Positions 1 to 64,000 of a DNA stretch of 64,000 nt are shown here, piece after piece. Made by a program: the position numbers and the translations under genes. Every line of letters begins with the position of its first letter. The first letter of the stretch is position 1. Below the pieces are notes generated by a model. That model made no database searches, had not been told where the DNA came from, and saw only the letters and a list, made by a program, of their open reading frames with translations. This DNA comes from Verpa conica (taxonomy: Eukaryota > Ascomycota > Pezizomycetes > Pezizales > Morchellaceae). The DNA is taken from NCBI GenBank assembly GCA_033030425.1, contig JAUFSD010000005.1, positions 1,167,001-1,231,000 on the forward strand. The letters are read 5' to 3'.

Positions 1-1212
1 TAGGCCTACTCTCCAAAGGACTCCTCTAAGGACTTCTCGTGTAGGGGGTAGAAGAAAGGCATAGAGTTTTATCCTTTTTCTCCGCTTCTTTTGACTCGTG
101 ACGAACGAGGGGTGGAGTTTGGGAGTTTTGGGCGGTTCTAGATTTAGGAGGTGAATGAATTAAAGTTATGTTTGGAAGTTTCAAGAAATTTTGCTACTCT
201 CGTGACCTTGAAGTGTATTTTTTATTTATCGTAGAGGTGTAAAAGACCCACCGAAGCCTATGGATATCTAAGTGGATCTAGGGCTGAAAGTACACTCCGG
301 TAGAATTGACTTTGAATTGCACAAAACTTATGTTGGTGGCGCCTGGGGTTGATAGCCGGCTATGTAACAAGGGTTAGTTTTTAAAGCATTGACCCTTGAC
401 AGCACAAGAGGATTAAATCAATATCATGCGGGGAACAGACCTCGCGAATCGTGACTAGATTTGGTTGCTTTAAACAATTATCTAGGCTGAAGGGGTAAAC
501 CAGAGTGCCCATTAAGAATAAAAATTAGATTCTAGACCGGAATATGACTGCATCTGTAGGTGAAGGTACCGGGAATCTTGGCATGGAGCATAGTAGATCA
601 CCCTAGAATATTTATGTAGGGTACCGTGAGGATAAGAGATGCCACCAGCTGGGGAGGCTGCGGGACTATTTCACATATAGTAAGTCTTTTCTTCATCTGG
701 CTGTGGAGAATAATAGCCCCACCTCAGCTTCAACACGCGTTGATTAAGCGATGAGGGACCCTGCTGCAGATCTGGAGTGGGACAACCTACATGCATGTCG
801 ACACGCCGCATGGCGTTGTCAGAAAAGGTACCAGAGTTTCGATCTCAAAACAGAGGTTGCTCACGCGAGTGGTGGGCTCGGTAGGTTGTAGGCCATCCTA
901 GAGCCGGTTTGACTTGCCCCTCCACCGGCACTGTGGTCTCGATGGGGTTTGCGTTCACTCAGCCCTGGCTAGATTTACCCTCGCTCGGTTTACTGAGTAC
1001 CCGGCAGCCGAGTAACGTTTTAAAGTTACAGGGTGGGGATATAAACACCACATGGGAGTAATACCTTTAATCCTTTTCCTATCTAGAGCACTTGTACTCC
1101 GGAATGTTACACTGAATGGCATCTTCCGCTACACCTAGATCCTAGAACCTGCTTACCACCTAACATCTGGTATCATCAATAATCAATCAAACATCGGCGA
1201 CTTATTGCACAC
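1..1212. other. Intergenic flank left of transposon E1
   Basis: No open frame of useful length, RNA gene or repeat that I can support is visible in this stretch. The target-site duplication of the transposon follows at its right end. Confidence 0.5.
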
Positions 1213-1218
1213 CATACC
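1213..1218. repeat. Target-site duplication of E1, left copy (CATACC)
   Basis: The six bases CATACC lie directly outside the left inverted terminus. The same six bases directly follow the right terminus at 7154-7159. This is expected of a duplicated integration target. Confidence 0.8.
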
Positions 1219-1246
1219 TACGGCGGCACGTAGTTACAAAGGTCCA
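1219..1246 (+). repeat. E1 left terminal inverted repeat
   Basis: These 28 bp are the reverse complement of 7126-7153, with one mismatch that is a T/C transition at position 16. Beyond base 28 the similarity continues more weakly, with a shared CGGGT-GCA stretch after small gaps. Confidence 0.88.
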
Positions 1247-1308
1247 GACAGCCGGGTAGCAGCGCCCAGCAAAATTTGGCCGACAGCCATGATTCGCTTA
1301 TAACCCAA

Positions 1309-1410
1309 ACTTTTTTTTCTACCCACCCACCCACGCTGCTTATCCCCTGCCCCCTGCCCCCTGCCCCTGCCCCCTGCCCTCCTACTCCCCTCCACTTTGC
1401 TTCTCCAGTT
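1309..1410 (+). promoter_or_regulatory. Pyrimidine-rich promoter tract upstream of E1 oxygenase
   Basis: The plus strand is almost purely C/T here: a T8 run, then ACCC repeats, then several CCCCTG units. It ends about 75 bases before the oxygenase ATG. CT-rich tracts just upstream of starts are common in filamentous-fungal promoters. No TATA box is obvious. Confidence 0.4.
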
Positions 1411-1485
1411 TCCTCGAACTAGTAACTGCCTTAGAGTATCAACTTGTGTACACTGTTGAGATTTAAGTAGTGAAAATTTGAAAAC

Positions 1486-2972
1486 ATGGTTAAGAGAAAG
1501 CTGGAAAACAAAAATTCCTCGAGCTTTATTTATGATGCCTTTTGTATGCTTGCGAGCAATCTTCTAAAATCCCCTAATCTTTTTGACTCCTTTCTTTCTT
1601 CCTTCGAAACCACCAACAGAGCCATTATTAGCGAGTTTGTAAGAAATGGACTTTCAGAAATGGATCTTTACTTTCATGATGAATTGTCAGATTCCGATCT
1701 CTTTTCCCAATTTATAAACCATCTTTCAGTTTGTAAAACTTGTATATCCAATGCAACTCTCACTTCGGGCCTATCAACTATGCGGACCCAACAAAAAGAA
1801 TATCGGAAAGAGCATAATCTTTTAGTGCTAAAGCTAGGACTTTCTCGGAAACCAGCTTCTCGAGATGCATTTCTTGCCGACCTTGAATCAGCTTTACCAG
1901 TTAAACTTCTCGACAATCCTTTTCCTCCACCAAACACTTGGGTTTCTTTATCAGAAAGTATTACTTCGTTATGGGAAACTCATTTGGCAACAATTCGCTT
2001 GAATGATAAAAGACATACAAGACGAGCAATTCTTACCTGCACCAACTTGGATCAATGGCAAAAAATTATTACCGAAAATGAAAGCTGCATTGTCAGAAAT
2101 GAAACTGGTGAACTAGTTTGTATTGTGATTAGAAATTTCATTGATGATGAAACTACTCGTGCTTGGGCCGATGGAATTATTGCAGCTGCAATTGACAGAA
2201 AAAAGAGTGTTCGAGTAAGTCAAAATTCAATTTCCCTAAAAATTTAAACTATTATTAACTTATAATATAGTTGGATGATCCAGGAAAATTAGTTCTCGAA
2301 GGATATTCAGCAGGAGCTTTAAGTCAACCAAGTTTTGCATGGACTCAAAATCTTCTTTCAAAAAATTACACTCCAAATCAACTTGCCGAATTAAAATACC
2401 AAAGTGCATCAGTATTTGCTCTATTTTGGAATGTTTCCAGACAAATTCTTCCACCTGCTGTTATTGACGATTACAACAAATATTTGGAGGAAAACTTGAT
2501 GTGTCGAATGAATTTGGTTACCAGAAAACCAGATATTGTTGGAAGCTATTCAATTGGTCGGCATACTTTTAACAGCTGTGAATTGGCTCCACCATTGGGG
2601 CATTTTGCCAAAAATTATATTCGATATACTCATAAAGAATACAATGCAACAAAATACATGATTGCTTGGACAACAAATCGGAGTACTACAAAAGGTAAAG
2701 AAGCTGGTGGACATTTCTATATAGCTGATTATGGAATCTTGATTGAAGGGTCTTCCAATTCACTCGTGGTTTGGGAACCTGGTAAATACCATGGTACAAC
2801 TTTGACAGCAATTGACCCGATGGATTTAAATCCAGATTTTGTTCAAAGTGGTGTTAGTATTGCACTTTCTAATAGACTTGCGAAAGCTTGGAAATTGTCT
2901 TGCCAACAGGAATTGACGATGGAGGAGGAAAAAATGGCTTTAGAAAATGATTCTGATGGAGAAGAAAAATAG
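1486..2972 (+). CDS. 2OG-Fe(II) oxygenase-like protein of E1
   Basis: Exons are 1486-2214 and 2271-2972; a 56-bp intron (GTAAGT...ATAG) joins them in phase 0 to give 476 aa. The C-terminal half has the layout of a double-stranded beta-helix oxygenase. VIRNFIDDE near residue 213 resembles the usual entry segment. A candidate H-x-E metal motif is H364-K-E366 (YTHKEY). Then come GGHFYIADYG near 389 and a second candidate metal histidine, H417, in WEPGKYHGTTL. A late QSGVSIALSNR with R445 could bind 2-oxoglutarate. The closest family I can name is the fungal Tet-like 2OG-Fe(II) oxygenases, linked to TET/JBP, which act on nucleic-acid bases. Substrate is unknown. The acidic tail ends DGEEK. The gene converges on the transposase, with only 34 bp between stop codons. 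The use of E rather than D in the first motif lowers certainty about activity. Confidence 0.75.
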
Positions 2973-3006
2973 ATTAACTTTGTAGTTTAACTTAATACTA
3001 AATTAC

Positions 3007-4793
3007 TTAATAATCTGTATTATCACTAGAATCTGAATCTGTATAATCATCTTCGCTTTCTCCTAAAAATTCTGCTTCTGGTACAATAGCAGGCAGTTGA
3101 TTTTCTTGATGATATGTGATTTCCTTAGGCTTTGCAAGTAATGAAAGAATCGGATTCTGATTGCCTTTAGCAACATGACTTCTAATATTTGCTCGTAGGA
3201 AACAATACATAATATAGTGTAATTGAAGTCCATTAGCTGCTCGTTCTTCATATTTCACCCTGGAAGGATATCCACCTTTTGTAAGGAGTTTATTACAATA
3301 TTGCATTGTTATATCGGGAAGATAAATATTATGATCTAGATTTAGAGTAAGTTTAGCTTATTTAATTAATTAGAGAATTGTCTTACCATAATATTCACTA
3401 GTATTTCTATTTTTCAACATATTGTCACGAATATATTGTACTTGATCGAAACATGGTTTTTGAGCATAGTTTATAATATTATCAGGTGGAAAATAATAGT
3501 TGTAGTAGGGTTCACCAGTTGGAAGATTTGGTCGGTTTGATTGCTTGCGAATCTTATGTTTATTCCATAAAGAAACAAACTCGTTTAATCGTTCTCTTAT
3601 CATAGGTAAATATATATAGAGAAGTGCAATATTGTCTTCAATACTAGTTTCACAAAAGAGATTCTCTTGCTGCAGTAATATAAAATAAGACTAAAATATA
3701 TAATCAGCTTTATAGAAATAGATATATTAAAATAATAGTTACCTTCCACTCGACTGTTGCTCCTGAAGTAAGTCTCCCCCACCAGCTTTCAATTCGTACA
3801 TTTCTTGTTGAAGTCCCATACCAAAATGTTTCAGGAAATGTGATATTAGGTGTATCAACTTTATGTAAACTCCAAAAAGCTTCTGCGATCATCATGGTTT
3901 CAGAGCCCCTATCAGCACGAAGATGCATAGGAAGGCACGAATGCACACTAATGACTTCAAGAAACTGGCTTAAAACACTGACTCCTGTTCTTCCCGATAC
4001 TCCACAATAAAACCAAGGAACATATCGGGAATATGAATCAATCGCTGCATATATTTCCACTCCAAACATCTGTAGCTTTAGGTGACCATCAATTGACCAA
4101 CACCAGTTTGGGCCAGGGCAAACAAATTGTGTATGATGGCGATTGACACCTCGCCAGCGATTTTCTACACCAATCGGATCGATAATCCTCAATGATTGAG
4201 ATATTTGTTCACTATATTGTTTAAATTAGAAAGTAAATAAGATTGATAGATTGATAACTTACTGAGAAGCTAAAACTCCTAAGTTTCGTAGATGAATCCA
4301 TACCGATCGTCTTCCAGCTAAAGTAATTTTCCCTTTTTCTAATTCTGTCTCAATAATTTCTCGTAACCTAACATCTCTATTGTTTCCTTGTAAGGAAAGT
4401 GATTGTTGTCTAAACATTCCCATGGATTTTCGAATTGTTTGTAATCTTCGTAATTCAATTTTATATCCATTGATTTTTAAAATCTGTAAACTAGATTAAT
4501 CAAAAGTTAAAAATATACAGAAATAGAATTACCCTTAATATTTTTTGATCATTTAAGCACTTGATCCAAAAGAGAAATGCAATTTCTACTCGCAGTGATG
4601 GTGTATCCTCTGATTGGAGATTTTTAGTGAATGACCATTCTTTTAGTTTAGCCATTAGTGTCGAGCGAGAACACATAATTCCTTGGGATTTAAGGCTTTG
4701 AAGAGTATAGTCGACTGTATTGTTGTGCTCAATATATGTGTTGTATATAAAAGCTTTCTGATTAGAGAGGAGCTGAGAAACTGTAGGAGACAT
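3007..4793 (-). CDS. DDE integrase-type transposase of E1
   Basis: Five exons on the minus strand (4793-4533, 4483-4263, 4211-3743, 3669-3387, 3335-3007) join in frame to 520 aa; introns are 49, 51, 73 and 51 bp. Residues 1-87 hold a helix-turn-helix-like segment (CSRSTLMAKLKEWSF) resembling fungal Clr5-type N-termini. The middle is an integrase core with D202 in CWSIDGHLKL, D261 in LRADRGSE and E302 in NVRIESWWG, a DDE spacing typical of retroviral-like integrases. NLFCETSIEDNIALLYIYLP followed by RERLNEFVSLWNKHKIR matches the conserved C-terminal part of fungal and animal 'integrase core' proteins. The tail is acidic (DDYTDSDSSDNTDY). All catalytic residues are present and there is no stop or frameshift, so the enzyme could be active. 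It presumably cuts and joins the E1 termini. Confidence 0.88.
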
Positions 4794-4890
4794 GGAATGT
4801 ATAAATAAATTTTCAATTCAATAGAAAGTATTAAAGTTAACTTGAATGTATTTCAACAGTTGGTATAAGCAACTATTTCTACTTGTTGAA

Positions 4891-5160
4891 TCACCACTAC
4901 CCATCAGGCCACCACTACCCTTCGAGCCACCACTACCCTTTGAGCCACCACTATCCATCGGGCCACCACTATCTGTCTGGCCTCCACTACCCGTTGGGCC
5001 TCCGCTACCCGTCTGGCCTCCACTACCCGTCAGGCCTCCGCTACCCGTCGGGCCACCACTACCCGTCGGGCCACCACTACCCATCGGGCCTCCGCTACCC
5101 GTCGGGCCACCACTACCCATTGGGCTACTACTACTTGTTGGGCCATCACTATCTGTCGAA
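4891..5160. repeat. 18-bp minisatellite between two E1 genes
   Basis: About 15 copies of an 18-bp unit close to GGGCCACCACTACCCGTC lie in the 460-bp space between the divergent transposase and third gene. The unit is a multiple of three, so both strands stay open and give Pro-rich or Gly-Ser-rich spurious reading frames. It may separate or drive the two divergent promoters. Confidence 0.85.
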
Positions 5161-5252
5161 CTACTACCATTTATTACTTTTTTCCCCCTAATATAAACCT
5201 TTGCTCACTACTATACGATCTACCTGCAAATCTCAATTACTTTTTTACTATC

Positions 5253-6690
5253 ATGTCTTCATCAATTACATATCCTGTTGAGTACTGTGGCAAACGAGAA
5301 AACACAATTCATGCAAAGACAACTGATTTTGTATTTCGGTGTTGTGGTGAAAAAGTTCCATCTCATTTACATCTTAAAACACTGCAACTTCGATCAAGAA
5401 ACAAATCACCACCCCCATCTGGTACTCTCAAAATAGGAAAGCGAAAAGATAAAGGAAAAAGTAAAGCTTTGCCAGTACTCCCTGATACTGTTTTAATTAT
5501 ATCCAGTCCTGAACTATCACCAATTGAAGAATCTATAATAAAAGCAGGTCAGTTAACCGACCGAACAATTGTTGAATCATACCGACAAAGCTCAATTAAA
5601 AAAACTACAGAAAACAAATCCCAAAACAAATCCCAGTATGGACTAGCACCTGCTATTTCCTTTTCAACTACCGAATTATCTAAAAGAACTAGTGCTCGAG
5701 ATTCTCGAAAACTGGTTGTTTTTGTTGGCTCATGTACAGCTCGATGGTCATTATACAAAAATCTAGGTAGAGTTTGAACTCCATAATGCCTTTTTATATC
5801 TAATAATGTTTTAGGAGTTTCTTCCAAAGTTTTTGATAATCTTGATGAAGTAATTGAAGACTTTGATGAGTTTTCTCGCATGTTGTTAAATTCTTCTCCC
5901 AACTGGCTAGATGCCGAAGCGAATAATCTTGCATATTTGGATATACAACAAGTTATTTTAGCTACACAGTTCACTCCAAAAGAAGGTCCACATCGTCTAG
6001 AAGCTCGAAAAAAATCAGTTACTGTTTCTGAATTTTTAATGGACTTTCCTGGTGGTGCTTCGACAAAGATTTTTATAATCGTCAAGTATCAGTCAGCTGA
6101 AGAAAGAGCTGAACAAATTCGGATACACCAAGAATCGTCTAATTTATTTCTACAAAACATCAAATCAGAACATAAGATTGAGATTGATAGTTTGGTAAAA
6201 ACAAAAGAAAAATCGGATGAAATGACAGATCCATCAACTAGTTTGGAGGTAGGTTTCAAATATATACAGATAAAAAATCTCAACTAATATATAATATACA
6301 ATTATTCTATAGTTAATAGATACAACTCTACCAGTTAAACGAACTGTATCCATGCGTCAAATATCCGACCCACAATCGTCCTCTCCTATTCCAAAAAAGA
6401 ACCGATATATATCTCCCGATCTACCAATATTACCGACTCTGGAGTTTGGAGAATCAGTTATCCAATATACTCAACCTCGTGGTATAGCTTCCTCTCCACC
6501 CGAAATGCCTGGTCCTATTTCTTTTATAGTACATAATCGGGAGTTCTCTGGCAGAGATATTGATACAGATATTATATTAGATACAAATGAAATGGATACA
6601 GAAATATCTCAAGTAGAGACTGGGCGAAAATATCTGTTAAGAAAACATAGCTGTAAAGAATTTAAAAATTCTTATAAAGAGGGAAAATAG
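5253..6690 (+). CDS. Unknown third protein of E1
   Basis: Three exons (5253-5766, 5815-6248, 6313-6690) with 48- and 64-bp introns keep one frame and give 441 aa. I do not recognise the family. The N-terminus has a Cys/His patch (RCCGEKVPSHLH, near residues 29-40) that could bind a metal. A basic, Ser/Pro-rich segment with KRKDKGKSK follows. The middle has a predicted helical region (DNLDEVIEDFDEFSRMLLNS) and a strand-like FLMDFPGGASTKIFIIVKY. A charged segment around EERAEQIRIHQES could be a short coiled coil. The gene is divergent from the transposase. Its position inside the element suggests an accessory DNA-binding or regulatory role; that is inference from place only. Confidence 0.8.
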
Positions 6691-7125
6691 TTTTTTGTAA
6701 AATTTAATTTATATGTTTGGGCAGCAAAACGAGTCACCCCAGCCATCCTTTCCACACTTAATCACCTGCCATCTGGTGGGCTTGGTAGGAGCACCATTAG
6801 CCGTTTCAAGCAGACGATAATGCAGTAAGGAATAGCTGGGGAATTACACCACAGTTCTTCGTGGGGGCAACCCTCTTACCCGTTTTAGGGGTCCCTCAAT
6901 TAGAAATCTTACCATAGAACAATCTTAAATTTCTTAAAGAAAGTCCCAAACCGAAGGGATTTGAACCTAAGTCCATTCCTCATTGAGTGGTAAGATAGCT
7001 GTCAGTTATTTCTACTATACTATCAGATATATTTTACTTTAAAATTAAATCTTCATGTAAGCAACTCTTTTACAAGTATTTGATTAGGTGGTTGCACAAT
7101 GTTGGTTGCCACCCGAATGTCAGAT
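6691..7125. other. Non-coding right end of E1
   Basis: No open frame is present between the third gene and the right terminus. On the minus strand GGTTCAAATCCC (about 6953-6964) looks like a pol III B-box, but no tRNA fold could be drawn around it. Confidence 0.5.
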
Positions 7126-7153
7126 TGGACCTTTGTAGCTACGTGCCGCCGTA
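7126..7153 (-). repeat. E1 right terminal inverted repeat
   Basis: Reverse complement of 1219-1246 with one transition. It is directly followed by the second CATACC copy at 7154-7159. Confidence 0.88.
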
Positions 7154-7159
7154 CATACC
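7154..7159. repeat. Target-site duplication of E1, right copy (CATACC)
   Basis: Identical to 1213-1218 and immediately outside the right terminus. Confidence 0.8.
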
Positions 7160-8974
7160 CGACATGTAGGTAGATAATAAACAGAAGTGCTGGTTTGTGT
7201 ATTACACTACTCTCTGAAATGCCTAAGTAGAACGCGCCACAATATAATATTCAGCTACCTAAACTTCCGATGTTCACCGCTCTCAGTCTGTGTTCACGAT
7301 GGCCGGATAAAGAAAGGGTCTTGGCAATAAGATAGCGATATACAAGTTATTAGATTATTAATGCAGCACAGTCGAAAATGGCCAATGTGGCGCTTGCAGC
7401 TAGCACTCTAGCCGTAATCGTTTCTTGGCAGGGTCTCCAACTCAGGGGTCCTAGCCAATAGGAAGATAGTGGATGAACGTATCAAATATCCGACCAGCAG
7501 TGGCGATTGTGCATTCAACTTGCTTTCACAGAAGATATCACCATCTTACTGTCTGTATATCCGATCGGATTGGGTCGTTTAGTGCCCCTTGGTTGCTTGT
7601 TGTACATACTGCTGGCGTATCACAGTAACCAAGTAACCCCGGCTAGAATCCTGAGGTTTACCATACTTTGGCATTTGGCTGTTCTAGTAGAGTCTACAGT
7701 GGAGCCCATAGCAGAATGTACTGTATAACCGTTTAGAGTTCCTGGGCTATTTCGGTGTGTAGCTTTGAGTAGTGCTTCTTTTGGTTAGTGGAAGCTCAAG
7801 AGGTGGAGTCGGGGATCAATATAAGGAACGATCAAACGAGGTGAGAATTAGCTTTCCTTCGCTAAGTTTGCATTTGTATAGCCTATATATTCATATACTG
7901 AGCCGTAAACGTGCGCCGGGGGGCTCAGGTGGCCAACACCATCCCTATAAACAGTACAGACTGGAAGCGGGGGCATATTGCCGTCGAACCGTCTGGGGGA
8001 GTGCAATCAGTGGCTGCTACTGAAATTCCGAGGTCGGGCACGGACCATATGAATTAAGCATAGAGAAATGGGCACGGGCCGTAGTTGCGATCGCGAGTGA
8101 TCATCCGTGAACATGCCGGCACTTATTCGTCACACAGTCTCTTGCTCGGTAGACGATAACACCAAGACTTTTGTGTCACATGTTCTTGCAACACTTATGG
8201 CACGCTAAATTTTAATCGCCACCCGCCCATTCACCGCGCCGGGTAAAGGGTTTCGGAGGTAGCGAGAGCGGTACACAGATTATTAGATTATTAGCACTAT
8301 ACAGATCTAAAGCAGGCACATAGAATCAGTAGACTAACCGTAATAACTACTTTGTGAGACACCTACTGAGGTTTCTGAGACATAGGTGGCATTGGTTATG
8401 GTGGGTACGTACAAACATTTGGGGCTAATATTCTTGCCTGAAAGTAGTGCTAATCTTCTTAGCATCTGTAATATGACTTGTAGGTTTGAATCTAGTTTTG
8501 CCTAGCTTTTCCATGTGCAGCTTTTCCAGTCCTGGTACCACTTCCCCTACTCGAGGTTTTTCTTAAGATATGTAGTGATATTAGGTGATGATTCCACTTT
8601 AATGGCATGTATTCTCTTTTGTGCTGGAATAATGACCCCAGTTAGACCAGAGCTCCATGAAAGGATAAAGTAGTAGGTAGATATCAGAACCCAGTAGGGC
8701 CTAGAATCTGGAGAATAGGGCAGAAAATTGAGTCTCGGTCAAACCGACAAGTGCATAGCCAATAATGTGATCAATTAAGATCCAGCAGTTCAATATCGAT
8801 GATTCGATCTTGGTCTGATGTTAGTGGAAAATGCCGAAGTACAGTTACACGGTTGTGAACCGGCATTATTAGCCTGCCTTCTTGCAGACATTTTAGGAAT
8901 CTGTGGAACGTGATTTCATATCTCCCGTGAATAAAGAATCTCCCGGCCACGACCAGCTATCGATCGTGATCCTC
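7160..8974. other. Intergenic, with a degenerate duplication
   Basis: No supportable gene. Two stretches, about 7300-7365 and 8235-8310, look like decayed copies of one sequence: both run from a GCCGG(A/G)TAAAG-like start to TTATTAGATTATTA. This is compatible with an old, mutated repeat. Confidence 0.35.
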
Positions 8975-8981
8975 ATATTTG

Positions 8982-8988
8982 TATAAAT
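8982..8988 (+). promoter_or_regulatory. TATA box of secreted-protein gene at 9075
   Basis: TATAAAT stands 93 bp before the ATG. CACAGCTCC follows a few bases later, but the full leader motif of the other secreted-protein genes is missing here. Confidence 0.5.
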
Positions 8989-9074
8989 TGTCCACAGCTC
9001 CCGCTCAATCCTCCCCCTCTCTCTACCATCCATCACACTCTTCTCATAGTCACAATCGCCTTTTATATATCACC

Positions 9075-9782
9075 ATGAAGCTAGAGTTCACTCTCCTCTC
9101 CCTGTTCGCCACTCTCGCGACCGTCTCTGCCGTGACTATCCGCGGGTTCACTGCTTACTCCTGCCCTATCTTTTCAGTGCAATGGGTTTGCTATAACATC
9201 CCCGCCGGTACCTGTTGTCTCTTCCCGCGTCCTATTCGCTCCATGCGTTGGACTCTTCCTACGGGCACGTATGTAAACCCATAAAACCTAGATATTCAGA
9301 ATATTACTAAAACCAAATAGTCGTGGTATCGGATACGCTGGCAAATACTGCACTAAGGGTGTATACAGCCCTGTCTACGGTCCTCGTACCAATTCCTGCT
9401 TCAACTATGCCGCATCGAGCTATCGTACTGTCCCCTCTAGCTCTCCACCCTCCTCATAGACTCTCTCGCTGACTATTTTTTCATAGCCGTCTACTCCGCA
9501 AAATGGCAAAATGGCACTTGTATCTGGCAGTGGAAGCGCTCCGTGATTCTTGAGCGCGAAGAGTGTGCCATCGAAGAAGGATGTGTAGAGCCAACTGCCC
9601 TCATCTATTCCCCCGACTCAGGAAAGACCAACAGAACCATTTCAGTCCCGGCCGGCAGTGTCGAGAAGGTTGCACTCCTCCTCGAAAGTGCAGATTATAA
9701 GAGTTTGGCATCGTTCAGTGACTTGAGAGGTATGAATAGTGGTTCTATTGATGGAGATGATGGAGATGATGCTAATGGATGA
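9075..9782 (+). CDS. Small secreted Cys-containing protein
   Basis: Three exons (9075-9268, 9321-9424, 9487-9782) with 52- and 62-bp introns give 197 aa. The first donor is GTATGT; the second (GTACTG) is weaker but restores the long frame downstream. Residues 1-19 (MKLEFTLLSLFATLATVSA) are a clear signal peptide. The mature part has at least nine cysteines, including a CC pair in AGTCCLFPRP and the clusters KYCTKGVY, TNSCFNY and GTCIWQW, which suggests disulfides. The end is acidic (GSIDGDDGDDANG). I do not recognise the family; a secreted effector-like or cell-wall-associated role is a guess from the signal peptide and Cys content. It is the first and only multi-exon member of the secreted-protein tract. 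Confidence 0.7.
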
Positions 9783-10462
9783 TCGATAGTGACCGACTTG
9801 GATAACTATGCAAGTGTGGATACTTATGATTTGGCGGAGGGTGAGGAGGTTGAATAAAGTAGCAGGGGGTAGAAAATCCAGATTTAGGTGTGGATCAAAA
9901 GTAGTGTGGACTTAGGTGGCGTGGGAATTGGGTGTCGTGGTGGGCTTGTTACACTAGGTTGAAATCAAATGTTGTAGCCTCCAGTCGCTGCAATCAACTT
10001 GCCAATATACATACATCCTATTCAATATTATAATTATCATGTCCCTTTCCGTTCTATTATCGTGCGTCATTTACATACAGTACATATACTTGAAAGACGG
10101 GAGGAACCTACAATAGGTTACGACGGGACGTGGTAGTTGGTGTGATCGGCAGTTCCATCTTGGTACTTTCCCGCGGTTATAATTTCAGGCTACGTTAGGC
10201 ATGTACCCTACATAGGTATTTTCTAAGGCAACTCCCACGTATGATAATGAATAAACCTCAACATCCGCTGCTCTATAGTCCTACACGTTGATGGATATAT
10301 GAGGAGTACCCTCTCAGGTTTTGACCCATTATTTAGAAGTTGTACAAATTTTCACGAATCAAGAAACCATTTATTTCCATAATCTCGTCTATATCAATTA
10401 CAAACTCCTGTTACTCCTTTAAAAAAAACATTATTCCACCCAAAACAAAAAAAAGAAAATCA
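9783..10462. other. Intergenic
   Basis: A/T-rich sequence between two convergent secreted-protein genes. No gene or repeat is seen. Confidence 0.4.
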
Positions 10463-10822
10463 TCACCAAATGATATTCTCCCTAGCTCTATCCATCCGGT
10501 GTTTCCTCAGTGCCGTCCTATTCTTTAATAAATCGGCAAGTAATACCCAATCGATTTTACCTGGCGGGGGTTTACCGCCATAAGTCGAGTTCGTCAATGC
10601 CGTCCCGTTCTTCGGTCTCCTAAGGATCGGGTGAATTCGGGGTCCCGGGAACAATCCTTCAGGTGGGCCACCTCCGTGGAGTCCCTCGCTGTGTGGCCCA
10701 CAGCCGCCGATACGGCCACACTCAAGGTTCTCCCAGCGGATTGGAATAAATGGGGCCGCAAGTATAGATGAGGCCGATGAGAGGATGATAAAAAAGGGGA
10801 GTGTGATTGCGGGGAGTTGCAT
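10463..10822 (-). CDS. Small secreted protein, Gly/Pro-rich
   Basis: A single exon gives 119 aa. Residues 1-22 (MQLPAITLPFFIILSSASSI and two more) form a signal peptide ending before AAPFIP. A cysteine pair follows at once in LECGRIGGCGP, then a Gly/Pro-rich part (GLHGGGPPEGLFPGPR) and two possible N-glycosylation sites (NGTALTNST). The C-terminus is basic (TALRKHRMDRARENIIW). The short C-x4-G-C pair just after the signal peptide recurs in the genes at 12293, 16492 and 17906. The shared leader motif lies upstream at 10922-10893. Function unknown. Confidence 0.65.
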   Translation of the reverse strand: MQLPAITLPFFIILSSASSILAAPFIPIRWENLECGRIGGCGPHSEGLHGGGPPEGLFPGPRIHPILRRPKNGTALTNSTYGGKPPPGKIDWVLLADLLKNRTALRKHRMDRARENIIW

Positions 10823-10892
10823 CGTGAGGTTTGTTTGTAAAAATGAATGTGGGTAAAATGGACAAAATGAATGTAGGGTTTATTGTAGGGCC

Positions 10893-10995
10893 AAATGAGT
10901 GTAATGTCTCGAGCACAGCTTGAGACGTTGGATAAGACTATCGATATAGAAGCTATGAATTGAAGGGGCTATCCGCGATACGAAGTAGTATATAT
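10893..10995 (-). promoter_or_regulatory. TATA plus shared leader motif of gene 10822
   Basis: On the minus strand a TATATAT box (10995-10989) is followed 67 bp later by AGCTGTGCTCGAGAC, ATTACACTCATTT (10919-10893 region). This matches the pattern AGCTGTGCT, AAGAC, CACATTCATT seen in front of seven other secreted-protein genes. Confidence 0.6.
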
Positions 10996-12137
10996 GTAGA
11001 GCAATGTTGACCGGGAAGATTTGGTGGTTGGTGGTACAGGGAATTCTCGTGGGTAGTTTCACTGGCGATCGCGATCTGCGCATGACAGTGAGGCTAGAGG
11101 CAATCTGTCGGTAGAAACATTCTCTCGCCAGCCTAAAAGTATAGTCGCTGTCACCGAGAGTTTACTTGTGGCGGCCAGTCGCTGCGTCACGTTAGGGTAA
11201 GGTTTATTCCTCGCCACATTTGACCCTACCGGCGAATCAATGTTACCGGGCTTAAGCCTTGACTACATTATACTATTTTGGAGCGCTTGTATCATCTTGT
11301 CTATATTCCATGAAATAATTCACATCCCGAATGTCGATCCCCAAACATCTGTTGACAGTGGCACTGATTGCGGTTAGGGTTTGTCACGTGATACAAAAAA
11401 ACGAATAAGTTGCCTCATTGTCCAGTGATAATCGATGGTATGTATGGCTCAGCTCCGTATAGACATTACTGCACTGTGAAACCCCCAAGTCAAGGAGAAG
11501 ATGGCTTGAATTTATTCTTTTCCTGGATAAACGGCCGTGCCGGTCGGTAAACTCTGTACCCTTGCCCGAACTCTTTACTGTGTGTTTATAACTCCGGCCA
11601 AGTAATACATGTATCCACCGGTTGGTCTGAGCCCTCGCTTATTAAGAAAATTCCGTAGTAACTTTGGATACTACAATCAGTATATGGAATTACTGCTGTC
11701 TCTATGCAGGATAGATAAATTTAGTCACGTGAGATATCCGTAGACTTAGGCATAGGGCTACTCTCGGTAGTAGTATCCCGAAAGGGGTGTAATACGGGAT
11801 CTAGCAGGACGAAGATCATATCTGTGATGAGTAGTTCAGCTTATCCGAGAACCCGTATTCCTTAATTAGTCGAGCCTGTATAGCAAAGGCTAGAACTATT
11901 TCCTCCAAACAATAAATATTTTATACTAAGTATTCTAAAAGTGCTTACCGCCACTTTTGGAAACTTACTCCGAATGTTAATGACCAATATCATCTAGATG
12001 ATCAGATCACCAGGGCTATACTGTCTCATACTCGGTGCGTTTGAATTAGAACCTACAGCCTCCTTCAACACAGAAGCTCATAGGTTAGAATCCCACACAA
12101 TAATGTCTGTTGGAAATATTACTCAGTCGACGATATG
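10996..12137. other. Intergenic
   Basis: No gene is seen between the divergent promoters of the genes at 10822 and 12293. Confidence 0.4.
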
Positions 12138-12245
12138 TATATAAGTTCTCAGGTTCGTACTCTAGCTATACCCTAAACCAAACCACAAACCGAAAACACA
12201 TCTACCCAAAGTCTTCAGCTGGGCTCAAGACACCACATTCATTTA
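12138..12245 (+). promoter_or_regulatory. TATA plus shared leader motif of gene 12293
   Basis: TATATAAG (12138-12145) is followed at 12216-12245 by CAGCTGGGCTCAAGAC then ACCACATTCATTTA. The spacing from TATA is 71 bp, so the motif should lie in the transcribed leader. Confidence 0.6.
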
Positions 12246-12292
12246 TTCCATTCTTCATATAATCCCTAAACCCACACAAACCGAACGTAACC

Positions 12293-12826
12293 ATGCTTCT
12301 TCCCCAATCCACACTACTCCTTCTCCTCAGCTCAGCTGTCTACACTATAGCAGCCCCCGTTGTAACAACCCCACCACCACTAGCAGCACCCTGTCTCGAT
12401 GCTCTCGGGTGTTGGAGCGCAAGCAACGACCTAGTTTCAAAGCTCCAACTCCCACAGTATCAGGGCACTCCACGGGGAACCCCAATAATGCCACCACGAA
12501 GAAAATGCCCCCCAAACGCTAGATGCGCCGCACCTAAGCGGCGACCAGGCTGGAAAGGACCTTCAGCCCAGCTACCGAAACCAAAGGAACAGAACTGTCC
12601 TAAAGGCGCTAAATGCGCGCCTACCTATAAACATATAGCTACGATAATCAAGCCCACCGTGCCTCAAGATGCGAATACGGTGCGGACACAAGTGTGCCCT
12701 AATGGTGGGAAGTGTGAACAGACTAATAGTCCTTATCGTAAACCTGAGGTAAAGCCTAAGCCAAATCCTAAGGGTGATGGCATCATGAGGACTCAGGTGT
12801 GCCCTCAGACTGGTCCGTGTATATAG
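12293..12826 (+). CDS. Secreted protein with repeated CPxxxxC loops
   Basis: A single exon gives 177 aa. Residues 1-21 (MLLPQSTLLLLLSSAVYTIA plus one) are a signal peptide before APVV. A first pair CLDALGC follows. Four spaced short loops come next: CPPNARC, CPKGAKC, CPNGGKC and CPQTGPC, each with the form C-P-x4-C, separated by basic, Pro-rich linkers (RRPGWKGPSAQLPKPK). The last loop ends the protein. The even number of cysteines suggests each loop closes its own small disulfide ring. Basic residues before or after the loops could allow cutting by a Kex2-like protease, though only one KR is present. Not a family I recognise. It could be a multi-loop effector or a precursor of small cyclic peptides; both are inference. 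Confidence 0.65.
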   Translation: MLLPQSTLLLLLSSAVYTIAAPVVTTPPPLAAPCLDALGCWSASNDLVSKLQLPQYQGTPRGTPIMPPRRKCPPNARCAAPKRRPGWKGPSAQLPKPKEQNCPKGAKCAPTYKHIATIIKPTVPQDANTVRTQVCPNGGKCEQTNSPYRKPEVKPKPNPKGDGIMRTQVCPQTGPCI

Positions 12827-14758
12827 CCGCGCATAGGCCTTGTAGGTGCTGGATTAGGACCAAAAATGCAATCCCCCGGTAACACTAGCTCTACTGTCAG
12901 GTGTATTACTGGGTAATCAGTTTCGTGTGGGGGTGGCGGTGGCGGTAGTGGGGGTAGAGTGACGTTGAATGGGGTAGAATTGAGTGTGGTATGGATAGAG
13001 TTCGGGATACGATATGTACGGATAGCACCAATAGCTTGATAAATGTTATGAATTTTATTCTCTATATTATGTCTACCAAAATCTTTACATTAAGTGTTAG
13101 TTACTTGTATAACTCGCTTGCCTGCAGTGCTGGGGGTCGAAGGAACTTATCGCGAGATACAACAGGTCAGGGAGGAAACCGAATTTGCAGTAAGTAACTT
13201 TTAGATAGGGTCTCGTGTCAATACTTCACCTTCTACTTTTACCATTATGTTCGTATAACTTTGTACTGTCCACCGGGGGGGTATGTGTAGTCTTAATAAG
13301 CTATTTTGTATGGACTCGCTTAAAGATATCCCTCTTCGGTTAGCTTGGCTTTTACTTATTTTTATCCATGCCCGGCAAGCAACGTATAATACAGCACATA
13401 CTCTGTGCTTGCGGACCATCCACCGCTTTCCTGTGCCACTACACAACCTCAACACCCCAACAGTTGATGAAACTCTCCGTTTCCGGTCAAACAAAGTGTA
13501 CCGTATAATCTCCTCACACCTAACTCGAGAAAATCTCTGCAGCTAGTTTCCTCAATCTAAGCTTGATTCGTACCCAAAATAGAAAATATCTCCTCTTACT
13601 GAAGATCACCGGTACGTACTACAATTAATACCGTCCCAGTAAATTAAAGTTCGGGTAGTCAAGGGATCAGAGTCCTTTGAATGAAATTTCACATCAAACA
13701 CCCAAGTGTGTCGTGTATCTATAGCATCGCTTATCTCGTGAGTGGGGGGGTACTATTCTCGCTTGATATTTGCAACTGGCAATAGTGCAGATTAAATTAA
13801 AGTTATCATTCAACTTAAGGTATGTTAGTAAGTTATTCTGTTATGATATTGTAGGGAATTGATGGTCGAAAAAATTACTCTATACGATTTGCAGGGCGAG
13901 TAGGCCCTTCTTATATATTTTACTAACTTACTCTACAGCAATTCCAGCTCATAGCTCAACTTTACTTGAATGAGGTAGTTCAAGAGATAACTAGGTATCG
14001 TCAAGTTTCCTTAGGACATGGGTGTACACCGACCTTCGCCACACCCATAATATTTATCTAGCTTCAGGTACCATATTTACCGCCATTTACCGATTTTTAA
14101 CTTCGCTTAAAGAACCTCCCCCCTTCGTATGACCTGGCATAAATATGCTATTGTATTTCAATGCAGAATGGATAGTTATTCACTACCGGATTTGCACGGT
14201 TGGTTCTCGCAAGCATTATTAGATCCTACGAGGGTAGAGAAAACCCCTAGATGTATGTAGGGTCTTGCGTAGATCGTTCTTAATATTTTAAATCATAGTA
14301 ATCACCTTATAAGTGGCTATAATATGGTCTACAAGGAGATCTAGAAGGAAATATATATGAATATACTAGAGCTTATTTCTGATCTAGGGAGATCCAAGGC
14401 CCCTTACTATCCACAGTAGCTGAAGGGAACCCCATAACCGGTTGTGCTTAGTACCGGCGACACACCAACTAGGTAGAATCCTCATACTGCAAAGATTTAT
14501 GGAGATTATTCAGTTATGAAACTTAAAACAATCTTGCCTACCGTCACAAAGTACCAAATATCCTAATGCCCAGCATCCGGTGTTGCGAATATACCCGGAA
14601 CACTCAGAATCAACACGGTCAAAAGAACAGCTTAGTTGTATTCACCGCACTTGATCAGGGCTTGCAGAGAAAACATACCACAAGGTTTCCCATGTCGTCT
14701 TTGGGTAGTGTGCCTACTCCGCCGGATGGCAATGTAACCCGGTCAACCAAGCTTCTCA
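12827..14758. other. Intergenic
   Basis: About 1.9 kb of A/T-rich sequence. A short frame at 13313-13546 begins with a hydrophobic stretch but has no promoter motif, so I do not call it. Confidence 0.4.
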
Positions 14759-14867
14759 TATAAACCACAACAATACCCAAGACCCTCATTGCAGTAAGTA
14801 CCGAAGACCAAGACACTAATTAACGGTTCCAACTTCTCAGCTGGCTGAAGACTTTCACATTCATTTA
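14759..14867 (+). promoter_or_regulatory. TATA plus shared leader motif of gene 14969
   Basis: TATAAA (14759-14764) is followed 74 bp later by CAGCTGGCTGAAGACTTTC then ACATTCATTTA (14838-14867). This is nearly the same as the leader of the gene at 12293 although the coding parts differ. Confidence 0.6.
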
Positions 14868-14968
14868 TCGTTCCTCCGTTTCTTAGAGAAGCGTTCGCCG
14901 CTCGCCTGCAAAAAAAACCCCTCGCTCCCTTCAAGTCACCTACCACACTGCGGGCCAGTCTAGTCACG

Positions 14969-15454
14969 ATGCTTCCTTTCAAGTTTATAATCTTCCTTCT
15001 GATGAGCTCGTCGGTCACTGTTTTTGCAGTGCCAGTAGCAATGCCAGCTCCAGTCCCAGCACCAGTGGCATCCCCAGAGCCGTTTTGGTTCTTGATCCCC
15101 CGGCTCATTGCGGCCGTCGCACGTCCTATTGCGAAGGCCGTTACAAGGCATGCCCCGAAAGTCGTCAAAGCTGTGGCCAATAAGGCGCCGCAGAAGGCTG
15201 TAAAGGCAGTAAACAAGGCCCAAGATATCAACCAAAAGATTCAAGACGCTAGGAACCAGAATAACCAGAATAACCAAAAGAAAGCGCCGCCGCCAAAGCC
15301 AGCACCAAAGCCAGCACCAAAACCGGCACCAAAGGCAGCACCTAAGCCAGCACCAAAGCCAGCACCTAAGCCGGCACCGAAGGCAGCGCCGAAGCCGGCA
15401 CCAAAGGCAGCGCCGAAGCGGGTAACACCGGCAAGGGGTCCTAGGATCATGTAG
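14969..15454 (+). CDS. Secreted cationic protein with PAPK repeats
   Basis: A single exon gives 161 aa. Residues 1-20 (MLPFKFIIFLLMSSSVTVFA) are a signal peptide and resemble the one of the gene at 16492 closely. After a short PAPVPAP stretch, residues 42-85 are rich in A, V, I, K and R with regular spacing (RLIAAVARPIAKAVTRHAPK and on), as in a long amphipathic cationic helix. A Gln/Asn-rich hinge (NQNNQNNQ) leads to about ten units of KPAPKPAPKAA type and a basic end. Cationic amphipathic helices are typical of membrane-active peptides, so a defence or antagonism role is possible. That is inference from composition. No known family recognised. Confidence 0.6.
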   Translation: MLPFKFIIFLLMSSSVTVFAVPVAMPAPVPAPVASPEPFWFLIPRLIAAVARPIAKAVTRHAPKVVKAVANKAPQKAVKAVNKAQDINQKIQDARNQNNQNNQKKAPPPKPAPKPAPKPAPKAAPKPAPKPAPKPAPKAAPKPAPKAAPKRVTPARGPRIM

Positions 15455-16329
15455 TGGGTGGATAGTATTGCCATGATTGGGTTCAGGGTGGTTTAAATGC
15501 AGTTTTTTATGTTTTGTTCCTGGATTTAGATTACCCCGCGGGCCCGGGGAAATGTAAGCCCTGGCTGGTTATTGGTGGAGTGGGACAAAAAGACTCGGAA
15601 CTCACCTATGTCAGGGCCGCCTCAGGAAGCTCATATAGTTCCTAGGGATTGAAACCGTGGTGATGGAGGGTTATCATAGCTTTAACTTAATAATTATACC
15701 ATTGCACACTAGCCGTAGCCGGAACATCTACAGAAATTTCACCTCTATTATATGTATAAATTGTGTATTCTCGCTTTTGGGTGAAGGTATGTCATATATG
15801 CCTAGTATGTATGTGCACTCTAAGAATCTGTACCCACATAAATTGAAGCCTAGGCTTAAAAGAAAAGTAGGATAAGGGGTAGGTACGTACTTTGACGAAG
15901 ACCCTAAATCTCCCGCAACGTAGACCGTCTATAAGATTTCCTAGTAAGTTTAATTTCCAATAGATTGTATACAAATTATATGATCAGTGTATGGTATTTG
16001 ATGTATACCTGGATATGAGCTCTGTGGTTCTAGGGAACCGCGGGTACGTGTTATTATCTCAGCCATCCAGAAACCTCCGCGTGTAGGTTGTAGATCCTTA
16101 CTAGGTACAGCTCCACGTTCGTACACTTGTCTTTGGTCTTTTGTCGATCACGATTAGTAAGTTTTCTGAGGCTGAAACGCACCAGTAAACGACCGTACTT
16201 CAGGTATGTACGTAGGCTTGACTGTCTACAGTGTGTAGATCTCCGAATACTCACTCACAGCCCCTGTTAAGAATTACTGATAAGCTGGTATTTTTAGCAC
16301 TTTCCTCCGCGGAATAAAAAAATTAAACA
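15455..16329. other. Intergenic
   Basis: No gene or repeat supported. Confidence 0.4.
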
Positions 16330-16426
16330 TATAAGTTCCCCGTATCCTTTTGGATTCCTATGCAGCCCCCACTACAAAACCATACTCAAAGACCTTAGTT
16401 GTGCCAAAACCCTACATTTATTCATT
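16330..16426 (+). promoter_or_regulatory. TATA plus diverged leader motif of gene 16492
   Basis: TATAAG (16330-16335) is followed 60 bp later by TTAGTTGTGCCAAAACCC then TACATTTATTCATT (16395-16426), a weaker match to the shared leader. Confidence 0.5.
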
Positions 16427-16491
16427 ATCGCATTCATCGGTTTGAGCACACAACAACCTGAAATAACGTACCCTCATCACCACATCCTGCG

Positions 16492-16674
16492 ATGCTACCA
16501 TTCAAGCTTATCTTTTTCGTCCTCATCGTCTTCACAGCCACTATATTCGCAGCACCGCTGCCAGATTCCAACGATAAAGGAGCTCCTCTGGATCCCCTCA
16601 GAGCCTTGCTTGAAATACTGTGCCGCAATCGCGACTGTCGGAATACCGGCCGACCTAAAATCGGGGGTAGTTAA
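16492..16674 (+). CDS. Very small secreted protein
   Basis: A single exon gives 60 aa. Residues 1-20 (MLPFKLIFFVLIVFTATIFA) are a signal peptide, closely similar to that of the gene at 14969, so the two are probably paralogues that kept the leader and signal but not the mature part. The mature peptide is about 40 aa, with two cysteines in LCRNRDCRNTG and a basic, Gly-rich end (RPKIGGS). The C-x4-C pair recalls the genes at 10822, 12293 and 17906. Function unknown. Confidence 0.55.
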   Translation: MLPFKLIFFVLIVFTATIFAAPLPDSNDKGAPLDPLRALLEILCRNRDCRNTGRPKIGGS

Positions 16675-17642
16675 ACCTGAGAAGGGCTCATTAGAGTGTC
16701 CTATGACAATGAATTTTAGATTGAGTAAAAGCAGGGATATAGGAGGGGAGACTGCGGGCTGATGGAGATGGATTGAGATAGAGATGGGGATGGGATACTG
16801 TAATGAACGTTCGGCTTTATGCGTTGATGATTCTTTGTGTGCATAGTTTGGGGACCGCTAACGAATTTCTTAAGTAAACGTACGTTTATACTGTGATTAG
16901 AGTTGTACTATTTCTTATGAATATCTCATACATAGCTTTAGTTAAAGACACTTGGCAAGATATGAACTTCCTAAGTTAACACCTGTCTCATACCGATCTA
17001 TGCACTACCGCATCAACTGGGAAGGACCATAACTGCGCTAAGTGGTTGAAATAAGAAGCAGCGAAATATCTAACCTGTAGAAGTAGTTCTCATCCTTAAC
17101 TATGCAAAGAAAAGCTCTTCTGTGATGTATCGAGTGGCAAAACAACTCTTGCTAAACTCTTTTCAGTAGGATCTCCCAGTCATACCTTTTTTGGACTCCT
17201 TAGCGTGATTACGGTTCTTCCCAGTTAATGCCTTCACCGCATCAGTATTCCTGTCTACTAATACTTCAGAACTTCCGCTTAGAGTCTCAACAGACTTGAT
17301 CCATTACTAGAACATGATATTATCTACGCTATTTCATTTCACTCTTCAAATACAGATTTACTTTATCCTAGTCACTACAAATCCACAACTCTCGTAGTCT
17401 GGTACGATAGTGCTATATCACTTAACACACTGTATTTGACAAATCAAGTTAATTTTTTATGTAAGATAAACTGCTTTTCACTCCTTCACCCCTTCTTTCC
17501 AAAATTTAGCAGAAAATCGCAAGACTAAGAAAAAACTATCCCATCCCTAGAAAACCCCACCAGAAAAAAAACTCAAACTACACCCATAATATCTTCTACC
17601 CTCCCCTTATCCGTGATTTCATCAAGGCTAAACACTTCCCCC
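16675..17642. other. Intergenic
   Basis: No gene or structured repeat seen. Confidence 0.4.
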
Positions 17643-17906
17643 TCATTGTCCACTATACTTTCTCCTTGGCCTATGCCGGCGTCTTCCAACCATTCTCTTA
17701 TCCGGCTGTTGAGGATATTCTGGCCGTTGAGCATATTTTGGCGGAGATTCTTCATATGGCGACACCAAGATTGAACGACCATCGCATCCGTCTATAGAGG
17801 AACATTCATTGAAGCCGTTATCCACATCGGGCACTGGTGATGCGAAGGCCAGGGAAGCCATTAGGGTTAGAGCGAGGAGATAGAGAGTATGCGTAGGAAG
17901 TTGCAT
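17643..17906 (-). CDS. Small secreted protein with basic tail
   Basis: A single exon gives 87 aa. Residues 1-22 (MQLPTHTLYLLALTLMASLA plus FA) form a signal peptide before SPVPD; the start MQLP matches the gene at 10822. A cysteine pair, ECSSIDGCDG, follows. The end is strongly basic: PDKRMVGRRRHRPRRKYSGQ. KR and RR sites could be cut by a Kex2-like protease. The shared leader lies at 17965-17935. Function unknown. Confidence 0.6.
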   Translation of the reverse strand: MQLPTHTLYLLALTLMASLAFASPVPDVDNGFNECSSIDGCDGRSILVSPYEESPPKYAQRPEYPQQPDKRMVGRRRHRPRRKYSGQ

Positions 17907-17934
17907 TTTGATCTTCTAACTGGCCGGCAGTGAG

Positions 17935-18034
17935 ATGAATGAATGTGGGGGTCTCTATCACTGCTATGAGACGGCTTTGGCTGTGGATATAGATTAGATT
18001 TTAGGTTTTTACGTAGCGTGTAGGGTGGGTTATA
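17935..18034 (-). promoter_or_regulatory. TATA plus shared leader motif of gene 17906
   Basis: On the minus strand TATAA (18034-18030) is followed about 65 bp later by AGCAGTGATAGAGACC then CCCACATTCATTCAT (17965-17935). The AGCAGTG variant recurs in front of the gene at 24498. Confidence 0.55.
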
Positions 18035-20861
18035 TCTACAAACCCGGCTGACCGGGGGTTGATTGCGGCTGTGCGCAAGGGGTTTTTTTTTGTCTTGCTG
18101 GTTTTGTAGCAAAAGGTAAGGGTTGTTATATGCAAGGGGGATTAAAGATAATGGAATGCCCCTAGCTCTGTCGATTCCTGAATATCAGAATTTCGTTACC
18201 CCGGATTTAGTTTCCCGTTAGCTTTTAGCGAGATAATACCTCCCTACGATAGCTGGGTCGGGTAGCTTGTGTCTGATACCGAAGGTTTTGAAGGTTTTCT
18301 ATAGTAGGGTGCAGGTCCTATGGAACACGTTGAATTAGACCCTGGGCACTACAGACAGCTAAGCCCCACGGTTCCAATCATAACTGAAAACCCCGTACAT
18401 GCATCTGAGAATATTCAGCACGGTTACATGCAACCCTTCCATACACCGGCATTGTTATTGAAACCTTTATCCCACTGCTGCCTTAATTTATAAGTAGGAT
18501 TTTTGTATTCAGGCCGATAACTTTGCCTTTGTATTATTTATACCAATACGCGGTCAGAAGCCAACCAATAACTGTCATAGCTGGGACGTTTTACCTCGTT
18601 TTATTGGCGCCTGAAATATACTACGGATAACCTTACTCAGTATTCCGGCATACCGGTTTTGCTTGGCGAGGTTACAGTGGCACTAGCCAGTGCCAAGACA
18701 TAATGACCGGTGAAGCCGCGGCTGTGGTTGACTAACCTCCAACAGCACGTTCCGGTGATAGGAGACACAGTCTGTTTGGATATGACAATTGGTTAATACG
18801 GTGGCGAACCGGAGAGATCACCATGATTGACACGCTCCGGCAGCGAATTTATGGTTATGATAAACCCTGGCTCTTCCGGTACATCCGGTCGCTAGATGGG
18901 GGACCAACTGGACAATAATCTCCCTTTTATTCTATTTTATTTTAAATCAGATGAGATCTTGTTTATAGGTAAATGATCAAGCATACCGCTATAGCGGAAC
19001 AATGATCTTACGCTGATATACTTTAAGTGGGAACTTTAAAAAAATTTGCGACCTTTTGCTTGTACCCCGCGGCTGGTGCCCAATACCAGAGCCCATCTAC
19101 AGCTAACCTTATTGCGACTACTGTATAATCAGCTTCATATATTCTGGGATAAGAGCCGAGATCTTATCAACCACACCCTCGTGGGAAGATAACACTATTA
19201 GATAATTATGGCATAGATTATCACTCGGCCCTTGCATAATCTCCTGCTATATGAATGTATTATAGCGCATGGATAATCTTTTTTTGCAAGGGTAGGGAAT
19301 ATATTCTATACCTGCAATTCTAACCATAACTCGTCAGTGGAAGGTCGTCGTTGCTCCCTGTCCATTGGGCTAAGTAATTTGGGGGAATGGATTGAATAGA
19401 GATGTGTAGCTATGGAAAATATTTACGAATAGAAAGTAGTTTATAAGATATATATCGCCGGCGCAAAGGCTCACATTGACTTAGGTAGCGATAATCTCAC
19501 TAGTATTCCTACCCCTTGAGTTAATAAGCACCACATACACAGTAAACGAGACCAAAGGATAATTCTATCAGTTGATGGTAGAATCAGACCCAAAGCAGAG
19601 TAATGTTCACTGATCTCATGGGTTAGGGTCAGGAGAATTTTTTCTAATATTAATTTGATAATACAACAGAAAACAAAGAACCCCGTGTTTAGAGATAGCT
19701 ACTCTCTTATCTCGTGCCTATATTACTTAGCGCCAAGGATCGTACCTCTCGCTACACCATAAGTGCAAGAAAGTGCAACAAAGCACAACGTAACTATCAC
19801 CCAATCACAAGAAGGCTGGGCACGAGACAGACTACTCTCGTCTTTTTATTGGTTATTCTCATTTTATGATCTAGATGTTAAGGTATCTAAAAAAAAGATA
19901 CTAACTCCGGCCTAGCGTCGCCGAACCCCAGAGCCACAGGCCGCCGACTCTCCAGAACTGAAGACTCGCTTAAATACTAATAACCGCGCGTAGAATGTGC
20001 TTACCTCGAGAGAAAAGAGACTTGTATGTTTCAGCGGCCCGGGAATTCATGACCGTATTCTTATGGCGTTACCGTGCTTACTCGCCTTAGCGCCGCTTGC
20101 GGTTGTGCAACCCCTACCTATGATTCCCATGCGCCTTAAGGTTTTGGCTTGGAATTCACAAATCGCTCTTTCAATGTAGATATAGCCGTACGAGGGGGAA
20201 GTGGGGACGGTGCTGAGGGGTGTTATTTGGCACCTTATCCCCTGTGGCTGAGCGTCTTGGACGTTCAATACGCCACATACACACTTCACCTAAGCTCTTC
20301 TGAGACTACTGATACCTGAGGCTATGAAGGGTTTTAAGGTGAGTAGAGAGGGTGGAATCAGGCTTTATTGTGACCAGACTTTTGGAGCTTCATGCAAGGA
20401 CGAGTTGTAAAGTAGATCAGTTGATTCGCCGGTGGGATAGCTTGGCATGAATCAAAAACTGTTGACAGAAAGATATTGTTAGAATTTATCTGCCTTGGGC
20501 ACAGAGCTGTGTAACCCCGAAGTTATTCTACCTGCACCTCACCTTTACAGATGCCTCTAGCTCTTTGTTAAGAGTTTGTTGCTCTTCTCAAGAACTATAG
20601 GTGTTTTAGTCTCTATTTTGTTCTATCAGTGTACAAAGTAGTGGAGATAGCACGAATATTTATTATCACTATCCAGTATCCAGTATTATCTCCTAGGATT
20701 AGTTTAATACTATTGGTTAGAGCGCATTGATGCGTGTTTAACGCCTGGCCTTATGCTTATCATGAGTAGCACGAATCTGCCCCGCCTGCCGGAAGAGTAG
20801 GTTCGGGGCAACTTATTACCTCTCCGAAGTGAGGTGCTTCATGGCATAGTTTAACACAAGG
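18035..20861. other. Intergenic, 2.8 kb, almost empty
   Basis: Low coding density and many scattered TA-rich runs. Only a 38-codon frame with a signal-like start (20063-20179) stands out. Confidence 0.4.
20063..20179 (+). CDS. Possible micro-secreted peptide
   Basis: The frame gives only 38 aa. MALPCLLALAPLAVVQPLPM looks like a signal peptide start. There is no clear TATA box or shared leader upstream, so it may be a remnant of the family or chance. Confidence 0.2.
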   Translation: MALPCLLALAPLAVVQPLPMIPMRLKVLAWNSQIALSM

Positions 20862-21030
20862 TATAAATTGGACCCTATCCCGTTGTTTTTGATAGTACCT
20901 CATCATCTTAAACAAAACTCAAAAATCTTCTGGCTGTGCCAAAGATCCTACACTAATTCACTCCCCCCCTCCTCTCTTTTGTTACTATCTCCAACTATCT
21001 TACAGCTGTGCTGAAGATTCCACATTCCTT
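20862..21030 (+). promoter_or_regulatory. TATA plus two tandem leader motifs of gene 21082
   Basis: TATAAAT (20862-20868) is followed at 20932-20960 by GGCTGTGCCAAAGATCC then TACACTAATTCA. A second copy, CAGCTGTGCTGAAGATTCC then ACATTCCTT, stands at 21003-21030. The motif is thus duplicated about 71 bp apart in one leader. Confidence 0.6.
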
Positions 21031-21081
21031 TTTACAACACATACCACACACTCATTTATAAACCTATCAGAACACCCTAAA

Positions 21082-21417
21082 ATGCATTTCACAAAATTAG
21101 TATTGCCCGTACTCGTGGTCCTCTTCGGGGTTACCGAGTCAGCACCACTAATACAACTACCACGGCCGTTTCCAACCCTACCACGACCGTTTCCAACACT
21201 ACCACGACCAACACTACCACTACCACGACCACGAGTACCAGTACCACGACCACGACCACGACTACCAATAACAGTACCACGACCACGACTACCAATAACA
21301 CTACCACGACCACGATTACCACTACCGCCATTGATACCACGGCCGCAGTTAGGAAGACCCCGCACAACAGTTCAAGCGCCACGGATGATCAAGACTAGTA
21401 GAAAGTCGGGACCATAA
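21082..21417 (+). CDS. Secreted Pro/Arg-rich repeat protein
   Basis: A single exon gives 111 aa. MHFTKLVLPVLVVLFGVTES (1-20) is a signal peptide before APLIQ. The mature part is almost only P, R, L, I, T and V: LPRPFPT twice, then PRPRLPIT units, ending in a basic RKSGP. There is no cysteine. Proline/arginine-rich peptides of this type are known in animals as antibacterial agents that enter cells; similarity here is of composition only. The DNA is a short tandem array (ACCACGACC-type units), so repeat number can change quickly. Two shared leader motifs precede it. Confidence 0.6.
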   Translation: MHFTKLVLPVLVVLFGVTESAPLIQLPRPFPTLPRPFPTLPRPTLPLPRPRVPVPRPRPRLPITVPRPRLPITLPRPRLPLPPLIPRPQLGRPRTTVQAPRMIKTSRKSGP

Positions 21418-22186
21418 ACCTAGACTAGTACGTTTAACTTGGTCATTTATGGTCGGTAGAGATGGATATGGGGTTGAGTGTAGTGCCATAAGTGGCAGCG
21501 AGTAAAGGGAAGGGAGTTTGGGGTGCGATTCACGGGGTCCTAGAGTTATTTTTTTTTATGTGGGGGGGATTGCGCTGTACGAGTAGAAAATGATAAAACT
21601 CTTGTTTGTCCTCAACCATGGTTGCGAGTGGGGAATCGTGGAAGTGAGGCTTGACTGAATGAACAAAGTAATCATACGCGAAGCCCTAGGCTATGTATGA
21701 TATTCGTACTATGTAAATCAAATTTTTTAAAAAAGCAAAAGTTTCTTGGGGCGCCCATGTAAAATTTGCTCAGAAACAACTAGAGAGGTATGAATAATGT
21801 AAAACAATGTCACAAAGATAGAGATGGAGCCTCATGCTACTCATAACTACAGCTATATATTGCAATACTTATCTATAATTACCTTTGCTAGGATGTTTAA
21901 GAGACTAGAATATTAAGCAATATCATGCAGGCTTTCTCCTGATTTGTCTCTTGATATTATAAGAAGTTTGCTGACTCCTTCCCGAGGGTTTTTCATGTGG
22001 GCAAAGTTTTGGCTGAAGTTTAGAGTCACAAGGAAGTCTATGAGTAAATAAATAAATAAAATCCCAATATTCTATTTCGGAGTCTATAAGGCCTTTACCA
22101 CTGATAACTACACCCTCTCAAGTCATATCGTAGCCCTCCTCCGATGAATCTACTATAGCATCAATCTAGGCTAACCCCCAAGATGA
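21418..22186. other. Intergenic between convergent secreted-protein genes
   Basis: No gene seen. Confidence 0.4.
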
Positions 22187-22558
22187 TCAAGCCCCGCGTG
22201 TTCTGGGAGCCCTTGGTCGTGCTGTAGGAACCCTTGGTCGTGTTGTAGGACTCCTTGGCCGTCCTGTAGGAGCCTTCGGTCCGCCCTTTTGTCCGGGCCC
22301 CTGGGGGTTCCCGGTTATCGGGTGCTTTAGGAAATCCAGTAGCGACGGAATGCCTGGGGTTGATGGTCTGAATTTATTCCAGACCTCTGAGACTACTTGT
22401 GGGGCTACTTGTGGGACATTGCTATTTAGAGTTTCCCTTATCGTCGGTTGGACCTGGGTCCTAAGAGTGGTACTTAATTTTGGTGGTACGATGGGCGATG
22501 AGAGCGATGAGCCAATGAGGCAGGCGAAGAAAAGGAATGTGAGCTTGAGGAGGAGCAT
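22187..22558 (-). CDS. Secreted protein with RPRxPT repeats
   Basis: A single exon gives 123 aa. MLLLKLTFLFFACLIGSSLS (1-20) is a signal peptide before SPIVPP. Residues 22-83 are of mixed composition (TTLRTQVQPTIRETLNSNVP and on). The C-terminal third carries a basic Pro-rich array: TGRPRSPTTRPRVPTARPRA. The RPR repeats resemble those of the gene at 21082 on the facing strand, so the two may share an origin. Two leader motifs lie upstream. Function unknown. Confidence 0.6.
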   Translation of the reverse strand: MLLLKLTFLFFACLIGSSLSSPIVPPKLSTTLRTQVQPTIRETLNSNVPQVAPQVVSEVWNKFRPSTPGIPSLLDFLKHPITGNPQGPGQKGGPKAPTGRPRSPTTRPRVPTARPRAPRTRGA

Positions 22559-22640
22559 GCTGAGGCTAGTTGGGTGGTGGTCTACAATTAAGTATAGATG
22601 TGGTATAATAATAGTAGCTATCTGATACTCAGGGAAACGA

Positions 22641-22768
22641 GTGGGATATCAGCGCAGCTGAAAGATTAGTTTAGGGAAAATGATAGTGGAGTCTTTAGCA
22701 CAGCTAAAAGGTTGTGAGTTGGTTGGTCTATTGTTCTTTGTTGTGAAGCAAGATGATGACTCTTTATA
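22641..22768 (-). promoter_or_regulatory. TATA plus two leader motifs of gene 22558
   Basis: On the minus strand TATAAA (22768-22763) is followed 58 bp later by AGCTGTGCTAAAGACTCC then ACTATCATT (22705-22678). A second, shorter copy CAGCTGCGCTGATATCCCAC lies at 22660-22641. Confidence 0.6.
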
Positions 22769-23913
22769 TCTTTCAGGCGGTTAGCAGGGCTTAGCCGCTA
22801 AGTGTTTACCTACAGCAAGCGACAATCGGGTCATGCGCGAGGCGTCCTAACGGCTGCGGCAATGGGATTCTAATTGGGCGGCGTTCAATCAGGACGGAAC
22901 TCCGGCTCTAATTCAAAGCTCAGACAGCTGTAGACCGGGTATCTGTATTATAAAGGTGAGAATCTTTAGACAATGCTACAAAAAGAGGCCCAATACTTTA
23001 CAGACTTGCAAACGTCATCTTGGGTATTAGGCACTGCCAAGACAAAGTTCGGGTATTTTCAAAAGGACCCGAATCATTGGCGTGTATGTACCAAGATACT
23101 ACGCCCAACTTCCCTGCATGATTGCCTATCTTAACACCTACGACGCCACTTTCTTATATCCTTAGTCCTCTACGGCGGGATTAGGCCAACGTCGGCGTCC
23201 GTCCTTAGCGCGACTTTCCAAGATTTCTTTAAGGCAGGCTCTCTTCTCCGGGTCCTAGCCTATCCATCGATACCAGCGTCTATATTGCTGTTCTACTTCG
23301 ATTGGCCTCTGTTTTCTACCTTTGGGCCTTGAACTTCAAGAAATCCCATGTATTCCAGTCGCTAGGATGCTCCATGTGCCTTGTACCTAGAATTAATGGT
23401 ATTAGAGCTGTTTGAAATATTACGTGATTACAGTAGGGCCGGCGATCCTTACCAGATTCAAGTACGATACATTGTAATTAGTAGTTTATTAGGACATACC
23501 CAGTTTAATAATAGGGTGTGTATTATGGTTGATTCATTCATTCATAAGCAATAGGTGGCGAGTCATGCATAGATCCTCACTCGAACAAACGCCAAGCCCA
23601 CCCCTACTGACTTATACTATGTATGGACAGGACGTTGTACAGGATAGGCTAGGGCTAGTTTATACCTGATACAATTATATGCAGAGATTTGACATAGCTA
23701 GATCTATAATTTTATTAAACGAGTACTGTATATTCTCCTATAGATGGGCTGGCGCATTGTTAAAGACATGTCACGGTTTCCAGATCACAAACAGGCTCTA
23801 ACTCGCGTGGTGAAAACACTGTAATCATTTGTATCTAATCCCCATAGAATCTTTTCCACATACATGCTAATATATAACCAACATAAACCTATATAGCAGC
23901 CACTTGGCGTGAC
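22769..23913. other. Intergenic
   Basis: No supportable gene in about 1.1 kb. Confidence 0.4.
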
Positions 23914-24498
23914 TTATCGCCTACCACGTCCATTCTTCTTTCCACCACCAGGTCCCTTGCCTGGACCACCTCGACCGCCTGGACCCTTTCCTGGGCCACC
24001 CGGACCACCCTTTGGACCCTTTCCTGGACCACCTCTCGGACCCTTTCCTGGACCACCTGGACCACCCTTTGGACCCCTCGGACCACCTCTTGGACCACCC
24101 TTTCCACCTGGACCCTTTCTTCCTGGACTGCCTGGTGGGGGAGCGACTGGTGGGGGAGCGCCCGCATCACCACCCTCCTCTCCACCCGGGGCTACAGGTT
24201 CTCCCGGTGGAGGGACGACAGGAGGAGCACCAGGACCAGGTACTCCCGGTGGGGGAACGACAGGAGGAGCACCAGGACCTCTTGGAGCGCCACCTCGTGG
24301 ACCACCACGACCACCTCCCTTACCCCCCTTAGGCGAGCGTGCAACAAGATTCGGAACATTGCGAGCGGCAATATCAGGGAAGTATCCAGCTGTATCACGA
24401 GCTGCTAGCGAGTTTGGCTCATCGCGGGGTATGAGACCAGCCGAGACGGTAATAGTGAGGAGTGCCATAGCGGCAGTGATAAGATTGGGAGTATGCAT
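23914..24498 (-). CDS. Secreted Gly/Pro/Lys/Arg-rich repeat protein
   Basis: I start at the ATG at 24498 because it places a signal peptide (MHTPNLITAAMALLTITVSA) first; an upstream ATG-less extension is open but unlikely. The protein has 194 aa. A pro-like part holds several single- or dibasic steps (LIPRDE, LAARD, IAARN, LVARSP). The rest is low complexity: GPGAPPVVPPPGVP units, then GGPRGGPRGPKGGPGG units, ending NGRGRR. The signal peptide (MxTPxLI) and the GPK/GPR repeats match the gene at 29556, so the two are probably paralogues. Collagen-like composition is visible, but a strict Gly-X-Y register is not kept. Function unknown. Confidence 0.6.
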   Translation of the reverse strand: MHTPNLITAAMALLTITVSAGLIPRDEPNSLAARDTAGYFPDIAARNVPNLVARSPKGGKGGGRGGPRGGAPRGPGAPPVVPPPGVPGPGAPPVVPPPGEPVAPGGEEGGDAGAPPPVAPPPGSPGRKGPGGKGGPRGGPRGPKGGPGGPGKGPRGGPGKGPKGGPGGPGKGPGGRGGPGKGPGGGKKNGRGRR

Positions 24499-24586
24499 AG
24501 TGATTGAGAGATTGTAATAGAAAGTAGACAATTTTTTTTAAAAAGAAATAAATAAAAAAAATGCGTTTATTTTGTGTAAAGGAGGA

Positions 24587-24738
24587 AACGAATGTGAAGT
24601 CTTAAAAAAAGCACAGCTTAAAAAAAAAGACGTTTGTCGAGAATAGAAGGAATGTGTGAAAAGTCTTAAGCACTGCTTAGATGACTCTCTTGGTTGATGG
24701 GTTTTCAAAAAGCTAGGCAGAGATATGTAACTTTTATA
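24587..24738 (-). promoter_or_regulatory. TATA plus two leader motifs of gene 24498
   Basis: On the minus strand TATAAAAG (24738-24731) is followed by AGCAGTGCTTAAGAC then TTTTCACACATTCC (24677-24650). A second copy, AGCTGTGC, seven T, AAGAC, TTCACATTCG, lies at 24618-24587. Confidence 0.6.
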
Positions 24739-27517
24739 CTGCCCAGCACTTGTTTACCGGAGTGGTATAGTTGGTTGTTCTATGAAAATTACGACGGCGG
24801 CGTGAGGTTCTGTTGACCTACTGCATGGTGAACGTTGACCGCCGAGAGAAGCCCCAATGGTTTATGCGGCGGGCACGCGGCTCTGTGATATCGATAAGTT
24901 ACCGGGCACCTTGGCACGACACAAGCATATGGCCCCCTGTAGTACATGTATGCATACGGAAACTTAGCAGAAAATGTGGGGTCTCAAGCTTCTTGTACCG
25001 ATAACGGGTGTTACATGCAGCTTTTCACGACTAAGATCCACTTTTTACCCCGTGCTGTCCCAGGCCGAGATGTTCCGTGAAGACTGATGTCTTAGGCATG
25101 TAAACAGTACTTTCGGTAACGGAACAGGCTAGGGTAGCGTCTGAATAGTATGGAACCCTGAGAACATCAGGTTTCATTCATGCTTCATAGTATGTATTGT
25201 CAAATTGAAATCTTTTCTTAAACTTTCTCGCCGCTTTGTCGCCACCGTATAGGCCCTCGACTACATCTAGCTACTATATCAAATTAATAGTTGTAGTATT
25301 ATATGGCCGGGAATCGCTGGTTCATATTGTTTTTTAATCAACGCTATTCTAAGACAATCGCTTAAACAAGGCTCAACCGCTTCAACTTCACCTCTATGCT
25401 GCACTATGTAATCGTTACATATCCCTTACCCTTGATTATACTGTCACCCCACTGTTTATACCTAGAAAAAGTGAAGCCTATCGGCTGAGAACACCTGATA
25501 GGATCAGCTCCACCCGTAAAATATCCCCAATACATAAAAATAAATAATATTTTCAAAACTACAAAATACTTCAAGTATATTTAAAACTAGTGCTGCAAAT
25601 TAACTCCGTTCTTTCCCATACTCTCTCAGTAGCTCTAACACAGTAGCTCTAACACAGAGTTATGCATACCTCCCAAAATGTATCCTCCTCCACAGAGAAG
25701 ACACGATTAGTGCCAATCCCATCAAAATCACACCACGGAAAACCTCCGCACCGCCGGTCTACACCATAACCACTCTCTGCAAAGCCACCTCGCCACATAT
25801 TGCCTAACAAGCCGCGTCATGTATATGCATTCACCCTAGCATAGTCTAACGACCCCCAACTGCTAACTCTAATATACGAAGCTGCATATGGCAAGATTGG
25901 CCGGAGTTGGGGGCCTTCGGCCGCCAACCCAGGCTCTCCCTCTTTGTATGGCTGAACATGGTTAATTCAGCTATCGCCAACGCCAGTTCCCCCACTACGG
26001 AGAATAATTTAGGCGGCAGGGACGGTGATGGCGATGTATATATGGCTGGTTGACGGGAGAGACATGCCGAGATGAAGGGGGGTGGAACATGATGTGGAGA
26101 GTCTCGGAGTGTTTATAATACTAGCTGTATGTCATCCTGCAAACATTGGTTCTAGATCCTCTCCTTCTCCTTCTGTTCTGCATTATAGACCTACTGTTTT
26201 TGAGAGATTGCGGTGGCACTTACTAAGAACCATTCACGATTGGTGTAGAATACACCCTCATGATGCGATGCTATGGTATCGTTGACAGACGTAATTACTC
26301 ACCTGAGAATACACCAGCCGCAGCTCACCACCGACATACAAAGATCATCACAAACACCGGCTCACCCTCACATCTCGTAAGAGTTCATCATATATCCAGT
26401 ATCTACTCATAGTACTCAATATGTCTGGGGCGCCCATAACGCGTATCCACCCATGAGTATGACAACATCCGAGACGACCGGTTCACGACTTTCTAGCTCC
26501 AGTAATCACTCCCAAAGTTTATGGTTCTCTGGACGATGCGAGTAAATTACAAAAGGGGTTAGATGTAATGGTTGCGTACGCGTCACGAAATTTATGGGTA
26601 AATAAAAATGCACCGAATACATAATACCCGGCCCCCCCATATAATACTAAAAATAGTATATTCATATCCCAGGGTGAGCATAATAACATGAGCCAATTAC
26701 ATAGCCATGTCTCAGAAAGATAGTACTCATTAGGTCGGCATGCCAAGATTCACTCCATAGACGTCACGTGAGTCCGGCTAGTTTACCGTGTTGACTTTCC
26801 TGAAGTTGGTGAATAGCCTTTATCGTGTGTGGAGGGGGGAGTATTTTATACTGTCCAAGGTTTTTAGAGCACTAGTAGTATAGCTGTGTCTAACTAATTC
26901 CTGAAGCTCCATGGCAACAGCTCCCTGCAATTTCATCACCAGAAATGCTAGCATTTATGCAAGAATAAATTAACCGAATAAAGAGATTGTTAAGAATACA
27001 AATATGCAAAAAATCTGAGAAGAAAATCGCTTTGTGACTATTTGACCTATATAGTGGCTGGGCTTGAAAATTTCCGCTAGCTAACATCTCAACAAACGCC
27101 TCATTGACTCTAGCCCATCAACCATATAATAAAATAATCAAAAGCTCAGAGGGTATGGAATCTAGAGTACAAAATGGATATCTAACCTGGGGTTATTACT
27201 ACATTCTTTGTCTACCTAGGCACTTAGAGTTATTCATGAATCTTTGGGGGTAACTCTCTACATGCCTAGGAACCTTTTTTTAGGGTCAAATGACCACATT
27301 TGGCTTATCCAAAATATATGCCTCCTTTGTGGTCGCTGATGCAACTTAAGAAATAATCGTTGCTATTGATGGGCAGAAATTAGTTAGACACGGCTAAAGC
27401 TTCTAGAAGAATATCACACCCTAGAATCTATCCTCAACCCGGTTTCCTACGTTTTAGCGGCTGCCTGCGTGGGGAGCTTGGCCGCTTGGGTTAGGGTTTT
27501 GTATTATAGGCGATATT

Positions 27518-27932
27518 ATGTCTAAAATTAATTATAACCAATTTAGAGATGAGAAATATCAATCTGCGAAGAGTGACAAATCCGAAAATGATATTGATGT
27601 CTACAGAAGAAAAATTCATCCCTATATACTATTTAGACTCCTCCGAAAAGACAGGTATCATTGTGGCGATGGATTTTGGTTTACGCCACTAACGCGTGCC
27701 ACAGTATGTCTACCAACCTGGGTCGGAATATTCCTGCACCCAATATCTTGGCTTAGAGAGGAAAGATCGCTGGTACACTAACCAGCTCGATGAGCTTATA
27801 TTTTCAATAAGCTTTTTACTGGGACTGAGTACCCGCGTGGGGAAATCTACCGGTCCCGATGGGAACATACATGTATCCATGCTCAACTTACCTGTGCGAG
27901 TGGTTGCCAATATATATACATCTCGTAAGTAG
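27518..27932 (+). pseudogene. Possible small gene or fragment in two frames
   Basis: Two overlapping frames look protein-like: DEKYQSAKSDKSENDIDVYR then YVYQPGSEYSCTQYLGLERK. I could not find an intron that joins them in frame, so this may be a frameshifted remnant or chance. Confidence 0.2.
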
Positions 27933-28030
27933 CTCCTGCGCGGCTCTTTTTTCACGAGAATGGTCCACTAAGTAGTTTTTCAGAAAATAAATTAAAATTA
28001 CCATAGTTATAAACCTACGCTGAGGTTATA

Positions 28031-28064
28031 CTACTACTACTACCACTACTACTACTACTACTAC
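28031..28064. repeat. CTA trinucleotide microsatellite
   Basis: About eleven CTA units, interrupted once by CCA. Confidence 0.8.
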
Positions 28065-29342
28065 AATAAAGCCAGTATTACACCTACATTCTGTCATCTT
28101 GTTGGGCAAAGTATTTGTACTTAGGAGGTATCAAAAACAGTCGCGATACTATGTAAAGGTGCAGATGGATTAGCGAGACCGCGCCGATGAATGAATTAAC
28201 TAACCATAAATACATGGAGCCTCTCGGCTAAGATATTTTATCAACAAAAACAAAGATTAAACACTTAAAACACGAGTAACTGAAATTTAGACCCTTAGTT
28301 CAACTTTTCCACCTCGCTCACTTCCCTCAAGACCGTGCCCATATAAAGTAGGTAAAAATATCAATACTACCTAATAACAGAACCTTTGTCACAAATTTGA
28401 AGTTGAGACAGATGTGCTTCGCTTTTCCCATCACATTAATGAGGCTTTGGTTGCATCATGTACCGACCTGTTCAGTTTCCTCCGGGCTGGAGTGGCAGAG
28501 AAACTTTGCATATGGGGGCTTGGTCTGTAAGTGCCTGTTAGTTAAATGTGAGTGATGAACTATGACCCGATCACCGGTCGTGCCGCATCCAAAGAATTAG
28601 GGCGGTGAACCCCGGCTGGGATCTGGTTCCCGGATACCCGAGTTTATGCGATGGATGCGGACATAGAGGGCGCAAGGTCTTGGCACTGCGTTAATGAGGC
28701 TTACAATCCTGTCAGTACATCGTAGCACAGCATTCTCTCTACTTGCTTTCATATACACGGAGGATTATATTAAGGATTTAAGAATGGCTGACATGAGGCA
28801 ACGACATAACCTACGCCAAAGTGAAATTCGTGTGATTGTATGTACGCATGCCGTGTGTTTCTCTTTCGGTGTTAAGACGTATATTTGGCCCGGGTTTTAC
28901 TCGAGATTCTACACGCGGTCTCCTGGTGCTCGCTAAACGTTACTACTTATTGGGGTTCACCTGGGAATAATGCATTTACTGTGGCGCGACTATTGTAGGA
29001 GATGCTTGGCTTGGCTTGGCACTGGCGCATGTGGCGCATAGTCGCGTAGACCATCATAAGCGAATCACAATCGGGCCATAGGAGGCCTAATGCAACCTTG
29101 GCTGAGTGAGCCGGTGTCGATAGCATGTGGCACAATTAATACTATCTTTATCACTAACAATCACTTTGCAGAGGGCACAGAGGATGAAGAAACAGCTGGC
29201 AAAAAAAAACATGCTCTTTACGGGAAGAAACAACCGCCGCTATGAGAACGCCTAGCCGGTGATTCTGACGCCAAGATATGCCCGGTATCCATCGCACTTC
29301 TAACCTGTGTAGCAGTACCATATTTCGCTATATGGTCCCACC

Positions 29343-29440
29343 TATATAATTGACCTTCTTCCACCCCCCTCAGAGTCCATTCTTCACCCATCACTCACAT
29401 CAACTGTCTTCGAGCTGTGCTTCAGACAACATCCATTCAT
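29343..29440 (+). promoter_or_regulatory. TATA plus shared leader motif of gene 29556
   Basis: TATATAA (29343-29349) is followed 64 bp later by AGCTGTGCTTCAGACAAC then ATCCATTCATT (29413-29441). Confidence 0.6.
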
Positions 29441-29555
29441 TACCTTGCTTTTCATTCATTCACTCATTACAACACATTCCTTTTTTATTTTATTTTTATT
29501 TTTACATCCTCTCTCTAAACGAATTTTTATATAACAAACCTTCAAACCACACACA

Positions 29556-30074
29556 ATGTATACCCCAAAGCTCATCGCTCTTTTCGTTGCCGTTTTGGCA
29601 GTCGTCGTCGTTGCGGAACCCACCGGGACAGCCTACCCAAAAAACATCGACGTCGAGGACTACAAACTCAGGCATAAACTCGCCGTCCGTGATGCACCAG
29701 TGCTTCTTCCCCGCGCTCCTTTCCGTCCCGGGGGCAAAGGCCCAAAGAGGGGAGGCCCAAAGAGGGGAGGTCCAAAGAGGGGAGGCCCAAAGAGAGGAGG
29801 CCCTAAGAGGGGAGGCCCTAAGAGAGGTGGTCCAAAGAGGGGAGGCCCAGGACGAAAGGGTCCGGGTGGTCCGGGTGGTCCAAGGGGTCCGAAGGGAATG
29901 GGTGGTCCGAGAGGTCCGAAGGGTGGCCCGAGGGGTGGTCCGAAGGGTGGTCCGGGTATGCCTCCCCAGGCTCCTCCGGCTCCTCCAGCTCCGGTTCCAG
30001 CCCCGCCTGCTGATGTGGCACCAACCGATGAGGCCCCAGCTGCTGAGGGTGATGAGGCCCCTGCATCGACTTAA
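29556..30074 (+). CDS. Secreted protein with PKRGG repeats
   Basis: A single exon gives 172 aa. MYTPKLIALFVAVLAVVVVA (1-20) is a signal peptide before EPTG. A pro-like segment (NIDVEDYKLRHKLAVRDAPV) ends at basic sites. Seven tandem PKRGG units follow, each with a KR pair, the site cut by Kex2-like proteases. A GPK/GPR-rich stretch (GGPRGPKGMGGPRGPKGG) and an Ala/Pro-rich acidic tail (DVAPTDEAPAAEGDEAPAST) end the protein. It resembles the gene at 24498 in signal peptide and repeats. Repeated dibasic-flanked cores are a feature of fungal peptide precursors, but GGP is very short for a product. A role as a basic extracellular polymer-binding protein is as likely. Confidence 0.62.
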   Translation: MYTPKLIALFVAVLAVVVVAEPTGTAYPKNIDVEDYKLRHKLAVRDAPVLLPRAPFRPGGKGPKRGGPKRGGPKRGGPKRGGPKRGGPKRGGPKRGGPGRKGPGGPGGPRGPKGMGGPRGPKGGPRGGPKGGPGMPPQAPPAPPAPVPAPPADVAPTDEAPAAEGDEAPAST

Positions 30075-31817
30075 GTGGTAGTTGTGGTAGTTGTGGTTGT
30101 AGTGACAGAAGTTGCTTTTTGAATTCATGTACGGAGGAAGGCTTGTAGGGTGGCGTTAGGATAGATACTTGATATGAAGAATGATTATGAATTTTGGGGC
30201 GATACCTTGAGCTTATAAAAGTGACTTTGTACCTTTGTGATGAAAACTACAAATTTGGTGTCCCTGGCCGTACTAGAAATACTGCTTTCTAGAACATTTA
30301 CCGATAATTATTTAGTAAGACCCTGTAGATACTAGAGAGGAATAGTATTACGTATGGTAATACTATTGACTATTGACTATCGGCTCGAGTGTAGAGTCAT
30401 TATCAACTCAGTACGTAGACTATCTCACAAAGAGCTTAATATTTACTACGTGGACTATTACTTGCAGTATTTAATAGGATATCAACTTATATGTAGCCTA
30501 GTATTATCAACTAGTGCTATTTTTAAACAGCATAGATAGAGAACTTTCTTGAGATAACGCACTTGGCCTGTATATATGCCTTCATAGTCAACACAAAGGT
30601 ACTTTATTCTAAGCAGCCCACGTAGCTTTACTATCGCCAAACTATCATCCATTTGTTGTAAGTTTTGTTTGACCCAACAGTATTTCTAATCCGAGTCATG
30701 ACTCATGAGTGTAGTGGCATGGCCGTCGCACTGGAATTCTTTAAAAATACATCTGTTTAATGTATGTAGGGTTATACAGGGTGCCCATAGATATTTTGGG
30801 GACTTACTATATATGTTATTCAAGTCTTGTGGTTGACGTCTTACCTTGACAAACCTACATGTATCAATGAATCTAATTTTTTTATGAGTGTCTTAAACTG
30901 GGTTTGACGCATTTACTGCTCCATACGTGTTTATTCAATTCATCTGTCACAGCTTACAAGATGGCTTTCATAGAATTTTATATAGGAACTGCGTATCATA
31001 AATACTTGAATCATAAATGAAGTAATAATCACTCTATATGCTGTTCTATCAAATAAAAGCCTGGTCACTCAGCTACTAAACCAATTCATTGGCCACTATA
31101 TAAACTCTTATGAAAACCGCAAAGGTTAAACTTATATTTACTTCTCAGATATTCACCTTTTCAGTTTCCATAATCTGAATATTATTGAGCTACTAGACCT
31201 ATGGTTTGATAGGGTTTATAGTAGGATTTGGAATGCTAAAAATGGTATGTCTCATAAGAGTAAACCATAAGGCCTAAAAGATATTTTATTAGCATCGACG
31301 AGATATAAGTAGTGTTACCATCGGTCTATGGGATTATAGTACGATAGTGGTGGCTGTGATAAACGCCATCGTGTTTCATAGTGCTGCTGTACGGCAAAGT
31401 TCGGATGTATTGAAGTGGCACCTGTTTAGAGGCTCTATCATTTCGCCAAGAGTCCGTCTCGTGCTATATTTAGCCCTTCGGCAAGGGGGCTTGGCACAAG
31501 ACCGAGTGAGGGTCTGTGGCTTAATGGGTTAGGGTTCTGTTAGTCCCAACAAGGCAATATTCCTATGTATCTTTGCGGAGATATTTCTCAGAATGACCAC
31601 GGCGCCATTGCTGAGATTCGTGCATAGGGATCACCGCTTCGTACTGGATTCGGTTAATTTTGTGCTTTCTGATTTATCTTAGAATGAAAGTTTTATTCTA
31701 GTGTTTATGGGAATTACTTCAATTCTGATAAGAGAGAATTACAAATAATCTGGGTAGGAAATATCCCAAGTACATAATCTCAGTACACCAAATAAATTAC
31801 TAGTGAGTACAGATCAA
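30075..31817. other. Intergenic
   Basis: A/T-rich with no supportable gene in 1.7 kb. Confidence 0.4.
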
Positions 31818-32135
31818 TCATCGGCCCTTAAACTCATAACTGAAAGGATTAAAGTTGTGTTTAACCCCCGGAGCACTCCGCACACTCATCGCATACACTG
31901 GGTGTGTACCAACACCTTTAAACACCGAGTCATTGAAATTGATATTGGTAGCTCTCTTACTCAATGAGGTAAGTGCTTTCTGATTTGGCGGCTCAGGCCG
32001 AGCTGGGGTTGTGAACGGATCAGTATTGCGCTGTGGGGTAGAGGGGAGTAGAGGGTTTGTTGCTAGAATACGGCCACGAACCGGAGCTCCGGGGATACTG
32101 ACTGGGGCTTTAGAACGAGGTGGAGTTTGGAACAT
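31818..32135 (-). CDS. Small unknown protein, Pro/Arg-rich start
   Basis: A single exon gives 105 aa with no signal peptide. The N-terminal half is Pro-rich with Thr-Pro sites (MFQTPPRSKAPVSIPGAPVR; LPSTPQRNTDPFTTPARPEP), possible kinase targets. The C-terminal half is more folded in appearance (NINFNDSVFKGVGTHPVYAM). A TTTAAATAC box lies about 100 bp upstream. Not recognised. It could be the last exon of a longer gene. Confidence 0.45.
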   Translation of the reverse strand: MFQTPPRSKAPVSIPGAPVRGRILATNPLLPSTPQRNTDPFTTPARPEPPNQKALTSLSKRATNINFNDSVFKGVGTHPVYAMSVRSAPGVKHNFNPFSYEFKGR

Positions 32136-32941
32136 CTTTGTTGGTATATAAGGCTTTTGTATAGGAATACTTGGTGTAGCCAGTGTTGGAATAGAAGGTA
32201 CTGGTATGTTGTGGAAGAGTGAAGATGGACGTATGGTATTTAAAGGGTGGTTGGCCTGGTGACTAATTCAAGATTCGGAATAACTGTGGTCTTGAAACGA
32301 GGACTCTGTATGGGTTGAAAGTTGAGATTGTAAATAGTGTTCCATAGTCTGTTGATTTTCTATGAGCGCGCAGGGTTTGAAATAAGCCTGTTTGCTGAAA
32401 TGATGAAACCAAACCTCGCATTAAGAGAGGTTTCAAGAGATGTTCAGTCCCACGGACCATTTAGTGATCAAAACGAGTTTAGAATACCGTTTCTTTGCTA
32501 TCTAATTTGGTTTTAGGTATGAACCGGCCAGGCACCTGAAGTATCACCAATGTGCTTATGGTCTCTTGGGGTCTTCAAGAGATACCGGGTTTGAAAATGT
32601 CTTACGTTGATGCCCGTAGCCTTGCTTTGATTTAGTAGCGTCATGAAAGTACTCCTTGAGGCGGATCTGATCTCTCGGACTGGGTTAAGGTTAGGGCTAG
32701 ATAATATTTCGCAAAACTTTTTAATTTACTGATATTACAGGCGGGGTATACAGAAAGTGTTTCACGAAAATACAGTAAAGTTTGCGTATATGATGTTGAT
32801 AGCTATGAATCCCCCAAATACTGCCATGAGAACTTGATGAGAGTTCCCAGTTTGGTAAGTTGTAACGGACCCATGCGTTGCCAAGGTTCACTACAAACAT
32901 TAGCAGTGGTCAACTTAAGAACAAAGAAACCCCACCTAGTA
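32136..32941. other. Intergenic
   Basis: Holds the promoter of the gene at 32135. A 65-codon minus-strand frame at 32263-32460 has no support. Confidence 0.4.
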
Positions 32942-33328
32942 TTACAACTCGCCACTCTCTCTGGCCCTACCAATTGTATACACCCGAACCGACGTCCTAC
33001 GCCTCTTGAGGGCGTTTTGTTCCGCCGCGATTCTTTTTTGATCTAGTGCCCAATGCCGCATCTGATTCTCTGTGAGGAGAGGTACTTTATCCATATCAAT
33101 ATACGCCTGCAAGGCGTCTTCACCGTTGCGGATGCGTCTCAATATCTCTTCAATAGCAGGGACTGGGTGATATAGCTCTTGGCCTGCGTCCTGGGGTATG
33201 GTGTTATCGCGCGTGAATAGTTTGATGAAGGCCAGACCTAGAGGTGAAATGATGACTGGTTTTATTATGGTTTCTTCAGCAGGAGGGTCCGTGGTGGCCT
33301 CGTTACTGGGGTACACTTTGAGATCCAT
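32942..33328 (-). CDS. Small unknown soluble protein
   Basis: A single exon gives 128 aa with no signal peptide or membrane segment. After an acidic, Pro-containing start, the body (IIKPVIISPLGLAFIKLFTR) is hydrophobic. Then come helical, charged parts (AIEEILRRIRNGEDALQAYI; MRHWALDQKRIAAEQNALKR) with a basic KRRR patch. Not recognised. Codon use and length suggest a real lineage-specific gene. Confidence 0.45.
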   Translation of the reverse strand: MDLKVYPSNEATTDPPAEETIIKPVIISPLGLAFIKLFTRDNTIPQDAGQELYHPVPAIEEILRRIRNGEDALQAYIDMDKVPLLTENQMRHWALDQKRIAAEQNALKRRRTSVRVYTIGRARESGEL

Positions 33329-33696
33329 AATCTTTGGGATGAGTGATGGTTGTTTCGAGTGTAACTGGGGCTGGAAGAAAAAAAAAATCTGAGGGTGTTT
33401 TAGAGGGTGATAGTTTTGGGGGGCTCTTGAAAATAATTATGCAACTAGTCGTAAGTCATGCAAGGAAACAAGGGGTATGTACATTCATTGATTTTTTCTC
33501 TAGTGGCTGCGGTACAAGACCCTCTAGATCACATGGAGATTGATTATTCTTTGATATTATTTGCTTTATTGACCATATACTACGATAGCTAGGGAAGAAA
33601 AAGTCATAGGAAACGACAAACATAATTATCTCATAATAGGTCTAAGGGGTATTGACATATATCAGTGGAAATTTAGAAAAGAAATATCACAATGTA
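33329..33696. other. Intergenic
   Basis: No feature seen. Confidence 0.4.
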
Positions 33697-34164
33697 TCAG
33701 TATCTCGGGTCGTCGGTACGATAAAGGTTAACCTCTGCCACAGTGCCACCTGGGATGGGGATCCGGACCCTGCCCTCGACACGGTCATACTTTTGAACAA
33801 CACATCTCTCGATAAGCGCCTTGAACGCCAATACCACGTATTTAATATGTAGTACATCATCTGCTTTGTATCGGATTGAAGAAGTTTTGACAGATCCCTG
33901 CTGTACATTACACCAGCCACCACTTGTCTTTGGGAAATTCTGGTTTGGAAGGCTTTCGATCTGGCGGGCAGAAATGCGTACATCTGGAACATGAGGGCTA
34001 TCAGAGACAGTATCGCACCTGACTCTAAGCTTTAGTGACTTTCCGAACATATCTAAGGTGTTGTAATCAAAGAATCCGCTCATATCCCGTCTATTGCTAG
34101 GTAATGAGTACGCCTGTAGGCTGAGTTGAAGAATGAAATAAGCGAGAATTATAAAGGACTTCAT
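33697..34164 (-). CDS. Secreted protein of 155 aa
   Basis: I use the ATG at 34164, which puts a signal peptide first (MKSFIILAYFILQLSLQAYS); the frame is open further upstream. The mature protein is of mixed composition with three cysteines (RVRCDTVSD, GGWCNVQQ, IERCVVQK) and a strand-rich look (ADDVLHIKYVVLAFKALIER; VRIPIPGGTVAEVNLYR). An RR pair follows the signal region (SNRRDMSG). It differs from the repeat-rich secreted proteins and looks globular. Its upstream region lacks the shared leader motif. Not recognised; an effector-like role is possible. Confidence 0.6.
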   Translation of the reverse strand: MKSFIILAYFILQLSLQAYSLPSNRRDMSGFFDYNTLDMFGKSLKLRVRCDTVSDSPHVPDVRISARQIESLPNQNFPKTSGGWCNVQQGSVKTSSIRYKADDVLHIKYVVLAFKALIERCVVQKYDRVEGRVRIPIPGGTVAEVNLYRTDDPRY

Positions 34165-34586
34165 TTTGTAAGGGTTGGGAGTTTTTTGTTTGTAGATTGG
34201 TGGTACTTTTGTATAGGTATGTACTTTGGTAATGAAGTTAAGTTGGTATGGGGTCTGGAGTTCATATGCGGGAAGCACTTAAATAAACTAGAGGAGGTGA
34301 GCTTCAGAACCTCTATTCCTGTTAATGTTGGATCTTGAAATCCTGTGAAAAATAAAGAAGAGTATACGTAGGTTAAGCTGTTTCAAGTGTTGGCAACTTG
34401 ATTTAATCCTATCAAGATAAATAAAGTAGTAATCCTTCAAAAACGTAGCCGATAGTTTTCAAGAAGACACGGTGCACAATGTAATATGTTGGACCGGGGT
34501 TTCAAGAGATAGAAAATATACTTGAGATAAGCGTAGCGTAGTAATAGAATGTAAAGAATGGAAGAGAGATAGACTAGGAGATTTTA
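34165..34586. other. Intergenic
   Basis: Contains the promoter of the gene at 34164 and no other feature. Confidence 0.4.
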
Positions 34587-35024
34587 CTAGGGGTCTGGCA
34601 TCAATGCTAGAGTGTTCTGAAAGCATTCAATAGATTTCATGCATTTCTCTAAGTGCACCGCCGTACCTAGTATTTGAAGGCGAAGTACAATTGTTGACTT
34701 TGTCACTAAATCTGACTCATCGAAGTGCATTGCCTTTAATTGTAGTAATTCGGCCTCGCTATTAGCCGAGTTATAATCCTCTTGAATCTCTGATAACCGA
34801 GCATGACATTTTGCGAGCTTCGCATGTGCCTGTTCAGCTTCATGCAAATATAGTGATGCGAGCTCATCAGCGTATTCAATGGCAATAAGTAATGATTGTT
34901 TAGTTGTTGGTGGTGATATAGTGTTCCTATCGAGTTGGTCCTGGAGAGCTCTTATCCGATGAGCGTATAAAGTTTCCAGTACTTCTAAAGTAGAGGTAGG
35001 GGTTACGTCTTCTAGGGTTGACAT
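34587..35024 (-). CDS. Small coiled-coil protein
   Basis: A single exon gives 145 aa. It is almost wholly helical by composition: TLEVLETLYAHRIRALQDQL, then EYADELASLYLHEAEQAHAK and LAKCHARLSEIQEDYNSANS give heptad-like leucine/alanine spacing, as in a coiled coil. There is no signal peptide or membrane segment. Not recognised. Confidence 0.5.
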   Translation of the reverse strand: MSTLEDVTPTSTLEVLETLYAHRIRALQDQLDRNTISPPTTKQSLLIAIEYADELASLYLHEAEQAHAKLAKCHARLSEIQEDYNSANSEAELLQLKAMHFDESDLVTKSTIVLRLQILGTAVHLEKCMKSIECFQNTLALMPDP

Positions 35025-35824
35025 AGCTATGTTATCTATTAGAGTGGTGCTACGGGCTTCTTATTATTTCAGGGGGCTTTTTACTTTATCTGCACTTTGC
35101 CGAAAAATACTAGTTATATATTCGTGATGTGTATGTAGATTTCAAGGGGCTATATGTATGCCCAAGTTGTGATTGTAGAACTAGCTAATACGAATATGTA
35201 AGCACGTACAGTAAGCATTGATCAAGAATCCAGTTATTTAATTTCGGCTAGGTAGCGATTTCAAAGTTCTAGAGTTCAAAAAGAATCGATATGAATTAAT
35301 TTGGACCTAGCCAGCCGTGAATATCATGTTTGTGACTGGTCTAGCTGCTGGCTGGAGATTAGTTATGGTAGTATATAGTACTAGAGACAAGATTGAGAAT
35401 GAACCATGCAACGGGATACGAACTTGTAAAATCACAACATTTGATGATGATATCGATAATAAACGGGAGAAGGTGGGAGAAAGGAGAAAATGTTTTATAG
35501 CTATGTGGATTAGGGTTAAAATAATCGCGCTGTTTGACATAATCTGCTGACATAATAGTTGAAGTGCTCTAGACTGTTGTGCATATCTCATCATGTTGGG
35601 GAACATCTAGGAATGGTCTGTGCTCCAAGCCCCTCAAGAAACATAATCTTTGGTATTTAATTGTATTTTATTATCTAGTAGAGTCAGTCCGATTATAATT
35701 TGGGACTATGGAGCTGCCAGTATCTGTAGGCTATTAAATACTTGATAGGCTAGTAAACTACACATTAAGGGTCCCAACGAATATTTTTTAAATGTGCTTC
35801 CAAGCGCTTCAGCTAGTTCGTCAA
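35025..35824. other. Intergenic
   Basis: No supportable gene. Overlapping short frames near 35300-35600 are open on both strands by chance. Confidence 0.4.
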
Positions 35825-36406
35825 TCAATTATTGGGCATGTATCTTTCACAGATCTTACTGATTAGTGAAAGTGCATATTCCGTTCGTAACTGGGCACTT
35901 GCGGCTTTATCGTGGTATGCTTCCTTATCCTCATCCTCCTCCTCATCCTCCTCCCCTCTTTTATGGAAATCAAGTGTCTTCATATTATGATAATCAATCT
36001 CGTGGTCAAACGTTTTCTTATCCACCGGTTTCCCATCAACTGTATATTCAGCCCAGTTTTTCCAATCCCCGTCCGGCGATTCAGGGCTGAGAGCATGCCT
36101 TTCCGAGTCGTTATCTAGAACCTCTCTGATAAAAGCTTCCTTCGTCACCAGCTTACCGTCCACAGTCATTTCGGGCCAGTCTTGCCACATCTCTGGAGCC
36201 TCTTTGTCTTGCCAGAGGAAGATATCAATCATTTTCCACGCGTTCTGACGAACGGTGGCTGAAGTGTAGGGGTTTTCCACTAGGTTAACTAGCTCGGAGA
36301 AGCTGAATTCGCTGAGCTGTTCCGTCGTGATTTCATTTTGCTGGGCTGGACCGCTGGGGTTGCTTCCACCAGGCGCAGAACTTGACTGAGGGAAATTGGG
36401 TCGCAT
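35825..36406 (-). CDS. Acidic protein with two WxxWxExTVDGK repeats
   Basis: A single exon gives 193 aa. After a Ser/Pro/Gln-rich start the protein has two copies of one motif: WQDWPEMTVDGKLVTKEAF and WKNWAEYTVDGKPVDKKTF, about 40 aa apart. An acidic run (GEEDEEEDEDKEAYHDK) follows, encoded by a GA-rich tract, and then a helical end. There is no signal peptide. The repeat looks like a small folded unit with conserved tryptophans. I do not know a family with it. Confidence 0.5.
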   Translation of the reverse strand: MRPNFPQSSSAPGGSNPSGPAQQNEITTEQLSEFSFSELVNLVENPYTSATVRQNAWKMIDIFLWQDKEAPEMWQDWPEMTVDGKLVTKEAFIREVLDNDSERHALSPESPDGDWKNWAEYTVDGKPVDKKTFDHEIDYHNMKTLDFHKRGEEDEEEDEDKEAYHDKAASAQLRTEYALSLISKICERYMPNN

Positions 36407-37146
36407 TTTTATTCAGGTGTCAAGGGTTTTCGTTGCTGCTGAAGCCTTCTAGTTGGAGCGAGTGGGGCTTTGGGGTTTAGGGGGGAAGCCATGGATAGCC
36501 CCTATTAAATAATATTGACTGTTATCTTTTGCACTTCTGTGTCCGGCGGTATTTCTTTGTCGTGTTTTATTGGAAGACACGGTGGCGATAGTATATATGT
36601 GTTGTTAATTGGTCTAAACTATATTTTGCCCTGCCATTATTCTTATGTCCTGAGATATAGGGTTTATTGAGATGCAGCACAAGACCCTTTATATAATGTG
36701 ATGACTGTTATAAAGATAGATGACATATTAAGGGTTATATGCACATATATATGACCGACCAATCGGAAAGAGCTGAATAGTCGTATAGGCTGAAGTATAA
36801 CTTATTCCGCTTGATAATGAACTATCTACTGTAGAAATTTATTGTTAAATTAAATGTAGCCGGTAGAATCCTGCATACTCGATCTTACGGGCTATCCTTT
36901 CTAGAGGCCTTTCATTAACAGTAGTTACTGCCGCACGAGTTAATGCCATAAAGGTACTATATGTGACTTTACATTAACCTGGGAGCGTTATACGGAACTA
37001 AGTGAAATACAAGTGTAAGATAGATAAAATACTATATATTCATTGCTTTTAGGGATTCGGTATATATATACCGCTATTGTACAACAATCTAAACTCCTAG
37101 CCACTTCTATAAACAATCACTAAAAGCTTCTGTTCTTAGGTATAGG
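36407..37146. other. Intergenic
   Basis: No gene seen. A/T-rich. Confidence 0.4.
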
Positions 37147-37929
37147 CTAGTGCTTCTCTGGATTACAATCATAACATCCCCAGCCACAGTCGATGTCCTC
37201 ATCTACGTCCTCGGGGTCTGTAGGTATATGCGTGTTCTTCTCCGGATTACAGTCGTAGCATCCCCAGCCACAGTCGAGATCATCTATCTCCTCAGGGTCT
37301 GTAGCTATGTGTAGGTGTTTCTCCGGATTACAATCATAGCATCCCCAACCACAGTCGAGGTCCGCATCTGTGTATTTAGAATCTATAGTTTGATTAGAGT
37401 AGATATATTGCTCTGAAGAACCATATGTGAGTCGATAGGTCTCACCACATTGTTTACCATGACCACCCGAAACCCGGTTAGTATCCGCTTTGTTATTTGA
37501 ATTATGCAACGTTACAAGCTGTGCGGGGGGCGGGGGTGGTGCGCCACTACCGTGATTGTGAGGTCTTTCAGTCTCCCAGGTGTGGAGATCGGGTCGCGCA
37601 CCAACTACTGTATTGTTCTTGACTCTTGTGGAGACCCTAGACTTTGATAGGCTAGCATCTTTCTTCTTTGTGGAGGAGTTCTGTAGTGAGGTAGGCGACA
37701 GGGCGGGTGACGGGAAAGGGGTGTACGGAGTATATTCACTTCCCGCTGAATGGTTGTCCCACAGAATTTCTGAAGGCTTGGAGGCCTCTTCGAAGTTAGA
37801 GGGGCGGCTGGGTAGTAGTAAAGATGTTAGCTCGTTTGAGTAAGGTATAGGGGAGGAAAGATGTAGAGATTCAGCTTCATCTTTTGAGTGGAAGAAGTTC
37901 TCAGAAGGACAGAAGTCGTATGGGTGCAT
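37147..37929 (-). CDS. Protein with three C-terminal Cys-rich repeats
   Basis: From the ATG at 37929 the frame gives 260 aa. It stays open upstream, so an extra exon is possible. The first two thirds look disordered and are Ser/Pro-rich (TPYTPFPSPALSPTSLQNSS; GSGAPPPPPAQ). The last about 75 aa hold three near-identical units of 27-28 aa. Each contains D-x-DCGWGCYDCNPEK, a C-x3-C-x2-C arrangement, joined by HIATDPEE-like acidic linkers. The invariant cysteines and tryptophan with acidic neighbours suggest a metal-binding or redox mini-domain. There is no signal peptide. The family is unknown to me. Confidence 0.6.
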   Translation of the reverse strand: MHPYDFCPSENFFHSKDEAESLHLSSPIPYSNELTSLLLPSRPSNFEEASKPSEILWDNHSAGSEYTPYTPFPSPALSPTSLQNSSTKKKDASLSKSRVSTRVKNNTVVGARPDLHTWETERPHNHGSGAPPPPPAQLVTLHNSNNKADTNRVSGGHGKQCGETYRLTYGSSEQYIYSNQTIDSKYTDADLDCGWGCYDCNPEKHLHIATDPEEIDDLDCGWGCYDCNPEKNTHIPTDPEDVDEDIDCGWGCYDCNPEKH

Positions 37930-39208
37930 GTTTATCGGGTTGCTGAGTTTATCTCTGTATCGTACCGAGTCCGAACTAAGATATTGATAGGGCAAAAGAG
38001 TTATTTGTTTCTAATGACCAATAACCAGAAAATCTATTGAATACTTTATAATGCTTAAAATTGTTATCAAGATATACCATGAGGTTAATTGATTGTGAAG
38101 CCTTGAAAAGACTTGATGTTCGCTGCCCTGATTCATGATGAAAATACATACTTGAATCATAGCTATGCTGGAGCTATTTTTGGATGTTCTAATTCATTAA
38201 TTCTCATATCCCGACCTAGTCTTGGTGAGCGTAACACTTGCTGATGCCTTCATATAGGTAGGTTGTGTGGCTTTAACACGTTGCATTCCGGTAGAGCATA
38301 CTTTGGGATATCTACTCTACACCACGATCTTAATTCTGAAGGTTCATCCGACTTAAGCCTACTATTTCTTGCTAGATTCCTCGGCTAATCTTTCGCTCTT
38401 TCTTTTTACCGTAGTATAAGAGCATAGAAAGATTTTGATGGAAGCTCTCAATTCAAATCTCTACCACCTAAGAGGAACTTTTCTCACTCGGTAATAGCAT
38501 AGCGACCCCCTTTAGCGATTCTCTTGATGACAAGTCAACAAATACTTCTTACCTATCCACAAGACTACTTCACCCACGAACAGCCATCGAGCCACCAGAA
38601 ATAAAACGATAAATAAACCCTAATAACCCGAAACGTATCCATTAACATGCTAGGATAATCACTTATCCCCTTCGTGGGGAAGATGGGCCACTCCATTGAA
38701 CGCTAGTGTGCGTCCCAGGGAGCAATACGGCACGTGAATTCCTTCAACCAGGTAGATTCATTGTTGCCTCGTTGAAACTCTCGAATTACTGATAGAAAGA
38801 GGTGCGCTAAACCTTATCCACTAATATAGACTTTGTTATTTTTCTTTGAACTGGCTGTTTCTAATAGCACGACTAATAAGAGCCCGGACAAGGGTGGGAA
38901 TGGCGTAAAGGACTTAGTATCCCGCTTGATGTATGTTACTGTACTAAATGCGCTAAGATGTGGCTTTTGAGCGGCATTATTAAGTTCTCCCTCGCTATCC
39001 GACGTTTCTTTGTCACGACTCAGGTTTAGGTTTTTAGCCACAAACTACGTGCATGTGCGATGGATTCGTGAGCCGCATGGAGAAACCCTCTATACACATA
39101 GTCTGCGGGAAATATATTACTACAGAGAGCAGAAGTAACATATAAGTGGGTCAACCCCACCTAAGCAATCATTACATCAGTTCCTCCCCCCCTCCCAACT
39201 AGACAACA
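37930..39208. other. Intergenic
   Basis: No clear gene. A 75-codon minus-strand frame at 38814-39041 lacks features and is left uncalled. Confidence 0.4.
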
Positions 39209-39235
39209 CCCCCCCCCCCCCAAAAAAAAAAAAAA
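39209..39235. repeat. C13/A14 homopolymer pair before gene 39240
   Basis: Thirteen C are followed at once by fourteen A, ending five bases before the next ATG. Such runs vary in length between individuals and are also prone to sequencing error. Confidence 0.8.
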
Positions 39236-39239
39236 GAAT

Positions 39240-39890
39240 ATGTCAAACGCCCCCAAAAAAACTACCCAGGCATCATCTATAGCCGATGAAGATGATCCGA
39301 TCATTTTTCCAGGTGATGAGCCAACAGAGCCTCAGAGCAGTACTCTAGCAGCGAGAGATGAGCTATCGAGAACTGTCGAAAAACTTCTGAGTCTGGCAAA
39401 ATTCCAGAGTAGAGGCCTTTATAGTGCCATAGTAGCGCTTGAGAATATCAAAGAGGATCTCCGGCACTACGATATTCCTCGTATATATGCTAGCAAAGAG
39501 AGCCTGAGGGATGCATTTAAACAGCAGAATAAGTGCCATCAATCGTGGGCTGTACTGATTGATAAGTTTAACGCAGCTGAATACCCTATTATAGGGGACC
39601 TGAAGGGGACCAAGGAGCCGGAGATTGAAGAGGAAGAGGGAGAGGCAGTGGAGGACATAAAGGCCCCTGACGGTAATAGGACAGTGCGTAGTCCTATCCG
39701 GGGAGCGTACGAACGAAGATGGAAGAGACCATCGCCAAGGATATCTAGGGTTACAAGGAGTTTCGAGAAACAACTACGAGTTGGTGCTGGTATTACAGAA
39801 GCGGGACTTAAGGGGAAATATCAGTGTGAAATATGTGATTGTCAGCATTCGGGGGTACCTGAAGCAGTGACTCTTGGTAATGAGAACTAG
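39240..39890 (+). CDS. Unknown protein with CxxCxC end
   Basis: A single exon gives 216 aa with no signal peptide. The start is acidic and Ser/Pro-rich. A helical middle (SRTVEKLLSLAKFQSRGLYS) runs into an acidic stretch (EIEEEEGEAVED) and then a basic stretch (RGAYERRWKRPSPRISRVTR). The end carries YQCEICDCQH, a C-x2-C-x-C-x-H group that may bind zinc. Not recognised. Confidence 0.5.
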   Translation: MSNAPKKTTQASSIADEDDPIIFPGDEPTEPQSSTLAARDELSRTVEKLLSLAKFQSRGLYSAIVALENIKEDLRHYDIPRIYASKESLRDAFKQQNKCHQSWAVLIDKFNAAEYPIIGDLKGTKEPEIEEEEGEAVEDIKAPDGNRTVRSPIRGAYERRWKRPSPRISRVTRSFEKQLRVGAGITEAGLKGKYQCEICDCQHSGVPEAVTLGNEN

Positions 39891-40599
39891 TTAGTCATTG
39901 CTTAATTAATTAAGAGGACAGTTGTACCTTTCGTAAAAACTTTCAATAGCTCTACCGAAACTTGAATTATTACTAAAGGGTTTTATAAACTACAATAATG
40001 AATAAAAAAACTTCAAGATAACCAGTCTGCTATAGCCTACGATGCCATAATTATACAAGTGTAGGTCAATTTAAGAACAGTGAATTTTTAAAAACCTATC
40101 AGCGTGCCCCCCAAAAATTAGTTGTATTAATCTGTGATATAAGTAATTTATAAGGAAGGAAGAAAGGAATCCGTGATATAAACTCAAGAATAATTGTATT
40201 AGGGCAATAGTATGTCGCATGGTAGTTAACTTTGGGTGTCGGCTGATATAGGGCTATAGTAATATATATATAAGGGCTCTAGGTTATATCACTCTCATTA
40301 GCGCCCATGGGGATGAGTGATGGGTTTTAAACTCATAGAGAAATGTGGCATTTGCGTTCTATTCTTTGATAAAATAGTCAATGATATAATAATCCTCCCA
40401 AGTTTCTTACTAAACCATTCACTCTCTGAGTCCGTGTATTTTACGAGATATATAAGCCTATCAAAAAGAACTCCAAAATGCGTACAAAAATAACGAAGAT
40501 AGCAAACAGAGGACTGAACCAAAGATTGTCGGAGTAAACCTATAATTAATTTAGTTTATGGAATTATTGGGGTATGGAATATTTTTTAAATTGAAATAT
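39891..40599. other. Intergenic
   Basis: 3' flank shared with the convergent NACHT-ankyrin gene. A/T-rich; nothing else seen. Confidence 0.4.
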
Positions 40600-43500
40600 T
40601 TACCTATTATCATATAATCGTATGAACATGCTATCCTGCCACCAAGAGGCTGCCTTACTCTTCACTAGTCCACCCAGTGCTATATCTAGAAGATTAACAT
40701 CTGTCTTCCCGGCTCGTGTTGCATATTGTAGTGCTGTGTCCCCGTCGTTGTTTTTAGCTAGAACATCGGCACCCCCATCGAGTAGTAGCTGGACGACGGT
40801 ACTAAACCCACAAAGTGCCGCACAGTGCAGGGCTGTATTACCAACGTTGTTTTTTGTAGATACCTCAGCGCCCTCCTGCAGTAGCAGTTGCACTATATGT
40901 GTGTGTCCTCCAGTACCAGCATAGTGTAAAGCTGTGCTACCAACATCGTTCCTGCTTGACGGATCAGAGCCCTTCTCTATTAGTAGCTGGGCAGCAGCTT
41001 TATGTCCTTTTGTCGCGGCATAATGTAGTGGTGTATCCCCATTATGGTCCTTTACTGAGAATTCAGCATCGTTATCTAGTAATATTTGGATAACGGCCTC
41101 GTTTCCGCCGATCGCTGCAAAATGCAGTGCTGTTAATCCTGTCATATTCCGTAAGGGATGCTCTATCCCCTTATCAAGAAGAATCTTTACTAAAGCGACG
41201 TTTCCACTCTGTGCTGCAAGATGTAGAGCATTATTTCCAAATTTGTTAATGGTTGAAAGACTGGCACCCTTATAAAGAAGCAGCCGCACTAGTATATCGC
41301 TTCCTGCAAGTGCTGCAAAGTGAAGTGCCGTGCTATCGTTATTGTTTGACTCAGATATATCGACTCCGTGATCTAAAAGCTCTTCGACAACCTTTTGGTG
41401 CCCCTGGCGCACCGCCAGCTGGAGGGCCGTACCCCCATCGTTGTTCCGAGTAGAAGTATTGGCACCCTTCTCTAAGAGCATACAAACTATTCTTTTGTGT
41501 CCTTCCCAGGCTCCAAGGTGGAGGGCTGTATTTCCTTCTTTTTCTTGGGTCGAAATATCAAGACCCTTAGCTATCAGTAGCTCAGCGGCTATCCTATGCC
41601 CTCCAAACGCTGCGCTATGAAGAGGTGTATATCCGCTCTCATTAAGTGCCATAATATCTGCGCCATTATCTAGCAGAGTGTGGATTACAACCTTATGCCC
41701 TTGATAGGCTGCAAGATGGACACAAGTATTTCCTGCTTGGTCACGGTCGGAGATGTTAGCACCGTTAATTAAGAGCTGATGAACAACTTTGTCATGTCCG
41801 TTAGCCACAGCGGTGAGAAAGGCTGTTCTTTGATGCATATTCTGGGCTGACAGGTCGGCGCCTTTATCTAACAGGAGCTGAACCACAGTTCTGTCTCCAC
41901 CAGAGGCTGCATGGTGGAGGGCTGTAGATCCGGAACTATCTTGAAATGAGAGATGGGGCCCATTTTCTAAGAGGATCTGCACAACCTTCTCGTGGCCTTG
42001 ATATGCTGCGGCTAATAAAGGTGTTGTTCCTTCAGTATTGGCCATAGAAGCCTCCGCACCTTCCTCTAATAGTAGCTGAACTACATCCTCGTACCCCCGA
42101 TGTGCGGCGATAAGAAGGGGTGTAGTATTTTTCAGATCCCGAGAAGAAACATCGGCGCCTTTATCTAAAAGCAACTGAACTGCTTCTATATGCCCTCCGG
42201 CTACTGCCGCATGCAGAGCTGTAGTTCCTTCCACACCCCGCTCTTCGATGTCTACTCCACTCTCCAGTAGAACTTGTATGACTTCTGTACTTCCACCAGA
42301 AGCCGCAATCTGGAGTATTGTTTGTCCATGGTCATCGGTGACTGATAGGCTGGCCCCCTCTTGGAGTAGTCGACGAACAATATCAACATGTCCAATATAT
42401 GAAGCTATATATAATGGAACGCATATCCTCTGATAGCTCTCTGGAGAGATCCATCCGCCAAACCTCTCCTCGTAATTACGAAAGACCTGCACGGCTGAAC
42501 CCATGTTACCAGGGCTTTCCAAGCACTTAAGACATGCATGGGTTAATAAGTTCTGGTCGGAGGCTTTGATATGATATGATAAATAACGGGAAGCGTAGTC
42601 TAGAAAAGGGTATGTCTTAAGCCGGGCCTGAAAGGATACATAGGACGTACAGGGGCCTTGCGCAAAGGCTTTGAACGAAACGTAAGTAGTGCAAGCTACA
42701 GCGACTATGGTATTTGATTGCTCCGGAATAACAGACCTTCTCAGGAGGTATTCCTGAACAGTGAAGTGAGTGAGGCGAATATGGCTGCTATCTCCATCCA
42801 CAGTCACAAGACCTGCGCAAACATCGAGAACTGTCGCCTTATCGGGTAGATCCATCTTGTCAAGTTCGTATCTATCCGGTTCTATTGATACTGCCACTCG
42901 AAGCTCATCTACTGTAAGCGTCCGCTGAGCCTTGACGAGCCACAAAAGGATCATTTGCCCCAGCTTTGCACAGCTTTCTGATTGGCTGTGGATTCTTTCA
43001 ATACATCTGTCATAGGCTGACTCCAGAGGCCCAGCCCCTGCGGAAGCACTTCTCAACTTAGCTAGTGCAGTCAACAACTGCTTTGTGGTGGTTTGTTGAC
43101 ATAAATACTCTATGTGGAAGTAGACGACCAAAAACCTATCCGAATCAGTATGCTACTAAGATATCGGTGAACCAAATTACCCACATCCCCTGTGCACAAT
43201 CAATAAGCTCAGCGATTATTCTCCCTTGACATCTTGCCTGCTCAATCAGGCGACTTGCCCGGGGACTGTCATTAATTCTCTGCTGGACATAGATCTCGAT
43301 ATCTTCTTTTTGTGCTGACAATTCGATCTTTGACCAGCCCTGAAACGATTTCTGAATATCTTCAGGATATTGTCGACTAGTAACGAATAGGCTAGCACCG
43401 TCCCTTCCCATTCGGTGGAATAACGGAAATAAATGTTTTCGTTGGCTGTACGGGTCACATTCGTCCAACGCGTCAAAGACCAAAAAAACACGAGTAAATG

Positions 43501-44704
43501 ATTTCAATGCCACAAGAAAGGCTCCATAAAATTCCTCAAATTTCGCTTGCTTCCCTTTTGCAACTAGCGTATCGTGCAGGTTTTCAATATCTGTGGGGAG
43601 GTCATCGATTTGGGTTGACAACTGTTTGACCAAGCTGCCAAGCACTCTATGGGGGGTTTGTTGTTCTCTATCCTGGTATTCAAAATAGATATAAGCAACC
43701 CCGTAGCTCTTCGTAACTGCTTCCTCTTCCAGATAGTCGATGACGACAGAGCTATAGTATTTCAAGTTATCAGCTGTCAAATATCTACGACCACAAAATA
43801 GAATATTATTTACCTTAATATTGTTTTTCCCGCCCCAGCTATTGCACCTGGGGTTAGTCCTGACCTCGAGTACCAGTAGAAGTCTGTTCACATACGGATA
43901 CCATAGCCCCACAACATTTGATGGTCTGGATGCTTCTTGAGCTGCTTCTGGAATTTTGGTGTCATTATAGCCATTTACCGGTACCCGGTTGCCTTCTATT
44001 TGTTATCTCAAAGTGTTTTGTGCTTGGGTCCCCTGTATATAACCAGTTGAGAACTTTGGCGCGTTTTTCAGCTGAGGCCGTAATAAATTAGTTTTATAAC
44101 CCCATCTATGAGCATGGTATATGGCCTTCTTACCTAAATTAGATGCTTCTTGGGTGGTAGCTATATCCTGGAGACTACGAACAGCTAGATTTGTATCCTT
44201 GACAAACCTCCCAATTTCCTTCGAAACTGACCTTGAACTCTTGTGAGTATTAATCAAGCCTATTGTATAGCTCGGGAATCATGACCAAACTCACAAATTG
44301 TCTGTAGTTATGGCAAATATGATCAAGCTCTTCTGTCGCTCGATCCGCGAGATATAACTCAATGTGTCCTTCTCCCTAATTGGCCATTTAAGCCTTCCAA
44401 CAATCCCCTTTAGACTCTCTGTCTCCAGCATCGACTCCAGTGCTTTCAGGTCATCAAGGCATATCTGGATCGGTCCATCTTTGGCATCAAGTACCTTCAC
44501 CGCCGCTGAATTCGGGTATCTATCGGTGTAGTCCTTTAAGATGATGAGTTGCTTGCCGAGCGAGCTTAGTTCGTTCAGTAATTCCGCTATATCCTTTGGT
44601 GCTCGCTTTACCCCGCTGATGTAGCCGTAAGTGATGGCAGTCAGTTTCCCTGTGAGTTGGATGAGGGCGATAATACTCGCAGCAAGGCCCACAACATCAG
44701 CCAT
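40600..44704 (-). pseudogene. NACHT-ankyrin STAND (NLR-like) gene, one apparent frameshift
   Basis: Six exons on the minus strand: 44704-44295, 44231-44134, 44071-43896, 43847-43814, 43751-43185, 43135-40600 (the first splice is the least certain). The N-terminus (MADVVGLAASIIALIQLTGK) is the fungal STAND N-terminal helical domain. Then come RAKVLNWLYTGDP and QPGTGKW, the Walker A motif AIAGAGKTIL (split by an intron), Walker B in VFLVFDALDEC, and the winged-helix region ending LTHFTVQEYLL. Last are 18 regular 33-aa ankyrin repeats. Such proteins act as intracellular sensors in fungi (self/non-self or partner recognition). Between GTGKW and PKFQKQLKK one base is missing (near 43960-43970) and TAA follows the Trp-Leu codons. 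So this copy is either a recent pseudogene or has a base-call error; all other frames are intact. Confidence 0.8.
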
Positions 44705-45467
44705 AGCGTTCCTATCTTTCAGGTCCCGAATGCTAACCGCTCAAGGTAATGGCATACGTTAGAGTGAGGGTGGGTGGTATGTGGTTAAGTCGGGGTAATA
44801 GGGATCCGGGTTAATACAGGGTGGTCTATCACGTGGATAGCACAAGACACAAATTGCCAAGCAGCGGCATAGCTGAGGCTCAACCTTAATACGACATCTC
44901 CGTTATCAATCTCACAGCTATCGGTGGGCCGCTAGAGCTTGTGAAGTTTACAGTTAAGTAGTCACTCTAGCCCTTTGACGTATACTATCTGGGTATATAT
45001 TCTATTATATATCATCTGGTAGGGGCCGGTTTTACAAAGGGTTTCCAGTAAGCCCAGCCTTAGAAACATAATATCATCTCGTAGTACCTCATGTATGATC
45101 ATTACACCTGGGCACTACCGGCAGGTATCAAGCTCTTCAACCTATAAATACTATAAAGTTCCAAACCCTCCCTCGATCTTTATTCTTTAGAAATACCTAG
45201 TGATTATCTATGAACCTTAGAAGAAGATTTTTATTTTGAATCATGTAATTTTTATTTCTGAGTACAAAATCTAGCACGCAGTTTTAAAATATATATGGCA
45301 TAAATCTTAGAAGAGGGTAAGGTTCAGTAATTATATAAGTAATACCAAAAAAACTATAGTTGCTATTATATTCAGACTGCTCTTGCTTTCAATACAATCG
45401 CACTAGAAAGATAATTCTCAGGAGGATCAAAACCCCGCATAGTTTAGATATAGGAAAATAGTAGATC
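44705..45467. other. Intergenic
   Basis: Promoter side of the NLR-like gene and 3' flank of the CorA-like gene. No other feature. Confidence 0.4.
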
Positions 45468-47631
45468 TCAAATCTTAGAGCTTAATACTTTCTTCGCCTC
45501 CCTGTGCTGTGTGATCCTTTCCGAAGCCCACCAGGAGCCAATAGTTACCCCCATCAAAGCTACAGTGACTACGATATACACCCATATTTCCTTAGCCACT
45601 GTGATATGTGAAACAACCCTCCCATCTTTCTCTTCAAGTTTAGAATGTATGATGTTCATCCCAAAAACGGTCTGTACAAATATCAGAGACGTTTCATTGC
45701 GAGGCGGATATAGAACTGAATGCCTACCGCAACAAAAGTCGCTGGAAGGTACATCATTGCAACAATGGTGATTATCTTCACTGTGTGAGAATCTCGTTTC
45801 GTCCTCTGGGAAATTTCAAGCATCTGCAAAGCATCATCCCTAGATTTCTCGGCAGCTATGAGTAAACGGCGTGTGCCCTCCGAGTAATCCTTGATAGTAG
45901 AGTCGTTCCGAAGCTCAAGGAATGTTTTTGCCTATACTTGTAGTGTTAAAGGTGTGCGTGAGAAAAATATGACAGTGAACCTCACCATCTTAGCTGAACC
46001 ATCCACAACCTGTAGGATCGATCTCAAATTCCGCTGTAGTGATTTTATACGATACTCCTGATGCGCAAGTATCTCTGAAGACTCCAAGAAGAGCCCGCTT
46101 CCTGATATCAACTGCAGGTCTCTCAAATGTAATAGGTACCTTTGAAAGCCTAGGATAACATCCAAATTCGATTCAAGAACTTGTAAACCCGCTAGGATCT
46201 TATCCCTGAAATACCTTTGAAGTTTCCGATAATCCGAATAACTCAGTGGGATATCACCAGAAGTTCTGAAGTTATCCATTTGGTCGTTAGAAAGTACTAG
46301 CAATGGCTTACGCTATAACGTAGACCATGGGTCAGTTATAAATGGTAAAGATCCAAGTAGTGGTCAAACAAACTAGCTGCGTCAACTCCTCCTCTAAGTA
46401 CGCTACGTATTCTTCCCAGTTTTCCATGGCGCTGACTAAATAGCTAAGGTGCAACGATACCGGGTCTGGCTGCGGCAATTTTTTGAAGTTCCCTTGTTGT
46501 ATTGCCTCAAGTAGTACCCCCTTTACTTGTGTCGAAGGCTGAATATAGATATGTACGGAGGCTTGAGTCCTAAAATCATATTTGAGATAAAAGCCCATTT
46601 TCCGTACTGCCCAAGGATCTATAGTATCCCCGATATGGCGCTGAACATGCACAAAGCTGAAACAAAGCTCTAATACCCATGTATCAGCATGAGTATTATC
46701 TAGTGAAGGATTTCGGCCTACCTGAGCAAGCGACGGAGTCGCTAGGTGTTTCTATGCTCATCTTCATTCGAAATCCCGAGAAGGATACAATCGGCTCAAG
46801 ATTTCGCTTCTTGAAGAAACCTATAACATTCAGGAAATATGGGAACACTTGGTGAAATGTAAAAGCTTTCGAAGCATTTCTTCAGTTATGAACATTTCGC
46901 TCCACGAGTTTTTTTATTCAATTAGGCTGAAACAACTTAGCGTCAAAGCTTCTAAGGGGTAATGAGGAAAATTCTCTGGATTTGAAGGCGAGGGAGGAGG
47001 GTATCTAAGGTAGAATGCCTGCATCGGCTCGTACCGAGAACTTCCGTAGGTGACTATTTTGGGATCCGTTCTTAGAATACTCCGTACGATTGCAAGTTCT
47101 TCCTTAAAAACTCTCCTCTTTATTATCCAAACTTTTCCAGGCGCTTCGTATATAGGCTAATAGCTTTTGGATTGAGCAACCTACAATGATCTGAAATGGA
47201 ATTCCTTCTGATCCTAGAATTAAATGTTAGCGGTGAAAAAGCTAACTCGATAGAGACACAAACCATCAGTATGCCCTCTAGATTGTTCATATCGGCCATT
47301 AAATTAGTTACCTTTCTGTTAGCAAGGCACCTGAAGTTTCCATTAGGATGGGGCACAAACAAACATCTGTTGATGGTTCAGGTAGACCCCATACTTCCAA
47401 CCTTGGATTTATAGTACAAAACAGCTTATCTCTCTCAGCGGTAAGGCGGGAGGAGTATACGGACAAGTCCGGGCGGATACTACTACAAACAGGAAGATTT
47501 AGGGGGTAACTTTCCCAGCCATCAAATTCCGGTGATGCGTTCATTTCTTCCAATTGTTTAGCATTCATGAGTATGTTTTTGGAACTTGGCTGTAGTGAAG
47601 AACCATTTCGGGGGCTATTGTTTGAAGCCAT
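45468..47631 (-). pseudogene. CorA-like membrane transporter gene, 5' half damaged
   Basis: The 3' exons are clear and in frame: 46669-46374, 46312-45986, 45931-45728 and 45671-45468. They carry IDPWAVRKMGFYLKYDF, the fungal CorA-like cytoplasmic domain, then MMYLPATFVATVFGMN (first membrane helix with the GMN signature of Mg2+ channels) and a second helix IWVYIVVTVALMGVTIGSWW. Upstream, exon 47631-47312 gives a fitting N-terminus (FDGWESYPLNLPV). The middle exon ending at 46722 reads well (FPYFLNVIGFFKKRNLEPIV) but needs two repairs: a TAA at 46916-46914 where GAA-TAA-AAA suggests CAA became TAA, and one missing base near 46875. The parts between 47213 and about 47000 are unresolved. Probably a decaying copy of a magnesium-transporter-like gene. 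Confidence 0.7.
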
Positions 47632-48226
47632 GGTTGCTTCCCTGTAATTGAAACTGGCAAAGAATATTAGAGATATGCCGGGTTTGAATAGTCAAGAGCA
47701 GCTCTACGATCGGAAGATTTTAGGCTCTATCTAATTTTCAACAAATAAAGAAATGACATCGCAGTACACACCATGTGTATTTGGATACACACGAATAATA
47801 TAAATGAGAGACTTGCCACCCCTATCTTTGATATGCAGTCCTGTATAATATAGGGCGGGCAGCGATCCGCAGCTCGCGATATTTACTGTGCCCTAGCTAG
47901 GAAAATTAATGGACTAAACGGACTGCTTCCCGTAGGCGGCCTAGAACGTGACATACTGTAAGAGAGCACTGATAGCCGCTGAGCGCCTTTTAGAACGCCC
48001 CAGCAAGAAATCCCAGAACGGTTCTCGCCGGTGCCCGCCTAGATTGCATGTAACTACTAAGTACATCACTTAATACGTCTATGTTTCTCGCTCTATTTAC
48101 TGGGGCTGTGGTTTTCTTGTTGTCGCAGAGCCTCATTGAGGAAGCTTACGTAACTACCAATCATCACTCAGGTTGGCTTGGCGATACGATAGTGATAGTG
48201 ATAGCAACCGATTCCACAGTTGCTCA
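47632..48226. other. Intergenic flank left of transposon E2
   Basis: Promoter side of the CorA-like gene. Nothing else seen. Confidence 0.4.
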
Positions 48227-48234
48227 CCCATAAC
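48227..48234. repeat. Target-site duplication of E2, left copy (CCCATAAC)
   Basis: Eight bases identical to 53659-53666, directly outside both ends of the element. Eight bases is the rule for hAT transposons. Confidence 0.92.
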
Positions 48235-48307
48235 CAGTCTTATTGACGGTTCGGTCGAACCGCGGTCGACGCCGGTCGCACAATGCCAAGTCAGTCCAGT
48301 CGGACCA

Positions 48308-48337
48308 CAGTCAGACTAATTAGGACCACAGTCGACT
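48308..48337 (+). repeat. E2 subterminal 30-bp inverted repeat, left
   Basis: Starts CAGTCAGACTAATTAGGACC and is the exact reverse complement of 53556-53585. Many shorter CAGTC/GACTG and GGTCG units surround it on both sides, as expected of subterminal transposase-binding sites. Confidence 0.9.
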
Positions 48338-48386
48338 GTGGACTGCATGAGGACTGCATGGAGGCTCCTAGATGCAGTGGATTGAA

Positions 48387-48449
48387 GATAGAATTTGCGT
48401 TGATGGAGGCACATTGAATGGAGGTGGATAGAATTTGCGTTGATGGAGG
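48387..48449. repeat. Short 40-bp tandem duplication in E2
   Basis: A 23-bp block beginning GATAGAATTTGCGTTGATGG occurs at 48387 and again at 48427, before the oxygenase promoter. Confidence 0.75.
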
Positions 48450-48504
48450 TGAATAGAATGTACATTGAAGTAAATAGAATAGTGAGCTAGTGTGATATCT
48501 GTGC

Positions 48505-48511
48505 TATAAAA
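48505..48511 (+). promoter_or_regulatory. TATA box of E2 oxygenase gene
   Basis: CTATAAAAG, 236 bp before the ATG, followed by a pyrimidine-rich stretch (48520-48555). Confidence 0.55.
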
Positions 48512-48746
48512 GACACGCTGTTTCCCCCTTTCCCCCTTTCTTTCTTCTTCCTCATCCACACTTCTTAGCTGTTCAGAACTGATTAACATCATCTGGCGGG
48601 TAAAAGTCATTTTCTTAAGAAATTTTGAGGTGGCTGTGTTTTTTTCCTTAATTTTTTTTTCTCTCAGTTAAAACAACCCAAGTATTGCAAGACGTAGTCT
48701 TGCATACAGGCTAATAAGTATTGAGCGTAGCTCTTTCTTGGAAGCA

Positions 48747-50027
48747 ATGGACAACAAACTTTCAGTACTCCAGTTTCCCATGGCACCAATGCGTACCGAC
48801 AAAGGAAAATTAAAAGCACCCCCCTATCTTGCAAAAGGCGACAAAAAGGACCTAAAACCTGCCCATTTAAATGATATCATTGATCATCAGTATGAACCCC
48901 ATGAAGCTCGAGCTATGGACGAAAACCACTCCAACTACGAAAAGCCAATTTCAGATAGAGATTTTGAAAAAAAACTCAATAAGTGGATGTGCTTGGCAAA
49001 GCCCACAAAAGAAAAATGCGAATTGGCAAAGCAACAAAAACAAGAAGTGTTTACTCATACATTTGGCGTACATAGTAAGTAAACTCTATATTCATAAAAT
49101 GAAAATACTAATTAATTTAATTTAGACAATATAATTGAAGTTTTTCTAAACTACAATCTGGACGACAAACGAACGCCTACTTCTTTACCTCATGGAACTC
49201 TTGACGACTTTGACTCACTCGGTAGTCAATTTACCCAAATTAAACTCCAGAACGGTGGATTTTATGTTGCTCTTGACAATCAATATCGGCGAATTTTTGT
49301 TCTTTTCAGCTCTGGTTTTGATATGGTTTATGGTCCGAAAATTGGGAGATGGATTGTGGAGTCAACAACATACAATATTGAAGAATATTGCGCGATTCAG
49401 CCACCACACATGCCACAAGATCAAAGACATAAAGAATATGAAGAATGGTTGCTTAGAAATCCACAATTTTGTTGGACCCCTTGGGCTAGAGCAGGAGTAT
49501 TTCATTGGGGGACTTGGATGGAGCGTGGACATATCGACAAAGGATCCTGCATTACTAGGGATACTAGCAACATTCCTCAACATGTTAAACCAGTTTTAGC
49601 AAAGCTTTTTCGAACTTTCGGCAATGTTACCAGAGCCAAAAGAATTTTACTTGGAGCTATCAATAGTGATATGAGAGATCTTTGTCAAACAATTGTTGAA
49701 CAGATGCCAGTGGAAAAAAAGCTATTCTGGATTACTAATAAAAAGGAATGCTTTGCTCTTCGTGCTTGCTTAGTCAATGTTTTCACAGAACCACATTATG
49801 ACGCTGGAGATTTGGATGAAGGTTGGGCATTAATGGCGCCATTAGGTGAGTACAAAGGAGGTGATCTTTGCATTACTCAATTAAAAAGAAGGTTTGAGTA
49901 TAAACCTGGAAGTATTGGTGCTATTATGGGTAGTAAATTGGAGCATTATACGTTATCTTGGAATGGTCTTAGGTATTGTTTAGTATCTACTTTGCATGAA
50001 GCTTTAAAACATGAATATAATTTGTAA
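48747..50027 (+). CDS. 2OG-Fe(II) oxygenase of hAT transposon E2
   Basis: Exons 48747-49074 and 49126-50027 (51-bp intron GTAAGT...TTAG) join to 409 aa. Residues 1-109 are charged and probably flexible. The C-terminal domain shows a full iron/2-oxoglutarate set: H333-x-D335 in EPHYDAGDLD, then GGDLCITQL, KPGSIGAIMGSKLEHYTLSW with the second metal histidine H383, and R392 (GLRYCLVS) to bind the 2-oxoglutarate carboxylate. H-to-H spacing is 50 residues and H-to-R is 9, the norm for this fold. The closest group I can name is the fungal Tet-like 2OG-Fe(II) oxygenases. Substrate is unknown; DNA or RNA bases are the favoured guess from the TET/JBP link. It converges on the transposase gene. The start is the first ATG in frame after the promoter. 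Confidence 0.82.
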
Positions 50028-50104
50028 AATAGAACTTAGATTAAAAACTAATTAAGTTTTTTACATGTATGAAAAAATATATATAATTAAAGATGTTTAC
50101 TACA

Positions 50105-50400
50105 CGTCCACACAACGTGCTCATACTACGCGTCCACACAACGTGCTCATACTACGCGTCCACACAACGTGCTCATACTACGTGTCCACACAAAGAGTTC
50201 ATACTACGCGTCCACACAAAGAGTTCATACTACGCGTCCACACAACCTGTTCATACTACGCGTCCACACAACCTGTTCATACTACGCGTCCACACAACCT
50301 GTTCATACTACGCGTCCACACAACGTGTTCATACTACGCGTCCACACAACGTGTTCATACTACACATCCACACAATGTATTTATACAATACGTCTACACT
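50105..50400. repeat. 26-bp minisatellite in E2
   Basis: About eleven copies of a 26-bp unit close to CGTCCACACAACGTGCTCAT followed by ACTACG. The unit is not a multiple of three, so each of the three frames reads the same STQ-HTTRPHN-like nonsense. More decayed copies of the CCACACAA core continue to about 50700. It separates the two convergent genes. Confidence 0.9.
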
Positions 50401-50783
50401 ACAAAATAATTTTTAGCAATATGTTTAAATGACTAGTTCACATAAAGTGCCCGCTCAATCAGTCTCTACAAAAAGCCACATAAAACATCCACATAAAAAG
50501 CCCATACAACCAGTATCTATAATATGTCCACTCCACTGGTCTCCACAATTCATCTACCCAACTAGTTTTCACGACTCATCTACGCAACCATACTCTACAA
50601 CCCATCCACGCAACCAGTTTCTGCAACATATCCACGCACCCAATCTTTGCCACATATCTACGTAACTAGTTTCTCCAATACATTCATCTAACCAGTTTCT
50701 ATTATACATTTACTGTATTGCTAGTTATTTACTTTAATTTGTCAGTATTTTAGAATCTAATAAACAATAGTTATAAGGACTAT

Positions 50784-53317
50784 TTACTTAATTGTTTCTA
50801 ATCGTAAACTGTCTTGTTCACTTTTTTCTAACATATCGGATATTTCAATTGCTGAATCAAACGCAATTAATCCTGCTTTTGCCCATGACTTTTGACATTC
50901 GCCAGCTTCTATTGTACAGCTATCAAGTCGGTTTCTTCGATCGGTAATCTGTTGTTTTGCACTGATAATATGATTAGCTTATATTTCTATTAGTTAAAAT
51001 ATAATTATATAGTATATTACCTGCTAAAAACACGTTCACATTCAGCAGACATTGCAGGAATAGAAAATGTATCTAGTGCAAGTATCGATAAACGGGGATA
51101 AAGTTGTCGGGCTTCAATCCACCAAGTGATAGGATTCTCTAAAATATCATCGTTTTGATATAGCCATCGCAGAAACCTGTCTAATTCATCTGTATTGGTG
51201 TGGGTTGATAGTTTAGGCTTTTTAAAATTCCGAGCAAAATCAGATGCAGTTCCTGTACTTGAGGTACTAGGATTAAAATCCCGTTTTGATGAACTAGAGG
51301 AAGATATTTGTTCAGTATGAAGAACTAGGTTTTTGTAAGTTGTTTCCCACAATATTTGAACCAATTCTTTTGCTTTTACTGTCCATTCTGGTCTTAATCC
51401 CCATCCATTTTTGATATCATCAAAAAATCCATCCATATTAGGATTCAGAATAATCGACGCACAAATAATAGGGGATAAACTTGTTAAGGAGTAGTATTTT
51501 TCAAGTTTTGTCCATGCCAGATCAAATGCTGAATACAGTACTACCGATTGACCTTTAAGTGAAGTTCTGGAATGAAGGAGGTGTCGACGAAAAAATTCAA
51601 AAGATGGATAGATATTGAATAAAAGACTTTGAGTTTGATTTCCTTCTAATGAGAGTGTTTCATTTCGGAATGGTACCAAAAAGTTAAATATCGTTTGGAG
51701 AACTATCCAATCCGAAGGCGTAAGTTGGTCTTTTGCTATAGAGTGTTTCGAATCGTTTGAAACCAAGTTTTGAATATGCAAATCAATAGCTAATTGAAGT
51801 TCTAGTGCTCGTTCTAATCCATCATGATCACCCGTCCATCTAGTAACATTGCCAAGAATTAGTCCTCGAGCTTGTGTGGTTTTACCTAATATAGTTTTAA
51901 CCGTAACGCTAAAAGCTTGACGGCGCTGTGGACTTCCTTGAATCCATACTGTTAGATTTCGAAGCTTTCCTAATGGTCCAATTTTTCTCCAACTCTCCAT
52001 CGCTAAATTTTCCTTTTCAATTGTATTTTTTTCTTCATAAGATCCTTTTAAACGCAAGGACTTCTTTCCATACAAAAAGACTTTAACTACTAAGTTTAGT
52101 ATATGTCCATAACAACGTATATAACGTTGATCCGCATTGAATGTTGGATCTGTAGGACGTGTACGGTTTTGGTTGATTTGGGTTTGAATGAATTGAAGAG
52201 CGGTTGTATTATTGCTAGCGTTATCAAGAGTGAAGTAACCGAGAGTTCTTTGTACTTGGAATTCGGTAATTACCGACCATACTAGTGCGCCTTGGTTGTC
52301 ACCACTATGTGCTCCGATTAGGTCCCTTAAACCTAACAATCCATGCCGGATAACACCACCACTATCAAGCCAGTGTCCAACTACTCCAAGCAGTGCAAGA
52401 TTATTTGGAGAGGTCCAAAGGTCAAAACTCATATGTATTGAGGAGACCGCACTAGAGAGCAGTGTTTTGACCCGTTCTTTATTAGCCGTAAACGAGTTTA
52501 CTACCCATGTAGCAATAGTAGATGATGATTTAGGAAGAGCTTTAGTTAACTCGGTAAAAGAAGCTTGCTAATCAAAAGTTAGTTTATATAGAATAGAGAA
52601 TATTAAATTCCACTTACAACCGCACAAAGATACATGAGTAACAGCTTTAAAACTGGAGAAACTGCTTGATTGAAAGGTATATTATGCATGATAATCCACC
52701 GTATAAAAAGATGTTTAAAAACATCTTTATTGAATGCTAGTTTAGGTAAAGATGAGATATTGCTTTGGTCGTATACTAGAGTGGGTATTGGAGGATCGGA
52801 TACGGAGTTTTTAAAATTTGAGGCTAGTGGTGATGAAGGACTTCCATTTCGGTAAAATTCATGGTATTTAACCAAATGATCTATTGCATTTTTGGTTGTG
52901 GTATCGGCATAATGTACAGCGGTTTCTGGATTTGGACCTATTTATAAAATGAATTTAATTAAACCATTTAAATAGAAAAGATTAGTAGGATTGGATCTTA
53001 CATAAATGACATCTCCACCGGTTTCTTATAACCCCGTATCTATCAGGACCTTGATATAAACCGCCATGCCTCCATATCCAACTAGTTCTTTCTCTAGCTT
53101 TGGGAAGAAATGCTTCTGGAATCAATCCTTGTGAATGACTACGTTGTAATCCCGATGGATTTGTACTAATTGATCCGGAAACACTACCAGAAGCACTAGC
53201 TGTAAGCGAATTTTCCGGGTTTTCATTAGAGCTTGACGCAACAGAAAACGTATCAAATGGTTCTGATTCTGGATCTAATAAAGCTGATAAAAGCTTTGAA
53301 TTGATTCTATTGTCCAT
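50784..53317 (-). CDS. hAT transposase of E2
   Basis: Four exons (53317-53002, 52937-52618, 52567-51021, 50961-50784) with introns of 64, 50 and 59 bp give 786 aa without a stop. A BED-type zinc finger spans the first junction: C103-x2-C106 (WRCHLC), H126 and H131. The RNase H-like core begins at SFDLWTSPN (D261). The second acidic residue is D327 in GYFTLDNASN, followed by C364-x2-H367 (CYGHILNLVV). The third lies in SAECERVFS (E721/E723). The C-terminal dimerisation part continues across the last intron as ITDRRNRLDSCTIEAGECQK. All canonical hAT motifs are present. It should bind the subterminal repeats and move E2 by cut and paste. The ATG chosen is the first true ATG in the frame. Confidence 0.93.
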
Positions 53318-53555
53318 TTGTAACAAAAATTTTACTTTCAGTGATGGTGGTTGTAGAGAAATTATGATGATTTGAGTGGAATTTTACGCGACGTGTCAAT
53401 TTATATCTCAATCTATATTACTATTCAATGCACAACCATATAATATACAAAATCTTTTAATTTGTAGCTATTATTCATTATAATTCTGCTCTTTCACTAG
53501 AATTTTATAAAAATATAAATTCTAATTATATAATGTTTTTGTTCTTTAGACTGAT

Positions 53556-53585
53556 AGTCGACTGTGGTCCTAATTAGTCTGACTG
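53556..53585 (-). repeat. E2 subterminal 30-bp inverted repeat, right
   Basis: Exact reverse complement of 48308-48337. Confidence 0.9.
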
Positions 53586-53658
53586 CAGTCGGACGGCGCC
53601 CAGCCAGTCCTCCCGGTTCCGTCTAATTTTAAGACCGACTAGACTGTTGGTTAAACTG

Positions 53659-53666
53659 CCCATAAC
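53659..53666. repeat. Target-site duplication of E2, right copy (CCCATAAC)
   Basis: Identical to 48227-48234 and directly after the right terminus (TTAAACTG). Confidence 0.92.
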
Positions 53667-54551
53667 ACACCTGGCCTTATATTCCTTCCTAGAGTCCCGG
53701 GAGGCTGGGGTTTGGGACCGGGGCAATGTTCTGCGATCCTTCCCGGGGGACCCTTCTTCAGGGGCATGGGGGCAGCAGCCGACAGTTAGGCGGTAGACAG
53801 AAATCTCTTATCTCTGGGCGAGGCTATAGATTTACTCTGCGAACTCCTGTCCGGTGATTGTATCTACCATTATAATTACCTGTGTATAAGTACATTGATA
53901 CTGCAGAAGAAATTGATGATCTTGCAAGACTTTCTCTATGACGCTAAACGTTTAAGAACAAAACAGTGGCTACGTGCGTAGAAGTGTTCTCCTACGCGTA
54001 CTAACTAGCACTGTACCAGCCTCCCCTAACTCAGGTCATGCTCCAACCTTTATGCTTCTATTCAGATTCTCTTGGGATCATCCTTCCTCACCAATTAATC
54101 CGATTCGATCAAATCCAACTCACTCTTCAACCATCAGTTAGACTCCCCGTACCAGAAACGTTGGTTACACGTACTTGAGACAAAGCTCTCGGCACGTGTA
54201 GATGCCAGACATCCTCAATTGACTTGGGAAGTTAAGTCAGAAAACCATCGGTAGCGAAGAATGAGAATACTCTCACCTCCCACGTGCAAGGCCCAAGCCC
54301 CTGTGAGACAAAGAGCCTCGTCAGTAGACTTGCAAGCTTTCCTCTATCGACATATCGACCTCCGAGTAGAACCCTAACAGACCGTCTGACTAGGCGTCAA
54401 AGTCATTGACAGTATTGCTGGGTGGGTGTCTTTGATCGTGGGGGATTTCTTTTTTCAAATCGAGGTTCCGGTTTGAGACATCGTGGCGTATTCTAATGGC
54501 TGCCTATGCGTTCATCACCCCGCACCATCGTAAGCGAGAAAGGTTACCCTA

Positions 54552-54673
54552 TACTCGTAATCTCATGGTGTTTATAGAGTAGACTGTTATTGCATGTAAA
54601 AATGCACCAAGGCGGTAGCTTTGTACGGTATGCAATAGCAGTCCATTCTACAAACGCCATGAGACTACGAGTA
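54552..54673. mobile_element. Hairpin MITE-like element
   Basis: Two 44-bp arms (54552-54595 and 54630-54673) are inverted copies with six mismatches, all transitions, around a 34-bp loop. TA stands at both outer edges, as after Tc1/mariner insertion. No coding capacity. Confidence 0.65.
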
Positions 54674-56676
54674 GAATTTTCTAAGATTATAAATCAAATG
54701 GTCTCCTCTGGTAGGCCAATACTATTATATTATTAAGGGGGTTTATGTACGTTTGGTAACCCGAGATGTCAGCCCAGCCTATATCATCAGCCTGCATAAG
54801 CCGCCAAAATTCGAGGAACAAAGTCAGTATTGATCCAGTAATATCAAAGTTCTTCTCTCCAAATCGTTGAATCTAGACTGCATGATTGTACTTGAAGCAA
54901 GGCTTGATCTGCCTCAACACAAATACGAAGGATTAGATCTCACGCATAAGTGCTAATCCAGAGAGAAGGCTACTTCTGCACTCACCACCCATGAATGCAA
55001 AAGGATTATTTTTATGCACCCTTATCACTCAACTAAGTGGGTCCGGATTATCAGCGCCAGGTTCCTACCAGTCAGATGGAGGATTAATAGGATATTAGAT
55101 GATAGCTTTAGTTGCGAGACGCCCTCACCCCCAAATCCGAGTATACCCGCTTAATTATAAGAATATTTTACTATCTAGCACCTTGACCAGGCGGCTAAGC
55201 TCTAAATAGCCTAGTTCTTAAATCGCCAGTTATAAAGTCACGGCATTAATCTCATATATCCTATGTCTTGTTCCTCGACAGCCTTACTGGAAATGACTAT
55301 AGGATTGATTTTTCTTTACTATGCTGGATTGTTGTGAATCGAGAGAAATAATCATTGTTTGAAGGATAGGAGTGTCATTATGCATGCAGAATTTTACAAG
55401 ATGCCAATATACGCAATGTCACTACAGTGCTGCGATACTGGGCTGACAAAGAAGCCCACATAAATCTAGTTCTGAGTCGCTAAATATTTCTAATTGTCTC
55501 TATAAAGTGGAGCCTACCTGAAGGAAGTGGCGTTATGTATATGCACAGGCTGCTCAAAAACAGAGTGGTGATCAGGTATTGGTGCATTCTTTCCCGAAAT
55601 CTCATTTTGATCCAATAGTATCATCACAAAATTTACCCGTCTAGACCGTCATTGCAGCAATAGGAGCCACTTCAGAATCATACGAATACTTCTGGCATGT
55701 TGGTATAGACAAACACCAGCATAGCCTCCGTATTTCCCCAAACCTGCATACTGAATGGTTATTACGCACATAGAAAAATAACCCGATGATTGTATCTGTT
55801 CGACCTGTCCAAGGCTGCTGTAAATATTCGAAGCATCGATTGATTGCGATTCTTCCTTCAACCAAGCAATCCAGTAGAGTACTGTTCACGGTGTTGCCTT
55901 GGGCCAATTCAAAATTCTCCTCTTAGAATTTAGGCAAATGACGCTCATTCGAGACTCCCTGCGGGGGGGAGGGCGACCAATTAGATAGCTCTATGGTCCC
56001 GCATCGATTCGGAATCTAACCCACTGTATGCACATCTACAATGTATAGTGCGCACCGAATTTTATGGTATTAAATCTAGAGCAACCCCAACCAGACAGCC
56101 GATCGATGCCTACCCACTGAACCTGGAGTTTTAGCGTTAGAGAAAAGAAAAATCTAGAGCATCGAAGGTTTCCTGCAGGGTTAGGGTTTTATTGCACCTA
56201 GCACAGCCTATACCCCGAATTGTCTACCGTTTGATAATTGACGACTTCATAACCCTTTAAGCCTACCTAAAAAATATTTTTAGGTCTATTGAAGTATTTC
56301 CAGTCACTAAATGTTATTCCCTTGTCCTACTAGTTCTTCTAGCCACTAGGATGTAGGATTAGATCACTGGTACATAGGATAGATTGACTTAAGTTTATCC
56401 CATTGAGTATTACCAAAAATTACAAGCTACCAGGTCGGTTAATTAGATTAGCAGGGCGTTAGACTGCAGCTAGTATCCCAAGTTTTTGGCCCACAAAACC
56501 TTGCACTTGGATCGGCCAAAGCCATGGTGCGCACTAGGCCATGGTTCCAGTGAGGAAAACCCAGGGCTGCAGCCGATCCAGATGCTCTGGTGTAAAGTTT
56601 ACCAAAGGCCCTGGAAATTCCAGCCTGATCTCCCTATTACAGGGGGAATTCAAAATTTTACAAGGCACGGTTACAG

Positions 56677-56876
56677 TACCGTATTGACTCGATAAATTGG
56701 CTATGCGGGCGCCGCCGCCACCTCCTATCAAATGTAGACCTGCTATCTGATCGTAAGGATGATTATCATGAGCTAGCTTTGATGGGTTTAAAGGAAGCTC
56801 AAAAGAGTTTAGAGAAGACTATTAAGCATAGGTGGCGTTGACGCCCGCATAGCCAATTTATCGAGTCAATACGGTA
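56677..56876. mobile_element. Tc1/mariner-type MITE
   Basis: A perfect 35-bp inverted repeat (56677-56711 and 56842-56876) starts TACCGTATTGACTCGATAAA. Weaker inverted similarity continues about 18 bp further inwards (GCCACCTCCTAT against ATAGGTGGC). TA lies at both ends, consistent with a TA target duplication and termini CCGTATTGACTCG. The 130-bp centre has no gene, so the element would need a transposase from elsewhere. Confidence 0.75.
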
Positions 56877-57415
56877 TATCGTTTTGCTGCATTGTTTCAC
56901 AAAGGGATCATTAAGTAAACGATTCAACGTATATTTGTGGGCCGAAAATAAGCGAGGAAAATGTTTTGCTAAAGCTTCAGACACTTAACACCTCCACTCC
57001 TATAATGACCTGATTTCATGCTGCATATTGTAGGTGCGGGGTATACGATGATATCTAATACTTACGGGCACATTCCTAAAGCAGTGCCTACGCAACAAGT
57101 GCAGCTAACTATCGTTCTACCTAGGCTACCTTACTAGCTTTTTGGGAAACAGAGTCTGAATTATGAGTGAGGATGCATAGCAATGTCGGGCAAAGCATAT
57201 TAATAGCAGTGGTGTTGTAATTTAGTAAGTGTGGAGCGTCGAATCTTGGAAAATTAATATGGGCAGGTATGACAAAATCTCTCCGATAGGATGGCCCAAG
57301 TTTTTGTCGGGCCTGCATTAGGAATATATGGATCTGAATGGTTGCATGGGTCTCTTGATAAAACCCCTAGGAAGCCTCCTCAATCGGAAGTGTATCAACA
57401 CCCCCCCAATTCAAC

Positions 57416-60400
57416 ATGGTAGATACACATAGCAAAGAAATTAAGGATGAACTTGAGCAAGCACTCCTATCCCCAACATCTCCAAAACTCTCCCCTAGAA
57501 AGGTATTAGAAGATAGAATCAGAGACGCACTCCTAGTCACTAAAAACCCTCATGTTCTGTTTCTTCCTGACGCAGCCATAGGTGGCCTTTTACCAAGTGA
57601 AGTTGTCAGATCTGTCATTGCCGAGGCAATTGATCTTTCAGATAATCTTATTGACGATGTGGTCAATTTTATCTGCAAAAAGGCAAGAAAGATCTTCTGT
57701 ATTCTTGTCACCATCGATAAGGTCAAGGGTGTGCTGGGGTTCTACGCCAAATCTAAATCAGACGCCGTACTACCGATCGACGAGCCTTCACTGAAAGTGA
57801 TCTGCACCTCTATCTGCTTCAAGCGTTTCAACTCTAAGCAATGGCAGTATCTCTCCCCTATTCTTGACGGAACCTTCCAGAGATTTCACGATAAATTTAT
57901 TCTGCCTTTCAAAGAGGACAAGAGAATACCCCATGCAGAAGGTGGATATGGCGAAGTACATAAAGTCCTGATTTATGCCAACCACCAGAATTTGACCGAG
58001 GTAACCAACTCAGCAGATGAGACTGTATGTTCCCAGCAGCTTCTCGATAGTGATATAATAGTTCTAATCGTGCCCCTGACCAGATTTCCGTAGCCCGGAA
58101 AAGTTATATTCGGGGGGAGAAAGATGAAGTGTTGTTTTCGCGGGAACGAAGGTGCTGGAAATTACTCACCATACTACGACATCCCCATATAATCGACTTC
58201 TTAGGTTCTTACTACTACCAGGAGAATTTTCACATAATTTGCGGTCTTGCAGAAATGAATCTTAAGGAATTCATGAACCGAGAGACACGGCTTCCGGGCT
58301 TCGAATCGAACGAGGACTTCTACCGGTCTATCCTGGGATTGTCATCCGCCCTTCGTGGAATTCACTATTACGAAATTGACCCTACCTACGGTGATTACTC
58401 AGCAATAGGCCTACATCACGACATCAAACCCCAAAATATTCTGATCAGAGGGGGAAAGTTTCTTTGGGCAGACTTTGGGACCGCCAGAGTCAAGATCGGC
58501 TGTGACAACTCTAAAACAGGGCACCAACACGCCTCTGTCGTATACGAAGCACCAGAATCCTTCATAGGCGGGAAACGTCAGCAGGTTGGTCGCAGCATTG
58601 ATGTATGGGCATTTGGTTGTGTACTTTGTGAGATTACTACTTATATGCTTTTCGGTAAGCATGGGATCGAAAAACTAAACGAGTGTCGGGCACATATTCC
58701 GGGTTCAAAAGGAGTCGACTGGACTGATTCCTTCCATAGCGATGGCAAGCTAAAGCCAAAAGTCCAAGATTGGATTGAAGAATTGGAGAAAAAAGCAGCA
58801 AAAACTGGAGAGAATTGTATGGTACGTCTGATAAGCTGTTTCAAAGGCATGCTAGTGCCACAGGCTCGAAGACCAAACGCCAATGAAGTGTACCAAAAGA
58901 TTTCATCGATTTTTGCAATGTTTGACTTTCCCGAAATTCGTCTTCACGAAGGGAACCAGCCTGTCTGCTCATTGCTCGATAGTGCACCAGTTGACGGGGT
59001 TGAGGGCTTTATACCGTTGTTGTCAGATCTAGAGCGTGAACCAATATCTCCAGAACAAAAACAGCTAGCTACATGTAATCCTCATCCTCAGTTAAAGGGG
59101 GAAGCTGCAAATGGTAGAGATATTGGCTTGCTACAAGAACCTCACATGCCGGATACAAAAATTCCGGTGACGCTCCATACACCACCGTTATCCGGGAATC
59201 TGTCGATATTACAGCCGCCCCGAGTACCTAAGCTTGATCAGCTATCACCAGGCTTCCGATACGGAGATCATCAGACACTAGAGTCTTATGTTCAATGGCT
59301 AAATGTTGAAGGAACAACCCCGAATATACGCAGTCGAAGTCTAAACCTACGAGGGCGAGATGGACGAACACCTCTACAGTGGGCGATTATCGAACGTAAC
59401 GCGCCCATCATTCAATCTCTACTTGAACTTGGGGCTGGGCCAGGCGGAGCCGACAAAGATGGCCGAACAACACTGCACTGGGCTGCTTGTCTCGATGATC
59501 TACAACTGATTAACCAGTTGCTGAGTAACGGAGCAATATGTATATCCACCCAGCCAGACAATTACGGACTAACACCATTACACTACGCGGCCAGATACGG
59601 ACACAAACAGATAGTTGAACGTTTATTGGATGTAATGCACGACACGGTGCCAGATTTGAAGGATCATTTGAATCGGACCCCCCTCCATCTAGCGGCCATG
59701 GAAGGACTCGACCTCATAGTCGGCTGCCTCCTAAGAAACGGAGCGCAGGCAAAATTAAAAGATAACGATGGGCTAACTCCCCTTCATCTGGCAGCTATCA
59801 GCGGATCTTCTTCGGTGGTTAAGCTACTTTTAGACGAAAAACTCGAAGTAGATCCAAATACGAAGGACACTAAGGAGAGAACAGCGCTATTCTACGCAGC
59901 TGAAAGCGGGCATGAGTCAGTAGTTCGTCTCTTGCTTGCACATCCTGATACAGAGCCCGATCATCCAGATTTGTTTAAATCAACACCCCTCTTCATGGCG
60001 GTTAGGAATGGGCACGATGCTGTAGTCCGTTGTCTGCTAAATAACCACGCGAACCCAAACACTAAGGATTGCATGCAGCGCACAGCAGTACATTGGGCGG
60101 CTACTACGGGGCGGGAGGCAATCCTTGAACTCCTTTTAGCGCACAAGGCGCAACCTCATTCCACAGATCAACAACCCTCCTCCCCGCTGCATCTAGCAAT
60201 CTTAAATAACCATGAAAGCATCAGTATCCGTCTTCTTGACGCTGGGGCGGACCCTTCTCGTTCAAACTCAGATGGTATCACAGCCCTACATCTGGCAGCC
60301 AGTAATGGTTTGGAATCAGTTGTCAAAAAGATACTTCATATAGGATACCTTAATCAATACATTGTGAGTGATGCTTTGCAATACGCAGCCTGTAATGGTC

Positions 60401-62070
60401 ATACGCATATTGTCAACTGTCTCTTAAATGTTCCTGGAGTAGACCCGAACCAATTGAACTCTTCAAAGCGCGCGGCGATCCACTTAGCAGCTGATAACGG
60501 ATATACCGACGTTATCAAACTACTTTTAGAGAAGGGGGCTTATTTCAATCAGACGGATGATAAAGGCCGGACGGCACTGCACTGGGCGGCCAGAAGCGGA
60601 CACGAGTTAGTGCTTGGGCATCTAATAGACACTTATAAAGCCGATCCAAACCAGGCGGACGATAATATGCGCACTGCTCTACACTATACAACAGCAAATG
60701 GGCATAACTCTGCAACAAAACTGCTGATGATGAGAGGAGCAGATCCGGAACTGTTAGATAATAGGGGGCGGAGTGCTGCGCACTGGGCGGCCAGAGGAGG
60801 TTATGAGCAAGTACTTGCGTACCTACTCAAAATACACCTATTCCACTCGAATATTGGAGAATCAAAAATTACTGAAACCCCCACCTGCCTAGGGTCACGA
60901 TTAACTACCTCAAGGCCTCCGCTACCCACAGTCGACATAAGTGTGCATGATAGAAAAGAGCTTATTACCCCACTCCATCTAGCAGCCCGGGAAGGACATG
61001 TCTCGGCGGTTCGACTATTAAAGCAGGCTTTGAGGGAGCAAGGGGCGAACCTCAACAGCTTGAGTGCCCGTGGGCAGACGGCGTTGCATCTTGCCGCTAT
61101 CGGAGGTCACCAAGAGGTAGTTGAATGTCTGCTGGTAATGCCGGGGAAAGTGGACCCTAACATCTTTGACTTCGATAAACGAACAGCACTACACCTAGCG
61201 TACATGAATAACCACGAGCCGGTAGCTAGAATTCTCCTTGAATACCCATACGTGAAGTTATGTGATTTGGATACCACAGCAAAGTTACTACACTGGGCAG
61301 CAAAAAATGGTCATGTTGCCATAGTTAAGCTTCTTCGGTTAGCAAGGGTAGACTTAAATGTTAAAGATATTCAGGGGAGGAACGCGCTACATCTAGCAGC
61401 GATATGGGGTCACCTAGGAGTAGTCAGAATCCTAATGCCGCACCCAGAACACCGATCCCGCGAGATTATTAACATCAAGGATGGATATAATCTCACAGCA
61501 ACACAGCATGCGGCCAAAAATCAACACGAACCTGTCTTAAGATTCCTTCTTGGGGAGCGGCGTGGCCATTTAGATACCGCAGACGCTACCGTTGCCTTAT
61601 TCTGGGCCGCAAAAAAAGGATTATACGAGCTTGTTTCACTTCTTCTATCCGTCAGAGGAGTCGACCCAAATGCCCGAAATCCGAAGGGACAGACAGCACT
61701 ACACCTAGCAGCCATCGAGGGTCATAGGAACGTAGTTAGCTGTCTACTAGGGATCAGATCTCCAGAAATGAAAGGATGGGAGCCTTCGAGGGAAGCAGCC
61801 GATCAAAAAATCCTAGATCGAAATGGAAATACCGCGTTCAATTTGGCGTTCAGGAATAACCGGAAGTCGGTGGTAGAATTCCTCCTCAAAACCTCAAAGT
61901 TTACTGCATTCTGCAGAGATTACAAGGATTTACGAGAATGGGCACTCGCGAACCACTGCCGCGAAGTAGTTACCCAGCTCAAAAAGCTGCAAATTTATAC
62001 TTTCAAATGTATGTTCACACTCCCGACTCCTAGCCCATTCATACAGAACAGTAGAATAGCTAAGATATAG
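57416..62070 (+). CDS. Protein kinase with about 24 ankyrin repeats
   Basis: Exons 57416-58024 and 58084-62070 join across a 59-bp intron (GTATGT...ACCAG) to 1,531 aa; without this intron the kinase lysine would be lost. Residues 1-165 are an unrecognised helical N-terminus. The kinase runs from about 180 to 480: glycine loop GGYGEVHKV, VARK lysine, glutamate in FSRERRCWK, catalytic loop LHHDIKPQN (HHD in place of HRD), ADFG and YEAPE. All catalytic residues are there, so it is probably active on Ser/Thr. A linker is followed by about 24 ankyrin repeats (for example DKGRTALHWAARSGHELVLG). Kinase-ankyrin fusions of this kind are common in fungi with large STAND repertoires. A sensing or signalling role is likely by analogy. 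No membrane segment. Confidence 0.85.
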
Positions 62071-62448
62071 ATGCTAGTGATACTTCGAGATCTAGATGGA
62101 GCTCGATACCTTGGGGGAGAAATACACAGTGGCGGATCTATTATGACAGGAATAGATACACACGATCTAGTAGATTTGGCGAGCGGAGAGATACTTCGGC
62201 TACATTCATTCTCCTATAATCTTGGGGAAGAGCGAGACTTGTTGATATATTTGCATGGAGACTCTGATGGAAATGTATGTGCTGGACGATTCCAGGATGC
62301 CGACCCAGGAAAATTCGACCAGCCCCCCGACCTAAACCCCGTAGTGGTCGACCTCCCCATTACAACCAATCGGACCCCTAGGCGTATCCTTCAAAAGGGG
62401 AATTGTAATAGTGTCTGGGTAATCAACCTAATCTCAAGTACTGAGTAG
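62071..62448 (+). CDS. Frame directly after the kinase-ankyrin stop
   Basis: The ATG follows the TAG of the kinase gene with no base between. The frame gives 125 aa (MLVILRDLDGARYLGGEIHS; later RDLLIYLHGDSDGNVCAGRF). It could be the true C-terminus of the kinase gene reached through an unrecognised intron (a GTATGT lies at 62008), a former extension cut off by a stop, or chance. No family recognised. Confidence 0.35.
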   Translation: MLVILRDLDGARYLGGEIHSGGSIMTGIDTHDLVDLASGEILRLHSFSYNLGEERDLLIYLHGDSDGNVCAGRFQDADPGKFDQPPDLNPVVVDLPITTNRTPRRILQKGNCNSVWVINLISSTE

Positions 62449-64000
62449 CTACCTGAAAACATAATATTAATGATGATCTTTTAGTCTAGTGATGAAAGTT
62501 GCTCCAACATAAATATTCAGAATCCACCCACTTGGACTTGGATTTTACGGATATCCTTCTCTAATACGGCCTGTCTGGGGAGCCGTCCACGAAAATGGCT
62601 GCCTGGTGAGGTAATATCTGGCGAAGTTAATCTTCCCAAATATTCCATACCATCGAATAGAATTATTCCACAAGTAGGCTCACACTATACAAATACCATG
62701 AGGCAGAATCCGGGGGCCCTAGTCCTCCACATGCAACTAGAGTATCTATCAAATATGGTCTAATATACGGAAGAGCCATAAATCTCTTTGTTTCTCTTAT
62801 TACACCTAGCTATCAGTCCCATTTGGGTCGCTACTCTCAACCAATAAGTGATTGAGACCTGGCATTGTTGGCCCTGAAAAATATTTCTTATTACCAAATA
62901 ACTTCTTTTCTTACTCTTCTCCTTATACTCCGTCATATGGGTTATTACAGTCCTTTCGCTAAGACCCCAGCTCTCCGCTTTTCTTTTGCTTTAACCTACT
63001 CTAGCTTTTATATGAGGAGTGGATGGTGGCTCTGAGAGGAGCTGGGATCAAGGGGTACGAAGGGTTCACTGTTACAATTATTACGGTTATGTTTATTAAT
63101 GTACTTTGGATCAGTAACTCCTGGGAGCGATAATAACGACATCACGAATTTGTCTTTTAGAGAAATATTATAGTTGCAAGCTTCAAATTAAGGCTAGTAA
63201 AGGGAAATTGATTGATATTAAAGGTCGGTACATATACGCCTGTACGTATTCTTCATTAAAATTGACCTCACTGTATATGAAGGCAGAACGCGCAGCTTTA
63301 AACACAAAAAAAAGACTAGGGACTATTAATCTATTATCTAAGTAGGGGGAAACATAGCACAATGAAATCATACTATCCAATATATGTACATATTACCTAA
63401 GTACGATTCTTATAATTACAGATAGTGCATGTGTCATCAACCGCCACTTAATATCACATGAATATACGCCATACATATGATTAAATACAGTTCCCAAAAA
63501 ATAAGAGGCCTACTTCTACAAACTTTGAATAGATTAAACACCAGAAACCAGGTCACTAATGTCCTCATATTCGGTTGTAAGTAGGATCGGCCATACCCGT
63601 ATTCACGAGAAATCATATATATCCTAACAGGGTAGCAAACTAACTCCAAACCAACTAACCACCTGGGCAACGGGTTTAAAATATTCCTCAAGAATAATTT
63701 TTAATGATAGAATGGTAGACGGAGATAATTACCTTCTAAGACAACAATTAAAGGAACTGTATATAGTCTCAAAGATACTAACTCCTAGTCAATAGCTATC
63801 ACTAGGCCTGGGGTCTAAAAGTCAGTTGGTTTAGCTAAAGTAGGAGTTATCCCTCGAAGAAAAAGTCTCAGGCTAGTTACCAACTGCTACATATGATTCG
63901 AGTTCTAGGCGAAAATTACATACCCCACAACTTAGCTAACCGGAAAATATTACCATTGCTATAAAGCTTTACCAGAAGATCAACCATCTGTAGCCTATAC
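62449..64000. other. Intergenic to end of window
   Basis: A/T-rich. Short frames near 63183-63691 have no support. Confidence 0.4.

Follow-up and report, generated by a model that had tools for sequence, protein, structure and literature searches.

Two unrelated DNA transposons lie 41 kb apart in the window (the whole stretch of Verpa conica DNA that was analysed, 64,000 nucleotides), and each has a two-exon, plus-strand gene at its left that is convergent to the transposase gene. We lean towards the reading that the IS3EU element (E1) and the hAT element (E2) separately acquired TET/JBP-like 2OG-Fe(II) dioxygenase genes, with HxE in E1 and HxD in E2, and that these genes may have an anti-silencing function. 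The results establish the element boundaries, the gene order and the TET-like catalytic motif of E2. If the enzymes work in this way, different transposon superfamilies in one ascomycete would have been separately armed against DNA methylation, and with the opposing methyltransferases apparently present in the host, the contest between transposon and host would be directly testable. The divergent enzymes (E1 with HxE, E2 lacking the Asp337 of CcTet) could also have new DNA-oxidising activities.

Structure of the two elements

Both elements were found where the earlier sequence-only reading had placed them, and the left, plus-strand, convergent position that it gave to the oxygenase-like genes was borne out; the placement is supported by target-site duplications (TSDs), termini and Pfam matches of the transposases. 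The features are as follows (positions in the window).

1219-7153: E1, IS3EU element, with TSD, terminal inverted repeats (TIRs) and rva_4 integrase
1213-1218 and 7154-7159, no strand: left and right TSD of E1, CATACC, 6 bp
1219-1261, no strand: left TIR of E1 (TACGGCGGCACGTAG..)
7107-7153, no strand: right TIR of E1
1486-2214, plus: E1 oxygenase-like gene, predicted exon 1, homologues P0001-P0003
2215-2270: predicted GT..AG intron of this gene
2271-2972, plus: exon 2 of this gene, with HxE (HKE), a downstream HGTT and a weak PF20515 Tet-like match
3007-4793, minus: IS3EU transposase gene of E1, with several introns and with ends set by reading, PF24764
5253-6690, plus: E1 third gene, predicted, shared with sister IS3EU elements
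48235-53658, no strand: E2, complete hAT element with CAGT..ACTG ends
48227-48234 and 53659-53666, no strand: left and right TSD of E2, CCCATAAC, 8 bp
48747-49074, plus: E2 TET gene, predicted exon 1
49075-49125: predicted GT..AG intron of this gene
49126-50027, plus: exon 2 of this gene, TET/JBP dioxygenase domain with HxD (HYD) and downstream H and R
50784-53317, minus: E2 hAT transposase gene, ends set by reading, introns not fully resolved, PF05699

The TIRs of E1 showed 83% identity over 43-47 bp, with 19 of the 20 terminal bases inverted-repeated. The termini, TACGG..CCGTA, fit the IS3EU definition (TA..TA, TAYGG..CCRTA, TIR >30 bp) given in PMC10045372 and PMC12730594, and CATACC flanks both ends as the 6-bp TSD of IS3EU. 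The core exon of the transposase (3710-4192), in which the D, D and E residues were assigned by reading, matched PF24764 rva_4 (E=2e-16) and rve (E=0.0013) in Pfam, indicating an IS3-like DDE integrase core. E1 was assigned to IS3EU by its TSD, its termini and this Pfam match. The third gene shares 55-65% identity, in pieces, with sister IS3EU elements; its exon 2 gave a dN/dS of 0.16 at a dS of 2.1, and two pieces of the gene matched no Pfam family.

At the ends of E2, 11 of the 20 terminal bases are inverted-repeated. The 8-bp TSD is that of hAT elements and differs from the 7-bp TSD of hAT7. The main open frame of the transposase (51017-52432) lies in a gene that matched the PF05699 hAT dimerisation family at E=3.5e-12 (46.4 bits, Pfam cut-off 21.4). 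Because termini, TSDs and open frames agree, E1 and E2 are real elements and not chance.

Identity of the oxygenase-like genes

The E2 oxygenase matched PF12851 Tet_JBP (E=7e-5, 22.5 bits, under the Pfam cut-off of 34.9) and the CcTet chains (E=3e-5), and a 21-row profile of its family matched CcTet (0.0086) and the Naegleria Tet (0.014). HxD, the distal H and the 2OG-binding R of the family all align with those of CcTet, a solved TET. HxD is present in 19 of the 21 aligned rows and reads HYD in E2 itself, which thus does not carry HxE, the mark of the PE type. There were 20 homologues, of which P0004 alone has a precomputed PF12851 match, and all nine with a species name come from Morchella, Tuber or Choiromyces. 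When E2-type genes and their surroundings were searched for more broadly, no locus was confirmed in genome_contigs (51 pattern matches) or viral_contigs (13). Judged by its sequence, the E2 gene is a divergent TET/JBP dioxygenase gene with HxD..H..R.

Two residues of CcTet, Gly331 and Asp337, are replaced by Asp and Ala in the E2 family. PMC12730594 reports Asp337 to be essential for the 5mC activity of CcTet, and the substrate of the E2 enzyme may therefore differ. The two replacements, together with HxE in E1, fit an alternative in which the enzymes act on N6-methyladenine, thymine, RNA or protein and serve a purpose different from 5mC removal, for instance in transposition or in the choice of targets. 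The same source describes that CcTet oxidises 6mA too and that CMD1 attaches a glyceryl group to 5mC. We consider this alternative unlikely, as the host has PF00145 methyltransferase loci and one E2 copy pair differs chiefly at CpG.

The full E1 protein matched no Pfam family at E<=1 or at E<=10. Exon 2 alone matched PF20515 (Tet-like) at E 0.085 (13.3 bits, Pfam cut-off 27), as did one of the three homologues at 0.058, and the oxygenase assignment of E1 falls under every curated cut-off. A profile search for E1-type genes recovered two of the three known homologues and nothing new. Comparison with a PF20515 pair by hhalign gave 1.4%, over a region without the catalytic motif, and the best PDB profile match was unrelated (E=0.42). 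These two results, the lack of Pfam matches for the full protein and the lack of detected homology to the E2 enzyme speak for an alternative in which the E1 gene is not a 2OG oxygenase and E2 alone carries one. However, exon 2 and P0001 match the same PF20515 region, and the HxE and later H of E1, both in a GHFYI..YGILI..VVW..HGTT stretch, can be aligned to the HxD and H of a PF20515 member, at a score reached by 17 (E1), 5 (P0001) and 12 (P0002) of 500 shuffles. HxE is kept as HKE in E1, HHE in P0001 and HYE in P0002 (P0003 lacks that part), and it is the hallmark of PE-type TETs in place of HxD, according to PMC12730594. We therefore give the non-oxygenase alternative a small chance; the E1 gene is probably, on weak evidence, a far-diverged Tet-like enzyme with HxE.

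Profile comparison of the E1 and E2 oxygenases by hhalign did not detect homology (probability 0.24%), and 94 of 500 shuffles reached their alignment score. A common origin of the two genes thus finds no support. The sequence-only reading had called both genes 2OG-Fe(II) oxygenases and proposed a check against Tet profiles; this stands for E2 (Tet_JBP, CcTet) and was not firmly confirmed for E1, with both best family scores under their cut-offs. Its further claim that several transposon classes carry Tet-like genes was upheld, the captures probably being separate.

Relation to published TET-bearing transposons

The same reading knew of no such case among hAT elements or elements with this type of integrase, a statement that is out of date. 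Kojima 2025 (PMC12730594, published December 2025) describes TET genes in 11 transposon lineages. These include TET+ hAT7 of the PU type, with 20 families from six species of Puccinia, and TET+ IS3EU, reported from seven species of rust and from Tuber indicum, whose IS3EU-1_TuIn is of PE type. The same paper already proposes the anti-silencing hypothesis, a role that remains plausible for E1 and E2.

E1 resembles TET+ IS3EU of PMC12730594 in its 6-bp TSD, TAYGG..CCRTA ends, IS3-like integrase and Tet-like gene, and its HxE is the motif described for the PE type. According to the paper, TET lies between the transposase gene and an alpha-kinase gene in all TET+ IS3EU, whereas in E1 the Tet-like gene is at the outer left and converges on the transposase gene. 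The third gene of E1 has no Pfam match in the two pieces compared. E2 resembles TET+ hAT7 in combining a hAT transposase with a TET gene. It differs in its TSD (8 bp versus 7 bp), in its named TET relatives (Morchella, Tuber and Choiromyces) and in orientation, its TET gene being convergent to the transposase and that of three P4-lineage hAT7 families being upstream of the transposase and in the same orientation. The main text of Kojima 2025, as far as consulted, contains no TET+ hAT with an 8-bp TSD and an HxD-type TET in a Pezizomycete. E2 therefore looks like a new variant of TET+ hAT, within a phenomenon that is itself already published.

Among the proteins compared, CcTet of Coprinopsis cinerea (AG type) and the Naegleria Tet-like dioxygenase are the likenesses of the E2 family, whose alignment with the HxD, H and R of CcTet is limited to the core. 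KDZ transposons reportedly carry TET/JBP genes (Iyer et al. 2014, cited in Kojima 2025); E1 and E2 are like them in joining a DNA transposon to such a gene, and differ in their transposases (IS3EU and hAT versus KDZ).

Copies, genomic setting and proposed role

A sister IS3EU on C1 has intact ends and a different gene in the oxygenase slot, and no oxygenase was detected in it or in a relative on C8. Two relics, on C11 and C4, have the left end of E1 and, at the matching position, the start of its oxygenase gene. The expectation that copies would keep the gene between the same termini thus held for the relics, as far as the gene start goes, and failed for the sister. A second copy of E2, on C16, has retained the frame of exon 2 at 97% amino-acid identity. 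The dN/dS of the pair is 0.28, calculated from 8 synonymous versus 9 non-synonymous differences, so that constraint on the TET gene is weakly indicated. The E2-type copies on C16 and C20 are both broken.

A Tet-like match within 10 kb was found at 5 of 21 IS3EU loci, E1 included (0.22 expected under uniform placement), at one of nine hAT loci, with none at the other eight, and at one of 13 MULE loci. Two pairs of Tet-like loci within 48 kb were observed versus 0.58 expected (24 loci, 45.8 Mb, uniform placement), so two such loci at this distance are unsurprising in themselves.

The oxygenase-free C1 and C8 elements, the single hAT locus with a Tet-like match and the broken copies are what would be expected if the genes were passive cargo, captured host or element sequences of no use to the elements. 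Against this, both complete elements keep open two-exon frames, the dN/dS of the C16 pair is low (though from just 17 differences), the E1-type gene start keeps its position in two relics, and the association recurs in fungi (Kojima 2025, PMC12730594). Passive cargo is accordingly a doubtful explanation.

We searched the host for DNA_methylase (PF00145) by Pfam and found three loci above the cut-off as candidate methyltransferases; two of them may, from their motifs, be RID-like and DIM-2-like, the Pfam label being DNA_methylase alone. Most differences between E2 and the broken C16 copy look like CpG decay. Of 127 sites with CpG in E2, 24 have T in place of C (on either strand) in C16, versus 3 of 94 in the reverse comparison, in a single copy pair without outgroup polarisation. 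CpA changes were 21/337 versus 8/332. The CpG asymmetry could reflect location or selection, and was not seen in three other pairs (E2-C20, E1-C8 and C8-C1). RIP as the main decay was rejected. TA/AT was 0.86 in E1 and 0.91 in E2, (CA+TG)/(AC+GT) was 1.23 and 1.11, and neither element passed both composition thresholds for RIP; the E2-C16 differences were mainly at CpG.

In the anti-silencing reading that we prefer, IS3EU and hAT would each have captured a TET/JBP-like superfamily gene of its own. The element-borne enzymes would act on a methylated base, in the simplest case 5-methylcytosine, and oxidise it within or close to the DNA of their own element, and the host cytosine methyltransferases (the three candidate loci) would therefore silence and mutate the element less.

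A more speculative idea, which we hold improbable, is that anti-silencing genes are exchanged at the left-arm slot of these elements. The Tet-like types within 10 kb of IS3EU transposases comprise HxE in E1, HxD types on C18 and C11, and a PF20515 type, and the hAT element E2 carries yet another HxD type, one that is not known to have been described in Pezizomycetes. If this idea were true, the protein in the C1/C8 slot would be a non-TET counter-silencing factor.

At C20:1039488-1050256, inverted repeats of 612 bp (79%) enclose a MULE transposase (PF10551, E=3.7e-14), a TET pseudogene of E2 type and a relic of E1 type. A MULE carrying both oxygenases was rejected: the arm, a dispersed repeat, has 46 genomic matches, no convincing TSD was found, and the E1-type relic runs past the right arm. 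What is retained is a MULE transposase gene near, and convergent to, an E2-type TET pseudogene. On C11, two E1-type ends separated by 8 kb flank frames that seem, from reading, to belong to a Ty3-like retrotransposon, probably a nested insertion.

Boundaries and gene layout of the two elements

We surveyed the Verpa conica genome (45.8 Mb in 25 contigs), in which the window corresponds to G000:C5:1167001-1231000. The sequence-only reading had delimited two DNA transposons, and target-site duplications (TSDs) together with matching ends showed that its coordinates were exact for both.

Features of the two transposons (window positions)
1219-7153: E1, IS3EU transposon; 6-bp TSD CATACC; ends TACGGCGGCACGTAG(T/C)TACA, 19/20 terminal positions paired
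1486-2972, plus: E1 oxygenase-like gene; one intron, 476 aa encoded
3007-4793, minus: E1 integrase-type transposase gene; PF24764 rva_4, E=2e-16
5253-6690: E1 third gene, kept in sister elements
48235-53658: E2, hAT transposon; 8-bp TSD CCCATAAC; CAGT..ACTG ends, 11/20 terminal positions paired
48747-50027, plus: E2 oxygenase gene; one intron, product about 409 aa
50784-53317, minus: E2 hAT transposase gene; PF05699, E=3.5e-12

E1 has the 6-bp TSD and TA..TA ends that two papers give as IS3EU hallmarks (PMC10045372; PMC12730594). Two long frames that read as ankyrin-repeat-like (40600-43912 and 58129-62070) flank E2 within about 5 kb, and one of them opens with a stretch that reads as kinase-like.

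Assignment of the two oxygenases

An oxygenase gene had been proposed for both elements. The proposal stood for E2, with its Tet_JBP and CcTet matches and HxD..H..R motif; the E1 half is weaker, with sub-threshold matches to PF20515. In the E2 protein, residues 324-396 matched Tet_JBP PF12851 (E=7e-5, under the curated cut-off), and the protein matched CcTet chains at 3e-5. A 21-row profile of its family matched CcTet (0.0086) and Naegleria Tet (0.014), with the HxD, the distal H and the R aligned to those of CcTet. HxD was present in 19 of the 21 rows; in homologue P0007 N replaces D, and P0008 is without the motif. Nine of the 20 homologues are named to species, all Morchella, Tuber or Choiromyces. 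The positions of CcTet Gly331 and Asp337 (numbering from Kojima 2025, PMC12730594) are Asp and Ala in the E2 family, so 5mC oxidation by the E2 enzyme should not be assumed.

The E1 oxygenase had three homologues, a metagenome protein, an Amylocystis lapponica protein and a Chiua virens protein, the last of which lacks the catalytic part. The full-length E1 protein matched no family in a Pfam search; its exon 2 (E=0.085) and homologue P0001 (0.058) matched one shared end of PF20515, 'Tet-like 2OG-Fe(II) oxygenase', and homologues P0002 and P0003 had no PF20515 match in the same search. Alignment of E1 with L068, a PF20515 protein encoded in this genome, placed HKE opposite HRD and HGTT opposite HGTT. 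HxE is the stated hallmark of the PE type in Kojima 2025 (PMC12730594). The alignment score with L068 was reached by 17/500 shuffles for E1, 5/500 for P0001 and 12/500 for P0002, and the distal H was unpaired in the P0001 alignment. With hhalign, E1 gave only 1.4% against two PF20515 members, over a different region. The E1 gene is probably, although not provably, a Tet-like oxygenase.

No homology between the two oxygenases was detectable by profile comparison, and 94/500 shuffles reached their alignment score. Separate acquisition is therefore more likely than a single shared capture; extreme divergence is the less likely reading. The E2 enzyme was detectably related to an HxD-type TET on contig C18 (L061; 0/500 shuffles).

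Relatives of E1 and E2 in the genome

Each element had one full copy. A C16 fragment, 94-97% identical to E2 in DNA and equivalent to window 48531-50905, holds the leader, the TET gene and the 3' end of the transposase gene; a 1.16-kb insertion breaks it in TET exon 1. At this locus (L025, C16:942000-950000, positions 2109-5748), the two E2 pieces stop at a different repeat, present in inverted orientation (31 bp; 66 bp plus about 305 bp), an arrangement resembling capture of the TET-bearing piece by a third repeat element. TET exon 2 gave a dN/dS of 0.28 between E2 and C16 (8 synonymous and 9 non-synonymous differences). There are two further E2-type TETs, one on C20 at 68% with three stops and one on C4 at 59% with an open frame. 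The closest other hAT transposase was 38% identical to that of E2, and one of nine hAT loci, E2 itself, had a Tet-like locus within 10 kb. The evidence for a hAT-TET link thus comes from a single complete element plus a fragment of that type. On C20 (L026, 1081-3571), a SWIM-finger MULE transposase is convergent to the TET pseudogene, and no ends enclosing both were established there; the abstract of Kojima 2025 (PMC12730594) does not list MULE as a TET carrier.

C in E2 corresponded to T in C16 (either strand) at 24/127 CpG (reverse 3/94), 21/337 CpA (8/332), 5/165 CpC (4/164) and 10/255 CpT (6/255) sites. We infer that these differences, which carry no outgroup polarity, may reflect methylated CpG sites of the broken C16 copy having decayed from C to T. 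The pairs E2-C20, E1-C8 and C8-C1 had no comparable CpG asymmetry. The host has three candidate methyltransferase (PF00145) loci, all above cut-off.

Relatives of E1 gave a mixed result on the oxygenase. Relics on C11 and C4 share the E1 left end (78-82% DNA) and keep the opening portion of oxygenase exon 1 (protein pieces at 61-71%). A sister IS3EU on C1 with intact ends (L028, C1:3778000-3786000, positions 525-6924; TSD GCTGAC, 19/20 TIR bases) and a C8 relative (L027), whose element ends were not found, have 83% and 85% transposase core identity to E1, and no oxygenase was detected in either, so this IS3EU group does not carry the gene uniformly. Their left arms hold another, unrecognised plus-strand gene with only sub-threshold Pfam matches, a candidate alternative cargo (dN/dS 0.81 from 27 differences). 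This gene (L028 879-2354, L027 628-3369) occupies the E1 oxygenase slot and contains a GKGKGK-rich stretch. Across 5406 aligned bases the C1 and C8 elements share 98.3% identity; against this, the transposase core dS of 0.31 (25 synonymous changes across 153 codons) suggests a recombined or converted patch. Three short elements, L037 (TSD GCAGGG), L033 (TSD GTGATAAC) and L036 (no TSD found), measure about 426-586 bp and have ends like those of E1 or E2; they are probably non-autonomous derivatives.

Tet-like genes beside other transposons

The sequence-only reading knew of no oxygenase-bearing hAT or integrase-type element, a statement largely overtaken by Kojima 2025 (PMC12730594). That paper describes TET genes in 11 fungal DNA-transposon lineages, including TET-bearing hAT7 (7-bp TSD, PU type, Puccinia) and IS3EU (rusts and Tuber indicum), names Helitron and IS3EU, apparently of PE (HxE) type, among carriers in Pezizomycotina, and proposes that element-borne TETs allow escape from methylation and RIP. 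A 2026 review (PMC13297926) states that transposon TETs of Basidiomycota and Pezizomycetes await functional characterisation. Unlike hAT7, E2 has an 8-bp TSD. Among the literature entries that our searches listed, neither a TET-bearing hAT with an 8-bp TSD nor an HxD-type TET transposon in Pezizomycetes was reported. New here are the E2 combination (hAT, 8-bp TSD, HxD TET, probable Pezizomycete), the E1 gene layout, and a sister IS3EU with a different gene in the oxygenase slot.

Merged searches, including some weak matches, gave at least 24 Tet-like loci, and such counts are lower bounds. A Tet-like locus lay within 10 kb of five of 21 IS3EU loci (including E1); uniform placement predicts 0.22, a value that is too low since transposons cluster. 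On C18, an IS3EU transposase lies about 2 kb from the HxD-type TET frame of L061, and the stretch searched there gave no persuasive TIR/TSD pair. TET loci L045 and L043 have helicase-like fragments nearby, UvrD_C_2 (just above cut-off) and Pif1_2B (E=0.0084, under the cut-off) respectively, which could be Helitron remnants. The HxD-type TET frames of L061 (C18:42600-45842) and L045 (C23) are alike by reading, not by alignment; with an IS3EU transposase beside one and a helicase-like fragment beside the other, exchange between element classes is possible. PF20515 Tet-like genes in the stretches C15:1335615-1342394 and C24:644587-652388 are 91% identical in the aligned part. Both have IS3EU transposase fragments 6-7 kb away in equal relative orientation, and the two loci are probably copies of one larger element.
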